64,000 nt of DNA from Trebouxia sp. TZW2008. Lineage: Eukaryota > Chlorophyta > Trebouxiophyceae > Trebouxiales > Trebouxiaceae. The notes below the pieces were generated by a model. That model saw only the letters and a program-made list of their open reading frames with translations, did no database searches and was not told the DNA's origin. Each line of letters starts with the position of its first letter. The stretch's first letter is position 1. The stretch is taken from positions 188,463 through 252,462 of the forward strand of contig BDIU01000246.1 in NCBI GenBank assembly GCA_002118135.1, read 5' to 3'. Both the position numbers and the translations under genes were made by a program. Shown one piece after another: positions 1-64,000 of the stretch.

Positions 1-215
1 CAGTCACTTCTGCAGTTATCAGCACAAATCCGCCATATTCAGTGCAATCTGAGTCTGCCACCGCAGTCTGTATAGCCATAGGTAGCACTAGTGAAACCGC
101 CGCGCTCCGCCTGGTGGAGGGTGGGTTTGTGGACAGTGCAGGCATCAAGCTCATATTTTCAAGGTTTGTATCCTTAGCCCTTTCAGTGTGTGGAAGACAT
201 GGTTGCTTGATGCAG

Positions 216-756
216 GTGCTATGTATACAAGGCTTCCTGGCCTGCCGAAAGCATGCGGATCGTGTTGTGCTGCTGGTTGAGATGATGCAAGGCAGCGGCT
301 GTCCGGCCTTCAAGGCAGGACCACGCTGCGTGCACAACCTGCGCAAGCGCTTCCATCTCAACCTCACGGAAACACAGGTGTGTTGCTGCACCTCACATCG
401 TGATTGTTGCAATTGTCGGTGGCATATCTCTCTGACAGCACCTTCCTAGGTAACAGTTTGCATGCACATGTGCTGCCGTACTCAGCATGCTGTTGCATAG
501 TTGCTGTAAACCTTTTCTGTGCGCTGTGGTCCTGTTGACTGTCTTCTGTTGTCTCTTTCTGTTGTTTTTAAATGAGTAGTTGCAATCCTCGCAGAAATTG
601 GCATTACAAAAGCCTTGACATGAAACCAAGCTGAATGGTGGTGTGTCATTGGTGCAGTGTGTGGAAGTGGTGCTGGGAATGATCAGTGACAGCTTAGATG
701 CATGGAGGACCAGGCAGTATGACTACTATCAGCGAGTCCTTAATGGAATACTGTGA
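216..756 (+). CDS. PI4KB: Phosphatidylinositol 4-kinase beta, C-terminal end (partial)
   Basis: Last two exons, 216-377 and 658-756, joined in phase 0 with TGA at 754-756. The family phosphorylates phosphatidylinositol to PI4P on Golgi/trans-Golgi membranes. The exons encode the C-lobe end of the kinase domain: VLCIQGFLACRKHADR, then NLRKRFHLNLTETQ, then the very conserved plant-type tail with DAWRTRQYDYYQRVLNGIL just before the stop. The rest of the gene lies upstream of the window. An open stretch at 42-163 runs into a possible donor at 164, but it did not match the family well enough to call as an exon. The 3' end faces the 3' end of eIF2B-alpha. Recognition rests on recalled conservation; confidence in family is high, in the beta subtype good. 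Confidence 0.9.
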
Positions 757-1344
757 CGTTCTGGGTCACAACATGTACATTTATGGTTGCAATTTCTTGA
801 TTGCATTGCCTTGATGTGTCTATCAGGCGTTGTTGCGTTGAAAACCTGAGTATTCTGTAGCTTTCAGGCATGATGTACATCATGCACAGTGGAATTTGGC
901 ACCCTTTCATGTAGGAGATCTAGAGGCTCTAGATGTATGGTTTTGTATGGCAGGTCTGACTAGGCTCTATACCTTACATTTCTTACTAGGATTGCTGCAA
1001 GTTGCAAGATGTGTATTTCTGCAAAACAGTTACGCTTATTCAATATTGTCATGCTGTTCCGATTCAGGCTCCCTAGCTTTATGGGCTGTGTAGAAAGACC
1101 ATACAACAGAGACACAAGCATAGCGCTGCGGCCGGCTGGTAAAGCTGCTTGCAGCTACTACCCGGCATGTGATAAGCGAATGTTGCATCAATCTGCTCTT
1201 TGCAGGGCAAGACTATGTTTTCCGTAGCCCTTTCAAAGCCAGATTGTGTGTATACACTGCGCATCTTGCATATTGACATCGTCATGGCATATGTTTGTGG
1301 GCTGCTGGACAGTTTGCATTCATTGAGTCATGGCATCGTCAACA
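757..1344. other. Convergent intergenic region
   Basis: This is 588 bp between the PI4K stop and the eIF2B-alpha stop on opposite strands. It presumably holds both 3' UTRs. Only short unsupported ORFs are present; no RNA gene or repeat was recognised. Confidence 0.5.
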
Positions 1345-4300
1345 TCAGACATACAGCTGAATGAGCTCATCACTGACTGCTGCTGGAGTCAACACCCCCA
1401 GATCTGTGAACAACAGGCTGATGTATTCTGCAGCAATCAACACATGTGTCAGCGAAAGGTGATGACGCGCTTGCAACAAGCTGCTCTGTGCACAGAGGGT
1501 CAATGCACGCAGCAAGAGGTGTAGCAATGGTACAGCAATCACAGCAAAGTGCTGTTCATGTAGGCAGACATCTACATGATGCCCTGATTTGCTGCATGAC
1601 ATGACTGCAGCTTGAAACAGTGGTACAGCATGCAAGACTCACTGGGTGGAGTGTAATCCCTTGATGGGTTTTCAATTTTGGCTCCTGGTGCCATCAAGGG
1701 GCCAAAGTCCACGTGCTTTTTCTCAACAGGTAGGTCAAGCTGATCCAGGGGGTACAGCCGCGCAAACTGCACCAAAAGAGTTTGAAGTGATTTGCAGCTT
1801 GCCAAGTATATGCTTTTCTTGTGATGCAGCAGCAAGTTTCATGGGCTGCAGCCTTGGAACTTGACAGAATGTGCAAAACATCAGATTTTACTGCTCTGGG
1901 ATGGTATTCACATTACATGCACAACCTCAGAGAAAGCTGCAGCAGTCTGCAAGACAAGCAGGTGTCAGACACAAGGACTGCACAGCTGCACCTAATTTGC
2001 TGAGGAGCAACAGCTGATGCCATGCAGTTTGTGCCATGCAACTGAACATGCTTTACTGCACTGGCATGTAGTGAGTTACCTTGTAACTTTCAGCTGCCAC
2101 ATAAAATGGAATGCCATGCTCTTTTGCTGCAATGGCAATTTGATAGGAGCCCAGCTTGTTGATGATGCCGCCGTTCTCTACCACACCCTCAGCCCCAACT
2201 AGCACTAGGTTCACCCTGCATTGCACATCCCGCTGACAAACAGGAATGAACCCGCAAACAATGCTTACGCAACAAATACCATGTCTTTGCTGCATCCAAG
2301 ATGCAATCTGTCGCTAGGCAGCATGCATTATCAACACCAGCGGTTTGCATGCTGCAGTACGCATGCTGAGGCAGAATTTCTCAACATATGAGGTTTAGCT
2401 GAACGAAGTGCAGTTGCAGCTCCGCTTGGGCTGAGCATATCCTGAGCAAGTGATGACTCACTCTAGCACTGCATGGCTGAAGCTGAGCCTGTGAGGGTTT
2501 GGTCAAGAAGACCCACCAAGGCTACTTAGCGTATGCCAGGCATCTGAGAAAAAGTTTTCTCCCTTGCTTGAGAGCCTCCAAGGCACAGGTGTGTGCATGC
2601 CACGGTCAATTGCCTCAACACAAATCAGCTGGACAAGTTGTACCATGCTGAGCACCATCAATATGTGCGTAGCAGTGGTCTTGTTGATGTGCAGAAACTC
2701 AGTTGAGAGCCTCTAAGGCAAGGGCAACAGCAGAGTCCGGGACAGTGATATGTCCAAGCCATTGACAGCTGCCTTAGCAGCTGAACAAGCTGGGGACAAG
2801 ATGTGAACGCAACTGCATGAGTGCATCACATTCTGACCAGCTGAACATGGCGCTGACTTGAGAGCCTCTGAGGCAAAGGCGACAGCAGATTCCAGTGCAA
2901 TGATAGCAAGCCATTGACAGCTGCCTTAGCAAGAATCAGCTGAACAAGATGTGAACGCAACTCAAGTGTGCATGAATGCATCACATCCTGACCAGCTGAA
3001 CATGGTGCTTACTTGAGAGCCTCCAAGGCGACAGCAGAACCCAGGAGAATGATATCTCCAAGCCATTGACAGCTGCCTTAGCAAGAATCAGCTGAACCAG
3101 ATGTACATCAATTGCAAGTGTGCATAAGTGCAGCACATTTTGACCAGCTGAATATGGCGCTTACTTGGGAGCCTCCCAGGCGAAGGCAACAGCAGAATCC
3201 AGTACAATGGGGCAAGGCACCTTCGTGTTCCTGATGCGCATGCAAGCTGATTCAATTACACTTGTGCAAGTTGTTTGACTGCGATGCTTACTTGAGAGCC
3301 TCTAAGGCAAAGGCGACCGCAGAGTCCAGGACAATGGTACAGGGCACCTTCATCTTGCTGAGGGCATTGGCCATGGTCAAGCCAGTACTGTCAGGCCGGC
3401 CCTCTGTCACCACCACACTGAACTGCACCCCCTGCACCATCCAAATGGTTTGAGTCAAAAGTTAAAAGCCAAGTTTTCCGTGTTGACAGTTGTTTCCTGT
3501 TCTGGTATGTCCGTTGTGTGGAGGCAATCACTGCTTCTGTTAGCATCTAGCAGAGTCAATATAAGCATGTAAATGGTGACGGTGGTGAGGGTAGTGCTAT
3601 CAGGCCGCCCCTCTGTGGCCACCACACCGGACTGCAACCCTGCAACATAACAACTATAACACATTATAACACAGCTATACAGTCCAGCACAGGTGCTAGG
3701 TTTTTGTTACCCAAGCCCAGTTGTCTGCATCATGCGAATGGCTTCAGACGGAAGCACTCAGATGCAACTGGATGCTTCTGTATGCACCCAGCAGGGTCAT
3801 GAAACCCCACTAGCAAGCGTGTAAACAATGATGATGAAGCATCATCTGGATCTCCTCAACACAGCACTACATGCAAGCTTACGTTTGAGCTGGGGGGTAA
3901 ATCAGAGGTTGGAGCGGCAGGACGGCCAGGCATTGAATTGCCTGCACAGATGGCAAGCAGGTATGAGCCCAGCATCTTATCTGTCGTCAAAGAGGCAAAA
4001 CAGGCGAGGGGATTGATGCTCACATTTTCAGCAGCTTGCTGCAGCAGGGCCAGTGCTACTCGAGAAAAGCCATGCACCATCACCACCGCATCATGCCGCA
4101 CAAAGCCCCCTCCCAGCTCTGCTATTGTTTGCCTGGCCCTTGTTGAGGTCTCTGCAAACTGTTTGCCTCTCTGCACCAGCACAAGATCGGCTCGATGCAT
4201 GCGCAATCAGAGACAACATTGTTCTCCAAGGGACAGGGTTGATATGCTTTTTACGTATGCACTAGGGCAACAGCATCGTGCAGCAAAAACCCTAGTTACT

Positions 4301-6496
4301 AAACACTAAACCCCACCCACCTCTGCCATTGTTTGCCTTGTCCTTGTTGACGTCTCTGCAGACTGTTTGCCTCTCTGCAAAGTGGCAAGGTTTGGTTTGG
4401 GATAACACAGGACGAAACTGATTGATTGCCCCAGCATATACCTAGCTAGGCCTGCTGAGCCTGTCTCGCACACGTTTAGAGTGGACAAATGAAATGAAAG
4501 TGGCGAGACTTCCTCCCAAAATATGTTTGTACTGCTGCATTCCGACACTGCAAGCAGAATGCATGTGATGCTCTTACACAGATTTCATGCAAGAGAGCAT
4601 GGACTATTTATTGCAGGCATTGTTTGGGCCACAGTCTCCTCAAGCTGAGCCAAGAATATGGCCTCAAGCTGACGTGATGTGAGCTGGGCAGCAACAATCA
4701 ACAACAAGGGCATGCTTTACATGATGCATAACTGTAAGCAGATTTGCAGTTGCGGCCAGTGCATGCTGCAGATTACATAAGTGCTTGCATACCTCAATGA
4801 TGCGGGCTTTGGCAGTTGCAAAGTCCTCGTTCTCGATTGCTGAGGTGCGGGTTGTATACCGTAGGAACAGTTCACAACCGGCTTTGAGTGAGATGGCTGT
4901 GGGATTGCATCTGCAACACATCATGTGCGCTGCCAGGCATTGTCAAATTGCATGATCACCCAAGCGAGACCACAAGCAACTTGTGATACTTGTGGCTAGA
5001 GAGTCAGACTTGACCTGCATATGCATATGGAGTGCAAACTTGCTGCGCAAACAAAAGATGTTGAGCAAGCCAGACGGCGTGGTCGAACACAGTCTTGAAG
5101 TTGTGACACAAGTGGTGCACAGTGACACGAGCCAACATTCTCCCTATAAAACTTTCAACGCCAATATTATTTGCAGCAGACCGTAACGTATACTGCAACA
5201 TGCACGACATACACTGGGTGAAGGCAACTATGATGCAAGCAACATGCTTCAGGACAAGGTCTGAGCAGCTAGCCAGCAAGGGAGTCACCCTTGTAGGGAA
5301 GCAGCAGCATCTTTGAGCTCCTTCTCAAGGCCCATCATGGTCTGGGCTGTGCTGTTCCTGATGACGCTGGTCAGGGCCTGCAAAATAGGACACAATGCAT
5401 GCTCACAGCCTGAGGTGCGCATTCGGGCTAAACATGCTTGCACACTGGGAATGGAAGCTGATTCTGAAGATTAAATGCAGCTGATTCTCAGGCTAGCTAC
5501 TACACAGTAGGTGCCATTGGTTGGAGGATGTGGCATGTGTGAGGTGCTGGTCTATGCTCTACCCCATGAGCAAGCATGCAGGACATTTGTTTGCCTTGCT
5601 GTCATCAAGCAGACGAACTTCTACAGCATTGCCATGTCAGATCCCTGTGATCCCACAGCAACAGTGTCCATGACATGCACAACAGTCATAAACATTGTTG
5701 CCATGCGATCACAGAATGACAATGCAGGCAGCAGTGTACCTTGATGGCTGCCACTGCCACAGCTGTGTCAGGCGACCTCTGCAATGCCTCGTGAAACTCC
5801 TTCACTATGGTGTCTGAATGGCTTGGTACTGCATGCAACAAGACAAAGGCTGATCTCAGGGGATGAAAAAACGGGATTCCTTTCTGTACAGGTTGGCTGG
5901 GTGTGTGCTCCTGCTTTGTGTTCATTGCATGTGTCACTGCTACCGTTCTGCTCGACAACGATTTGTTGCATATATTTGCTGCCCAACACTGACGCGATAG
6001 GGGACACAATGTGTCATCTTAGGCACAACATGTGGCAACATGGATGTCAGTACACATGGTGCATGAAAGCTGCAGAACTGAGCATTCACAAAGTGATTTG
6101 CGCTTGCAGTCTAGGTTGCGTGGGTGCATGAGCAACAACTGACAATATACCTGGATACTGGGCCCCGCCAACTGCAAGTGCTGGTCCTTCATGATGCCAT
6201 ATCGCTGGAGGTTCCCTAAATGCTGTGCTTGTTTGTGTGTTTGACCGGGTTGGGGCTGCATGATGCCAATGCTGTGTAGCAGGTGGGGGGTGTTGGGGGT
6301 CTGGGGGGCTAGGGGTGTCCCCGCTTATATACCCATCCTCTGAGTCAAGATCTTCTGGTTCTTCTGGGATTGGAGGAGTGGATGAGCCTGTGGTTCTGTC
6401 AAGAATTGAGCGCTTTCTGTCTTGTTCACGATCCCTCTGTCTCTTCTCTGTACACAGCGGGCATTTTGCAGGTGCAGCTGGACTTGCGAGTTGCAT
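1345..6496 (-). CDS. EIF2B1: Translation initiation factor eIF2B subunit alpha
   Basis: Nine exons on the minus strand (6496-6151, 5828-5740, 5377-5289, 4910-4793, 4170-4024, 3431-3292, 2215-2080, 1766-1643, 1427-1345). All phases agree, giving 424 codons including the stop. The alpha subunit is regulatory in the eIF2B guanine-nucleotide exchange factor and is needed for sensing phosphorylated eIF2. Family signatures in order: helical N-domain with [64 protein letters not shown]; and the C-terminal [20 protein letters not shown]. The N-terminal exon adds about 115 residues of low-complexity Pro/Glu/Asp sequence beginning at the ATG at 6496. This exon is phase-compatible, but its assignment is less certain than the rest. 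Several introns carry degenerate copies of neighbouring exon ends. The gene is head-to-head with IMPACT. Confidence 0.92.
2560..3215 (-). repeat. Five donor-side copies of an eIF2B-alpha exon end
   Basis: Degenerate direct copies of the 3' end of exon 3431-3292 plus its donor lie in the intron just downstream. The shared motif ttgagagcctc (plus strand) begins near 2568, 2703, 2858, 3013, 3165 (ttgggagcctc) and, in the true exon, 3292. Spacing is 135, 155, 155, 152 and 127 bp. Confidence 0.85.
3585..3655 (-). repeat. Acceptor-side copy of an eIF2B-alpha exon start
   Basis: A degenerate copy of the 5' end of exon 3431-3292 (EGRPDST-coding segment and preceding acceptor region) lies about 190 bp upstream in the gene's direction. 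Together with the downstream array it shows duplication at both edges of one exon. Confidence 0.75.
4310..4378 (-). repeat. Acceptor-side copy of an eIF2B-alpha exon start
   Basis: A copy of the 5' end of exon 4170-4024 (segment with gtttgcctctctgca on the plus strand) lies 203 bp upstream in the gene's direction, inside the preceding intron. Confidence 0.8.
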
Positions 6497-7060
6497 GTAC
6501 TAAAACCTGTCAGGTGAGCTTTGGGGCATTACCTTCTTCATCTAGGAACATGCTGATGCTCCGGCGGTCCATGACGAATGGATGGATATGCAGCCAGCTC
6601 CACCAGCTTACGACGGCTTGTCACTGCACCCGTGCAGACAGGAGCTGCAGGTGAACGGCATGCAACGGCGGAAACGTGAAGCAGCCACTAGCTCCGGCGT
6701 GCTCAGCAGCTTGACGCAGCAAGCGATGAGGGCGGCCAATATATGCTATGCAAGCTGCTTCCAGCAATGCAAAATGGCACGTCCGACGCTGATATTGACT
6801 GATGGCCACGACCACTTGATCGCAACACTTCGGTCCGGTATCTGTCCACCGGTGTCAATTCAGTTCCAACAACGATCAGGATTGAGTTGAGAGCTTCTGT
6901 TAGAGCTGTCAAGCGCAACCGCAACGTTGACTAAATCAAAGCTCTCTGGTTTTCCAGACAACCCTACTCCAAAGCGCAGCATGCGCAGCTTGCACCAAGG
7001 CATTCCTTGTAATTTGAGAGTCATTGAGCTGAATCTGCAGCATTCGGCGCACTGGATCAC
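6497..7060. promoter_or_regulatory. Bidirectional promoter region, eIF2B-alpha / IMPACT
   Basis: This is 564 bp between the divergent start codons of eIF2B-alpha (6496, minus) and IMPACT (7061, plus). It must hold both 5' UTRs and promoters. No specific box was identified. Several short ORFs in it look non-coding. Confidence 0.6.
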
Positions 7061-9260
7061 ATGTCAATGTCGTGCTCTGAAGAAGGTGTGCGCCTTGTAA
7101 GCATAGGAAACGGAAGCGGTGTCAGCATGCATAGCATTCCTAGCATGTCAGTCGAAGTGGTATCCGTGTTGCAGACAAACAGCAGCGGCGGGACGAGCTG
7201 GCTGCACTGCATGCTATCTACGGCGATGACTGCATCATCGGTTCAGAAGGGACCACTTGTCAGGTTTGACCAACACTCCTACACAGTAACAGGCACAGCA
7301 GCTAGGACCACGCTGTTCTGGTGCCGCCGCCAACACCCTTAGCATGCAAATTGAAGTTTTGTCTGTAGGTGTACATACCTGACAGGTTGAGTGTCCCACA
7401 TGTATGTCTAAGGGTACACCTGCCACAAGACTATCCCTCGTCAGCAGCACCTTTGCCTGAAATTGATGGACCACATTTGTCTGATGATATGAAGGTGTGG
7501 ATAATTGGAGAGCTGGAAAGCCAGTTTGCTCCAGGTACGTATGCAATCTGCACTCTGGCAGCATCTGCCTTTGTGCACGATTTGTCAAGCAGTGCATTCA
7601 ACCAGTCTGTTCAGGAGGTTTTTGCCAGTTTTGAGGTTTGAGGCGTATGACTAGGGCACTGCCCAAGCGTCTGTGCATGGCTTCTTATGGGTCAGACATT
7701 GTCCAAACCACTTGGGATGGTCTGTTATGATTTGTTCATCGTCCAAGCCTTGGTGTATGGTTTCTTATGACTCAGCCAATGTGTAAGCCTTTGTGTCTGG
7801 TTTGTCTAGTGCAGGTGAGGTGGTGCTATACAACTGGAGTGAGTGGCTCAAGCAAATGCAGCACCTGTGGGCTCCAGCACCTGAGCCTGAGCATGACCAG
7901 ACAAATTTTGTGGAGTCTGATGCTCAGCTTGCTGCTGCATTGCAACAGGTACTGCGCTTTCTAAGCACAGCCAACTTAGCCTTGTTGAGCTTCCTGAGCA
8001 TGATGCAGCTGTCCTGGTAGAGTATGGCGCTCAGCTTGCTGCCGCCATGCGACAGATGCTAAGCTTTCTGCACTTAATGATTGATGCAGCCACAACTTGC
8101 GTCTGCCAAGCTTGACAAGTCTGGTGCTCAGCGTGCTGCTGCAATGCAGCAGGGCTTATTCGATTGATGTGTGTAGAGTGGCAACCAATAATTGCTTTGA
8201 CAAGATTGTGACAGATGCATAGTTCTTGACCTACATGTAATGTGGCCAGTCTGTGAGACTCGACATTGGCTTTGTATCATGCGCCCTTGCTAAGTATGAA
8301 GCAGTCTCTAAGAGTAGTCAGAGCCATCTATTGTGTGTCACTTCTGATCTGGTGCGTCTAGGCAGACCTCAATGGAGAGCAGCAAGGTGCACAACTGCAA
8401 CAGCCGCACAGTATAGGCATGCCAGAAGATTTGATCATACATGGCGAGCCTTTCACGGAATCAAAATCAACGTTCCAGGTAATGCAAGAAAGGCTCAATG
8501 GCAAGCCTGCCTACTTTGACTGTCTGGCAGCTTTTTACAGTCAGTGTACAAATCAAACAAGTCACATCATTGTATCTGCTGATTGCATACGAGACTTTGC
8601 CTTCAAAAGCACAACTGACTATATATGCTCTGCACTGAAAACTATGCAACAGTTGATCAGCTATGCTGCTGCAGGCACACCTAGCGCCAGTGACATCCAC
8701 TGAGGATGTGCAAAACTGCATGACAAGTCTACTGCAGCATAATAAGATTAGAAATGCCACACATAACATCTTGGCGTACCGAATCTACGTCAAGGACAGA
8801 GACGCTTGGTTGCAGGTAACACTGCTGTGCAAGGCATAGATGTCAAATCTTGTTTCAGCAAGGTGGTCGTGGCACAAGGATGATCCTTTGTGCCCCAATG
8901 ACCAGTAGTCAGAAGCATCCTGCATCAAATGCAATGCAATGTCAACCGGTCACATGAGCGACATGTGAGCTAGCTTTGCACGTTCTCACAACACTTATTG
9001 TGCGTGATTTAGCATATCAGTTGCTGTGCATACAGGACTATGATGATGATGGCGAAGATGCAGCAGGAGGCAGGTTGCTGCATTTGCTGCAGATCCTTGA
9101 CATCAAAGACACTGTTGTAGTAGTCACAAGATGGTATGGCGGCGTCAAGCTTGGCCCAGCTCGGTTTACGCACATCAACAATGCTGCCAGGATGCTCCTT
9201 GACAAGTGTGGTTGTATTCAAGCTGATACTGCGTCACACAAAAACAAAAAGCGGCACTGA
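7061..9260 (+). CDS. IMPACT: IMPACT/Yih1 family protein (RWD + UPF0029 domains)
   Basis: Seven exons (7061-7085, 7175-7263, 7369-7534, 7815-7948, 8362-8478, 8675-8815, 9036-9260) close in phase to 299 codons. The N-terminal RWD domain (about residues 10-95) starts DELAALHAIYGDD and contains VHLPQDYPS. After a Glu/Gln-rich linker comes the UPF0029/IMPACT domain with HGEPFTESKSTFQ, ATHNILAYRI, DDDGEDAAGGRLL and VTRWYGGVKLGPARFTHINN. Family role: it competes for GCN1 and so restrains GCN2 kinase, relieving eIF2-alpha phosphorylation. The first exon codes only eight residues; it was chosen because its phase joins exactly to the RWD exon. Partial copies of the fourth exon's end follow it in the intron. 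It is divergent from eIF2B-alpha, a component of the same regulatory pathway. Confidence 0.93.
7640..7810. repeat. Intronic minisatellite in IMPACT
   Basis: Imperfect units of about 40-55 bp built around gtccaagcc ... tggtttcttatg repeat three to four times in the third intron. No coding value is evident. Confidence 0.6.
8022..8160 (+). repeat. Two donor-side copies of an IMPACT exon end
   Basis: Degenerate copies of the 3' end of exon 7815-7948 (segment gctcagcttgctgctgc). Motif starts are near 7922 (true exon), 8030 and 8116. Confidence 0.75.
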
Positions 9261-9523
9261 GCTAGCACACACTTTGACAATATTGAATGTCGGACAAAAA
9301 GGCTGGCGCAAGCCATGCTATGTGCAATTCGAGTCATGTGTGTGGGTTGGCATCCCACGCAACTCAAAGCTGATGACACATGTGTTCGTGACAATTGAAC
9401 AGACGTCTTTGTGTGACAGCAGCAACACACATCAACCACTTGAACGAAACGTAAATGAAATCAATCAAATGTTGATTCACTTAGGCACTTGTTTGATTCA
9501 ATTCAGATGACAGTTCACAGCTA

Positions 9524-10081
9524 TCATTGTTGCTCATAAATTGCACAAAGTCTGGATGGCTTAAAGATCTTTGCTTGAAACATGAAGTTGGGCGGTATAT
9601 TGATAATCGTAAACTTTGGATCGTCTGCATACTTTTCAAACTCAGCTGGCATTCCCCTGCGGCTTGTCACACTCCAGGGTACAGGCTGGAATAGATGACC
9701 AGAGAACTGGAGTTTTGTGCCCTCCTGAAGCTGACATTGAGCAACAACTTGCTTGCAAAAGGCTTCCGAGGCCAGAAGTGTATGTAGTTCTTGCTCAGCT
9801 TCTGGCTGCAGCTCAAAGTCAGCATTGAAGTGTTCCACTATCTTGAGCCCCATCTGCGGTATTATGCGCCGTTTCTGGTGCCGAGGCTGAGCAGACTGCC
9901 TTGCACGATGCCGCGAGAATGTGTGCCGGGACAGAGCTTGTGTGGGAGGTGCAGGCCATCCTGTGATACCTTGACCGGGCGAGCAGCGGTGCGGACAATG
10001 CGAGGATTGGAGCGTCCCGGTGAGCATCACGCCTCGACTTGCTTGTTGTGATGAAGTACACAGGATCCTGCGTGTAAGCAA
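9524..10081 (-). CDS. Unknown protein with a probable organelle transit peptide (single exon)
   Basis: An uninterrupted ORF of 185 codons lies between IMPACT and SRP68. The first roughly 80 residues contain no Asp or Glu and many Arg, Ser, Thr, His and Pro (start MLTRRILCTSSQQASRG), typical of a chloroplast or mitochondrial targeting peptide. The remaining roughly 105 residues are mixed and look globular (MGLKIVEHFNADFEL, then FTIINIPPNFMFQAKIF). I do not recognise the family. Met-77 could be an alternative start that would remove the basic region. It is one of only two intronless genes in the window. The composition shift at residue 77 supports a precursor with a cleaved leader, but this is inference. 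Confidence 0.6.
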   Translation of the reverse strand: MLTRRILCTSSQQASRGVMLTGTLQSSHCPHRCSPGQGITGWPAPPTQALSRHTFSRHRARQSAQPRHQKRRIIPQMGLKIVEHFNADFELQPEAEQELHTLLASEAFCKQVVAQCQLQEGTKLQFSGHLFQPVPWSVTSRRGMPAEFEKYADDPKFTIINIPPNFMFQAKIFKPSRLCAIYEQQ

Positions 10082-10319
10082 GTGCTTGCGACTATTGCTC
10101 AGTCAAAGCATGATACGAAAGCAGGATAGGTCGGATTTGGAGTCAACCTGAACACTTCTCTTCTTCGCCGTCTTCGCTTTTGACCAGCATTCATAGCTTC
10201 TACTGCAGCAACTATCATTGCCTGACGGCGACTCGAGGATCAAGCGAAGTCCAAGGTCTTGTGTGGATTTTACAGGCCAAGTCCCGATATGATGGTTTGC
10301 AGTCTGCTGTGATCACACG

Positions 10320-13300
10320 ATGGAGCAGCATGCATCTGACAGCAATCTCGAAGAGCAGGAACAGACATCGACCAAAGCCCCTGTCATTGTCTCGTTAGAC
10401 GTGCTTCAGTCTGTGCGGCAAGCACAAGCTCAGCATGGGCTCCGACATAACGATTTCAAGCGGTATAGGTACGTCCTTGCAATTTTGGCTTGCGGCTGCG
10501 CAGAAAGCGGCAACGTCCGATGCTGAAAACAGCCTGCCTTGATGTGCAGACAATACTGCGCACGCAAATTGCAGCGTACCCGCAAAGCTCTCAAGCTTAC
10601 CCATGGCAGAGGCAAGTTCCAGCCCAAAAAGCTAGAGCCTGATACAGTCACTGACTCCAAGTATGACTCCTGCTTGACAATCAGCCTTGGCAGCTCAAGT
10701 GTCTTGCAATCTCACAAGCTGGCATTCTTTCCTGTCTCACCAGGAGCTGACAAGCAAAACCTCTACAGGCACCTGACTCTGCCACTCATAAATGCTGAAA
10801 GGGCATGGGCACTCGGCAAAGAGCTCGAAGCGCAGCAACAGGATGCAATATCTACACACAAGCGCCAGCATCAGATCAGGCGGTTCAGCAAAGCTGCACA
10901 GTGGGCAGCTGAACTTGCCAGACTAGCAGCTGCAAAGGCTGAACCCCGTACACACCTGGAGGCTGAGGCTTATGCTGCTGGACTTGCTGGCTTGGCGTTA
11001 CAGTACAAAGGCAAGGAGCTGGCAGCAGCTGTAGCCAAGTTCCAGCGTGCTGAGTGAGTGCATTCCTGCTTAAGTTTGCAGGTCAATCAAGACTCAATTG
11101 TGACCTGCCTCAACTGCACTCAGCCTGTCACAGACCCAAGTAGCAGTTGATGTTTCGCTGGCGAACTTGCTGCCGCATGTCCTGCACCTTGTGCCTGATT
11201 GTCAAAGAAGTTCATGGGATGCATGCCTTGGTGTATGTTGTGGCTATGATGAGGGAGTGATCGACTGCCTGATGTTATCAGATGACGAAAAACAAACACC
11301 CAATCTGACTGTCCCTTCTGAGTCACCCTGAACAACCTAAGGCATGCATGCAGCGACATTGCATGCTTCAGTCCAGACTTGTATTGCATCTGTGCGTCAA
11401 GTGGCCATCTGTGTGGCAAGCGGCAATGCAGTGCAGCATTTGCACCCTCTCATGCATGACTCTCAAGACGTTTGCCGTGTCCTGATGACAGGATCATACT
11501 GCAGCACTTGTCTGAAGTGGGCAGCTATGAGCAGCAAAACGCATGCCGGCAGCAATTGGAAGAAATCAAAGGCAACCTCAGATTTGTGAAGTATGAGCTT
11601 GAGAGGAAAGGTGCTGAAGAGGCGCCGTCTGCGCCTCAGCTTGATGATATACAAGTTAGTCACCTGTACCGACGCCGCTCTCAGTATAGCCAGTCATGCT
11701 GCAATCACGCACTGACTAATGTTATCATTGCCGGCTGAAACTTTGCCTTTCTGGCCTGCAAGCAATGGCAGGCAAATTTAATCGCTCAGTGTGCACCTAG
11801 TTCATGAGCCCTGCAACAGCTGGACGTATAGCTTTGTTGGTGCAATGGTTGACTGGCCTCTGCTGACAAGTCAACATGAAGACTCCACATTCAGTAATAT
11901 GCTCAAAATTTTGACATCCCCTTTACAGCATTTCACTGCTTGGTCATCGGCATGTCGTGCTTCTTACACAAGGTCAATCTTAGGTACAGCTTGACCACAA
12001 GGATTGCTTTGATTTCTCAACAACTACAGCATGTTTCTGAGCATCAATCTGCTGTTCACAGCATCTCACAGCTTCAGCTTTGCAGGCACAACTGAATTCC
12101 CTGGAAAGCCAGCAGCCAAGTGTTGACAAGTCCAGCAGCACAACCTCACTAACATGGCAAGGCATCACGCATCACGTGAGGAATCAGCGTGTCAGGGCAA
12201 ACCTGCAGCAAGTAGCAGAGCTCTCAAGACAGCAGGAGGATCGCATGCAAACTGATCAGCAGACCCACGAGACAGCCCAGTATGATGCCCTTCTTGCAGC
12301 CCTCAATGAGACCAAAGCTAGTCTTGGAAGCATACTCAAGTCTGCTCCAGGTCTGTCAATGCTCATCTCTTGCTTGCAGACCAATAGCTATGATACACCA
12401 AGCAACTGCGATGAGGCAGCTGGACAGAGTATCATATTAGGACAAGATCATCATATCAGGGCAAGATAGCCTGAGTGTACGTAACCCCAGCTTGCAGCAG
12501 CTGCCTTTCTACACAGCTGCACGGTGAGCCTTTGTCAGGTGCATATTGCAGCATTGCTGTCTGGACCCATTGGTCAGTTTGCTGTTTGATCAGTTTAATG
12601 AGTTGATGAAAGCTTGGTCGGCAGATCGGTCAGTTGACAGTGAGTCTTTGGCCAAATGGTTGACTGATTCAGCCCATGTAGCAGCCTCTGATCAAATTTG
12701 CTGTCACCTCAGTGGTGGTTGTCTTTACTGTGTTTACTCATTGAAACTTGTTTGCTGTGGAGCAGCCTGTGACTGATCCTCCTGTGACTGCAGGTGGCCC
12801 TGATCTAGCAGGAGCTGACAGAGATGATCTAGAGCAGCTAGAAAGGGCTGTGCATGGCCGCTTGCTGGAGGTTCAGATTCTGAAGCTGACAGCACAGTGT
12901 CGTCTTCAGCACAGCCAGCTTGAGGCCTACCTGGATGTGGCTACCACTTCAGCCAAGCCGAAGGTGCCCAGTCACCATGTCATAGATGTGTTTGACTGCT
13001 CTCATACCCAGTTTATCAAATTTAGTTGTACTGACTGTTCCCGTATCCAGTTCAAGCATCAGTCTCTTGCTGGACTTGGCGTAAGCACACCTTGCTGAAG
13101 TACACCTCTGTCTTACCTACCCTGATGCAGCAGTCCCTGAATGGTGTGTCATCTGCCAATGCAATGCCTAGTGTTGGTGCGTCAGCAGCCAGCCATGTGC
13201 TACAATGCAGCACAGAAGAGCAAATGCACGTTGCTGCGCCATGCCCGCCAAATGAATCAGGTACATGTGTTTGCACAGGCAGTCGCCTTTTCACAGCTTT

Positions 13301-14939
13301 GACCCTCGTGTTCATCATTGACATCTCCATCTGCATGACTCCTGTGCAGGAGCAGGCAAACAAGGCAGAGTCATTGGTGGGGCTGCACAACGGCAATGCC
13401 AATGCAGCAGAGGTCTTGAGCAGCCTAGAAGTGGAAGTTCTTCAAGTGCTTGATTGAACAACGCTGAGATCTCTTTCTGTACCATTCATGTGCAGGAGCA
13501 GGCAAACAAGGCAGAGTCACTGGTACGGCTGCATAACGGCATTGCCAATGCAGCAGAGGCTCTGGGCAGGCTAGCAGGGGAAGAGCTCACAGGCGCCCAG
13601 GCAGAGCACCTTGAAGAAGAAGCAGCAGCTAAGGTAATCCCTCAAGACACCACTTGCCCAGTCCGCTGTCTTTTCCCTTGCATAGCAAGCAAGATCGCCC
13701 TGTCTTAATGGTTGAGAGGCAGTGACATGAGCACAGCCATGCAGTCATACTCTTACCCAGGATGCCGGCATATGGACTGACGCTTGTGACTTGCGAATGG
13801 TCGGCATGGGCTCAGAGTATGCTTGCTGCTATGCTCTGCAGCCTAAGCACATAAGCATGCTGCAATGCTCCTCAGCCTTAGCGTGCTCACAAGCGCGTGC
13901 TGTGTGGCTTTCAGGTAACTGAGAGCAAAGCAGGCAGGTGCTTCTATGCAGCACATGCGCAGCTTGCCACAGGCAAACAGCTTGAAGCGCATGCTCTCTT
14001 TGGAAGGGCAGCTGAGCACGCCAAGCAGGCAGTCAGGCAGCATCAGGTCAGTCTCAACGAAGCAATTGCACTGTGTAAGCACACATGCAGATGTCTGGCC
14101 TATCATGCCATATGGGAACAAACATGTAGCATGATGACTACACCAGGGTTCTGTGTTGTGCCCTTTGCATGTTTTCGTTAAAATGTATGGTATGCTTGGA
14201 GATCAATGGATTTGTATGGTCTACTAAGCGTGTAAATTGCATGCCCTGCTGCACTCTATACATGCACCTAAAATTAGTATGGGTATTGGTATTGATATGG
14301 GTCTTTGTGTACATCATATGTGCATCTGAGGCTGTATGTACAACCTCTGCATCAAGTGCAGTTGTCGAGTCATGCTGTGGTTCTGCATAAGGACAGGTAA
14401 ACGTATGATGTTGAAGAAGACCCACACTGGACACAAATTGCCTGTCCTGTTTAAGGTGCAGATATGATGTACGGAAATGACTTAATTGGACTTGCACATG
14501 TTTAAACATGGCTGTACCTTTGCAGGACTGTGCGCAAGTGGACTCTGAAGCAGTGCAAAGGCTGCAGCTGCTGCAACAACAGTCAGCAGCTTGGCAATGC
14601 GTAGCTCACGCCGAGAGTGTATCATCAGAGCAAGAAAGTCACGAAGGCATGGCTCAGGCCACAAGCAACCTATCACTGCAGCACAAGCCTACAGAGCAGC
14701 ATAGGCAGCAGCAGTTCCTGCTGGACAATTTGGATCAGTGGACTTCATTTGTTGGTCCCAATGGCAAAGACGCCAAGTTTGCATCAATCCCGCCTGTTCT
14801 GCAGCAAGTTGCCATCAGGCCACTGATGCTTGACAATGCCCTCAACCACTTAGAAGCGCCTTCAATAGACCATAGGGTAGCCAAGAAAGAGCAGCCCAAG
14901 AGCGCCTTTGCCAAGCTCTTTACATGGGGCAAAAAGTAG
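10320..14939 (+). CDS. SRP68: Signal recognition particle 68 kDa subunit
   Basis: Nine exons (10320-10468, 10550-10660, 10769-11053, 11492-11654, 12086-12350, 12794-12963, 13496-13633, 13915-14046, 14526-14939) close exactly to 609 codons, close to the family's usual length. SRP68 binds 7S RNA and pairs with SRP72 in the cytosolic SRP. Signatures: N-terminal RNA-binding part with QHGLRHNDFKRYRQYCARKL; LPLINAERAWALGKELE; SEVGSYEQQNACRQQLEE; and the C-terminal RPLMLDNALNHLEAPSID, followed by a basic tail ending FTWGKK. Intron 2 is 108 nt, a multiple of three and free of stops, so its retention would insert 36 residues; family alignment argues it is spliced. The stop lies in a tandemly duplicated segment. 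Confidence 0.95.
13350..13445 (+). repeat. Acceptor-side copy of SRP68 exon 7
   Basis: This copy of the exon beginning at 13496 (EQANKAESLV-coding, with a matching ...gtgcag acceptor) lies 146 bp upstream. It lacks a clear equivalent donor and reaches a stop at about 13455, so it is probably skipped. Confidence 0.8.
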
Positions 14940-14995
14940 CCAAGAAAGAGCAGCCCAAGAGCGCCTTTGCTAAGCTCTTTACATGGGGCAAAAAG
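14877..14995 (+). repeat. 59-bp tandem duplication across the SRP68 stop
   Basis: Two units with a 59-bp period (gtagcc starts at 14877 and 14936) differ at one observed position. Because 59 is not a multiple of three, the second unit's gtag, in frame as TAG at 14937-14939, supplies the present stop codon. Without the duplication the frame would read two residues further to a TGA. Confidence 0.9.
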
Positions 14996-15757
14996 TATAG
15001 TTGAACCTGTAACAATTGGCAAGTGTGTACTTGCCACCGTTCATGGTGCTGTACTTGCTGCTCATATTCATGTCAAGAAACCATGTCAAAGTCTATCAAA
15101 GTGTTGCTGGCAGCATGCTGTCCAGCAGTGGTCAGCGCCTAAGCCATACACAAGACATTCAAAGCGCGCATGTACCAGTTCTGTTGACAGCTGAAATGAC
15201 GCTTCAACACATTGTTTGTCAAAGCAACAGCAGCTACTCTCAGATTAGGAGTCTGTTGAGGCAAGCAGGACGGCACAGCAGTTGTGCTGCGAAAGCCCAA
15301 GCATGCATGGAGTTCATGCCATAAACATCCCTCAAATGTTGGACATCACAACGTCAACGGCGTAGCTGTGTGCGAAGTGGACTTCAACACATATTTTACA
15401 TCTCATTGATGAGTGCATCATGAACTTTCAGGAAGGGGCTCACTGGTGCAGGAAGCCATCTCAAATCAGCATGTCTAGGTGCAACAACAACGGAATAAAT
15501 CAAAGCGAAGGAAAGGCCAAACAAATGGTATGGCACACATATACACAGTATGCAGGCTCTAGCAATCAGCTTATCTTCGGGCTTCTTGCGTACAAAAAGG
15601 GATTCATTTTGAGACCAAAGGCATCTTGCACTGAATGCAGCACATGTTGCAGTAGGCTGAATCAGACACTGAGTCTCTGGCTGATCTACCTACTCAAGCT
15701 GATGTGTACAGCTTGCTATGTTTTGACATGCGTTTTGTACTTGGCAGTTCTGTATTC
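14996..15757. other. Convergent intergenic region
   Basis: This region of about 760 bp lies between the 3' ends of SRP68 and the CinA-domain gene. It contains only short ORFs with no recognised similarity. It presumably holds 3' UTRs of both genes. Confidence 0.5.
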
Positions 15758-16875
15758 CTACAGGTGCTCCATAACCATCTGCAGTGCTTGCTCAGCAAAG
15801 AAGTCTTTGTGCTGTACCCTGTGCTCCCTGCTGTCTCCATCAGCATGCACCTTTTTCACCACTGGCTCCTTCATACTTGACGTCGCAATACCCAGGTAGC
15901 AAGTACCTGTAAAAGGATAGCTTTTGCCAAGACGCAAATGAAGTTGGCAATGACTGACATTGGTTTTCATGAGTTGTGAGCATAGACATAGCTGCACATG
16001 CCAGCCCTTGCCATGGCATGCATGTTGCAGAAGTATACAAACCAAACAGTCAGCGTGCTTGTGGCGAGCTGTGATGCAGGCTGACTGAGATAGAAAGCAA
16101 GGCTGCTTTGGTGTGCGCTTGCTTGCTGTGTTCGCACCTGAGAGGTCAGGAGATGGAGCGCCACCAGCAAAGCCTGTGCTTGACACACAGATGAAGCCCT
16201 TTGGCTCTTTGAGGTCACTGCACTGCTTTTCTCTCTCATACCCATCCATCATGCGCTGCAGGCCTGCTGCTGCCATCTCTCCAGCCACCTAAGACCACAA
16301 AGATGTCGATGCCAAGTGGCTGTGGTGTTTGTGCGCTGATGACGCAGAGTTTGCTAAGTGCTGACTATGCCTGCTGTCGTGGCATGCGTCCGAGCAACAG
16401 AAGTTGAACAAGGCCGAACCGGTCCGATGCGCGTACAATCTTGCAAAGGACGGCAAGCCCAGCAGGCAGGTCATCGAGCGCAAGCTCTGAGACAACTGAC
16501 CTGCTCAGTGACGGTGCCAACATCTTTGATGCTGCATACAGGAACTCCCCAGTCACTCTTGAGCGACCCGTCGTAAGTAATCACAGACCCCCAATATACT
16601 TGCGCAGCGCCTCCGACGTTTGTGAGCAAATCTGCGATTCTGCCGCCTGTGCAGCTTTCCACCGTGGTGATCGCATGCTGCCTCTCCTTCAGCTTGTCCA
16701 TCACTTTGAGTTCAACACCCGGCATTTCGCCAGCAATTGCCGCTGCACGAAAGTGAAGAGCACCAGGTAGCCTTCTGCTGGGAGTCAGCAACCTTACAGG
16801 CTGTATGGCGATTGCTGGCATACCAAACTTGGCTGCATACTTGCAAGTGCGCAATAACATCAGGCGGAAATTCAA
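15758..16875 (-). CDS. CinA C-terminal-domain protein (nicotinamide-nucleotide amidase-like)
   Basis: Three exons (16875-16501, 16288-16138, 15906-15758) give 225 codons in phase. After an N-terminal leader of about 50 basic, Ser/Arg-rich residues that looks like an organelle targeting peptide, the CinA C-terminal domain begins. It has LKERQHAITTVESCTGGRIA (the ESCTGG serine motif), GSVITYDGSLK and GFAGGAPSPD. In bacteria this domain deamidates nicotinamide mononucleotide in NAD recycling; the plant/algal form is assumed similar. The final exon matches the domain's terminal GTCYLGIA strand. The bacterial N-terminal MoCF-like domain is absent, as in stand-alone PncC-type proteins. Confidence 0.87.
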
Positions 16876-17438
16876 CTATTTTGCGGAAACCAGAACAAGA
16901 CTCTCATGCTCTAGAGATCTGAGGTCAGAGCTCGGTCAACAACTGCTGCGTCGCTTTCAGAATTCTCGCCATAGGCAAAGCGCAGGAAGTACGCTGCTGA
17001 GACGGTGCCACGACACCTGCCCTGCTGGCTGCCAACATGGCAGTCTCAAGTCCGATGCATTCGATCAGTCCCTTGAGCAAGGAAGCGGGAGGTGCTGCTG
17101 CCAAAGGGCGTAATTTCTCGATGTCTGCTGCTTCCTCAACAGCGCGCGCATTGTCAATACCAGTGTCACCGTGCAGGGACGGCGTTGCCGCTCACAACAC
17201 AGCAGTCGTTCATACAGCTCGAGAGAGACACTACAGCTGCTGTGTATGCATACACATATGGCTCTCTCAGCAGGGTTGAGTCAGTGCTTCGTTGGGATTC
17301 ACCAATCTTGAAATGCCTGTGTGGTGCCGGTAGTTTTGCCTCCCTGTGAGTGTATCCAACGTCAAGGAGGTGAAAGGAAAATGCTTATACTATGAGGCGT
17401 GTCTGGGAGGTTTAAAATAAAGATATGTAGAGAATATA
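16876..17438. other. Upstream region of the CinA-domain gene
   Basis: These 563 bp lie between the CinA-type start (16875) and the methyltransferase stop (17439), both on the minus strand. They should contain the CinA-gene promoter and the methyltransferase 3' UTR. Overlapping short ORFs on the plus strand are not supported. Confidence 0.5.
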
Positions 17439-20400
17439 CTATGTCAATGTTCTCTGTAACTTGACAACCTCTCTCATATGCTTGATGTGCTGAGGGCCAA
17501 CGGCGCAGCATCCGCCAAGTATTGAGGCACCAAGCTTGATCCACTGCTTGGCATAGGCTGCATAAGCTTCAGGGGTGATGACATCATTTGCATCATAGTC
17601 CTCTGCACACAGCAAGACTCTGCTCAGCGTTCAGTAGAGAACAAAAAGAAAGACAGAAAAAAAAAGAAAGACAGCAAGTCTACACCGTCAGGTGTTCATA
17701 GCAGGGCCTCTGTGAATAACAGCAGCCTGGGAAGCATTCAGCAGTACCCTCTTGGAGCCTATCAAGCCGAGAAAATGCATCAGGCAGTGTGACTACTCGC
17801 AGCACTATACGGCAGCAAGCATTGGTCTTGTGCAGACTTGCAGCCTTGTATATGATACAGGCAGTCCTGAAGTTGAAGTGAGGTCTTGGCTACTTGTCAG
17901 GTCACTTACCGTCAGCAACTTTCATGCTAGGGGTTGTGCCAGCTCCTAGCCATTCACTGGTGCTGGTCTTGAAGCCATTTGCTGATGCGCCAACTTGCAC
18001 ATGAGCAGGCGCCCACTGTCTGAGGGATGGCAAAGCTGCGGTGATAGCCTGAATGGTGCATACACGCAAACCAAGTGCAGGCTTCAAGAGCATTTGATCA
18101 CAGGTTTCACAGGTTCCATTCCAGCATCAGCAGTTGTCTGGGAATAGGCAGCATTTGGAACTGTGATACTTGATGGACAGCGTCTTGCGACCAAGTGGTT
18201 CAGCTTGTGAACAGACTCAGCTGCTCAAAGACAGTTGCTTGGTGACTATACTTACCTAGCAAGACCTTTGAGCCCAACTAGTATGTGTCATTATGTATGT
18301 ATAAATATCTGTAAGTGCAGGCTGTTACCAGCTGAGGAGCCTCATTCAAAGTTGCTTGCTAGACTGCAAATGAGGCAGTGCCAAACACATGGACAGGCAT
18401 GCATGTTTGGTGTCACCCAAAACCCACTGTGCCAATCACTGAGGGCACAACCTGCATCTGCTAGACTAGTTGGTGTTCTGAGGAGACTAAGCTGAGTTGC
18501 TCATGTGCAATGCACGCAAAGCATCATCCATAACAGGCAGGAAGTGGAATCTCAGCATGCTCATGCATTTGCCTGAATCTTAATGCATAGTGAACAGGTA
18601 TGGCAGCAGCCAGCATGTACTCTGTGTTGCTATCAAGCTTGTAAAGCTGTACACAAATTTGCACGAGGCCGTCATGTTAACATTGTATGTGACATCGTGT
18701 CACATTGCGTGTTTTTGTACATGGTTTGTAGCAGAGTGCAGGCAACAAGAAGCAGACCTGGGGAGCACAACAGTTGACCAGGACAGCTTGCAAGCCTGGC
18801 AGCTTTGCCACCATCTCTACTGCCTCCTACGCAAGCATGTGCAGTCATTTCAGCATGGCAGCAGCCAGCATGTACTGGGTGTTGCTGTCATTGGTGCAAC
18901 ATGAGGTAGACCTGAGAAGCACAACAGTTGACCAGGACAGCCTGCAAGCCTGGCAGTATTGCCACCATCTCTATTGCCTCCTACACAAGCACGTTTATAT
19001 CGTGTGCAGAATTGTGCAGCATATGCATCAGCTTAGGTGTGAGTGGTGTAACATATACTCACGTGCCGTCACGTGCCGTCGCAAAGTGCTGCTGAGGTTC
19101 TATCAATGTGGGTCTGGCACAGATATTCTTGCAATACAATGTGAGCCACATAGCTGAAGACAGCTTTGACTTGTACTGTTCCATGCGCAACAGCCTGCAT
19201 TACAATGCGTTGCTTGCTTGACAAGCCTGCTGCGCTAACGGAATCATGATCCACTAGCCTGAGCGTGCAGTGTTGCATCAGCAAGCAAGCACCTCAGCAT
19301 GCAGGGATGTCAGTGATGGCATGCTGAGATTGAATGTGTCTCGGACTTGCCTGTATGTTTTCACCGCTTCTTAGACGTGCATGTTCGCTATCCTCCAAGG
19401 TCCATGACACCCAGAAGGGCTTCCCTGAGCAGCACAGCAAATGCTGTCATAAGCTGCTGTAAGCATCAGACGCAATGTACGACAGCAACTTTGTGCAGCG
19501 ACAATAGACTCTACTTGCTCAGTACCGCAGGAGGCCGTGTCATGCACACGCACAGTGGACCAAATTGACTTTCTATACAAAGTGAAGCATAGCTGTAACG
19601 GCAACTATTTGACATTGTGCGTCAACATTGTGAATCCTTTGTAGACATTGAGTAGCAGAGACGTACCTGAGAGACTAGCCGCTGAAGCTGCTGCCATAGT
19701 TTCAGCTGTGCTTGCCAAGGTCTCACAAATGAACAAGTCCACAAATGGCTCCAGAGCTGCTGCTATCTGCATGTAAGTTGGCTGCATCAGCTCAGCTGTT
19801 CCAAGGTCAACAGTTTGGTAGCTGCAAACAGCCAAGCGGGCTTGGCATACAATACAGGTCAATGCTGCATTGCTGTATTCAATACACAAATCACAAGGGA
19901 CAGCTGTTGCACACAACACCTTGTGCATAACACAAGGCTGCAAGGTTGTGCAGCAAACAAGCCTTCTGGTTATTGCTGTGCATACGCCTCTGATGTCAGG
20001 TTCACCTGTCTTTGAGGGGAGGCAAGCAGCCTGCAATCTGGACAGGCTTTCCTGCTCTTGATACAGCCTGCTGCGCCACCTTCCCAGCAGCCTGTAGGAC
20101 AGTCAGATTGTGTGAAATCTTACAGTGAGCACGCAGTCACCGTCAATGCCAAGCTGCAGCAGGTGACGCAGAGCAGGCATGTGTGCTGCATGTGACGGCC
20201 GTCTGGGAAACAAGTTGAACGTACCTCCAAAACCACTGGCAAATCATGCTCCTTGCCTAAAGAACGCAATGCCCAGGGTGTAGCTGCGAAGCTGTTGGTT
20301 GTGATCACCTCTGCGCCCGCTGCGATGAAGCCCAGGTGAAGGTCCTCGACGAGTCTAGGCTGCTCGACATTGGCATAAACGCCAACCAAGAAATATTTGT

Positions 20401-20497
20401 CGGGCTGTTGACCATCAAGACAAGCCAGCTTCAGATCTTTCTCTTTCAGTAGGTGACCCATGCCTCCATCGAAAATGGTCAGACCGTTGTCGGGCAT
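17439..20497 (-). CDS. Homocysteine S-methyltransferase family enzyme
   Basis: Seven exons (20497-20225, 20091-20006, 19821-19667, 19424-19351, one of the 69-nt pair 18980-18912 or 18826-18758, 18048-17910, 17602-17439) close to 320 codons. The family transfers a methyl group from S-methylmethionine or a related donor to homocysteine. Motifs: N-terminal TIFDGGMGHLL; AGAEVITTNSFAATPW; AGCLPPLKDSY; VDLFICETL; KPFWVSWTLED; VLVNCCAPQ and C-terminal SILGGCCAVGPQHI, which together carry the zinc-binding cysteines. The intron after 19351 uses a GC donor (GCAAGT). The fifth exon exists in two tandem copies. The family normally has only one, so mutually exclusive use is the simplest reading. Confidence 0.92.
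18758..18980 (-). repeat. Tandem pair of alternative 69-nt exons in the methyltransferase
   Basis: Exon copies 18980-18912 and 18826-18758 are both 69 nt, both open in the same phase, and both flanked by ..TAG acceptors and CAG|GTCT donors, 154 bp apart. They encode EAIEMVAILPGLQ...VNCCASQ and EAVEMVAKLPGLQ...VNCCAPQ. The second looks closer to the family. Flanking intron sequence is repeated too, including a gcagcagccagcatgtact segment near 18605 and 18860. Confidence 0.9.
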
Positions 20498-20779
20498 GTT
20501 TCACGCTCACGCTTGCAAACGCTGAGTATCATTCAGATGTACTGACTTTCGTGACATCTGCAGTGTGAGTCAAGTGCGATTGCATACCGCTGCACAGTTT
20601 GGCACTGAACAGGAAGTTGAATCAGCGAAATAATCAATTGCCTTTTGCATTGACTTGACCCTGCCAGGCTGCAGTTCCTGATGATGCACCATTGGTGCCA
20701 GAGAGGCAGATAAGTCTTGCTGCATTGCGAGAGCTGGGCAGTGGAAGTGCGCAGATAGCCAGGCATGACCTAGACAGCT

Positions 20780-23700
20780 CTATTCCTGATGTCGAGCCTG
20801 CATTGTGCGCTGCGCAAAGAATGCTTTCAGCCATTCTGCTGACTTCTTAGGCCTTCTTTGCAGGGTGTTGTAGTCCACATGAACAATGCCAAACCGTTTG
20901 GCATACCCATCTGCCCACTCAAAGTTGTCAAGCAATGACCATGCAAAGTAGCCCTTCAACTTGACGCCATCTTCTTCTACTGCCCTGATGGCCTCAGCTA
21001 GGTACTGCTGGTAGTACTCCACACGAAATTTGTCGTTGAGCGCATCTGCATAGCCAACAACCAATCAGTAACAGAATCCTGTTTCAAACAGATTTGTGCT
21101 TCACAAGCTGGTGCATGACCCAGTGTTGAACCGGAATTGCTGTTGCGCTCAATAGATTAGCCATACAGGAAGTCAATCCCAAAGCAACTGTCAAGCTTGC
21201 AATGCCCAATCTTGGCACTGCAAAATTTCGAGATGGACGAAGCTGATCAAGCAACACAGGCAGCATTGACTGTACCACATCTACTTCCAGTGCAGAGCTG
21301 ACCCACAATATTCTTGGGTTTGGCCTTACCTGGCAGTTTTATGTTGGATTCATGTGGACAGTCCACTCCGTTCTCCAGAACGTATATGTCAGGGTGATTG
21401 TAACGTTTGTGTATCCAGACTAGCAGCTTTCTGAGGCCCCAAGGTACAACCCTCAGCCACTCAGAGTCTGCCTGCACAGACAATTTGAGCCTTTACATGC
21501 CACTCAAGTGCAAAATGGTGCTTCATGTATGTACAGAAAAGCATAGCTGAGTGACAACAGATTTGCACCACTAGATGTACAATGTGCTGGCTGCAAAGCG
21601 CGATGCGTGAGTCCATACATATGAGCCGTCACATCTGAGCTGTGTACTCAGCTGAGTGCTTTTCAAACGGGGTCTGCAGCTGTAAATGGGGCAACATGAC
21701 AGTGTCAGGCTGCCATGGTGTGAAAAAGATCAACGCTTGTCGCTGAGCATGGTGACATGTTGCGACAGCGTTGCAAAAGTTAGCGCTTTTGCACATTGGT
21801 CGCATGGTCTTTTCTGAAAGATGGAAGAAGACAGCGAAGGAGTTGAGCAGAGTTTGCAAAAAGTGCGTTGCCCTAGTGACATAGCTGCCCTTCCATTGTC
21901 ACTGTCAAACAGCTGCCAGCTGTGTAATACTGTGCGAGACATCCCAGTCAAATGTGTAAGCAAATGCCTTGTGATGAGCTGACATGCTGATCTGCCCTAC
22001 CAACCAGATGGGGTCAACACCGATGCTCTGCCAAGTCTGACACCAGGCATCAGGCACAGTGTCATGCAATTACTGCTTGTTGATAAGAAGCTGTTCTGGC
22101 ATACAGGCAAGCCCATAGCGGAGTGTTCTGTGTCATATCAATTCATTAGTAAGATGAAATGACTGTGTCATACATAGAGGCAAGCTTGCCATGAGGTGAT
22201 GTATGCTTTGTCTTCCTAGCACGATGGGAGACTCTTGTCTATATGTACAGGCAAACTCATTCCTCAACATACACTCATCATGCCTCTTCTGCACTATGCA
22301 AGTGTTGTGCCTATGCATACGCTTTGTCTTCCCAGCACTATGGGAGACTTATGCCTGTACATACAGACAAGCTCATTCTTCACATACACTCATCATGCTT
22401 CTTCTGCACTATGTAAATGTGGTGCCTATGCATCAGTGAATCACCATACTCTCCATTTCAGCAATTGCCACTCTCAGATACTTGCATATTAGGTACAACG
22501 CATTGGCGCCAATGTACCGCGTATTTTATGTAATGCACTGCATTTCAGTAATTCATACTCTCAAACACTACGTATTGCGCATTACGCATTGGGTATTGAG
22601 TATTGCATATGGTGATTCACTGCTATGCATGCATGATGACTGAGTGTCACATGCCTGGTCCAGACCTGAGGCCCAATTGGCTTGCCTTTGCGCTCTGTGC
22701 GCTGCACAATGGCAGCACCGTCAAACAGCTCCATGCCCGTCTCATGCGATGTGTCCGCCTTGTGGGAGACATACTTGGTAGAGTAGTTGTTGATGAGGAA
22801 GAAGTCAACGGAGCCCTTGAGAGCTGCCTGCTGCTCTGCAGTGAAACTGGGCAGATCCGGAATCCTGTCTTTGATGGTCTGAGGGTAGTCGCCAAAATAG
22901 ATGGGGTCTGCAAACCTTGCACACATGAACTCCAGACACCTCTCAGCGGCTGCCTGCAAAGCTATTGCAACTGATCAACATTCTGAGAGCAGGCATCACT
23001 TGCAATCCTGGAGTTGATGGTCTCAGGGTAGTCATCCAAATAAACAGGGGTCGAAGACCTTGCACACATGAACTCCAGACACCTCTCAGCTGCTGCCTGC
23101 AAAGCTAGCTCAACTTGATCAACATTCTGAGAGCAGGTATCACTTGGAAGCCTGGAGTTGATGGTCTCAGGGTAGTCATGCAGATAGACAGGAGTCGCAC
23201 AGCTTGCTTACATGAATTTTAGACACCTCTCAGCGGCTGCCTGCAAAGCTATTGCAATTTGGACAATAGTTTGACAGCAGGCATTCATAGAATACCTGGT
23301 TTTGATAATCTGAAACTAGTCACCAAGATAGACAGGGTCAGCAAACCTTGCACACATGAACCTCAAACATCTCTCAGCCGCTGCCTGCAAAGCTGTTTGA
23401 ATTTGGGCAATAGTGATAGATCAGGCTTTGCGTGAAGTCCTGTCTTTGATGGTCTGTGGGTAGTCACCAAAATAAACAGGGTCTGCAAACCTTGCACACA
23501 TGAACTCCAGACACCTCTCAGTCGCTGCTTGCAAAGCTGCTCCAGCTTGATTGACATTCTGAGAGCAGGCATTACTTGGAATCCTGAGTTTGATGGTCTG
23601 AAAGCATTCACCAGAATAGACAGGGCCTGCTTTGTAACCTTGCCCACATGGTTTTCAGACCCCTCTTAGCCGCTGCCTGCAAGTTATGATTATAATGATG

Positions 23701-26700
23701 GTGGAAATAGTAATGTTTGCATTTTCTAGCACAGGTGCTAGGTATGTATGTGACACAATGCCGTGGCAATTCAAACACATTTTCCGCAGTACATGCCGCC
23801 GCCACAAAGCTGATCCAACTTGCACACAAACTTCAGTGAAGACATGTTTGCAACAATGTGAAAGTCATCTATTCACCAGAATGCAGCAGCATATGGCTGT
23901 ACTTATCTCGGCACAGTATTAGGCCCCCTGTTTTGTACTCTTGAAGTGGTCTCGCAATGACAACAACCTGACACTGATCCTTACATAGCAGCTTAGCTTC
24001 ATTATGATGATCACAATTGCTTTGGTACACAGGTCTTTCTGCAAATGCATGTATTGTTGCCGTTGCCGCTATGTCAACAGGACTAAACAGCTGAGCGTAA
24101 GCTGTGTTCACACGTTGTAAGTGTGTGGCAGCTATGCGCTGACTGTGGACCCCTGCTCCAAAGCAACATGAAATGATTATCAGACAATCACGTTGGCATC
24201 CCGCAAGCACAACTTGCAAGCTACAGATTGTTCGCAGAACCTTTGTAAGGTGGAATGAACACGTCTGCTGACTAATCAAGCGCTGCAGGTCATCAGCACG
24301 CACCTTGTCTGCTGTAGTAATCAAGCGCTGCAGGTCATCAGCACGCACCTTGTCTGCTGTAGAGTTGGTCAGAGGCTCAAAGAAGTCAGAGTTGGCCACA
24401 ATGCCAATTTTGCCGTCTGGCATAACCTTTCTGAAGCGCTGCACAGCGGCTGCATGAGCCAACAGGACATGGTGACCGACCCTCCAGTAGTCTGTTGTGG
24501 ACTTGTGCCCAGGAGCGTGCACACCAATGTGATACCCCACCTGTAAACATGCTGTAGCGTCCCTTGTTTGTGCAACAGCCATGGGTATGCCATAGTCAGC
24601 AGTGTGTATAGCTATTGGCAAGATTGACACTGCGTCTGAAGGCAGCATCGTACTGATTAATGCAGTAGTCCGTGACTTATCTTCTGCATTGAGCAGGAAC
24701 TACTCACAGCAGTGTCAGATATGATTTTACTGTTTGCTAGCATCTTATGACATGACATGCTGATAGCGTCTTTGCAGTCCGCAAACTTTTGGATGGCCTA
24801 ATGCTTTTGCAAAAGCAGTTCAAGATGCAACTTTAATGCCAGCTACAAAGACATCAGAAATGGTAGCTGACAAGTAGCTGACCTCAACAAAGGTCCAAGG
24901 CTCGTTGAAGGTGGACCAGTGCTTCACTCTGTCGCCAAAAGCCTTGAAGCAGATGTCAGCGTACTCAGCAAAGTCAACCACTGACTCCTCACTCAGCCAA
25001 CCACTGTACTTGTTATGCAAAGCCTGCAAAATTGTGTTAATTCAGCACTTCTGCCGGTTGACATCTGTTGACATCATTTCTGGCTAGCCAGTGTCCTTGA
25101 CATAAGCATGAAGACATGCAAGAAACTGGTTCAAACCAATATTTCATGTTGAGAATCTACAATACAGCACACAGACAGATGCTGCAGCAAGCGTTCACAT
25201 GAACCACGGGCAGGTTTGCCCATTGATCTACCATGACAAAAAGTGCGTTTCACTGTTTCAGGTGCTTCAGAAGTATGCCTGTAAGGAAGGGTTAGACAGA
25301 AACATACACATCATTTCTCTTGCTTACAGCTACCCTGTGGCAGGTCTCAGTAGTCCAAGGTTCAATTTATGCTGCCAGCAGGCTGTCAATCAAAGGTTTG
25401 CAAGATTGACCTATGGCAGGTGCCAGTGGTACAGCGTGATCCAGGGTTCAACTCCTGCTGCCAGCAGCCTGTCAATGACAGATCAGCAGAACTGACCTAT
25501 GACAGGTCCCAGTGATACAAAGTGATCCAGGTTCAATTCCTGCTGTCAGCAGCCTGTCAATGATAGACCTGCAGAACTGACCTGTGGCAGGCCTCAGTGG
25601 TACAGCGTGATCCAGGGTCCAACTCCTGCTGCCAGCAGCCTGTCGATGACAGGTTTGCAGAACTGACCTATGACAGGTCCCAGTAATACAAAGAGATCCA
25701 GGGTTCAACTCCTGCTGCCAGCAGTCTGTCAATCGCAGTTTTGCAGAACTGACCTGTGGCAGGTCCCAGTGGTACAGGGTGATCCAGGGTTCAATTCCTG
25801 CCGCCAGCAGGCTGTCAATGACAGCGTTGTAGAAATTTAAGCCTGCTTGATTGGCAGGACCTGTGCCGCTGGGCTGAATGCGGGGCCAGGATACAGACAT
25901 GCGAAATGCCTTGATGCCAAGCTCTTTCATCAGCTTGACATCCTGCACACTGTGCTGGCAAAGTCGGAAGTTGGCAATGGTGTGAGCCTCGAACATGCAT
26001 CATGATTGCTGGACTTTCCGCATCTGGTTTGCTGGGGTAATGATATAGACATGCGCAGTGCCTTGATCCCAACTTCTGTCCTCAGCTTGATATTCTGCGC
26101 ACTTAAATGAAAAAGTTGATGTGCTATGGCCATGATATATGTTTAGACATGCAGAATGCCTTGATGCCAAGCTCTTATCAGTTGTATGTCCTGCATGCTA
26201 TGCCTTGATGCCAAGCTCTTTCACCAAATGTTTATCCTGCAAACTAAGCCTAAAAAGGTGATGCTGTGCCAAAACAGGTCAATGGTTGCTGAAAAGTTTT
26301 ATTGAACTGCCTGAACACTTTGCACAGAGACCTCCTGTGATGAGCAATGCAAGATCACTCGTGAAGTGCGGTTTCCTTCAATGAGTGTGGGCGAGCAGGC
26401 ACACAGCACCAGCTAATGATGGACCACATGTGTCTACACGCAAAGGGGCTTGTTCATGACAGCAAAAGCCAAGCAGCACACATGGATTTACCCATTCTTT
26501 CTGCAGCTGAAATTGACAAGCTCTGGACTTGCAGGCATGTGTCGTCAGCAGTATTTGGCACCAGTCTTCATGCGGCATACTATGTAGCAGGCAAATCACA
26601 GAACAAGCCTCAGGCATCATGCACATTGGCAGAAGGGTCACCAGATGGCAGATGCAGTTTGGCTGGTTGTCCTGTCAGACCGTAGCAATGCATGGAGGAT

Positions 26701-27248
26701 TATGCTTGAAGCTGAATGCTTTATGCTTGATGTTTACCTCAGGATAGCGATGGTAGAAATCAACTGCTACATCTCCTGTATCTCCCTTGTAAGTCCTGCC
26801 TTTCTCATGGCTGAACGTATCCCAGATTGACATGCCCCTGCCGCCTTCCTGGTAGGCTCCTACAAAGCAAATCTGGCATCAAGCAATGTACAAGATATGT
26901 TGTCAGGTGTCATGAAGAGCAATGGGTCTGTGCTGCTGCTTGCTGCAACACAACCAACAGCATAGACAAGGGCACGGGCTTGTTGCTTGGTCACCCAAAC
27001 ACATGCAGTCTGCTCTGTGTGCAACAGCTTGCAGCTGATTTCGGCAAGGTTGTTTGACAAACACAAGGCTCTTTGTCATATTCACCCAAGGTGCAGACAT
27101 CAGTAGCCTGCTAGTCTTCTATTTGGTTGACATCACCTTCGATCTGGTATGCAGCTGTGGCAGCACCCCACCAGAAGGTGGGATTGGCGGTGCTGTTGAC
27201 CCGCTGACTGCCTTGTGGTCCCATGCAGCGAGACGACAGCTGCCCCAT
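20780..27248 (-). CDS. Glycoside hydrolase family 1 beta-glucosidase
   Basis: Eight exons (27248-27137, 26859-26738, 25942-25754, 25023-24883, 24540-24349, 22953-22666, 21471-21330, 21045-20780) close to 484 codons, the normal GH1 length. GH1 enzymes cleave beta-linked glucose or related sugars from oligosaccharides and glycosides. Motifs: [54 protein letters not shown]; the acid/base motif TFNEPW; the nucleophile region YVLENGVD (usual form is ITENG, so the residue before Glu is Leu here); and [18 protein letters not shown]. No signal peptide is visible. An in-frame ATG eight codons inside 27248 is an alternative start. Introns are large and made mostly of exon-edge copies. Confidence 0.95.
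22202..22433. repeat. 115-bp tandem duplication in a beta-glucosidase intron
   Basis: Two adjacent units share ctttgtcttcc, atgggagact and acactcatcatgc segments with a period of about 115 bp. They do not resemble the flanking exons, unlike the other arrays in this gene. Confidence 0.75.
22990..23690 (-). repeat. Five acceptor-side copies of beta-glucosidase exon 6
   Basis: Each unit holds the first roughly 100 nt of exon 22953-22666, its acceptor and about 45 nt of intron. The plus-strand motif tgcctgcaaa (or a one-base variant) is at 22951 in the true exon and at 23094, 23238, 23382, 23526 and 23674. Spacing is 143, 144, 144, 144 and 148 bp. Confidence 0.9.
24295..24390 (-). repeat. 45-bp donor-side duplication of beta-glucosidase exon 5
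   Basis: The segment coding ADK and the GTGCGT donor is duplicated with a 45-bp period (gcacgcacc near 24296 and 24341). The upstream donor (after 24349) gives the family-consistent junction. Confidence 0.85.
25334..25753 (-). repeat. Five-unit 86-bp array from the end of beta-glucosidase exon 3
   Basis: Five consecutive units (about 25334, 25411, 25497, 25582, 25668) copy the last roughly 73 nt of exon 25942-25754, which codes [17 protein letters not shown], plus the GTCAGTTCTG donor. The true exon end is the sixth unit. The period is 77-86 bp. The units are head-to-tail without spacers. Confidence 0.93.
26050..26250 (-). repeat. Acceptor-side copies of beta-glucosidase exon 3
   Basis: Three degraded copies of the exon's 5' end (plus strand gccttgatgccaagctctt) begin near 26050, 26138 and 26197, upstream of the true acceptor at 25943. 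Exon 3 is thus copied outward on both sides. Confidence 0.8.
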
Positions 27249-27707
27249 CACTGTGACCTCGCAAACTCAAACTAGGCTTTTTGATAAGAACAGTATGCTT
27301 GTCTGAGCTGGAAGCAGCTCACGGCATGTGCCTGATCACAAGCGCGGCAGGTACTCTAAGCCGCGTACGCAACAGAGCATGGGCCAAAATTATCAGCACA
27401 GGAGACAATACTTCTCACTACAATCTCAAACTCAGTGCGCGCTCCCAAGACAGATGCGCATTTGCTTGCTGTCGACAAGCTTAAGCGCAAAGGCAACGTT
27501 GACCAAAGTCATCTCGCAATCGAACCAAAGCAACAGCACGTGGGTCGCAGATTCGTCAAGATAACGACTTGTGCAGAAAGTCTGTGCGCAATAGTGCGAT
27601 TGCCGAAGGCTCTGTGCCACACGTGCATAGCGTTTTTCCGCCGCAATGACCTCTGTAGAATTCGATGGCTACATCACACGGTTATAAGCGTATCAGTCAG
27701 CGTCGTT
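27249..27707. promoter_or_regulatory. Bidirectional promoter region, beta-glucosidase / lycopene cyclase
   Basis: These 459 bp lie between divergent start codons. The cyclase frame is open further upstream (an in-frame ATG at 27435), so part of this may be an extended N-terminus rather than 5' UTR. No box was identified. Confidence 0.5.
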
Positions 27708-30700
27708 ATGATCTCTGCTAACAGCGGCATACAGTCAAATCAGATACTCTCCCACGACACTTCATTGCACGTTGCACACGCGCACGCCTCACAGCAGTTG
27801 CACTGTTTGACACGTTGCCACAAAGCCGCAAGCCGCTCGCAACGGCGATCGTCACACCCTGGTCGAGTCACAGCAGTCGCGACTACAGAAGCACCTGTCC
27901 GACCTGTGCCCGGCTGCAGCGATCAGCACGTCAGGGAGGGCTCATACGAAACATCGCTTGTGCAACTTCAGGTTCGGCAGCACACCTTGCAGCATGGTAT
28001 CAGCGGAATTGTGCGTTGTGCAGTCCCTGATGCCATCCAAAGTGCATGCGACGGCCTTCGCTTTGCGTCTTGGTAATGCAATTTGCGGCGCTGACGTATC
28101 TGCACATTCATATCTAGGCCAACAAGTCTGACGAAGAGCAGCCCTTGATCGCGGACACCCTTCAGGCCTTTGACCTCAGCACAGCAGCAGATGTTTGTGT
28201 GATCGGCTGCGGTCCAGCTGGCTTGGCTTTGTCATCTGAACTAGCCAAGCATGGGCTTTCAGTTTGCTTGATTGGTGGGCTTCAGATGCTTTGCCACATG
28301 CCTCTCCTTGTCATCAGCGTTTGTCCCAATCCCAAGCAAACAGAATGTGAAGAGAGGCGCTTAACATGCAGGCGCTGATGTGCCATTTGTCAACAACTAT
28401 GGAGTGTGGGTCGATGAATTTCGGGATCTTGGTCTTGAGCAAAATCTAGAGTGCGTATGGGATGATGCCCTCTGCTACTTTGGAGAAGGCAAAGAGGTTA
28501 GGATAGGCAGACAGTATGGCAGAGTATGCAGACGCAAACTGCGGAACCACCTGCTAAGACAATGTCAGCAGCATGGGGTGCAATTCAAGGCAGGCCTCAT
28601 GCACCAAATGGACACACAGCAGACATCAGACACAGCCACAGTGTGCCTTGCTGACGGTCAGATCGTCAGATCCAGGTATGTGGTTGTCACGTTGACAACA
28701 CGCAATCGACACTGAACACGTCGCAACATTCATGGCAGCTCTTTCAGCAGCATTTGAGCTGTGAGATGATCCCAGCACTTTCACAAGCAGCCTCTAAATG
28801 CATCATAATGCTTGCAGACAACGTGATGTCACCACCAGTTTTGCCCATGATCTTATACAAAGACTTTGCATTGAATTCATCATTTGCAACTTGCTGCTCT
28901 GGTCAATCCTGCTAGCTTCCCAACTTCACCTGCTCAAGCAATGATAATGAAATGCTTCATATGAGTGGAACATGACGTAGGATGACTGCACTGCCATGCT
29001 TTGCTATAATTCAGGTTGATAGTGGTGGCAGCTGGCGCGGCAGCTGGCAAGTTCCTACACTATGAACAAGCTGCTCCAGCAGTTGCTGCCCAGACAGCCT
29101 ATGGCATTGAGGCAGAAGTTGAGGGCTATGAAGCCAACTATGATGCCGAGTCAATGCTTTTCATGGACTTCAGACGGCATCACACTGGGCTATGGCCAGA
29201 CACTGCTCCCAAGTAAGCTGCTTGTCTCAAAGGTCTGCTCATGCTGCTGAGTCAATACTGCTCATGCTCTTTAGGCAGCATCACACTGAGCAGGAAGTGC
29301 TCTTTTGCATATATGCCCCTACCACTAGTAGCACAGTTACAGAGTAGTCCTGCCAAAAAGCAGCACTAAGCCCTGCTGTAGCAGGACTAAGGTCCGCTTT
29401 TGGGTCATACCGTATACAGCAATTGTGTCATAACTATCCTCTCAAGGCTTGCACCCTATGCCCTGTGATGCAATGCCTGCTGCGTTTGGATGCCCAGGTT
29501 CATGCTGCACATTTGGGTAGTAGCACAATCTTACTGTTGTTGCAGGTTACAGGATTTTGAGCACCCGGCAGCAGGGGATGGGGTGTGGGGCGCTGAGCAG
29601 GAAGCGCCCTCCTGTTTTGTTGCGATGGCAAGGATCTTTGACTTTCTTTGAGAACCCAGCAGCAGCTGCATGTATACTCGATACTTGATGTTCAAGTTGT
29701 GGTTTGCAGATTGAGAGACTTTGAGCACCCAGCAGCAGGGGATGGGGTGTGGGGCGCTGAGCAGGAAGTGCCCTCCTTCCTATACGGAATGCCCCTGCAG
29801 AATGGCAAGGTGTTCCTGGAGGAGACCTGCCTGGTTACTAAACCTGCCCTGCCCTTTGCTGTACTCAAGAGGCGCCTGGAAAGGCGATTGAAGGCTATGG
29901 GCATCAAGGTGTGTAGGCGTTAGGTTTTAGGCTTTATCTGTGTCGAAGTACTCCTGATGATACGTTTGCTGCGCATTGCTGGGCTTTCCATGAAGAAGTG
30001 GTGACATTGAGCTCTTTCTGGAGGCCAAGTAGACCAAGGGACAGCTTTCTGTCCTGTGCTGTAAACGCTGCCAGGCACTGCTGGACATCTGAAAGATGTT
30101 GCTGGGCACTTTTGGCATCAAAGCCTGCTCTGTTGACCCTTTTGTTTGCTTGTACACATCAACAGGGACAATGGGTGCTTGCCCCAGTGGAAGGTCCTGC
30201 TGACAGCTCAGCAGCCCCTTATAGCTTTTGAGACAGCTTGTCGCCTGACACGCCCTGCTGCAGGGTATTGAACACCAATGGTGCTGCCTGTCTCTGGAGA
30301 TCAAGAACGTGCAGGACAGGAATGGTCATTCTTTTGAGTGGAAGGTCCTCTGCCAGTTGCTCAGCAGCCTTTCACAGCCTTTCAGGCTTCAGCCAACGTG
30401 TGCACCCTGCCGCAGATTGAATCATCGTTTTTGCCCCTCAACAGATCAAGCTTGCGCCACTTTGCCGCTTTGTGCAGATCAAACAAGCTACATGAAGAGG
30501 AATGGTCGTTCACCCCAGTACATGGCCCACGACCAGTGGCTCAGCGGCCCATCACAGCCTTTGGGGCAGCAGCCAACCTAGTGCAATTGCCACAGACTAT
30601 ACCTTTCCTTTGCTCTGAAACCAAAGCTATCCGCTGGACCGCTTCCTGTCGCTGCGGATCAAGAAGGTGCATGAAGAGGAGTGGTCCTTCATCCCAGTGG

Positions 30701-32932
30701 GAGGTCCTCTGCCAGTAGCTCAGCAGCCTATTACAGCTTTTGGGGCTGCAAACAAACTAGTGCACCCTGCCACAGACAAATCCCTTCTTCTGCTCAAAAT
30801 ACAGTCAACTACGCCCATGACTTTGACCCTTTCTGCAGATCCAAAAGGTGCATGAAGAGGAGTGGTCCTTCATCCCAGTAGGAGGTCCTCTGCCAGTAGC
30901 TCAGCAGCCCATTACAGCATTTGGAGCAGCAGCCAACCTAGTTCACCCAGCAACAGGCTACTCAATAGCCCGCAGCTTAAGGGAGGCGCCCACCTTTGCT
31001 CAAGAGGTGGCCACCCTGCTTCAGCAGCAGCAGGCAGTGGGGGCCACTGCTGAGAGTGTGTGGGATGCTTTATGGCCTCAGGAGAAACGGCGGCAGGTGC
31101 AAAGTGTCCCTGTCGCCATCAAACATTTGCTGCCCTTGAGTATTTTGCCTGCCTGAGTGAATGACTTTGTGTCTGGACATCACTGCGTATAAGATGCAGC
31201 CAAAGATCCTGATCAAGCTGGCACCAATAGCTGGTGTCGATGGCCTGATGCGCTTCACTGAGACCACCTTCTATGCCTTCTGTATCTTTCTGCATAAGCT
31301 ATGCGCTTGAAATTACTGAAGTCTTTCTGCAACTCGGCTTTGTTTGTTGTCAACGCCAGCTGGACGTGCTTGTTAGGCAGGCTCCCAGGTGTTTGATAGG
31401 GACTTGTGAGGGTGAAGGATTTGACATGACAACAGCCTGATGTGCTGAATTCAGGCAGCCTTTCATGTGTTTGGCATGGAGCTGTTGGCGCAGTTGGACA
31501 TCCAGGCCACCAACAACTTCTTCAGCACCTTCTTCCGCCTACCTGATCATTACTGGCGTGGCTTCCTAGCATCTTCCCTGTCTTCCCGCCAACTGATCAT
31601 GTTTGCCATGTGGATGATGGTGCGAGCACCACCTAGCATCCAGTTCAAACTGATGACACACATGCTCATGGACCCTGCCGGCAAGTACATGCTACGCACT
31701 TACGCAGGTAAGAGTCAATCAGCAGGCTCGTACAATAAGGGTCTTGTACTCCTTGATCAATATCTGAGGTCTGAGGCAATGCGTTACCTTCCATTCGTGC
31801 ATGAAATAAAGCATCCAGTTCAAACTGATGACGCACATGCTGAAGGATCTGCTGGCAAATACATGCTACACACTTAAGCAGGCAAGAATCTGTTACCCTC
31901 TGTTTTGAGTCATTATGTACTGCCTAACCTCTGATTCAGATTGATGATGCACATGCTCATGGACTCTGCTGGCAAGCACATAATAATCATAATCATAATT
32001 ACATGTTCCAGCATATACTGCTAGGAATGTGTGGCACAAGTCCTATCTCGCCAGGCAGGCTTGCCTTGGCAAGCACATGCTGCGTACTTACGCAGGTATG
32101 GATCTGTCACCCTCTGTTATGAGTCATTCAACCTCTGATGGAGCACATGCTCATGGACCCTGCTACGAAAGACATGCTATGTATTCACGCAATTACGGAC
32201 CTGATACCTCCGTTGTGAGTCTTTATGCACTGCTCAACATCCAACCTGAGTTAGCGAATCAAGTGCTCATGGGCCTGCTTGCAATGTAGTCACGGTAGTG
32301 AGGGTTCGTCACGCAGAGCCAAATGTCCAGTCCAGATTGGAATGACGCACGTCGTGGTGAAATCTGCCAGCAACATGTTGCGTACTCATGGTCTTGTCAG
32401 GGACTTGTCATGCTCTGTCAGGCTATTCTTTCTGCTTCTGGACACACTGACGTGCAAGTCTTTCACATTCCCGTCGCATTTTCAAATAGGCAGAAGCCAT
32501 GCTGGCACTGCCGACATGCTATTGCGACCCCACCGCTCTGGTGTCAGAAGTGTACAAGATCATGCGTAAACACTATCTCATTCCCTGCAGGGCTACAAAC
32601 AGGGAGGAGCCATGCCGGCTCTGACAACATGATGCAGCCCACTGCTCTACTGTCTGAATCATGACACATGATGTGCCAATACTTGTCTGTTCTGTGCAGG
32701 GCTACCAACAAGCAAGAGTCATGCTGGCTGGCACTGCCAACATAACGATGCGATCCCGCTGCTCTACTGTCTGAACTTTGCAAGATGGCGTGCCAATGTT
32801 TATCTGTTCTTTGCAGGGCTACAAACAGGGAGGAGCCATGCTGGTACTGCCAACATGATGATGGCCACAGCAGCTGCAGTTGTGCTGCTGGCTGCTGCCG
32901 TCACTTATGAGCTACCGCATTTCGTCTCATAA
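27708..32932 (+). CDS. LCYE: Lycopene epsilon-cyclase
   Basis: Eight exons (27708-27971, 28118-28274, 28372-28675, 29015-29212, 29710-29908, 30839-31096, 31455-31707, 32817-32932) close to 583 codons. The plastid enzyme makes the epsilon-ring of alpha-carotene and lutein. After a Ser/His/Arg-rich transit region come: the FAD-binding VCVIGCGPAGLALSSELAKHG; NNYGVWVDEFRDLGLEQ and IGRQYGRV, which favour epsilon over beta; QTAYGIEAEVEGY; KVFLEETCL; HEEEWSFIPVGGPLP; ANLVHPATGYSIARSL; and FFSTFFRLPDHYW. The last exon adds a hydrophobic segment (TAAAVVLLAAAVTYEL), possibly a membrane helix. The boundary of the first exon is the least certain. Introns 4, 5 and 7 are filled with copies of flanking exon ends, and one upstream last-exon copy is usable. 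Confidence 0.94.
29277..29625 (+). repeat. Acceptor-side copies of cyclase exon 5
   Basis: Two degraded copies of the exon starting at 29710: one near 29277-29325 (gagcaggaagtg... atgcccct segment) and one at 29546-29625 with acceptor and the DFEHPAAGDGVWGAEQE-like coding, about 164 bp upstream. Confidence 0.8.
30158..30780 (+). repeat. Four acceptor-side copies of cyclase exon 6
   Basis: Units begin near 30158, 30300, 30478 and 30658 before the true exon at 30839 (spacing 142, 178, 180, 181 bp). Each copies the EEEWSFIPVGGPLPVAQQ coding segment and more. The nearest copy has lost its acceptor (cgg instead of cag), consistent with being skipped. Confidence 0.9.
31805..32400 (+). repeat. Donor-side copies of cyclase exon 7
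   Basis: About five degenerate copies of the exon end coding THMLMDPAGKYMLRTYAG lie near 31805, 31940, 32065, 32135 and 32330. One at 32080-32098 keeps cttacgcag|gtatgg. Divergence is higher than in the acceptor arrays. Confidence 0.8.
32483..32790 (+). repeat. Acceptor-side copies of cyclase last exon
   Basis: Three copies of the last exon begin near 32490, 32591 and about 32700, before the true one at 32817. The 32591 copy has an intact ctgcag acceptor and would read 23 residues to a TGA at 32662-32664. Confidence 0.85.
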
Positions 32933-34180
32933 GGCAGACAACAAGTGGATAGTCTAGTGTGCCCCAGGGCTTCACACAGAGGCGACGACTTGAGGCACAC
33001 AGATGTCAGTCTACAACATAGAATACCTGTTCCCACGTAGAGGCAGTGACTTGAGAGACACAGATGTTGGTCAATCTTCATCATGTGGTGATATACCCTA
33101 GCATTGAGGCATCACTACCATGCTAGGACACAGCATCAGTGTGAGCTTTCCCAGTGAGTATATGCCGACTATGAGCAGCAGAAGTTTGTAACATTGAGCA
33201 GCTGACCAAGGCAGCCACAGCCGTCGCTGTAAAGACCAGCGAGGGTTTTCCCTGTGGTGCAGCATGCTTTCAGTCATGCCTGCACCTTGACACAGCAAAA
33301 TTTGGCCGTGTCCCATAAGTTTGGACCTATGCTTATGGTTAGCAGAGGGGCCAAGACAACTTCCTTCTCAGCTAAAATTTTGGGATAGATGCAGCATATT
33401 AGCCATGTATGTGACCATGGGAGCACATCTGCTGAGTCAGACTGTGCATTTCCTTACACATGCACTGCTGCAGTAAGCGATGGTGACAGGCGTATAAGCT
33501 CGATGCATGCTGTGCATTGTCAAGCGAGCTGATTTTCTACAGTGATTGGCATTTCATGCCTGCAACCTGTGAGATGGTTGCAGTTGTACGACAAGGTGTT
33601 TTGTCGCCCGAGTTGATATAGGTGTTTCAGTTTAGGTTTTGCGCCTCACAATGCATTCTTGGCAATGTTTGCTAGCTTGGTGACATGTCAAGCTTGTGAC
33701 AATTACTCTTTTAAATGAGAATCGTCAGGTGCATCGGAGCGACAATAGTGGTTTTGTATGTTAACAGTGCTTGTATGTACAACGCATTTACCACACTGGA
33801 TTGTCATCACAGCTTGCCAGGCAAAGCACAACAGACTCTTGCTGCTGATGGTAAAGCTCAAGGTGTTTGCCAACATAAGGGTGTCAACAGAGTGTCGGAC
33901 TTTATAATAGTTTGTGTGAAAGACCATGTAACAGTCAGCGTTCATGCTTGTGTATTGCATGTTGGACCGTGCAATCAAAATTTTGCATGATTGTGATTAC
34001 ACATGGCCTTGCATGCATCTGCTGGCTGAAACCCCTTCAATACGAGGCAAAATGATTTCGAGAAGACTAATGCTGCATATCAGGCATTCCAGATTAAACG
34101 TGTTTAAATAAGACGATTCATCGCAAAGAGTCAAGCATCCAGTAATGGGCGTGTTGAAATAACACAAGGCCCCTTCGGGC
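32933..34180. other. Intergenic region downstream of lycopene cyclase
   Basis: About 1.25 kb with only short ORFs, two of which overlap on opposite strands near 33.7-34.0 kb. No conserved coding, RNA or repeat signal was recognised. Confidence 0.45.
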
Positions 34181-35711
34181 TGTTTGGTACACCTGCAAGT
34201 AGCTAGCATGACCGACGTCAGAGATGCTCACCAAGGTTTGTTACCAATTGGCAACGCAGCAAAGAAGCTGCAACCTGCAGGCAGGCAAGCACAAAGTCAA
34301 GGTGAAAGGCTGCTTGTTGGCTGGCTGACTGCTGCCTTCCAATTGGTTGTTGCATGGCTGACAGGCAAACCTGCTTTTGCGCCCTGCAAACAGCAAAAAA
34401 GATCAAGAATGATATAGCAGCAGACACTTACCTCATGATGAATGTCCTGAAAGTGAGAGGGCCACAAGTCTTGTTGGGACCATAGCTGACAACAGCTGAC
34501 AAAGCAAAGGCTGACTACAGCTGTCCAATCAAAGGCTGACAACAGCTGTGCAAGCAAAGGCTGACAATGGCTGTCCGAGCAAAGGCTGACGACGTCTGAC
34601 AAGGGCTGACAACAACTAACTAACGATAGCTGACCTGGAGGAGACTGTCTATGGGCTGCCTCTTCGGCTCAAACGCAGATCTATTTCTGGTGGTAGACGG
34701 AAGCGTTCTGCAATCAGCAAACAAAATCTGGAAGGTGAACAGCAGCACACTCTTACCTCAGAAGTCCTGGAACGTAGTAAGTGGTATTGATGAGTTCAGG
34801 CTGACAATGGCTGGCCTGCTCTTGCTGATGATGTCCATGGGCTGAATGTATGGCCGATGCCTGAGGTAATATATTGCTGAAGGGCAAACCTGCAAAAGGA
34901 TTGCTGCGTCACGTCGCAGCAGAGACATGGATATGCTAAAGGGGAGACAAAGTCTGCAGCGAGCAAAGAAGATCAGTAAACATAAGGCAGCAGACACTTG
35001 CCTCAAGAGAGAAGCCTGAAAGCCAGCAGGCGACGAGCGGTGTCGAAGCAAGAAAGGCTGACAGCGAGTGGCAACGGCTGGACTGTTGTTGACAAGGCTG
35101 TCCAGGGGCTGCCTTACTGCTGGAAGACTGAGGTACTTGTACTGCTGACGGGCAAACCAGCTTCAGCGAACAGAAGCACCGTTTTGCTGTCCAGCGGGAA
35201 CTCGGGCCTTCAGCAGGTAGACATCGGTCTGCAGACAGCACGAAGCGCACACTCGCAAAGCATGAGTGCAGCGACAGGCAGTACAGGTAGCCGGCAGCCA
35301 GAAGACCGTTGAACACACAGGATGAAGACACAAGCCATACAAGGCACGCTCACCTCCAATGACTGTTGTGTGGAAGTACATGAGGAAGGGTGGAAGCTGG
35401 TGACTGCTCCAGGCTCTGACTGTTCTTTGATCATACCACAACGCTCAGTGTTGAGATCAAAGGCTGTCAATTCGAAACGTGTAAAGCACCACACGGAGAA
35501 GCTGTTCCAAACATCAACGTTCTTGACATGAGAAAGGCGTGAAAGGCTCAAATTGCGCGGTGATATGTGAGAACCTCAGGGAAGCCACCCCCTTTTGAAC
35601 ATGCAGCTCAGGGCGGTTCTGAAAGGGCATTACAAGGGCTGCTCGGTCAAGTTTTAGCAAAGAAAACGAAGCTTCACTCACAACAGCAGCAGAGCCGACG
35701 GCAAAGCACAT
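34181..35711 (-). other. Unresolved candidate gene with repeated exon-like segments
   Basis: The minus strand has plausible exon pieces. An open segment 35520-35346 contains VKNVDVWNSFSVWCFTRF, ends STQQSLE and is followed by a GTGAGC donor. A phase-0 partner from 35228 codes TDVYLLKARVPAGQQ and stops at 35163. An open stretch from an ATG at 35711 could precede them, but no phase-compatible junction was found. At least three degenerate copies of a donor block (GAG|GTAAGT or GCAAGT, then TGTCTGCTGC) and of an acceptor block (TTTGCCYGTCAGC on the minus strand) recur at about 34.35-34.44, 34.75-34.90 and 34.99-35.16 kb. The family was not recognised. It may be a small rapidly evolving gene or a decayed one. 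Confidence 0.35.
34484..34612. repeat. Minisatellite of gcaaaggctgacaac units
   Basis: Four to five imperfect units of about 27 bp built on gcaaaggctgacaacagctg lie inside the unresolved region. Confidence 0.75.
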
Positions 35712-36419
35712 CAGTCGGCTAGTCAGCTTCAGTCAAACTCAAATATGTTTGTCACACGGTCGTGGAGCCTCTAACTGCTGGCGGTTTGTGTGACAGGACG
35801 TCGGCAAGCGTCACTTACAAAGACTGCTCGGTAAGATGTTTTCACGGCCTGGGTCAATTTGGCCGAGCAGCCTTTGTCGTGAGACCTCGCTACTGGTTCG
35901 CTGACGCTTGAGTGCAGCAGTGAGCTTCTCAGTCCCTGCTGGCTGCAGTCGAGCCTTCTCACAAGCCTTCATTCAGGCTGCAACGCCGATATTGGCCAGC
36001 TTAGCAAGACCAGCGCACGACCACTCTTGGTCACGGGTCTTGGTACGGGTGCAGGGCGTGTGGTTTACAACATTCCCGTGGTCAAACACGTTGCGTACAG
36101 GGCTTCAGCATGTCCAGCGCACGCCGCGATTCTGTAAACGTCTTGCTTATACATGTACATGGTCGCTGCACTGAACTCGGTGCCAACCCTTTGCAGACTC
36201 TTGAGGCTTGATGCAGTCAAAATATTCGAGGTTCCCGACATGTCAACTGCTGCAGGCCGTCAGCTTTGAGCATGCACACGTACAAATTCGAGTGTTGCAC
36301 AAAAGGAAAAAACAACAGTTGCTGAAACTGTAAACTGCAAGCGTTGATTTCAAGCTGACTCACGCACACTAGCATCTTCAAGAACTTTCCACACACTTTG
36401 CGCAACACGTTCTGCATAC
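35712..36419. other. Region between the unresolved gene and the UPL5 3' end
   Basis: About 700 bp, presumably containing the UPL5-like 3' UTR and the upstream part of the candidate gene. A weak Ser/Arg/Thr-rich open stretch at 35908-36174 (+) is not supported by similarity. Confidence 0.4.
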
Positions 36420-39400
36420 CTATCCAAAAGCAAAGCCCTGAGATTCATTGAGAGCTGTTGTGAAGGCAGCTGTCAGCTCTTCAAGGGATTTGTAATGCGG
36501 TAGGTTCAGCTGAAAGAAGCAAGTATGGGCTGTTGGCAGTGCCTGTGTCTGTGGGGATGATTGCAGCTTCAATTTGCTGGAAAGCTCGGCAAAGCCGCCT
36601 GCATCCAGTATGACTCATGATTAGCAACGAGGCATGTATTTCAGTAATGAAACAGGGCAAACAAGGGTGCATGCTGGTCAGCCCTACATGCCTTGATGCA
36701 CTAGTACTATGCATGATGTCAGTGCAGTGCGATAAAGCTAAACATAACATGAGTGCAACTGTAAAGACAAAAGACACACTTGCATGGTGAGTGCAAGCAC
36801 AGACATCATCAGACAAATTGTGCTGGAAAGCTCCTGCCTGCAATCAGTTTTGCTCATGATCAGCTATGACGTGCATTGCACTGCAGTGTCAGCTGATGCT
36901 TGGACGAAAACAAGATTGCAGACTTGTCACATGCCTTGGCGCGGTGCATGTAGTGTCAGCGCCATGCAAAACTAAGCTGCATCACATGGGCAATTGAAGA
37001 CATGACAAAGATGCAGCAACAATATCCCTGCAAGTTGCAGCAACGGCATAGTTGACTGCACCAAACTGCCAAGCATCCTTCTCCTGTGCTTATTTCAGAG
37101 CCAAATTGTGCTGGACAATCAGCACACTTGTCCCAAGATAGAGCAATTTAGGATGCAACATAGGCTCCAGAAGGAAGTAAACAAATGCTCAACGAGATTT
37201 AGGCAGACTCATGCCTAAGATACAGATGACAGGATGTCACACAAGAAGCAGGTGGACATACCGGCAGGCAAAGTTGACATGGAGGTCCAGAAGGACAGCA
37301 GCTGCCTGCGCCGCTGCTCATCCATGCCATGCACCATCTCCCAGAACCAGTCAAAATCCTGCAGTGTGCACAACACAAGGACATTGTCAGGACCAGAATG
37401 CATCGCTTTAAGAACACAATCAAGATCCTGCGACATGCACAACACACGGCCTTAGTCAAACAGCGTCATGCACCATCTCCCGAACCAGTCAAAGTACTGC
37501 AAGACACACCAAGCCTTGCCAGCGTGTACATCAACATATGGCAACCACACAGGCGCAGTGCATCAAGCGCTCTGTTGTGAGATGACGCAGGTGTAAACAT
37601 GCACTTACCCCTGCTTGAGGTATGCACGTGACAAAGTAGTTTGCCCAATCGCGAGAGGAAAAGCACTTAACATCAAGAAGGAAGACTCACTCAAGAGGTA
37701 TGATTGCTCACCAACTGTTTGAGTAAACAAGACTCTGAAAAGCAGTTTCACTGCAACGGTTTGGACAGTCCATTGTCCACAACGCACTGCAGCATGTGAT
37801 GCTGCATGTGATGCTGCACGTGATGCTGCATGTGACGCTGCATGTGACACTGCATGAGATGCTGCACATGATGTTGCATATGATGCTGCACGTGATGTTG
37901 CATTCAAGCAGGTGCTGCAGCTGCTGCAAGTGGAACGCATCCAAGTATTGTGCACCGTCAGAGTCATTGCAAGGGAAATGCTGACCTGATATGCTCCAGG
38001 GCAGGCAAATGAGGAGCGAATGGTGGTAGCAGCTCGCCATTCTGCCACATTCAAAGGCGCCAGCTTGCCAGCCAAATGCCTACTGAAGTCATCAATCGCT
38101 AGCGGCCGCAGCATGTTCTTGCTATCCCTGGCTGTTTCCCCTGAGTATTTGTCATGCCAGGAATTCCAATCTGACATTGAGCACAGACCCTCCAAGAAAT
38201 GACTGACCTGTGCATGCGGATGCACAGAAAGCTTGGTTTGAGAAGATATAGTGCGGAAAATTAAGCTTTGTGTTGGAGACAAATGCATTGTGTTGCAGCC
38301 TAAGACAGAATTTTCCGCCATCGGTCTTGAAGCTTCCAGGCAACGACTCATCTGTGCAGTCAGACGCAGATGCGATTTTGCTTGGAGTTGTATGCATACA
38401 CATACTGTCACACAAAAACGCTTGATGCAGCTAGTGGAAGTACAGAAATACAACCTTGACATGCATTTGGCTTACATGCGCACAAACAGGATGCCAGAAT
38501 GACTGGGTCAAGCATGTCACGTTGATTGCATAGCTGAGTTGGCTGACGTTCTTTCCAGAAATTCGTAAGAAGCCGATACTCACCTCTTCACTGCAGTCCA
38601 GAAAATGGTGGAAGAGACAGTCAAGGAAGTGCTGCTTGTTGTGTAGAGTCACAGCTGCTCCAACGGGTTCATCTGCAATCAGACAACTACAAACGCTTGA
38701 ATTTTGACCAAGTTCCTGATGCTTAACAAGAGCACGTCCGACTGCGGTCAGGCACGAAGGAATGGAAGGGACAGTCCAGGAAGCGCTGCTTGTTGTGCAG
38801 AGTCGCACCTGCTCCAACTGGTTCATCTGCAATCAGACAACTACAAATGCTTGAATTTTGACCGAGTTCCTGATGCTTAACAAGAGCACGTCAGACTGCA
38901 GTCACGCACGACTGAATGGAAGAGACAGTCCAGGAAGCGCTGCTTGTTGTGCAGAGTCACACCTGCTCCAATGGGTTCATCTACAACCAGACAAACAGCA
39001 CATGCTCAGATTCTGACAAGTCACCTTGAAAACAACATCCGTCCAGTCCCATGTCTTCAAATCCCATCAACATTTTCTTACCATTTGACAGAGCACCAGA
39101 CCAATGCAAAGTCAGCGGCTGGCGTGTGATGTGCAGACAAGAGGTTTCTGAATGACTGACAACAGAGATTGCTGAGCTTTTGCTGGGCCAAGATATCATC
39201 ACACAAGCAGAACAAGCATGCGGCACCAGTGCTTTGAGGCATGTTCCAGTCATCAAGCATCTTTCACGCTGAATGTGCCCGTTCAAGTCGCTCATCTGGA
39301 CCAAGCCTGAGTCAATAACATGAATCCAGGAGATAACCAGGTTGAAAATTGAGTGTCATATACCTCCTTGAGGCTCAAACGCCGCTCCTTTAGGGGTCTC

Positions 39401-42400
39401 AAATGTGAGGCCCATACTTTGTATCTCTTCTTCGGTGGAAGCTGCCTGTATGGCTTGTATGGTTCTGTACACCTGAGGCTCGACATGTTCAAAGTCTGCA
39501 AGGCTGACCTTGCGGCCAGTCATCACTTTGAGGCATGCTGTTGACAGCTTGATGCCAATTGGGCATCTGTAACACAACGCCAGACCTGCAGCAGGAGAAC
39601 GCATTTCAAGCCAGATCAAGCAAGACAGAAGACAATAGCCCGTGACTCTTTCTGAACGCAGGCTGCCTGCATGGCTTGAATGGTTCTGTATGCCTCATGC
39701 TCTACTTGTTTGAAACCTTTGTAGCTGATTTGGCAGCCAGTCATCACTTTGAGGCACGCTGTTGACAGCTTGATGCCAATTGGGCATCTGTAACACAGCG
39801 CTAGACCTGCAGCAGGAGAACGCAGTACGCGCCAGATCAAGCAAGACAGAAGACAACAGTCCGCAACTCTTTCTGAATGCAGGCTGCCTGCATGGCTTGA
39901 ATGGTTCTGTATGCCTGATGCTCTAACTTGTTTGAAATCTTTGAAGCTGATTTGACCTATCATCACTATGAAACATGCTGTTGACAGCTTGATGCCAATA
40001 CATCTGTAGCACAGCGTCAGATCTGCAGAAACAAATTTGTGTCTGCAAGCAATGACATGCATGAAGAAAATGGACATCTGTAGCACACCTTTAGATTTGC
40101 AGAAAAAAGGCAGTGTCTGCAAGCAAGACGTGCTTGAAGAAAACAAGAAAAGATTCTGACTTGCATCTTAGCCTTACTTCACTGGGAGATGCCCTGCACT
40201 GCAGAATCCGCTCCCAGCGAAAAGAAGCTAAGTGACAAGCTCTTGGCCTGGTCAGGACTTGAACCCAACACCTGAGTAATTTCACACAGGGGCCAAGGAC
40301 TGATCAGAACAAGACTTAGATGTCAAATTAGCAATTAAATTGCATATGATTGTCTTGATGCAAGACGCCACCTTTGCAGCTGGCAGGCACCGAACTTTGC
40401 ATGGTTGAACTCGACAGCACACTGCATTATTTGATTTTGGAGGGAAAGCTGTCGACTGATTTTTGGAGGGAAAGTTGTTGGTGAAGAAGTTTGGGTGTAC
40501 AATACAGGCTGTACTACATACTGCATGAGACACAGTCATGGTATACGCTGCACATGCTTGATAGTAATGCTGCTGAAAATGCATTTTTGGCCCTTGAGGC
40601 ATCAGCTTTGGGCTGCTCCTGCTTGCAGAGGCTCCCAATTTGATGCTTAGCAGGAAAGACAGTGATGTTCCTTTGTTGATAGAGAAATCAGTGAATGTTG
40701 CCGCACCTGCAAATCTGCCAGCGTTCCTCATGTAATGGGGGCCGTCTTCCCAGTCAAACTCCCGTCCAGGAGAGCGTATGGGATGCACAGTTGCTGGGTC
40801 TGTAGGGCAAGGCTGAAACACACCTGCATGCTTGCCAAAGTGATGCTTGGCCAGCAACCCCAGCCACTCCTGTCACAGCAATCACATGACATGTAAAGCA
40901 AGCCCTTGCTGATATGTGTACCCTTTCACAATTGAAAGAGTAAGGCAAGGCTGGGACATGGGCTGCATACTTGCCAAAACGGTGCTTGACCACCACCAGG
41001 GCCGCTCCTGTCACAGCAATGACAGCACATGTAAACAAGGCCTGACAATCTGTGAATGTCTGGCCCGTAAAGCACCTGCTGGTGGGCTTGCTTGGCAGAG
41101 TACAGCGTGCAGTAGTCACTGAGGTGCTCAAGAGCAGCAGTTTTGAGTGAGGCGTCAAGCTGCTCAGCAGCCATCTGATCAGTGGGGTGAAGCATGTACT
41201 AGTCACTGAGGGGCTCAGGAGCGGCAGTTGTGACAGTACTTTGAGTAAAGCATCAAGCTGTTCAACACCAAGCTAGACAGCAGAATGTAAGCTGGCCAAT
41301 GTGATGCTGAAGAGCTTCTGTTCAGATAAACCTAAAGCCGGGCTGCCTTTTCAGACAAAGGCTCCCGCTATGACCCCCACCGGTGTGGACTTTTCTTGTC
41401 TTGTTCTTGAAATGATGTCTTCTGTGAAGCACCCAGCTGATCAATACCAAGCTAGGCAGCAGAATGCAGCGTGCAAGATGCCCAATGTGATGCTGAAGAA
41501 GAGTTATTGTGATGATGCCTTGTGTGCAGTAACAAGCTGTTCTAACACCAAGCTAGTCAGCAGAAAGAAGCGTTGTCACGTCAAAGAAAGCTTCGTGTCA
41601 AGCATCACCCACCACTTCTTCCAACATGAACAACCATATATATATATATATATATATCATATGGAACAGCACAAATGCAAGATGTTGTGCATACCTTCAT
41701 GACTCCACTGCCTCGCCCCAGCTCATCTTTGAAAATGACATTCAAGCCCCTGCAATTGCATGCATGGGTTGAAAAACTGACTATTCATCAAACAAACGAT
41801 ACACTTTTCAAACAGCAACTATATACTTGACAGAGTTCTGATGATCCTTTCACATAGGTTCAAGGGTCCTCTTCAAGCCTCCAAGCATCGGATCACACCT
41901 AGTGTAGCCTATGTGCAATGAGCGATTGCCTATGTGCATGCGTTTGCCAAATTCCTCTCCAAGAACAATCAACTCCTGATGGTCTGGCTGGTCTTAACAG
42001 GTTGCCTCAACTGACAGAACAAGTCACGCAAATACTCCCTGTGTACATGCGGGCCGCAAATTTCTCTCTAGGAACGATCCACTCCTGGTGGTTTGGCTCT
42101 GCTGATGGTCTTGCCTCAATCTTCAAGTCAGGAAAGAACTCATGCAAGTATTGCCTTGACTTGCAACTATAGCAGCCAAAAGCAATGCACACAGCTTCCA
42201 AGCATCAGATAACACCTGTTGTAGTCTGTCTGCAGCGAGGAGTTGTCTGTGTATATGCGGGCCCCAACTTCCTCTTGACAAACGATCAACTTTTGCTGAT
42301 CTGGCTCTCGTTGAAAGTGTCCCTCAGTTGACAAGTCAGCAAACAGCTCATGCAGGTATCGTCTGATTTGCAACTATAGCAGCCGTAAGCAATGCACACA

Positions 42401-45400
42401 GCGTTCATGACATGCGTCGGATCACACCTGGTGTAGTCTATTTGAAATGAGGAATGGCCAGCGTGCAGGTGGTCAACAAGTTCCTCCCTAGGAACGCTCA
42501 ACTCCTGATGGTCTGGCTCGTTTTGAAAATTTGCCTCAAGTGACAAGTCAGGAAAGAGCTCGTGCAGATATTGCCTGCGCACAGCTTCTGGCAATTGCTC
42601 CTGGAACTCTTCGCCTTCAGCAGGGGCAGTAATGCATGCATGGTGCAACACCCCCCTGGGCTTCAAATCCTCTACCTGTATCATTGGAAAATTCTAAGCC
42701 TAAACAGAGATTGGTTTTTAGCCAATACCGGTGTTGAGAAGACAAAGGGTTCTGCCATCTGTTGGCAATTGCTTGTGAAACTCTTCGCCTTCGGCAGGGG
42801 CAGTGATATATGCATGGCGCAGCAACCCCCCTAGGCCTCAAATCCTCTGCCTGCATTATGCAAGTAACCTCATCATGGAACCTGTTTTCAAGAAGACCTG
42901 GTAAGGACAAAAAGAAGAGTGCTCTGCCACAACTTTTCCATAAACATTTTGGACCTGGACTTGATCCTGGAAACAAAAGCTGTGAATTACACCATCTGGA
43001 TCTCTGCCGAAATGGTGGACAACAATGTTGGGCAGCCATGCTGCTCTGACATGCTCTCATTGTGACAATGACTGATAACACAGTTCAGCAAAGGTGCAAT
43101 ATATGTGTGAAATAGCCCCTGTCTCGCCAGGCCACCTTGTTCTGAGCGTCACGGTAAGAATGTGTGATGTTGAATTGTTGCAAATCAGACAGGACAATGA
43201 CATGCTTGCACCTTGAGAACTGCTGCAGGGATTGCCCTCTGCAGAATCTGTTGAAGGTAATTCGGAACATACAACCATCCCTTACTGCCCTTGACACCTC
43301 CAGCCTGTTGGCACAAAATCGGCATGCGGTCTTGCACAAATTTGGAGCTGCAGAGTGCATGGATGCCAGGATACAAGCCTGCCAGGTTGTCTCGTAGGAC
43401 CGTGGGTGTCACAGAGGCATATGGGTTGAAATCAGGGTCTTGCAAGGGTTCCCCAGTGTATGGGTCTTTGGCTGTTTGGTCGGGCGCTATGCCTAGGCTG
43501 ATGCAAGTTGCTCCAAACTTCTCAACAGCTTTCATGGTCCTGCAGCAGGAAAGCTGGCTCATGCAAAAGCAGATTTTGTTGCATTGCTGAGACAGATAGC
43601 AAGGCACATTGACACTCAGAACAGCTTGCTGAAGTACGAGCAGATCTTGCTGCGTTGCCAACACAGACAGCAAGCTAAATTTGGGCTGCCTCTTGTGCCA
43701 GGGGCTCTTGTTGTGACGCCTAACAGCATAGACTTTCCTTCCTTTTCAGCAAACTGCGTCAAAGTCATGTGAACCTCAGCAACAGCAGGTGCTCCTTGAG
43801 GGCAGTGACAGGAAGCAAGCTGCTGCAAGGCATGTTGTGGACTCTGCACATGCTCAGCGCTAAGCATAAGGTGTGGAGCTTACTGCATGACTGTCAGAAG
43901 CATGTCAAGGAAGCTCTCCAGCATTTCAGCTATTTCTGGACCATCAGTCTCAATCAGCTTGTCATGAAGCGCCAAGAGAATCTCAACCAAATGAGAGAAA
44001 GGAGTGCACAGCTGCAAGGTACCTGATTCGTCAGCTGGCGGGGTCTCATGTAAGTCATGACTCATCACTTGTTGCCTCAAATCCCCCATTGCTTGAATGA
44101 TCTCCTGCACGGTCAGCACAGCAGATAAGTAGGCAAGACTGGACTCGGTTTGCAATGTTCGAGGACTTGCGCTTGAATGTGCAAAACGGAAATGTATGAA
44201 TGTCTGCGATGTTGCAGCAGATCAAAAGCATCAGCTATGAATCAGTTGCACAGCAAGACAAATGACATTAAGCATGATGCACACAAGCCTGATTGCAAAC
44301 CAAAAGTCAAGTGTCTGTGACCAGAATGCTGATGACAGTTGTCTGAATGTACACACCTGAAGGCATGCTCAATGGCGCTAATAGAACTGACTCAAATGTG
44401 GTCGAAGACACATCCAAAACAAGTGAGCACCACCTTGGGCTGTGGAACTTCATGCACTGCAATGTAATCATAATACTCATGAAACAGTCATGGTTACGAT
44501 TCATCTTTAATCTACTACAAACATGTGTGTAACATCAGCAGCAAGCTAAGCATCCTAGCACAGGTGCTGTGAGTGTGCAGCCCAAGTGGTGTCTCACAAA
44601 AGCATTTTATCACTACATTCCCAATGAACCTGATGCCATTCGAGGAATTGTACCTAACAACATTGATGAGCAATATGACCTGATATCAATCAGTGAGTCA
44701 CCTGGATGGCAGCTGTGATGCATTTGGTCAGCTGAATCACAGCATAGTGCTGTGCTGACGCATCAAATACAGATGATGGCAAGAGCTCGCTCCAAGTGCT
44801 CCAGGGTGTGTTCATCCACAAACACCTCTCTGCCAAAAGCTGCACGTCACGGCTGGTGGACAAATCTTGCCGGCTCTGACGAAACCTTATTTGACTGTTG
44901 GTCAGCTGTAAGAGCATCAAGAACACCCAGGGGAAAAGTGTTGGATCCTTTTTGTCTGTTGCTCTGTGCATGGCTGAACATGCAGAGTATTCCATTTGGA
45001 TGAGCTTTTTGTAAGCTTCCCATTTCATGTCTTCTAATGTTCTGCTTCTGATGTCTGCATTATTTTCGTTGTCATTCCGGGCATGCTGTATGCAGCTGAG
45101 TACCTGCATGCAGTATTGAACTCTGAGTTGAGTTGAGTTGAGCTGAGCTGAGCTAAGCTGAGTCAGGTTGAGTCCGGTCCAGTCGAGTTGAGTCGAGTTG
45201 AGTCAAGCTGAAGATTGTGTTCACAATACTGATTGGGCCATGTCGGACCATTGGAAAGCAGATGATTGGTGCACACATGCATGCTTAGCAAATAAGCTGT
45301 GTTGACTCATCTGCGCAGTGCACAAGCAAAGGCCATGCTCACAAGATGAATGCAGTTTAAGCCAAAGATTGAGCTTAGAGTATGCTTGATGGGCGCATAT

Positions 45401-47738
45401 GTTGCCATGCCTGTTGCTGTGACCATTGTATTCTTGCATTGAATCAGTGAGGCGTAATGTGTCAGTGCACTGAACACTCACAGATCTCAACAGAAGACAC
45501 TGACAGTCTCTTGCGCAGAAGTATCTGTTGATGATGACACACACTCAGCAGCAACACATATGGCATCATAGCCATAACAAGAAGATCCCAATGACAAATT
45601 GATCCTGGCAAGTCTTGGCCAAAACAAGTGTCAGAGAGTACTCAGGCACGTAAGCTGAAGGATCTTACTGAAGTGCAGTCAGCCTCAACAAAGCTCAACA
45701 AAACGTGTCATGAAGGGCGCAATGACAAATGAATGCTGACAACTCCTCATCAAAACAATTCCCAGGAGATGTCAAGGCATGAAAATTTGGAGAATCTTAC
45801 TGGAATGCAGTCAGCCTCAATGAAGCTCAACAAAACATCTTTGCTGGCTTCTGAAGGGTCTAAAGTGCCTGCAAAACTCAAATGCGCTGCGTTTGCTGCT
45901 GTGCAGTGACTCTTGAGCTCCTCTGACAGGTGAGATGAAGCAGCCTTGTCTACGCCCTGAACACGTTGGTACAAGCCATGCAGCTTGTAGCAGGCAGTCT
46001 CCATTTCTGCAAAAGCCTGCCACCTGCAACCGCGCAGCACATCATGGAGTGGCTTCAACATGCGCAACAGAAGTTGACAATGATAAGGCGATCTCTTGAG
46101 ACATACCTGGCAGAGTGTGTACACTCTACAAAGCAAAGGCTACTGACCTTTCAGTGTAGCCACCTCTTAACGAGCTGATGTAAATGTGCAGCTGTTTTGC
46201 AGTCATGAAACTGCTGACAGTGCTTGACACTGACAAAGTGCTTTGCTGAGTTGCACCCTGCAGGCCTTATACAGCCTGTATAGCTGAAGCAGGGTGATAA
46301 GCTTTCAAGGCAGCCACCTCATGACAAGCAAATGCAAATGTGCAGTCGGGATGAGGCAGTCCCAGAAATGCCAGCAGAGTTTGCTACTGACAACGTGTTC
46401 TGCTGAGTTGCGGCCTACAGTGTGACAAACTATACCAGTCACAGAAATGCCAGCAGAGTGTGCTACTGACAACGTGTGCTGCTGAGTTGAGGCCTACAGT
46501 GTGACAAACCACACCAGTCACAGAAATGCCAGCAGAGTTTGCTACTGACAATGTGTTCTGCTGAATTGAGGCCTACAAAGTGCAAAGCTACACCAGGCTG
46601 CTGGCCATTCCCTTCTCTGAAGAGCAATATACCAGCCTTGAATCATGTGGAGAGCTGAAGCAGGGTGCTGACCTTTCAGTGCAGCAAGATCTTGCCAGGC
46701 TGATGCAAATGTCGAGGTGTTTCAGGTGAACCATGCAAGTTCCAACATGATATGAAAAGGCGCTCCCCTAAGTTGCATCTTGCAGACCTTGCCTTCAATG
46801 CAAAAGCTGAAGCAGGATGCCAACCATTCAGTGCAGCTACACAGCTAGATCTCTTGCAAAGCTAGACTAATGTGCCCACCTTTCAGTGCAGCTACACAGC
46901 TAGGTCTCTTGCAAAGCTAGACTGATGTGCTCACCTTTCTGTGCAGCCAGGTCTTGCCAGGCTAATGGTGTAGCCTTCTCTCAGTCCAGCCTGATCAGCT
47001 GTGATATGCACATCCTGCTGTATTTGCCCTCCACAGTGAAGAAGTGTGCCTGGCTCAACACCCCGGCAGCCTTTACTGAAAAGACTCTCGACTATGCTCC
47101 ACAGCTGCTGGGAGCCTGTCACCTCTGCATGACATGCGGTCATTGGCATCAGCGCTGCCCATAAACGGGTATGTGCAATACAGTAACAGCAGGTGCAGTG
47201 ACGGTATATTGCACATCATCAGCAATGCCCAGAAAAGATGTGTTTTAAGCGTCATTAGCAGTGCTCAGAATTGGTGAACAGTGCATAAGTGTTGGAGATG
47301 TGCATGCATGCATCATTGATTGTCAGCGAGGATTGAGCATTCAAGAAGGAGCTGAGTCTGATCAGGCTTCTCAGATACACACAGCAGATCTTGGACACAG
47401 CAAACTGCTAGCAGCATGTGATGTGATCATGTGGAAAGTTCATGAGAGGTGTGATGGCGGAAAGTTTTGCCTGCTGCAAACAGTCGGCTCTGCGTGTCAA
47501 GCACAAAGACAGTGAAGCTCTTTTGGTCTGATCTTGATGCTGCAGAAGGCTGCTGAGCATGCAACGTGCTGATGACACCACTGCTGCTATCTCTGGGGAC
47601 CATGATACGATTCTCCAATTTGGCTATCTTTCGCCGTAAATTGTCGATCTGCTGAACTGCGTCTATGTTGACACCGCAACAACTATGGTCGTCCGTTGGA
47701 GTTCTAGCTTTCTTGTAAGGACGCTCGTCAGGCTGCAT
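36420..47738 (-). CDS. UPL5: UPL5-like HECT E3 ubiquitin ligase with N-terminal ubiquitin-like domain
   Basis: Fourteen exons (47738-47471, 47124-46935, 46023-45801, 45103-44702, 44203-43884, 43539-43212, 42675-42428, 41749-41695, 40869-40707, 39585-39364, 38672-38584, 38207-37986, 37358-37262, 36598-36420) close to 1002 codons. Exons 1-2 form a ubiquitin-like fold (FTVFVLDTQSRLF; GTLLHCGGQIQQDVHI). The middle region is poorly conserved. The HECT domain runs from LNVIFKDELGRGSGVMKEWL through AGRFAGLALCYRCPIGIKLS, GRKVSLADFEHVEPQVYRTI, DFDWFWEMVHGMDEQ and LLSFWTSMSTLP to the catalytic cysteine in HTCFFQLNLPHY, 32 residues before the end. HECT ligases pass ubiquitin from E2 through that Cys to a substrate; plant UPL5 acts in senescence control. 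The first intron uses a GC donor. Middle exons 3-7 rest on phase and reading frame more than on similarity. Confidence 0.9.
37385..37505 (-). repeat. Acceptor-side copies of UPL5 exon 13
   Basis: Two copies of the 5' end of exon 37358-37262 (plus strand catgcaccatctcc... cagtcaaa) lie near 37385-37440 and 37465-37505. Confidence 0.75.
37797..37905. repeat. 12-bp minisatellite gctgcaYgtgat
   Basis: About nine units of 12 bp lie in the intron between UPL5 exons 12 and 13. The period keeps both strands open, which explains the spurious Met-Leu-His repeats and Cys/Ser/Thr repeats in translated frames. Confidence 0.9.
38775..38995 (-). repeat. Two acceptor-side copies of UPL5 exon 11
   Basis: Copies of exon 38672-38584 with its acceptor; the motif atctgcaatc (or ctacaaccag variant) is at 38671, 38825 and 38978, spacing 154 and 153 bp. 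The copies keep much of the DEPVGAAVTLHNKQ coding and its frame. Confidence 0.9.
39655..40025 (-). repeat. Acceptor-side copies of UPL5 exon 10
   Basis: Two long copies (about 160-200 nt) of exon 39585-39364, with acceptor motifs at 39582 (true), 39803 and about 40020, spacing about 220 bp. A further short remnant lies near 40079. Confidence 0.9.
40880..41025 (-). repeat. Acceptor-side copy of UPL5 exon 9
   Basis: A copy of the start of exon 40869-40707, including gctgtgacag acceptor context and the AKHHFGKHAG-like segment, displaced 138 bp upstream. Confidence 0.85.
41636..41657. repeat. AT dinucleotide microsatellite
   Basis: An uninterrupted run of about 11 TA units just downstream of UPL5 exon 8, inside the intron. 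Confidence 0.95.
41870..42375 (-). repeat. Three donor-side copies of UPL5 exon 7
   Basis: Degenerate copies of the part of exon 42675-42428 coding YLHELFPDLSLEA...VPREELV lie at about 41940-42035, 42055-42165 and 42265-42370. Some retain ACACCNG|GTGT-type donor context. Confidence 0.85.
42775..42865 (-). repeat. Acceptor-side copy of UPL5 exon 7
   Basis: A copy of the 5' end of exon 42675-42428 (plus strand ctcaaatcctctgcctg and ggcaattgct... ctcttcgcctt), about 175 bp upstream. Exon 7 is therefore copied on both sides. Confidence 0.85.
45121..45210. repeat. Degenerate pentanucleotide array (gagtt/gagct)n
   Basis: About 17 imperfect 5-bp units (ttgag, ctgag, tcgag) in the intron just upstream of UPL5 exon 4. 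Confidence 0.9.
45655..45720 (-). repeat. Donor-side copy of UPL5 exon 3
   Basis: A copy of the 3' end of exon 46023-45801 and its GTAAGA donor (plus strand cttactgaagtgcagtcagc), about 133 bp downstream in the gene's direction. Confidence 0.85.
46141..46930 (-). repeat. Mosaic of donor-side copies of UPL5 exon 2 and a 79-bp tandem array
   Basis: Copies of the 3' end of exon 47124-46935 (plus strand cacctttcagtgcagc) lie near 46149, 46307, 46672, 46826 and 46878. In between, three 79-bp units start at 46363, 46442 and 46521 (cagaaatgccagcagag). The arrays make up nearly the whole intron. Confidence 0.8.
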
Positions 47739-48202
47739 GATGGCTGTTTTACAGCAAAGACGTGCAGCAACACCTGTCAGGCTGAATAATGAGAACTTCG
47801 CATGACGACGACTGGTGTAAGTTCGTGCCGCAAGCCAATGCGCGGATAGCCAGTGTGCAGTGTGTCCCGAAATGCGTGCAAACCCACGTAGTGCGGTTTC
47901 TCGTCGCCGCGGGTGATGTCACGCCTGTTCGCGCATTGCTGTGAGCAGGTCAAGCCTTGCCATACGGTTGCTCAGCCTTGCAGCTTCGCCGGCCCGCGTT
48001 GCCAACCAGCGCATCGACTAGGACGTCCAAGTTTGCTGTGGTCGCACCGAAACCAGGTCTAGGTGCAGGTGAAAATTTTGCCTTGCATGCAATGCATGAC
48101 ATCATGCAGAAGGTTTTGTTTGCCTTTGGCATGGCGGGGTGTAGACAACACTTAAACAATTGAAAAGCAGCAGCTTGATGAGCATCAGCTTGCCTGTCGT
48201 GC
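47739..48202. promoter_or_regulatory. Bidirectional promoter region, UPL5 / GT90
   Basis: These 464 bp lie between divergent start codons. A locally CG-rich stretch (about 47800-48010) stands out from the surroundings. A short plus-strand ORF at 47957 is not supported. Confidence 0.5.
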
Positions 48203-49357
48203 ATGATTTGTAGGAGGTGCATACGAGCACTTGCATGCTTGTTGCTGGTTCTCATCCACAGCGTACAAGCTCGCAAAACAAAGCTGCCATTCAGCCATTC
48301 TTTTCTGCACAATCGATGCACTGGCCATCGCGCGATATACGAGCCCCTCATCGAGCACCAATTGGCGCGCTATAGACTCGGAGAACCGCTGTCAGTAACC
48401 GAGCTACTGAGCTTAGAGGGCTACAAGAACACAAAGCACCCTCAGATCCTGTTAGTCGATGGCGGAGTGTCGACCAAAGTGGCGCCATACGGCAATATGC
48501 AGACTTACTGGATACCATTGCTCAAAGAACTTGCCGGACGTGCACTGCTCCCCGACTTGCTCTTGGCAAGCAATACATGGGATCTTCCAGAGGATGATAT
48601 AGCACGCCATGGCGGGCCATGGCTTGGCTACTGCAACATACATTCTCAGTCCACCAATCTGTTGCTGCCGGCTCGCGATCCTGTGAAGACGCGTCTGCGG
48701 TGCGGGCCGAATTGTGAACCATTCACAAACCTGGACAAACGTGAAGCAAAGGCAGTGTTTCTTGGTAGCAGCACAGGCTGGTCATCTGGTCACAGGCATG
48801 CTGCAGTAGTGGCTGGAGAGCTGTACAACAAGAGTGTATACAGTGGATACACCAAACTGACCGATCTACCCCCAGATGTCATAGACAAGGCTGGGCTGTC
48901 AAAGTTTCTGAAGCCAAAAATGAGCCTAGCTGAGCAAGTCAAGCGTTTCAAATACATCCTGAATGCAGATGGCCACTGTGCAGCCTTGCGGCTACGGCAA
49001 ATGCTGGCTTCAGATTCTGTTGTGCTGTACATAGAGTCAGATCAGGTGGAATGGTTTTACCCACTGCTAGTTCCCTTTGTACATTACATACCTGTTAGGT
49101 ATGATGCACAGCATGCACAGGATAATCCTCTACCTGACTTGGAAGAGAGAATTCTGTGGGCAGAAGCAAATCCTGCACTGGTGGCCAGCATCATACACAA
49201 TGCCAATCAGTTTGCCTCAACTCACCTGTCTGAACATGCCATGTTTTGCTATTCGTTTCAGCTGCTTGAGGAGTATGCTCACTTATTCAACGACACTATG
49301 GTCCTGCGAGACATTGCCATCAGGAAGCAGTTTACATACAAGCATAAGCCAGGTTAA
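48203..49357 (+). CDS. Glycosyltransferase family 90 (CAP10/POGLUT-like), single exon
   Basis: An uninterrupted ORF of 384 residues. The N-terminus has a hydrophobic signal peptide or anchor (ALACLLLVLIHSVQA), so the protein probably acts in the ER/Golgi lumen. GT90-type features in order: LPDLLLASNTWDLP; GYCNIHSQSTNLLLPA; KREAKAVFLGSSTGW (donor-binding region); FKYILNADGHCAALRL; LASDSVVLYIES; EWFYPLLVPFVHYIPVRYD; and a C-terminal helical part with LLEEYAHLF. Family members transfer glucose or xylose from nucleotide sugars to proteins or cell-wall polymers; the acceptor cannot be read from sequence. The ATG at 48203 is chosen because it directly precedes the signal sequence. The lack of introns is unusual here and could reflect retroposition or acquisition from elsewhere. 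Confidence 0.88.
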   Translation: MICRRCIRALACLLLVLIHSVQARKTKLPFSHSFLHNRCTGHRAIYEPLIEHQLARYRLGEPLSVTELLSLEGYKNTKHPQILLVDGGVSTKVAPYGNMQTYWIPLLKELAGRALLPDLLLASNTWDLPEDDIARHGGPWLGYCNIHSQSTNLLLPARDPVKTRLRCGPNCEPFTNLDKREAKAVFLGSSTGWSSGHRHAAVVAGELYNKSVYSGYTKLTDLPPDVIDKAGLSKFLKPKMSLAEQVKRFKYILNADGHCAALRLRQMLASDSVVLYIESDQVEWFYPLLVPFVHYIPVRYDAQHAQDNPLPDLEERILWAEANPALVASIIHNANQFASTHLSEHAMFCYSFQLLEEYAHLFNDTMVLRDIAIRKQFTYKHKPG

Positions 49358-49744
49358 CGAACAACCTGTATAGTGCATGCCAGTGTCTCTGTACAGCATG
49401 ATTTACTTGCATGCATTACAACCGTCAAAAGCGGTGCTGCAATTTGACGGCAGACTCGAAAGCATTCCTTGACAACCCTGCTCTGATGCGTGCCCATAGA
49501 CGGCCGCACAATTCATGCTGACACCGGTTTCCGGTGCCATTAGCTCAGCTCATGCATCACAACACCAAAAGGCTCGAATTGCATTGCAGAGGCACTGCCG
49601 CGGTGCGGCACATGAATACATGCATCATGTTGCACAAATTGCGCGCTCAGCTGGCGTGTGTGTGCATCAAATGACAGGCTTACTGCATTGCGCCAGCTAA
49701 TCTCATGAGCTGCAAACCCACAGCAGTCTGCTAAATGGTGATGG
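49358..49744. other. 3' region of the GT90 gene
   Basis: About 390 bp downstream of the GT90 stop, before the DUF819 3' repeats. No gene was recognised. Confidence 0.45.
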
Positions 49745-50165
49745 TAGCGACCTATGTGAGGCAGATTGCTTATCACAGTATACGTACTCTTGGCCTCTGT
49801 CTGACTGCACAGCCAATCGCGGTTCTGATAGCATAGCCCAGCCTTCCTGTCTCAGTGAGCAATACGCTACAGCTTGCAGCTGCAATTGCACTCAATAGAC
49901 ACTGCCATCATGACGCCCTTAGCCACTGATTGACTGCACAGCGAATTGCAGTGTCACCAGCATAGCCAAGGATTCCTATCTGGAAGCCACAGACTTAGGC
50001 ATCACAGTGATTTTAGCCGTTGGCTGACTGCACAGCCAATTGCAATGGCAGCTCCGACAGCCAAGGCTTCCTGTCTGGAAGCCACAGACTTAGGCATCAC
50101 AGTACTCTGAGCCATGACTGCACAGCCAATCGCAGTCCTAACAGCATAGCCAAAGCTTCCTGTCC
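49745..50165 (-). repeat. Copies of the DUF819 last coding exon beyond its stop
   Basis: The segment coding the last part of DUF819 (plus strand gactgcacagccaat, then agcatagccaaggcttcctg) recurs near 49801, 49929, 50024 and 50116, beyond the true copy at 50345. These lie downstream of the stop codon, so they are in the 3' UTR or intergenic DNA rather than an intron. Confidence 0.88.
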
Positions 50166-50321
50166 CAGTGAGCAATGCACTGTAGCTTAAAGCTGTGATC
50201 AGACTCAAGATGATAGACACCAGCATCTTAACAATCTTGGCCACTGACTGACTGGCCAAGGCTTCCTGGCTTGCTGTAGCTGCAGCCACTGGCCTCAAAC
50301 TAGTACCAGTAAATAAAGGCA

Positions 50322-53300
50322 TCACAACACCCTTAGCCACTGACTGACTGCACAGCCAATGGCAGTCCCAATAGCATAGCCAAGGCTTCCTGTTAGCATT
50401 GCAGGCCGCACCATATTGGGCCAACCCCTGGAAGCTGCCATGGCAGCTGCTGTTGCTGGGCCGCCAATATTTGCATTGGACGCTGTTAGAACGACCTGTA
50501 TAGGTAGCATTTTGACTAAGACCGAACGCCAAGCTTTGGCAACAGGCTGATTTGCACAGGCAGCCAAGCCAGCCAGCACATCACCTCCAGAAAGTGATAC
50601 CAAAAGCGAGCAGCAAGCAAGCAAAACAACTTATGCAAGAAGACTGACCTGCATAGGCAAGCCAGCCAGCACATAGCCACCAAGAATAATGACAGTCAAG
50701 TGCACTCCCAGCTGAATGGCAATGAAAGCCGTAAGCCAGCCAGTGCCCCAGAGGGCAGTAAGGGAACCTGCCCCTGCCCCAATGGTGGCGAAGAACAGCA
50801 GCATCAGAGCTCCTCCCACTGCCTCAGCACCTGCAGTAAAATATGGAACAGAGGTCTTGGATCAGTCAATAGAAACTTCAGGTAGCCAGTGCCCCAGAGG
50901 GCTGAAAAAGAACCTGCTCCTGCCCCTATGGTGACAAAAAACAGCAGCATCAGAGCTCCTCCCACTGCCTCAGCACCTGCAGTCAAATTTGGGACAGACT
51001 TTTTGGATGGGTTGAGTGAGCTGTCAGCCATACAGTGCCCCAAAGGGCTGAAAAGAAAACTGCTCTTATGGTGGCAAAGAACAGCAGCATCAGAGCTTCT
51101 CGCACTGCCTCTGGACCTGCAACAAAACATGTGATGGGTGTCTTGGATCAGTCAATACAAACTTCAGGTAGCCAGTGCCCTACAGGGCTGAAAAGAGAAC
51201 ATGCCCCTGCCCTTCTGGTGGCAAGGAATAGCAGCATCAGACCTCCTCCCCCTGCCTCAGCACCTGCAGTGAAATACAGGACAGCTTGGATCAGTCAGTC
51301 AGTTGAGCTGGTAGCCAGCTGGTGCGCTAGAGGGCTGAAAAGGAACCTGCTCCTGCCCCAATGGTGGCAAAGAACGACGGTATCCAAGCTCCTCCTGTTG
51401 CCTCTGCGCCTGCAACAAAACATGTGACAGGTGTCTTGGATGAGTCAATAGAAACTTCAGAAAGCCAGTGCCCTACAGGGCTGAAAGAGAACCTGCCCCT
51501 GCGCCTATGTTGGCAAAAACAGCAGCATCAGACCTCCTCCCAGTGCCTCTGCATCTGCAGTAAAATATAGAACAGATTTCTTGGATCGGTCAGTTGAGCT
51601 GGCAGCCAGTGAGTGCCCTGGGCTGAAAGGGAACGCGACCCTGCTCCCTATCGTGGCAAAGAACAACAACATCAAAGCTCCTCCCGTTGCCTCTGCGCCT
51701 GCAGTCAACATAGAACAGATTTCTTGGCACAACTTGTCGCACTGTTCACTGCTCATGGTGATATGCTCAACATTCAAGGCTGCTTGAGCTGTAGGCTCCT
51801 CACAAAACTGTAACATAAGCCTTGTCAAGTCAGCGTGTGTCACACGCGCCTTGATTTTGCCTACCTCTGAATGGTGAGGAGGCATTTTGACCAGCTTTAG
51901 CGTTGACAGCGCTACCCACGGATGCAAAGACAGACGCCACAACAGCCATAGCTGCAAGATTGATGCTGGGCAACCCTAGAGCGCTGGCCAAACCCTCTCC
52001 CAGGGCGCAAGCAGCCACGCCAAACGCAAGCGACAGCGCTATGCTCTCCACTGTTGGAGCAGCTGCAACAGCAGCTGATGACACACTGGCTGCCACAGTG
52101 GCAACTGCAGTGCCTGTGCTGGCTGCTGTGTCAGACAAATGTCCTGCAGCACATCAGCATGGCATCTTCATCAACAGCATGTCAGCACTGGATGTCATAC
52201 TTCTCAGGGTTCAGAGACGTCGTGACGTAGTGCATTGGCAGCAACGTGTTCCTTTGATGTGTAGACATATCAGTAAGGATTTGCACTGGTTGCAGAACTC
52301 AAATTTGATTGGCATTTACATCGCATACTGTGGATGCTCAATGCATGGGAAGCAAACATGGTGCAAGCAACACAAGCCTTGACCCTTGCATGTCATCACG
52401 GCTGCCAGACCTTCAAGATCTTTCTCCTGAACTGCAAAAGTGCTGTGCTTGACACGTAGCTGAAGCTGTTTTGGCATTTCCATGCTACCTTTGGCTGGAA
52501 TGACCATGGTAGCTTCAAGCAACACACGCCGTGACCAGTGCATACAACAATTGTCACCAAACCTTCATGACCTTTCTCCTTTGAACAGCAAAAGTGCTGT
52601 GCTTGAGACGTAGCTGAAGCTGTTTTGGCAATTTTCACATTACCTTTAGCTGGAATGACCATGACTGCTTCAAGCAACACAAGCTGTGGCTAATGCGTGT
52701 CATAATCCTCACCGCACCTTCATGATCCGCCTCATGAACAGAAACTGTGCTGTTCTTGACATCCACAGAGGCAGGCTCAGTTGCTGTGGCAGAAGCTTTT
52801 TCCATGGTAGCTGTGGCCGGGATGATCATGATAGCTGTCAGGTAGGCAGCCATGGCAATATTGTCTGCTGCCATACTGGCGGCCAACAGAGGTCCAGGAG
52901 TCAGTCCCAGGGACTGTGACACAGCCGCAAAGTTGACTGAGCCCCCTATGTAGCTTGCACACAAGGCCGAAGCAATCTGCATCAAGCCAAAAGAGAGCCT
53001 CAGATTTGCAGAATGGCTTGGTTACACATGAGTAAAGTTTGCTGAGAAAGAAAGCAGCAATCTCTTGCAAATGGGGTCTGGTAGAACCCAAGAAAAAGTA
53101 CAGTTTGAGGGTACAATGCAGTGCAAGCTATCAAGTGCCTCCATTGGCTCATATGGAGGTCTAATTTATCGTGCAGGATGTGAACGTTAACAATTTGATG
53201 GGGCTTGTGATGAATGGGTGATGAACGGCGATTTGCTGATGGTGATCAACACTCAGCCAGGCTAGGCAGAAGCAGCTGGCAAGATATCAACACAACATAC

Positions 53301-54912
53301 AGGATGCATGTCCAGGCACAGCATGCATGCTGGAAAGCATGTGCAGCCTTGTGCATTTGACAAGCTGCCAGATATGCTGACAAGACAAACTCAAGCTGCA
53401 GCTGACAAAACAATGGCTGTTCAAGACTGACCTTCCAGCCATCAGTGCCAAGCCGCGAGCCAAGCAGTAGCCAAGCAACAACGGTGCCAATGACTGACCC
53501 GACCGTTCCAATCACAAAAGCGCCAAAGGTACTGCTTGCTGCGCTGAAGAGCCTGCACAGCATTGCCAAATGCTTTGCAAGATGACTGAGGCAAGTTTGA
53601 GGTAGTGTCATGGCTAAGCTGACATTTAAGCAGCTTACTGCGCATGCAGCTCAAAGCATGACCACCCAAGAAGTCTGCATGCATGCAGCTTAAAGCGTGA
53701 CCATGCAAGAGCACCCATTCACACAGACATTGACCCTGCAAATGGGATTTTCGCAGGGGTGAAGACGCATTGTATAGCTGCATTGCACAAGTGCGTCAGG
53801 CCTCACAGGCAGTGCTGCAACACATTGGGCTCCCCGTCTTTCAGGTGTGTACTTGCACTGGTAAAGCTGCAGATCTGCCTGACAAGCAAATTATTTGTGC
53901 TGGATTTGGAGGACACAAGAGCAAGAGCATGATGATGCAGCAAGTCCAATTCGCCTTTTCTTGGAATTTGCTTCTTCTTTGAGGCAAGGTCCGGTCAGCT
54001 GCCCTTGGTCGCCAGACACATTCACCTGTGCTTTCTAGCTAGGAAAGCCAATGAGCCACATCTGACACCCTACCCAGAACTGTAAACTCTACTGATTGAT
54101 TGATCGATTGATTGATTGATCGATTGGTCGATCGATCGATCGATTGTTTGGAAGGACAAAAACTCACTGCCGCAGATCAGACTCTAGAAGGTACAGTGCT
54201 GCCCCAAGAGGCATGGCATATGTCCAGATCACATCATACTCTGAGCAAGAAGTTGGCAGCACTCCAGCAGCTGACAGCAGTAGTGCCAAAAGCAGAGACA
54301 GAAGCGGGGCAGATAGTGCTTTTCCAAATTGAGTCCTCTGCTCAAGAACCTACAGCAACACATGGCAGCAAGTCACAGCAGGCACAAGCACAACAGCAAG
54401 CATGAAAACAATTGTTGAGAAAGCCTAGGAACGAGCAGATAATGCTGGACCAAACTTAGTCCTGTGCTCAAGAACCTGTGTCAAGACAGTGACATCAAAG
54501 TACAGCAGACACAAGCACAGCAGCAAGTTGCGGAGAATACATGTTGAGAAGGTCCAAAGAGGCAGGCAGAATGTCTAGGAAGAGCAGTGGCTAGGCAACA
54601 GCACACCTGACCACCTGCTGCACAAGCTGACAAAGCAGCCCACAAGGGCCACCCCTCCTGGACCAAGGGTGTTGCTGCCAAGGCTCGCCAAGGTTGGCGA
54701 CAGTGCCAGCGCCGCAGCCGCTTGAGTGATGTCAAAGCAACAGGTGTGTGCGACCTCTGCGGAGCGTAGGTTGCTGGGCTGGGAGTACTACGTTGGCGCC
54801 TGTCGCCTAGGACACTTCTGTGCAAGCAGTGGCGTGCACGCGAGGTAACACCTGACTCCTGACTGCACCGAAGCACCTTCAGATGACTGCAACTGGCTGT
54901 TGCGGTCGCCAT
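50322..54912 (-). CDS. DUF819 family polytopic membrane protein
   Basis: Seven exons (54912-54607, 54349-54168, 53552-53432, 52976-52718, 52143-51865, 50830-50649, 50495-50322) close to 501 codons. The first roughly 80 residues lack acidic residues except a few and are Ser/Arg-rich, suggesting a plastid leader. The rest is strongly hydrophobic with multiple membrane helices matching DUF819: LSAPLLSLLLALLLSAAGVL; YDVIWTYAMPLGAALYLLES; GTVGSVIGTVVAWLLLGSRL; LCASYIGGSVNFAAVS; LAASMAADNIAMAAYL; LALEFG-type segment SLAFGVAACALGEGL; LMLLFFATIGAGAGS; and TASNANIGGPATAAAMA. The biochemical function of the family is not established; a transporter role is only inferred from topology. The gene diverges from the carrier gene at 55403. 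Confidence 0.93.
50882..51740 (-). repeat. Six acceptor-side copies of DUF819 exon 6
   Basis: The exon's first roughly 95 nt (AEAVGGALMLLFFATIGAG) plus acceptor and about 45 nt of intron are repeated. The marker gcctcagcac or its variants is at 50821 (true), 50967, 51107, 51254, 51400, 51545 and 51689; spacing is 146, 140, 147, 146, 145 and 144 bp. This is the most regular array in the window. Confidence 0.95.
52390..52680 (-). repeat. Two donor-side copies of DUF819 exon 4
   Basis: Copies of the exon end coding ATMEKASATATEP...HEADHEG. The plus-strand motif ccttcaWgaNct is at 52718 (true), 52562 and 52400, spacing 156 and 162 bp. The copies have diverged substantially. Confidence 0.85.
54092..54146. 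repeat. (gatt/gatc)n tetranucleotide microsatellite
   Basis: About 13 units of gatt/gatc just downstream of DUF819 exon 2, in its intron. Confidence 0.95.
54435..54485 (-). repeat. Acceptor-side copy of DUF819 exon 2
   Basis: A copy of the 5' end of exon 54349-54168 (plus strand tgctcaagaacct with agtcctgtg), about 130 bp upstream in the gene's direction. Confidence 0.8.
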
Positions 54913-55402
54913 GCGAGGTCATCAGTTTCGATAAGATCTGCCACAGTCGAGCTCGCGCTTTGGCTCACACATGCTGTCAAACGGCATCAGCCGGGACTTG
55001 CCAGCAGGTTCTACGCAATGCCCCCTGCAACTGCGCTTCGGCGTCAACATTTCTGGCCGTTTGCCATGGCATGCATGCTGCGAGATCAGTTCCAAGCGCT
55101 CTGCGTAATTCAAGCTTAAACGAGCCGTTGTCAGAAGTTTGGTGTGTCTGCTACATCCAGATTGCTGCTCGTCGCGCTGACCGCTTAGGTGCGCAGCATC
55201 ACAATCAGCGCCCTCAAGCTCACACGCCTGCGCAAAGCCATCCACCAGCAGGAGCTGATTCCGCTCCATCTGAGCACCCTCGAGCACCCTCGAGCTAGCA
55301 ACGATCCTCCTCAGCAAACACAGCGCATCGTCCTGACAGTGTGCAGAAGCTTTATAATTCCTGGACAGAGGCAACTAGGGCAGCTGCTAGCGCGAAGGTT
55401 CA
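54913..55402. promoter_or_regulatory. Bidirectional promoter region, DUF819 / carrier
   Basis: These 490 bp lie between divergent start codons. The minus-strand ORF 54922-55374 has no recognised similarity. A duplicated cgagcaccct segment occurs near 55280. Confidence 0.5.
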
Positions 55403-58400
55403 ATGAGGGGCGGGTGGTGTGTCTTTGACAGGCCTGCCAACTCACCTGGCTTGCTTGCGGCCGAGCGCCCCTGGGGGTCGGAAACAAGCACAAGCTACAG
55501 CGTTAGCAGCTTTCCCTTGCAAACAAAGTCTTCCAGAGCCCCCTCAAACCGAGATGCTCACCGTCTGAGCTTCTCACTGTCTCCTGAGGGTAATCAGCCC
55601 AGTGGCAAGCATCCCAAGTTTGCTGCAAGCAGCGCACATTGCTTGAAGCAGCAGAGGCGCCAAAGTCCTTTGAATGCTTTTGCATCTATCAGCAGTGCAA
55701 TGTCTGACAGATTCAGCATAGGCAGGAGCAAGCAGCAGAGGCCAAGACAGACAACAATGGCCTGTGAGTTTTCCAGTCCGCAGCCAGACATGCATGCCAG
55801 TCAGCATAGCTGCTCTCTATCACACAAGCCCTCATTACTCATGACAAACAGCAAATGTCGAAATCATCAACAGCAAAGCCAATTCGTGAGTCTAGATTGT
55901 TTTGAGCTGTGCGACACGCCCAGCACATCAAGTTTTCACCCCCGCTTTGCATCCATCTCTTTGGCTCAGAGACCAAAGCGCAAACGCCAGCCTGTCAACA
56001 TTGGGTCACAGTCCTTCCCTCAGTCAGTTGCAGTCCAGTCGTCTACATCAACCCAGCAAGGCAGCAGATCAGGCCCTGTAATGGACCTTGCTCAAAATTC
56101 AGCCACTGGGTTTTCATCCACATCAGTCTATCCAGGCAGCAGGTCAAGCCCAGCAATGGACTCAGCTCAGGGTTCAGCCACAGTGTTTGAGTTCTCGTCC
56201 ATGTCAGCGTACAAAGGCAGCAGATCAAGCCCTATAACAGACTCAGCTCAGGCCCCAGCCACAGTGTTTGATTTCTCATCTGCAACAGCCCGTCAAGGAG
56301 GCCCTGTGATGGACTTGGCCCAAAACTCAGCCACAGTGTTTGGGGCCTCAGATGCACAGGAACACAGGGGCAAAGGAGGGGCAGATGTAAAAGCCACTGG
56401 CCATCAGCTTAAGAAGTCTGTGCTGAAAATGCCTTCGCAGCTCCGGCGCTTGTTCGCTGGAGCCTTTGCAGGCAAGCGTTTCTGGCATTCCTGTGTCACA
56501 CCACGTGGTGGTCCGTTTTCAACGTGCATCCTCAAGTGGTGTTGTGAGCTTGATGTGATCTGGAGGCATGGTTTCATGAACAATAAAGGCCTATAAGAGG
56601 GTGTTTTACTTGGATTTTTTGGTTGATTTTCAGAGTATAGCGCAGCTTGGTAGCGTATCTGTTCTGGGAGCGTGCGACATGAAAGTTGCGTGATAAATTT
56701 TAGGCAAATACAACAGAGCGAGGCCTCCATTCTACTATTCCAGCATGCGTTTTGATTCATCATGTCTGATTGACACAGTAGCATCATGCCATGAACCGCA
56801 AGCTGCAAGCAATGCAGAGATTATGTGGCTTATGCTGTTGATCCCTGCAGGTGCTTTGTCAAAGACCACAATTGCTCCTATAGAGACTATCAGGATGCAG
56901 GTCATGGGCAACAAGGTGCGCATTTGACAGCCATGAGGTTTAACAAATGTTGACATTTGCACAACCCTGGCGTCAGCTTTATGTCGCAGACATTGCTACA
57001 TCAGGGGATCACATGAGCCGAATCCCATGACTGTCATTGGTTTTTTGAGGGCTTGCAACAATGGAAGATTGCCTTGTTTGGCAGCAGTTCCCTCCCTTTG
57101 CCTTCAGATTGCTCTCAAGCTTGTCCTTTGCATCTCATAGCTGTACAGAATAGCTTCTGCCGTGAGCATCTGCCTTGTGTCCCTGCCTTCACAATTTTCT
57201 GCTTTGCAAATGTGAGCTGGGTTGGCGATGCCGGGCTCTTGTATCCTCACAGCATACATGATACGCTAAGCCTTCACAGTTTTCTGCTTTGTAAAAGTGA
57301 GCTGGATTGGCAATGCAGGGCACTGTCATGGAATCAATTGGAAGGACTTGGGCGCGCAAAGGCATTCTGGGGTTTTTCAGCGGCAACTCTGCAGGTACTG
57401 CACTGCTGTATGCATCAAGGTGTCTCCTCCAAAGAATTGGGGCATGTTAGACTTAGACAATTGCACTGCATGTGGTGTTCACTGTTGCAGACTGCTGCAC
57501 AGTAACAACAAGCGTCTGTACTGTCAAGATGGGCTGTGTCTTGCAATCCCTACCATACAGGTCCAACTGTAATGATCTTGGCCTGACACATGTGTGTACA
57601 CAACATGTTGCATAGCTTGACATGTACATCATGGTACTTATGTTTTTAGCTTTTGAGACTGGCAAAAAACTCAAATTTGCTTTTTGTCTATATGACAGAC
57701 CCCCATATTTCAGGCCCCTTGCACTGCTAAGATGCATGTGATTGTGTGCAGACATGCTGCAAGCGATGCCGTAATAAGCTTACGAGTCAAGTTGCTTTGT
57801 TGCCTACAAGAAGCTGCTGATGTGCATGTGTTTCTTTGCAGACATTGTGTGGGTGATACTGTCAAAAGCCATAGAGCGGATGTGTTTTGATACCTACAAG
57901 AAGATAACATGCTTGATTTGTTTGCAGACATTGTGCTGGTGATCCGATCAAACGCCATGGCATTGACATGCTTTCAGGTGCATGTGTTTACTTGCAGATA
58001 TTCTGTGTCTGGTACTGTCAAAAGTCATAGAGCTGACGTGCTTTGATACCTACAAGAAAAAAACATGCTTGAGTTTGTTTACATAAATGTAGCCGGCAAT
58101 GCTGCCAAAGCCATAGAGTTGACATGCTTTGACCCCTACAAGAAGCTGCTGACGTGCACGTATTTGTTTGCAGACATACTGCGAGTGATGCCGTCAAAAG
58201 CCATCGAGCTGACATGCTTTGATGCGTACAAGAGGCTGCTGAGTCACAAGGATGAGGAGGGCAAGCTGTATCGGCCGGGGCCGTTGCTAACAGGCCTTGC
58301 AGGAGCAGCTGCAGGTAATACTTTTTGGAACAGGACATATTCCAGACTTGCACATTGAGTTTGTTTGACTGTCTCAGATGGCAAAGGACCCTCGCTCACA

Positions 58401-60585
58401 GGACTTGCAGGAGCAGCTGCAGGTAATCATTCACGCAACCCAAACAATGGTCAGTGTCATGGCAATTACATTTATCAGCAAATGACTGGATGTGCCGGTG
58501 GGTACGCATGCGTGCAAGTTCGTGAGCAAGTGGCTAGTAAGTGTCTGCACATGTGGGACGCAGAGATCGAGTGAGTGAGACAGTCAGTGAGCAGAGTGTG
58601 AATTACTGAGCTAGTTAATGAGGAAGAGAGAATCAGCGAGGAGGTGGGTCAATGAGTGCGCGAGTTAAGACTTGAATGCCTAAACAACTCAACGAATGAA
58701 AGGCAGGTGCATGCATGCATGGTAGCTGATTGAGGGAATGAACGTCCAATCAAATGGACACCAAATTGATTTTGACAGAGTCTCTTGACAGGTGCCACCT
58801 CAAGAGTGGGGCTGCATTCTTTGGGAACCTTGAGAACATGCCAGACAACAGCCCCAACTAGATTCATGCAAGACTGTGGGCATGCATGAGTGGCCACACA
58901 GTGACCAAATGAATTGGTCTAATCACATCCTGACTCTGCCTTTGGTTCTGACAGGTGCCACCTCAACAGTGGGGCTGTACCCTTTGGAGACCTTGAGAAC
59001 CCGGCTGGCCATGGGAGATTATGACAGCTTGATGCACGCAGTCAGAATTATCACTGCAGAGGAGGGCTTCATGGCCTTCTATCAGGTCAGCCCTTGCTTC
59101 CTGCTCTTCTTGTCAGTGGAGTCTGCATCACATCAGTACAGTAAACTCTCTTTGTAAGGACACTCGATGTAAGGACACTCTCAATCTAAGGACAACACCA
59201 TTGGTGACCAATCACTGCATTCTGGCTGCAGTTGTCCCTCTGAGTAAGGACAATTCGATGTAAGGACAAATTTCTTGGTGACCAAAGCGGTCGTTACAAA
59301 GAGAGTTTACTGTACAAAGAAGTCGTGGGCAGCATTGCTAACACACCTTACTCAGATAGCATGCTGCTAGTGCTTGGTGTGCTCACTGCAGCATGTGTGT
59401 ACAGTCAACGTGTGTACAGTAAACTCTCTCTGTAACAACTGCTTTGGTAACCAAAAAGTTTGTCCTTACATCGAATTGTCCTTACTCAGAGGGACCACTG
59501 CAGTCAGAATGCAGTGACTGATTACCAATGGCGCTGTCCTTACATCGAGATTGTCCTTACATCAAGTCTCCTTACATGAGAGTGTACTGCTGTTGGCTTT
59601 GTGTGCTGCAAGTTGAACTTCACTGCCCCCTGCCTTATGGTCTGCGCGCCCTGCTGCCTACTGCACACAAGATGAAACTTGAGGGATCAAGGCTCTGAGG
59701 AAGTGCTGACTGCCACACAGGGAATTCAAGCCAGCTTGATAGGGATTCTGCCATACGCTGCCATAAGGCTGGGAGTGTATGACGGCTTGAAGTGGAGTCA
59801 CAGGAAGGTGACCAAGAAGGAGAAGATCCCGCCCATTCCCACAGCGCTGTATGGTGCCTTTGCTGGCCTGGTGTCTGCATCTGCCACTTTCCCTGTAGAA
59901 GTTGTCAGGTAAGAAAAGGCCAGACACCCTTGAATGTTTGGGTTTTGTCCAGTTCTGCCATTCTAAAATGACGTGACTGCTGCCATCTGCGGTTCTGCTG
60001 GCTTGATGTCTGCATCAGCCACATTCCCTGTAGAAGTTGTGAGGTAAGAACATGAAGTTGTGGGGTAAGACCATGCTAAACATCTCTTGTGCCTGCTTGG
60101 TTGCTGTCCACTTCTGCAAGCAGAGAAACAGCAGGCAAATTGCCTTGCTCATGCAGAACACACTGCATCTTGCTGTAAAGCCGCACGCTGCTTATGCTGG
60201 CCAGATTCAGCTAATTGATGAACACCCTGAATCTGGACAGCATAAGCAGCGTGCGGCAGCTAGTTGTCACTGTATGCACTGCCCATGTGTGGCAGTCTTG
60301 ACCATTCTGGCTTCTTTATTTGTTACATGTCTACCTATTTGGTGCTCTGGAAGCAGGCGGCCAGATTGCACTGATGAGCATGTTTACGTTCCATGTTTCT
60401 GTAGACGCAGAATGATGGTGGGCACTGCCAAGGGATCCACCTTCACAGCCCTGACAAACATTGCACGAACAGAAGGGTGGCGAAGTCTGTACAAGGGCAT
60501 TGGTTTGACATGGGCCAAGCAGGCTCCACAATATGCCGTCACCTTCCTTGTTTACGACAAGATTAAGGAAATTTTGGAAGTTTGA
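55403..60585 (+). CDS. Mitochondrial carrier family protein, BT1-like adenine nucleotide transporter
   Basis: Seven exons (55403-56471, 56851-56915, 57319-57394, 58174-58314, 58955-59085, 59721-59908, 60405-60585) close to 617 codons. Three carrier repeats: LSKTTIAPIETIRMQVMGNK; STVGLYPLETLRTRLAMGDY; SATFPVEVVRRRMMVG, each the P-x-[DE]-x-x-[KR] type. RVMPSKAIELTCFDAY and GIGLTWAKQAPQYAVTF follow the BT1 (brittle-1) pattern. BT1-type carriers move adenine nucleotides across plastid or mitochondrial inner membranes. The first exon codes an unusually long (about 350 residue) Ser/Gln-rich N-terminus with repeats; whether all of it is translated is uncertain. Intron 1 uses a GC donor (GCAAGC). Intron 5 holds two MITEs and the last intron a hairpin. 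Confidence 0.92.
56040..56345 (+). repeat. In-frame repeats in the carrier N-terminus
   Basis: Four imperfect repeats of about 25-32 codons with the pattern GSRSSPxMDSAQxSATVF..S (GPVMDLAQNSATGF; SSPAMDSAQGSATVFEF; SSPITDSAQAPATVFDF; GPVMDLAQNSATVF). They keep the frame, arguing that the region is translated. Confidence 0.85.
57749..58166 (+). repeat. Five acceptor-side copies of carrier exon 4
   Basis: Units starting cagacat or a variant at about 57749, 57839, 57924, 57995 and 58080 precede the true acceptor at 58171 (spacing 90, 85, 71, 85, 91 bp). Each copies the segment coding MPSKAIELTCFDAYKRL in degraded form. Confidence 0.9.
58379..58430 (+). repeat. Donor-side copy of carrier exon 4
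   Basis: A copy of acaggacttgcaggagcagc plus the GTAAT donor of exon 58174-58314, about 110 bp downstream. Confidence 0.88.
58792..58865 (+). repeat. Acceptor-side copy of carrier exon 5
   Basis: A copy of the exon beginning at 58955 (gtgccacctcaa... cctttggga), displaced 163 bp upstream with an intact gacag acceptor. Confidence 0.88.
59139..59312 (+). mobile_element. Pogo/Tigger-like MITE, copy 1
   Basis: A 174-bp element with terminal inverted repeats of about 23 bp (CAGTAAACTCTCTTTGTAA... and its complement ending TTTACTG), flanked on both sides by TA, the target duplication of the Tc1/mariner superfamily. No coding capacity. It lies in carrier intron 5. Confidence 0.85.
59417..59589 (-). 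mobile_element. Pogo/Tigger-like MITE, copy 2
   Basis: About 173 bp, the same family as copy 1 but in the opposite orientation, 104 bp away. The TA flank is intact at 59415-59416 and mutated at the other end. The internal motifs tgtccttacatcgaattgtcc and gcagtcagaatgcagtgac mirror copy 1. Confidence 0.83.
59990..60045 (+). repeat. Donor-side copy of carrier exon 6
   Basis: A copy of the exon end coding SASATFPVEVVR and its GTAAGA donor, about 135 bp downstream of 59908. Confidence 0.88.
60180..60257 (+). other. Near-perfect 31-bp intronic hairpin
   Basis: The arms 60180-60210 and 60227-60257 are inverted repeats pairing at 30 of 31 positions around a 16-nt loop (arms begin gccgcacgctgc and end gcagcgtgcggc). 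It lies in the last carrier intron, transcribed on the plus strand. It could be a small-RNA precursor or a remnant of a foldback element; no target-site duplication was seen. Confidence 0.8.
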
Positions 60586-61225
60586 CATGGACACAGTCGA
60601 CAACCCTGTCAATGTAGGCCGCCATCAAATTCGATGCAACTCTGCAATGTGCTGTAGCTAAGTAATTTGCTTAGTTAATCCCATACGTTGTTGGACTTGA
60701 GTGGGGTTGAGTGGTGAGCTAGTCAGTGTGTTACGCTGGTTGCTTCTTGTTGCAGTACAGTAGTCTCTAATTACGGTGTGCATCAGATGTATTGCACACA
60801 GCTATGCGACTCACAGTTGACCAGCACTCTTTGACATCCATTTCATTCAAACAATTTATGGCTCGGAAATAACGTTGGTTTCTGTCACAGTTTCAAATTT
60901 GTGTGTCCTAGGGACACACAGGAGTCCTAGGCTGAACTCAAAAGCACCTGTATCACAAGATGCTGCGTGAAACCAGCAACCATGCCCCTGGAAATCTTGC
61001 ACATCAGCGGCTGCCGGCAATGCAGAAGCAGCTTGACCACTCCACAATGACATAACAAGCCGCTGCAAGAACTGTCAGCAACAGCTACTCACAATCATTT
61101 ATTGTAGATGCTGACCGACTCAAAAGACTGCTTGATGCACACTGCACAGTACAGACCCTCTACAATGCCTGTCAGACTCCGTACCACATACATTTTCGAC
61201 CAAAATCTGTTGAAAAAGGTACAAC
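60586..61225. other. Convergent intergenic region
   Basis: These 640 bp lie between the carrier stop and the second beta-glucosidase stop. No gene was recognised. A single TIR-like motif (tacagtagtctctaa) is at 60756. Confidence 0.45.
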
Positions 61226-63351
61226 TCAAGTGCCAGCTGTGACAGGATCCTCATCACTGTTGGCCTCTTCAGCATCCTCAATCTGATCCTCTGAAAACCC
61301 CTCCTTCTTCATGTATTTCCGCTCTTCTCTGTCATCTGCCTGCTCTTTCTCACTTTCACTCTTTTGGTTGTTAGACTTCTTCTGCTTGGCTAGTTCTTTG
61401 CCCAGCTTGTCAGGCAGCTCAGCATACCATTTCTTGATGACCTGAACAGAGGCACAGATGAGATGATATGCAGCGTTGATTGCGCTTCTATGGCTGTGCT
61501 GTTTCCAAGCAGCAATCAGTTGCAGGGGCTCCTGATGACTGAGCAGCATCACGTCATGCTGGCTTTGTTGCGTCTGCCATCACTCGAACTCATCAACTGG
61601 CAAGCAGGGAAAGCAACACAATACTGAGCCAAAACCATCGCCCAAAGCGACGCTCAGTCACAGAGCGACTGTATGCCAGCTACAAGGTGCTCAGCAGCAA
61701 TCAGGTTTCAGGTATTGCATTGCCATGACAACTCCTTAGTGAGATCAGGACACTTACAGCTTACAAGCACAAGACGCAGCAATTGTGGTACCTTGGAGCC
61801 ATCTTTGAGTCTTCGCTTGGCTGGGTCACCCCACTCTGGGTTGAACTCATACAGCCCAAACTTCAGCTCATATGCAAATGCCCACTCAAAGTTGTCTACA
61901 AGTGTCCAGTAGAAGAAACCTCTCACATCATAGCCGTCTTCAACAGCCCGCTGGACCTGCACCACAAACGACAGTAAATGAAGTATTGCTTGAGGTAAAA
62001 ATTGCAGTGAGCAGCTTGTCATCCAATGTGCATGCTGCAGACTCCACAGCAGCATTCAGCATATGCTACCGCCACAACCATTTGCAAAAAGCTGATTGCC
62101 GAAGCCAGCCATGCAAGATGCTATGGTGGCTAAGATGCAATGCTCCTGGCAGCTGCATGCCAAGGCTGCCAGGTTTGCAGGTTCATGACCGCTTGTGACG
62201 ACCATGAGAGCATATGATGTGCTCTGCCTGTATTCATTGTAAATGTGGGCTAGGCAGGCTCAGCAGGCCCATCTAGGTACGTACAGAAGCAATCAACTGT
62301 CTCCAACCAGTTCAATCATGTGCTAATCTAAACCATTTATATTGGACATGCAGTTTGCAGACAAGTACCATCAGAGGCAGCAATACAAGGAAGAAGCATT
62401 ATGCAGCAACATAATGCAGGCGCCAGCAGCATGACCGCCGCATAGACGAGCCGGGAATTCACCGCACAGCTTGTACCACTACAGTTGTGACAGCGTCAGG
62501 CAAAGATGACAGACAGAACGACCTGTGAATTGACCTGTGAATTGAATGGCATGATTTGCCTCTTTCAGGTAGCCATTGATCCACTCCTTCCTGAAGAGTG
62601 CTTTGCAAGAGGTGTGCAACTCCCAGTCATGTATATGAGCATTACCAACAGCAGCATCGCTAACAGCAACGCCATTGCAATAAACATGACACCAAATGGC
62701 ATGACTCACCTCTTTCAGGTAGCCGTTGATCCACTCGCTCCTCTCTGAGATGTCCTTGGTGAGTGCAGTGCCGTTCTCAGTGATGTACATGGACATCACT
62801 GACACAAGTGCAGTGTACATGGTCAAAAGCAGTCTCACTCACCCCTTTCAGGTAACCTTAGATCCACTAACTCTGTTTGGAGTGTGAGTGGATTGCCATT
62901 TTCATGTGATGTACATGGGCATCACCAACAACAGCATCACTGGCAGCAACGCCAGTGCAATGAATGTAACAGCACATGGCATGGCTCACCTCTTTCAGGT
63001 AGCCGTTGATCCACTCACTCCTCCCACAGGTGTCCTTGGTGAGTGGTGTGCAACTCTCAGTCATGTATGTGAGCATCAACAACAATAGCATCACTGGCAG
63101 CAACGCCAGTGCAGTGGACATGACATCAAATGGCATGGCCAACCTCTTTCAGGTAGCCATTGATCCACTCGCTCCTCTCTGGAGTGTCCTTGGTGAGTGG
63201 AGTGCCGTTCTCAGTGATGTACATAGGCACGCCCAGTTTGCTGCCATAGGTGATGGACCTGTACAAGGAAGGGGGGTACATGGGGTAGCCCATCTCAGTG
63301 GTGCCCCTGTGCCCTCTGCTTTTAGGCTGCAGGTTCAGCCCCACAATGCCC
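61226..63351 (-). CDS. GH1 beta-glucosidase, second gene (3' part)
   Basis: Three exons on the minus strand are recognised: 63351-63144, 61956-61792 and 61441-61226, joined in phase 0 and ending at 61226. The rest lies beyond the window. Signatures: GTTEMGYPMYPPSLYR; the catalytic nucleophile motif MYITENGTPLTKD; EWINGYLKE; VEDGYDVRGFFYWTLVDNFE; and WAFAYELKFGLYEFNP. The C-terminus carries a long charged tail (AKQKKSNNQKSESEKEQ... to GT) not usual for GH1. The donor after 63144 is GTTGGC, weaker than the GTGAGC donors of the downstream copies. It is distinct from the gene at 20780-27248, which has a different nucleophile context and tail. Confidence 0.9.
62558..63065 (-). repeat. Four donor-side copies of the second GH1 gene's exon
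   Basis: Copies of the segment coding ITENG...EWINGYLKE with GTGAGC-type donors. The motif ctctttcaggtagcc begins near 62558, 62709, 62841 and 62988 before the true 63143 (spacing 151, 132, 147, 155 bp). Confidence 0.9.
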
Positions 63352-63417
63352 CTGCAACAATGCAGCACAAAAGTCACATTGATTGGTCCCGTAACAAACA
63401 CGTGGACATGGGCAGAC

Positions 63418-63925
63418 CCAGCTTGCTGCTGTAAGTGATGGACCTGTATAGGGAAGAGGTGGGGGGGGCTACATGGGGTAGCCCATCTCAGTGGTGCTTC
63501 GATGCCCTCTGCTCTTAGGCTGCAGACTCAGCCCCACCATGCCCCTGCAACAATGCAGCACACAAGTCACATTGACTTGTCCCGTCACAAATGTGTGTGC
63601 ATGCAGCTCCAGCTTGCTGGTGTAGGTGATGGCTCTGTACAGGGTGGGTTCATGGGGTAGCCCATCTCAGTGGTGCCTTGGTGCTCTCTGCTTTCAGGCT
63701 GCAGATTCAGCCCCACAATGACCCTGCAACAACGCAGCACACCAGTCACATTGATTGCTCCCGTCACAAACATGTGTACACAGGCACGCCCAGCTTGCTG
63801 CTGTAGGTGATGGACCTGTATAGGGTGGGTGGGTACATGGGAGATCCCATCTCAGCGGTGCCCCTGTGCCCTCTGCTTTCAACTGCAGATTTTGCCCCAC
63901 AATACCCCTGCAACCGTGCAGCTAT
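63418..63925 (-). repeat. Three acceptor-side copies of the second GH1 gene's exon
   Basis: Copies of the 5' part of exon 63351-63144 (RGTTEMGYPM coding and the preceding acceptor). The motif ggctgcag is at 63325 (true), 63518 and 63697, with a variant at 63881; spacing is 193, 179 and 184 bp, running toward the window edge. Confidence 0.9.
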
Positions 63926-64000
63926 GAATTGAGAGTACTGCTGTACTACAAAGGGCAGGGACAACGACGCAAACACCAACTACACTACTGGACTCCATAT

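Follow-up and report, generated by a model that had tools for sequence, protein, structure and literature searches.

Why do introns in a series of unrelated genes of Trebouxia sp. TZW2008 contain degenerate copies of the exon ends that adjoin them? The question was raised by a stretch of 64,000 nucleotides (bases 188463-252462 of contig C237, in a draft assembly of 68.5 Mb and 527 contigs), here called the window. In ten of its genes, an initial annotation had described introns holding one to six head-to-tail copies of exon end, splice site and some intron, and had proposed that this is a general intron architecture. We examined the proposal in a sample of 240 kb, consisting of seven stretches on five contigs, the window included.

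Exons were modelled without annotation. Pfam scans of 30 open frames supplied anchors, which were SRP68, S-methyl_trans, Glyco_hydro_1, Glyco_transf_90 and Mito_carr, together with a HECT match below the cut-off, and a self-trained exon-chain model converged on the donor CAG|GT(A/G)AG and the acceptor TGCAG|G. An earlier self-trained gene finder was dropped because it over-predicted exons, as was a codon-only seed model that drifted to low complexity. Read one by one, the window exon predictions correspond to the genes named in the initial annotation, including those that, by reading the translations, we take to be IMPACT, LCYE, UPL5 and BT1. Aligning relatives' proteins to the window confirmed the exons of GH1, eIF2B-alpha and DUF819, and proteins assembled from these exons have their closest named relatives in Trebouxia sp. 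C0005 (GH1, 81%; DUF819, 72%) and Trebouxia C0004 (eIF2B-alpha, 95%). Relatives' proteins suggest that the model is slightly off near 22907 and near 24304, both of them exon edges of GH1. Of 371 predicted exons, 239 were trusted and 132 excluded (score <15, length <55 or copy-like). The trusted exons define 195 introns within limits of 80-1500 nt, 45 of which still hold untrusted predicted exons.

Copies of adjoining exon ends are frequent in this set. With 120-nt exon ends, 51 of the 195 introns in the 240 kb on five contigs carry a copy of their own exon end; with 80-nt ends and a score of at least 45, the number is 48. At that score the adjoining matches number 23/195 on the donor side and 32/195 on the acceptor side (55/390 together). 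Every control is empty: another intron of the same gene gave 0/186 donor and 0/186 acceptor matches (0/372), and there were 0/195 per side (0/390) each for a non-adjacent intron, for the adjoining intron read in reverse complement and for a dinucleotide shuffle. The initial annotation had itself named shuffled and non-adjacent introns as the comparison by which its claim could be refuted, and its contention that the pattern extends beyond a single gene is borne out, as copies are present in all seven stretches. The window is a hot spot, with 18 of 48 introns positive; the six other stretches have 30 of 147 together, and each exceeds zero. Copies number one to six, as first described, when counted per intron and side, and their median identity is about 86%. 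Median intron length is 670 nt with a copy and 425 nt without, a comparison in which longer introns also offer more room. Eight of the ten originally named genes (eIF2B-alpha, IMPACT, SRP68, the first GH1, LCYE, UPL5, DUF819 and the BT1-like carrier) have at least one positive trusted intron. For HMT and the second GH1 gene, the arrays overlap predicted exons outside the trusted intron set, and the copies are seen on the array map only (Table 1).

Table 1. Copies of exon ends and tandem arrays mapped in the window, by gene and window position.
Gene	Feature	Position	Strand	Context, identity and flanks
eIF2B-alpha	Array of end of exon 3292-3431 + donor, spacing about 155	2703..3361	-	Intron 2216-3291
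eIF2B-alpha	Copies in that array, from end of exon 3292-3431	3165-3234, 2858-2905, 2703-2750	-	
eIF2B-alpha	Start of exon 3292-3431 + acceptor	3593..3640	-	Upstream, intron 3432-4023; 83%; flank homology found
eIF2B-alpha	Start of exon 4024-4170 + TGCAG acceptor	4311..4374	-	Intron 4171-4792; 89%; intron flank without homology
IMPACT-like	End of exon 7815-7948	8118..8153	+	Intron 7949-9035; 89%
SRP68	Start of exon 13496-13633 + acceptor	13350..13437	+	Intron 12964-13495; 86%
HMT	154-bp direct duplication	18742..18994	-	Overlaps small predicted exon 18912-18941 (below trust filter); 89%
First GH1	Array of start of exon coding (I/V)YFGDYPQ, spacing about 143	22859..23682	-	Modelled intron 22908-24303
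First GH1	Donor array: end of exon 25754-25942, then five head-to-tail copies (about 86 bp)	25334..25834	-	
First GH1	Three copies of start of exon 25754-25942	26034..26226	-	Intron 25943-26737; 80-96%
LCYE	End of exon 29015-29212	29241..29291	+	Intron 29213-29709; 78%
LCYE	Start of exon 29710-29908	29553..29613	+	Intron 29213-29709; 95%; without flank homology
LCYE	Four copies of start of exon 30839-31096	30183..30775	+	Intron 29909-30838; 77-89%
UPL5	Start of exon 37262-37358, single copy	37467..37501	-	
UPL5	Array, spacing 154	38609..39017	-	Involves predicted exon 38584-38672; 89%
UPL5	Two copies of start of exon 39364-39585, spacing 221	39724..40021	-	89%, 92%; flank homology z 56
UPL5	138-bp duplication across start of exon 40707-40869	40802..41043	-	78%
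UPL5	Three copies of end of exon 42428-42675	41899..42335	-	Intron 41750-42427; 69-84%
UPL5	Start of exon 42428-42675	42763..42848	-	87%
UPL5	End of exon 46935-47124	46673..46705	-	Intron 46024-46934; 88%
DUF819	Six copies of start of exon 50649-50830 + TGCAG acceptor, spacing about 146	50884..51696	-	Intron 50831-51864
BT1-like carrier	Four copies of start of exon 58174-58314	57752..58152	+	77-88%
BT1-like carrier	End of exon 58174-58314 + donor	58386..58422	+	86%
BT1-like carrier	Start of exon 58955-59085 + acceptor	58792..58837	+	87%
BT1-like carrier	End of exon 59721-59908 + GTAAG donor	59996..60050	+	91%; outside trusted intron table
Second GH1	Arrays with spacings of 150, 185 and above	62545..63922	-	Overlap exons 62710-62790, 63126-63351, 63816-63907 (outside trusted intron set)

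In the three genes checked, GH1, eIF2B-alpha and DUF819, the duplicated segments are single in relatives' proteins. The segment corresponding to the long eIF2B-alpha array is present in one copy in P0121-P0126 (two named Trebouxia among the six), that of the DUF819 array occurs once in each of P0241-P0249 (nine proteins, five from named Trebouxia), and GH1 proteins P0001-P0004 have the LYHWDLPQ segment once. These proteins fit the initial suggestion that splicing uses the outer site, which appears probable for the three genes. The donor array of the first GH1 gene illustrates the geometry. Its exon end reads LYHWDLPQ at CACAG|GTCAGT, each unit consists of exon end, donor region and a few intron bases, and, because 86 is not a multiple of three, the outer donor is the one predicted to yield the relatives' protein. 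Of three copies that were aligned to P0001, two contain a stop. Stop codons also occur in two of the four copies aligned to P0001 in the (I/V)YFGDYPQ array, where relatives' proteins suggest that the true exon start lies nearer 22960.

The junction copies belong to a wider class of local repeats. Self-BLAST of the window returned 98 local direct matches (<8 kb), no distant direct match and three inverted matches, namely two palindromes and one distant pair; at 60 bits there were 73 nearby direct, two nearby inverted and no distant matches. Local direct repeats (at least 60 bits, <2 kb apart) make up 18.7% of the window; in the other stretches their share is 6.5-13.2%. Nearby inverted repeats number at most two per stretch in all seven. 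In stretch C237a there are distant pairs as well (62 direct, 3 inverted). When pairs below 45 bits or at least 1 kb apart were excluded, the 240 kb contained 101 repeat clusters. The smallest spacing per cluster has a median of 133 bp (n=99; 5-95% range 75-204; 97/99 <220), with two clusters whose smallest spacing is at least 400 left out of the statistics and the lower size limit set by detection. Local direct duplications of about 60-230 bp abound in the genome, exons included. Relative to trusted exons, 74 clusters touch exon and non-exon, 20 lie wholly outside and 7 wholly inside. Spacing is a multiple of three in all 7 wholly exonic clusters, as random duplication followed by reading-frame selection predicts, in 23/74 junction-type clusters, which is the chance rate, and in 5/20 of those wholly outside.

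The cause is broader than the copying of junctions, and the junction copies are for the most part remains of a general and intense process of duplication. The exons are short, with a median of 136 nt that is close to the size of the duplicated unit, and the introns are of moderate length, so most duplications within genes cover a splice junction. Predicted junctions are spanned by repeat pairs about as often as chance would have it (107/233, against 105.9 +/- 9.9 under random circular shift, with 89 of 200 shifts reaching 107). A junction-specific intron architecture, as first proposed, is not supported by this result or by the occurrence of the same duplications wholly outside or inside exons. 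Two other counts do exceed expectation. Junction sites spanned number 128/684 against a null of 85 +/- 8, an excess due in part to the copy-like predicted exons counted in. With trusted exons only, the 74 junction-type clusters among 101 compare with 48.6 +/- 4.8 under random placement, a value that 0 of 300 shuffles reached. Where a copy derives from a junction, the exon that it came from is conserved and only the copy changes, so that the pair is detectable about twice as long as an intronic one; weighting by detection, our own arithmetic gives an expectation of about 66 junction clusters against the 74 seen. We read most of the cluster excess as this longer recognisability of exon-linked copies rather than targeting, and a real bias of duplication to junctions is possible.

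If the copies arose by tandem duplication, the sequence between exon and copy should match the sequence beyond the copy. Of 54 cases, 4 were dropped because their spacers were too short; this homology was found in 29 of the 50 testable cases, where about 3% is expected from the threshold, and was not found in 21. Flanks directly beside the junction were alike (z > 2) in 16/34 donor and 27/48 acceptor copies. In a first flank test on single-pair clusters only (n=40), z exceeded 2 on the right in 5 and on the left in 8, one side being expected per pair. Detection in simulated decay ranged from 0.03 to 1.0 depending on divergence and indels, so that 29/50 (58%) is compatible with tandem duplication overall. 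Six of the 17 testable copies with at least 88% identity have no flank match, against a simulated power of 0.75-1.0 at u = 0.10. For this minority of young copies without a matching intron flank, simple tandem duplication falls short as an explanation; they must reflect either large indels or the non-tandem insertion of exon-end pieces.

We consider it probable that tandem duplication of the patch-repair type, filtered by splicing and reading frame, made the copies. Some mutational process in the Trebouxia genome would go on duplicating stretches of about 60-230 bp in direct tandem, wherever in the sequence they lie, and a duplication that falls over a junction would leave a copy of exon end plus donor, or of acceptor plus exon start, in the adjoining intron. 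The spliceosome would presumably stay with the outer site that gives the correct protein, making the copy harmless, and the intron would grow by about one unit per event. By analogy with rice, the duplications may originate in patch-mediated repair, when single-strand nicks close to one another, or staggered breaks, are filled and their ends joined again. The intronic copies would then decay largely like unconstrained DNA.

Similarity stops 5-10 nt beyond the exon edge 31 times, where shifting leads one to expect 5.2 (predicted exons, score at least 12). By position (mean of 30 introns), identity is 79-93% at acceptor positions -5 to -1, 62-97% at exon positions +1 to +45 and 30-62% at -30 to -6. 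This sharp end past the splice site is mostly due to conservation of exon and splice site in the original, since intron parts diverge on both sides. The projected copy junction retains AG in 41/48 acceptor copies and GT or GC in 27/34 donor copies. The acceptor 5-mer is identical in 31/48 copies against 138/286 exon 5-mers, a mild excess in a count that includes several copies per intron; the donor 5-mer shows none (12/34 against 73/200).

Copying biased to exon ends, in which template switching or RNA-templated repair inserts short pieces and no tandem duplication occurs, is in our view unlikely. The flankless young copies, such as one of 94% identity in the C237a intron 61450-61958, are what such insertion would leave, and junction clusters do exceed random placement, but large-indel turnover could have erased the flanks, and the tandem-unit signature in 29 of the 50 cases speaks for duplication. 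Template switching is expected to yield both orientations, yet reverse-complement matches in adjoining introns are absent (0/390), and the GT or GC kept in most donor copies argues against a spliced RNA template. Less likely again is a splice-site-aware form of duplication, in which repair or template switching, perhaps guided by the nascent transcript, prefers exon ends and splice sites, and acceptor copies are kept working. Its possible support consists of the junction-cluster excess, the young copies lacking flank homology and the conserved acceptor 5-mers (31/48 against 48%).

The copies might instead be true tandem exons, alternatively spliced as cassettes or mutually exclusive pairs, with exon and splice site conserved in both members while the introns drift. 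This would account for the retained splice motifs, for similarity that stops just beyond the splice site and for the prediction of some copies as exons, and a dN/dS lower than in the neutral simulation also speaks for it. The copies contain 27 stops over 2233 aligned codons, with none in the sources, and their dN/dS is 0.35 (with other alignments, the count was 26 stops in 2200 and dN/dS was 0.37). For a simulated neutral copy of a constrained exon, expected stops are 25.2 +/- 4.6, 31.8 +/- 5.5 and 39.0 +/- 5.8 at u of 0.12, 0.15 and 0.18, and dN/dS is 0.53-0.54, against 0.07-0.08 with both copies constrained. The observed stop count thus lies within the neutral range at the lowest u and somewhat below it at u of at least 0.15, dN/dS also falls short of the simulated neutral values, and changes at third positions number 495 where 428 are expected at u 0.12. 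The copies appear to behave mainly as neutral DNA, with some constraint possible on part of them. Against alternative exons, 27 of 35 gaps in the copies shift the frame, many copies span only part of the exon, and junction-type spacings are divisible by three no more often than by chance. Relatives' proteins in the three genes checked show one copy; some of them come from contigs that are shorter than the gene in the window, such as P0122 (2,115 bp against 5.2 kb), and are taken as spliced messages. We therefore judge this explanation very unlikely; the stops, near the neutral rate, and the frameshifts agree with the initial reading that most copies are not conserved coding exons.

Intron gain by the AGGT route of Rogers, under which each array would be a newborn intron from a duplicated exon, is highly improbable here. 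The GH1 array units, CA(C/T)AG|GTCAGT-like, could serve as acceptor and donor both. However, the two junctions of an intron, donor and acceptor, resemble each other no more than mismatched ones do (best 10.0 vs control best 11.0; up to 195 introns), intron sequence lies inside the unit in over half of the testable cases, and none of the sampled introns (up to 195, compared with a mismatched control) showed a unit made of exon alone with AGGT at each end of the intron. The initial annotation had likened the pattern to the tandem-duplication model of intron gain but described it as acting repeatedly on existing introns, and this distinction holds in our sample. An assembly artefact or chance has nothing beyond the draft state of the 527 contigs in its favour and deserves practically no credence, given that the copies are diverged (median identity about 86%) and every control comparison is zero.

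Several known systems resemble the Trebouxia pattern in part. Gao and Lynch reportedly treated internal gene duplication and intron creation in 2009, with tandem duplication interacting with splice sites; there, as in Trebouxia, tandem duplication meets splice sites, but the exon-only AGGT unit is absent from the Trebouxia introns sampled. In rice, according to the portions of the study consulted, tandem duplications are the commonest source of insertions, are enriched at 50-200 bp, with a steep drop to 5% of events by 200 bp, and are explained by adjacent-nick repair (PMC7971508). The same source cites plant duplications ascribed to patch-mediated or adjacent-nick repair (Vaughn & Bennetzen 2014; Schiml et al. 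2016). As far as these excerpts go, the plant duplications and those of Trebouxia share direct adjacent copies, a size class with an upper limit and an occurrence in green plants. The rice events are polymorphisms, whereas those of Trebouxia are deduced from standing copies, with a piece of the own exon in a quarter of sampled introns.

For the potato RdRp gene (Ma, Lan & Niu 2016, PMC4974935), the accessible text describes a duplication across an intron-exon boundary from which an additional intron and exon arose. There too the unit is the 3' part of an intron and the 5' part of an exon, head to tail, with splice signals inherited, but, on that account, the potato case concerns one gene that retained the extra intron and exon, whereas the Trebouxia copy stays within an enlarged intron, and in many genes. 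AGGT tandem genomic duplication is presented as a demonstrated intron-gain route in the part consulted of a review (PMC3443670), and introners, or DNA-transposon introns, as a genome-wide intron-shaping process in an excerpt of another paper (PMC9860276). Introners so described form dispersed families, whereas the Trebouxia repeats are local, with no distant direct match in the window; dispersal of the introner type did not appear when exon ends, as distinct from whole introns, were compared with non-adjacent introns (0/390).

Within the titles and opening lines of abstracts that made up most of the literature searched, with subscription papers mostly outside it, we found no description of this pattern as a general intron architecture, nor of its density of about a quarter of introns with a copy of their own exon end. 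A word search of the main text of two Trebouxia genome papers (PMC12712428, PMC11126685) returned no instance of 'tandem'. The Trebouxia pattern is best read as an extreme case of a known kind, with its density measured in this genome alone. If it is genome-wide, the copies would form a dated, sequence-readable record of intron lengthening in Trebouxia, in which each exon-end copy stands for one event of duplication, dated by how far the copy has diverged from the conserved exon, and a by-product of plant DNA repair would be tied to the evolution of intron length. On the practical side, the copies, with their plausible splice sites, lead gene finders astray: among the 371 exons predicted by the self-trained gene finder, 39 are copy-like.

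The duplication process behind the intron copies reaches coding sequence as well: the 75-bp (25-codon) repeat overlapped by the first exon of the BT1-like carrier gene is an exonic example of it. The window also contains repeats of much shorter units, and these are distinct from the 60–230 bp duplication class. Self-comparison of the window further returned two palindromes, the longer of which is imperfect (self-complementary match of 460 nt, 80%) and lies in a BT1-like carrier intron, between the exon ending at 59085 and that starting at 59721, while the second is shorter (78 nt, 85%).

Repeats and other features in the window
Feature	Position
75-bp repeat, BT1-like gene	56081-56471
TGAGT repeat	45124-45204
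TGAT repeat	54093-54150
12-bp repeat (TGCTGCATGTGA)	37788-37903
Longer palindrome	59139-59589
Shorter palindrome	60180-60257
Inverted pair	4422-4478 / 62240-62296
DUF819 segment copies	49785-50163
GT90-family reading frame (+)	48182-49354

The sole distant repeat found within the window by self-comparison is an inverted pair of 57 nt (79% identity, 58 kb apart). Elsewhere on the same contig, C237:100001-188462 (L001-L009) holds 62 distant direct pairs, which probably represent a repeated gene or domain; the other sampled stretches hold none. Across the genome sample, the acceptor context TGCAG|G is unusually strong, with T, G and C standing at -5, -4 and -3 in 84%, 78% and 94% of 269 predicted acceptors.

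In Trebouxia sp. C0010, the eIF2B-alpha protein (P0196) continues into unrelated sequence past the exon that precedes the array-bearing intron of this gene in the window, possibly a misannotation due to a similar intron. The last DUF819 coding segment (TGSLGYAVGTAIGCAV) recurs in three degenerate copies beyond its match at 50337. Public annotations of Trebouxia sp. C0005 include two DUF819 proteins, P0242 and P0247, distinguished by an internal loss and by their C-termini. The stretch separating UPL5 from DUF819 holds a 391-aa reading frame of the GT90 family.
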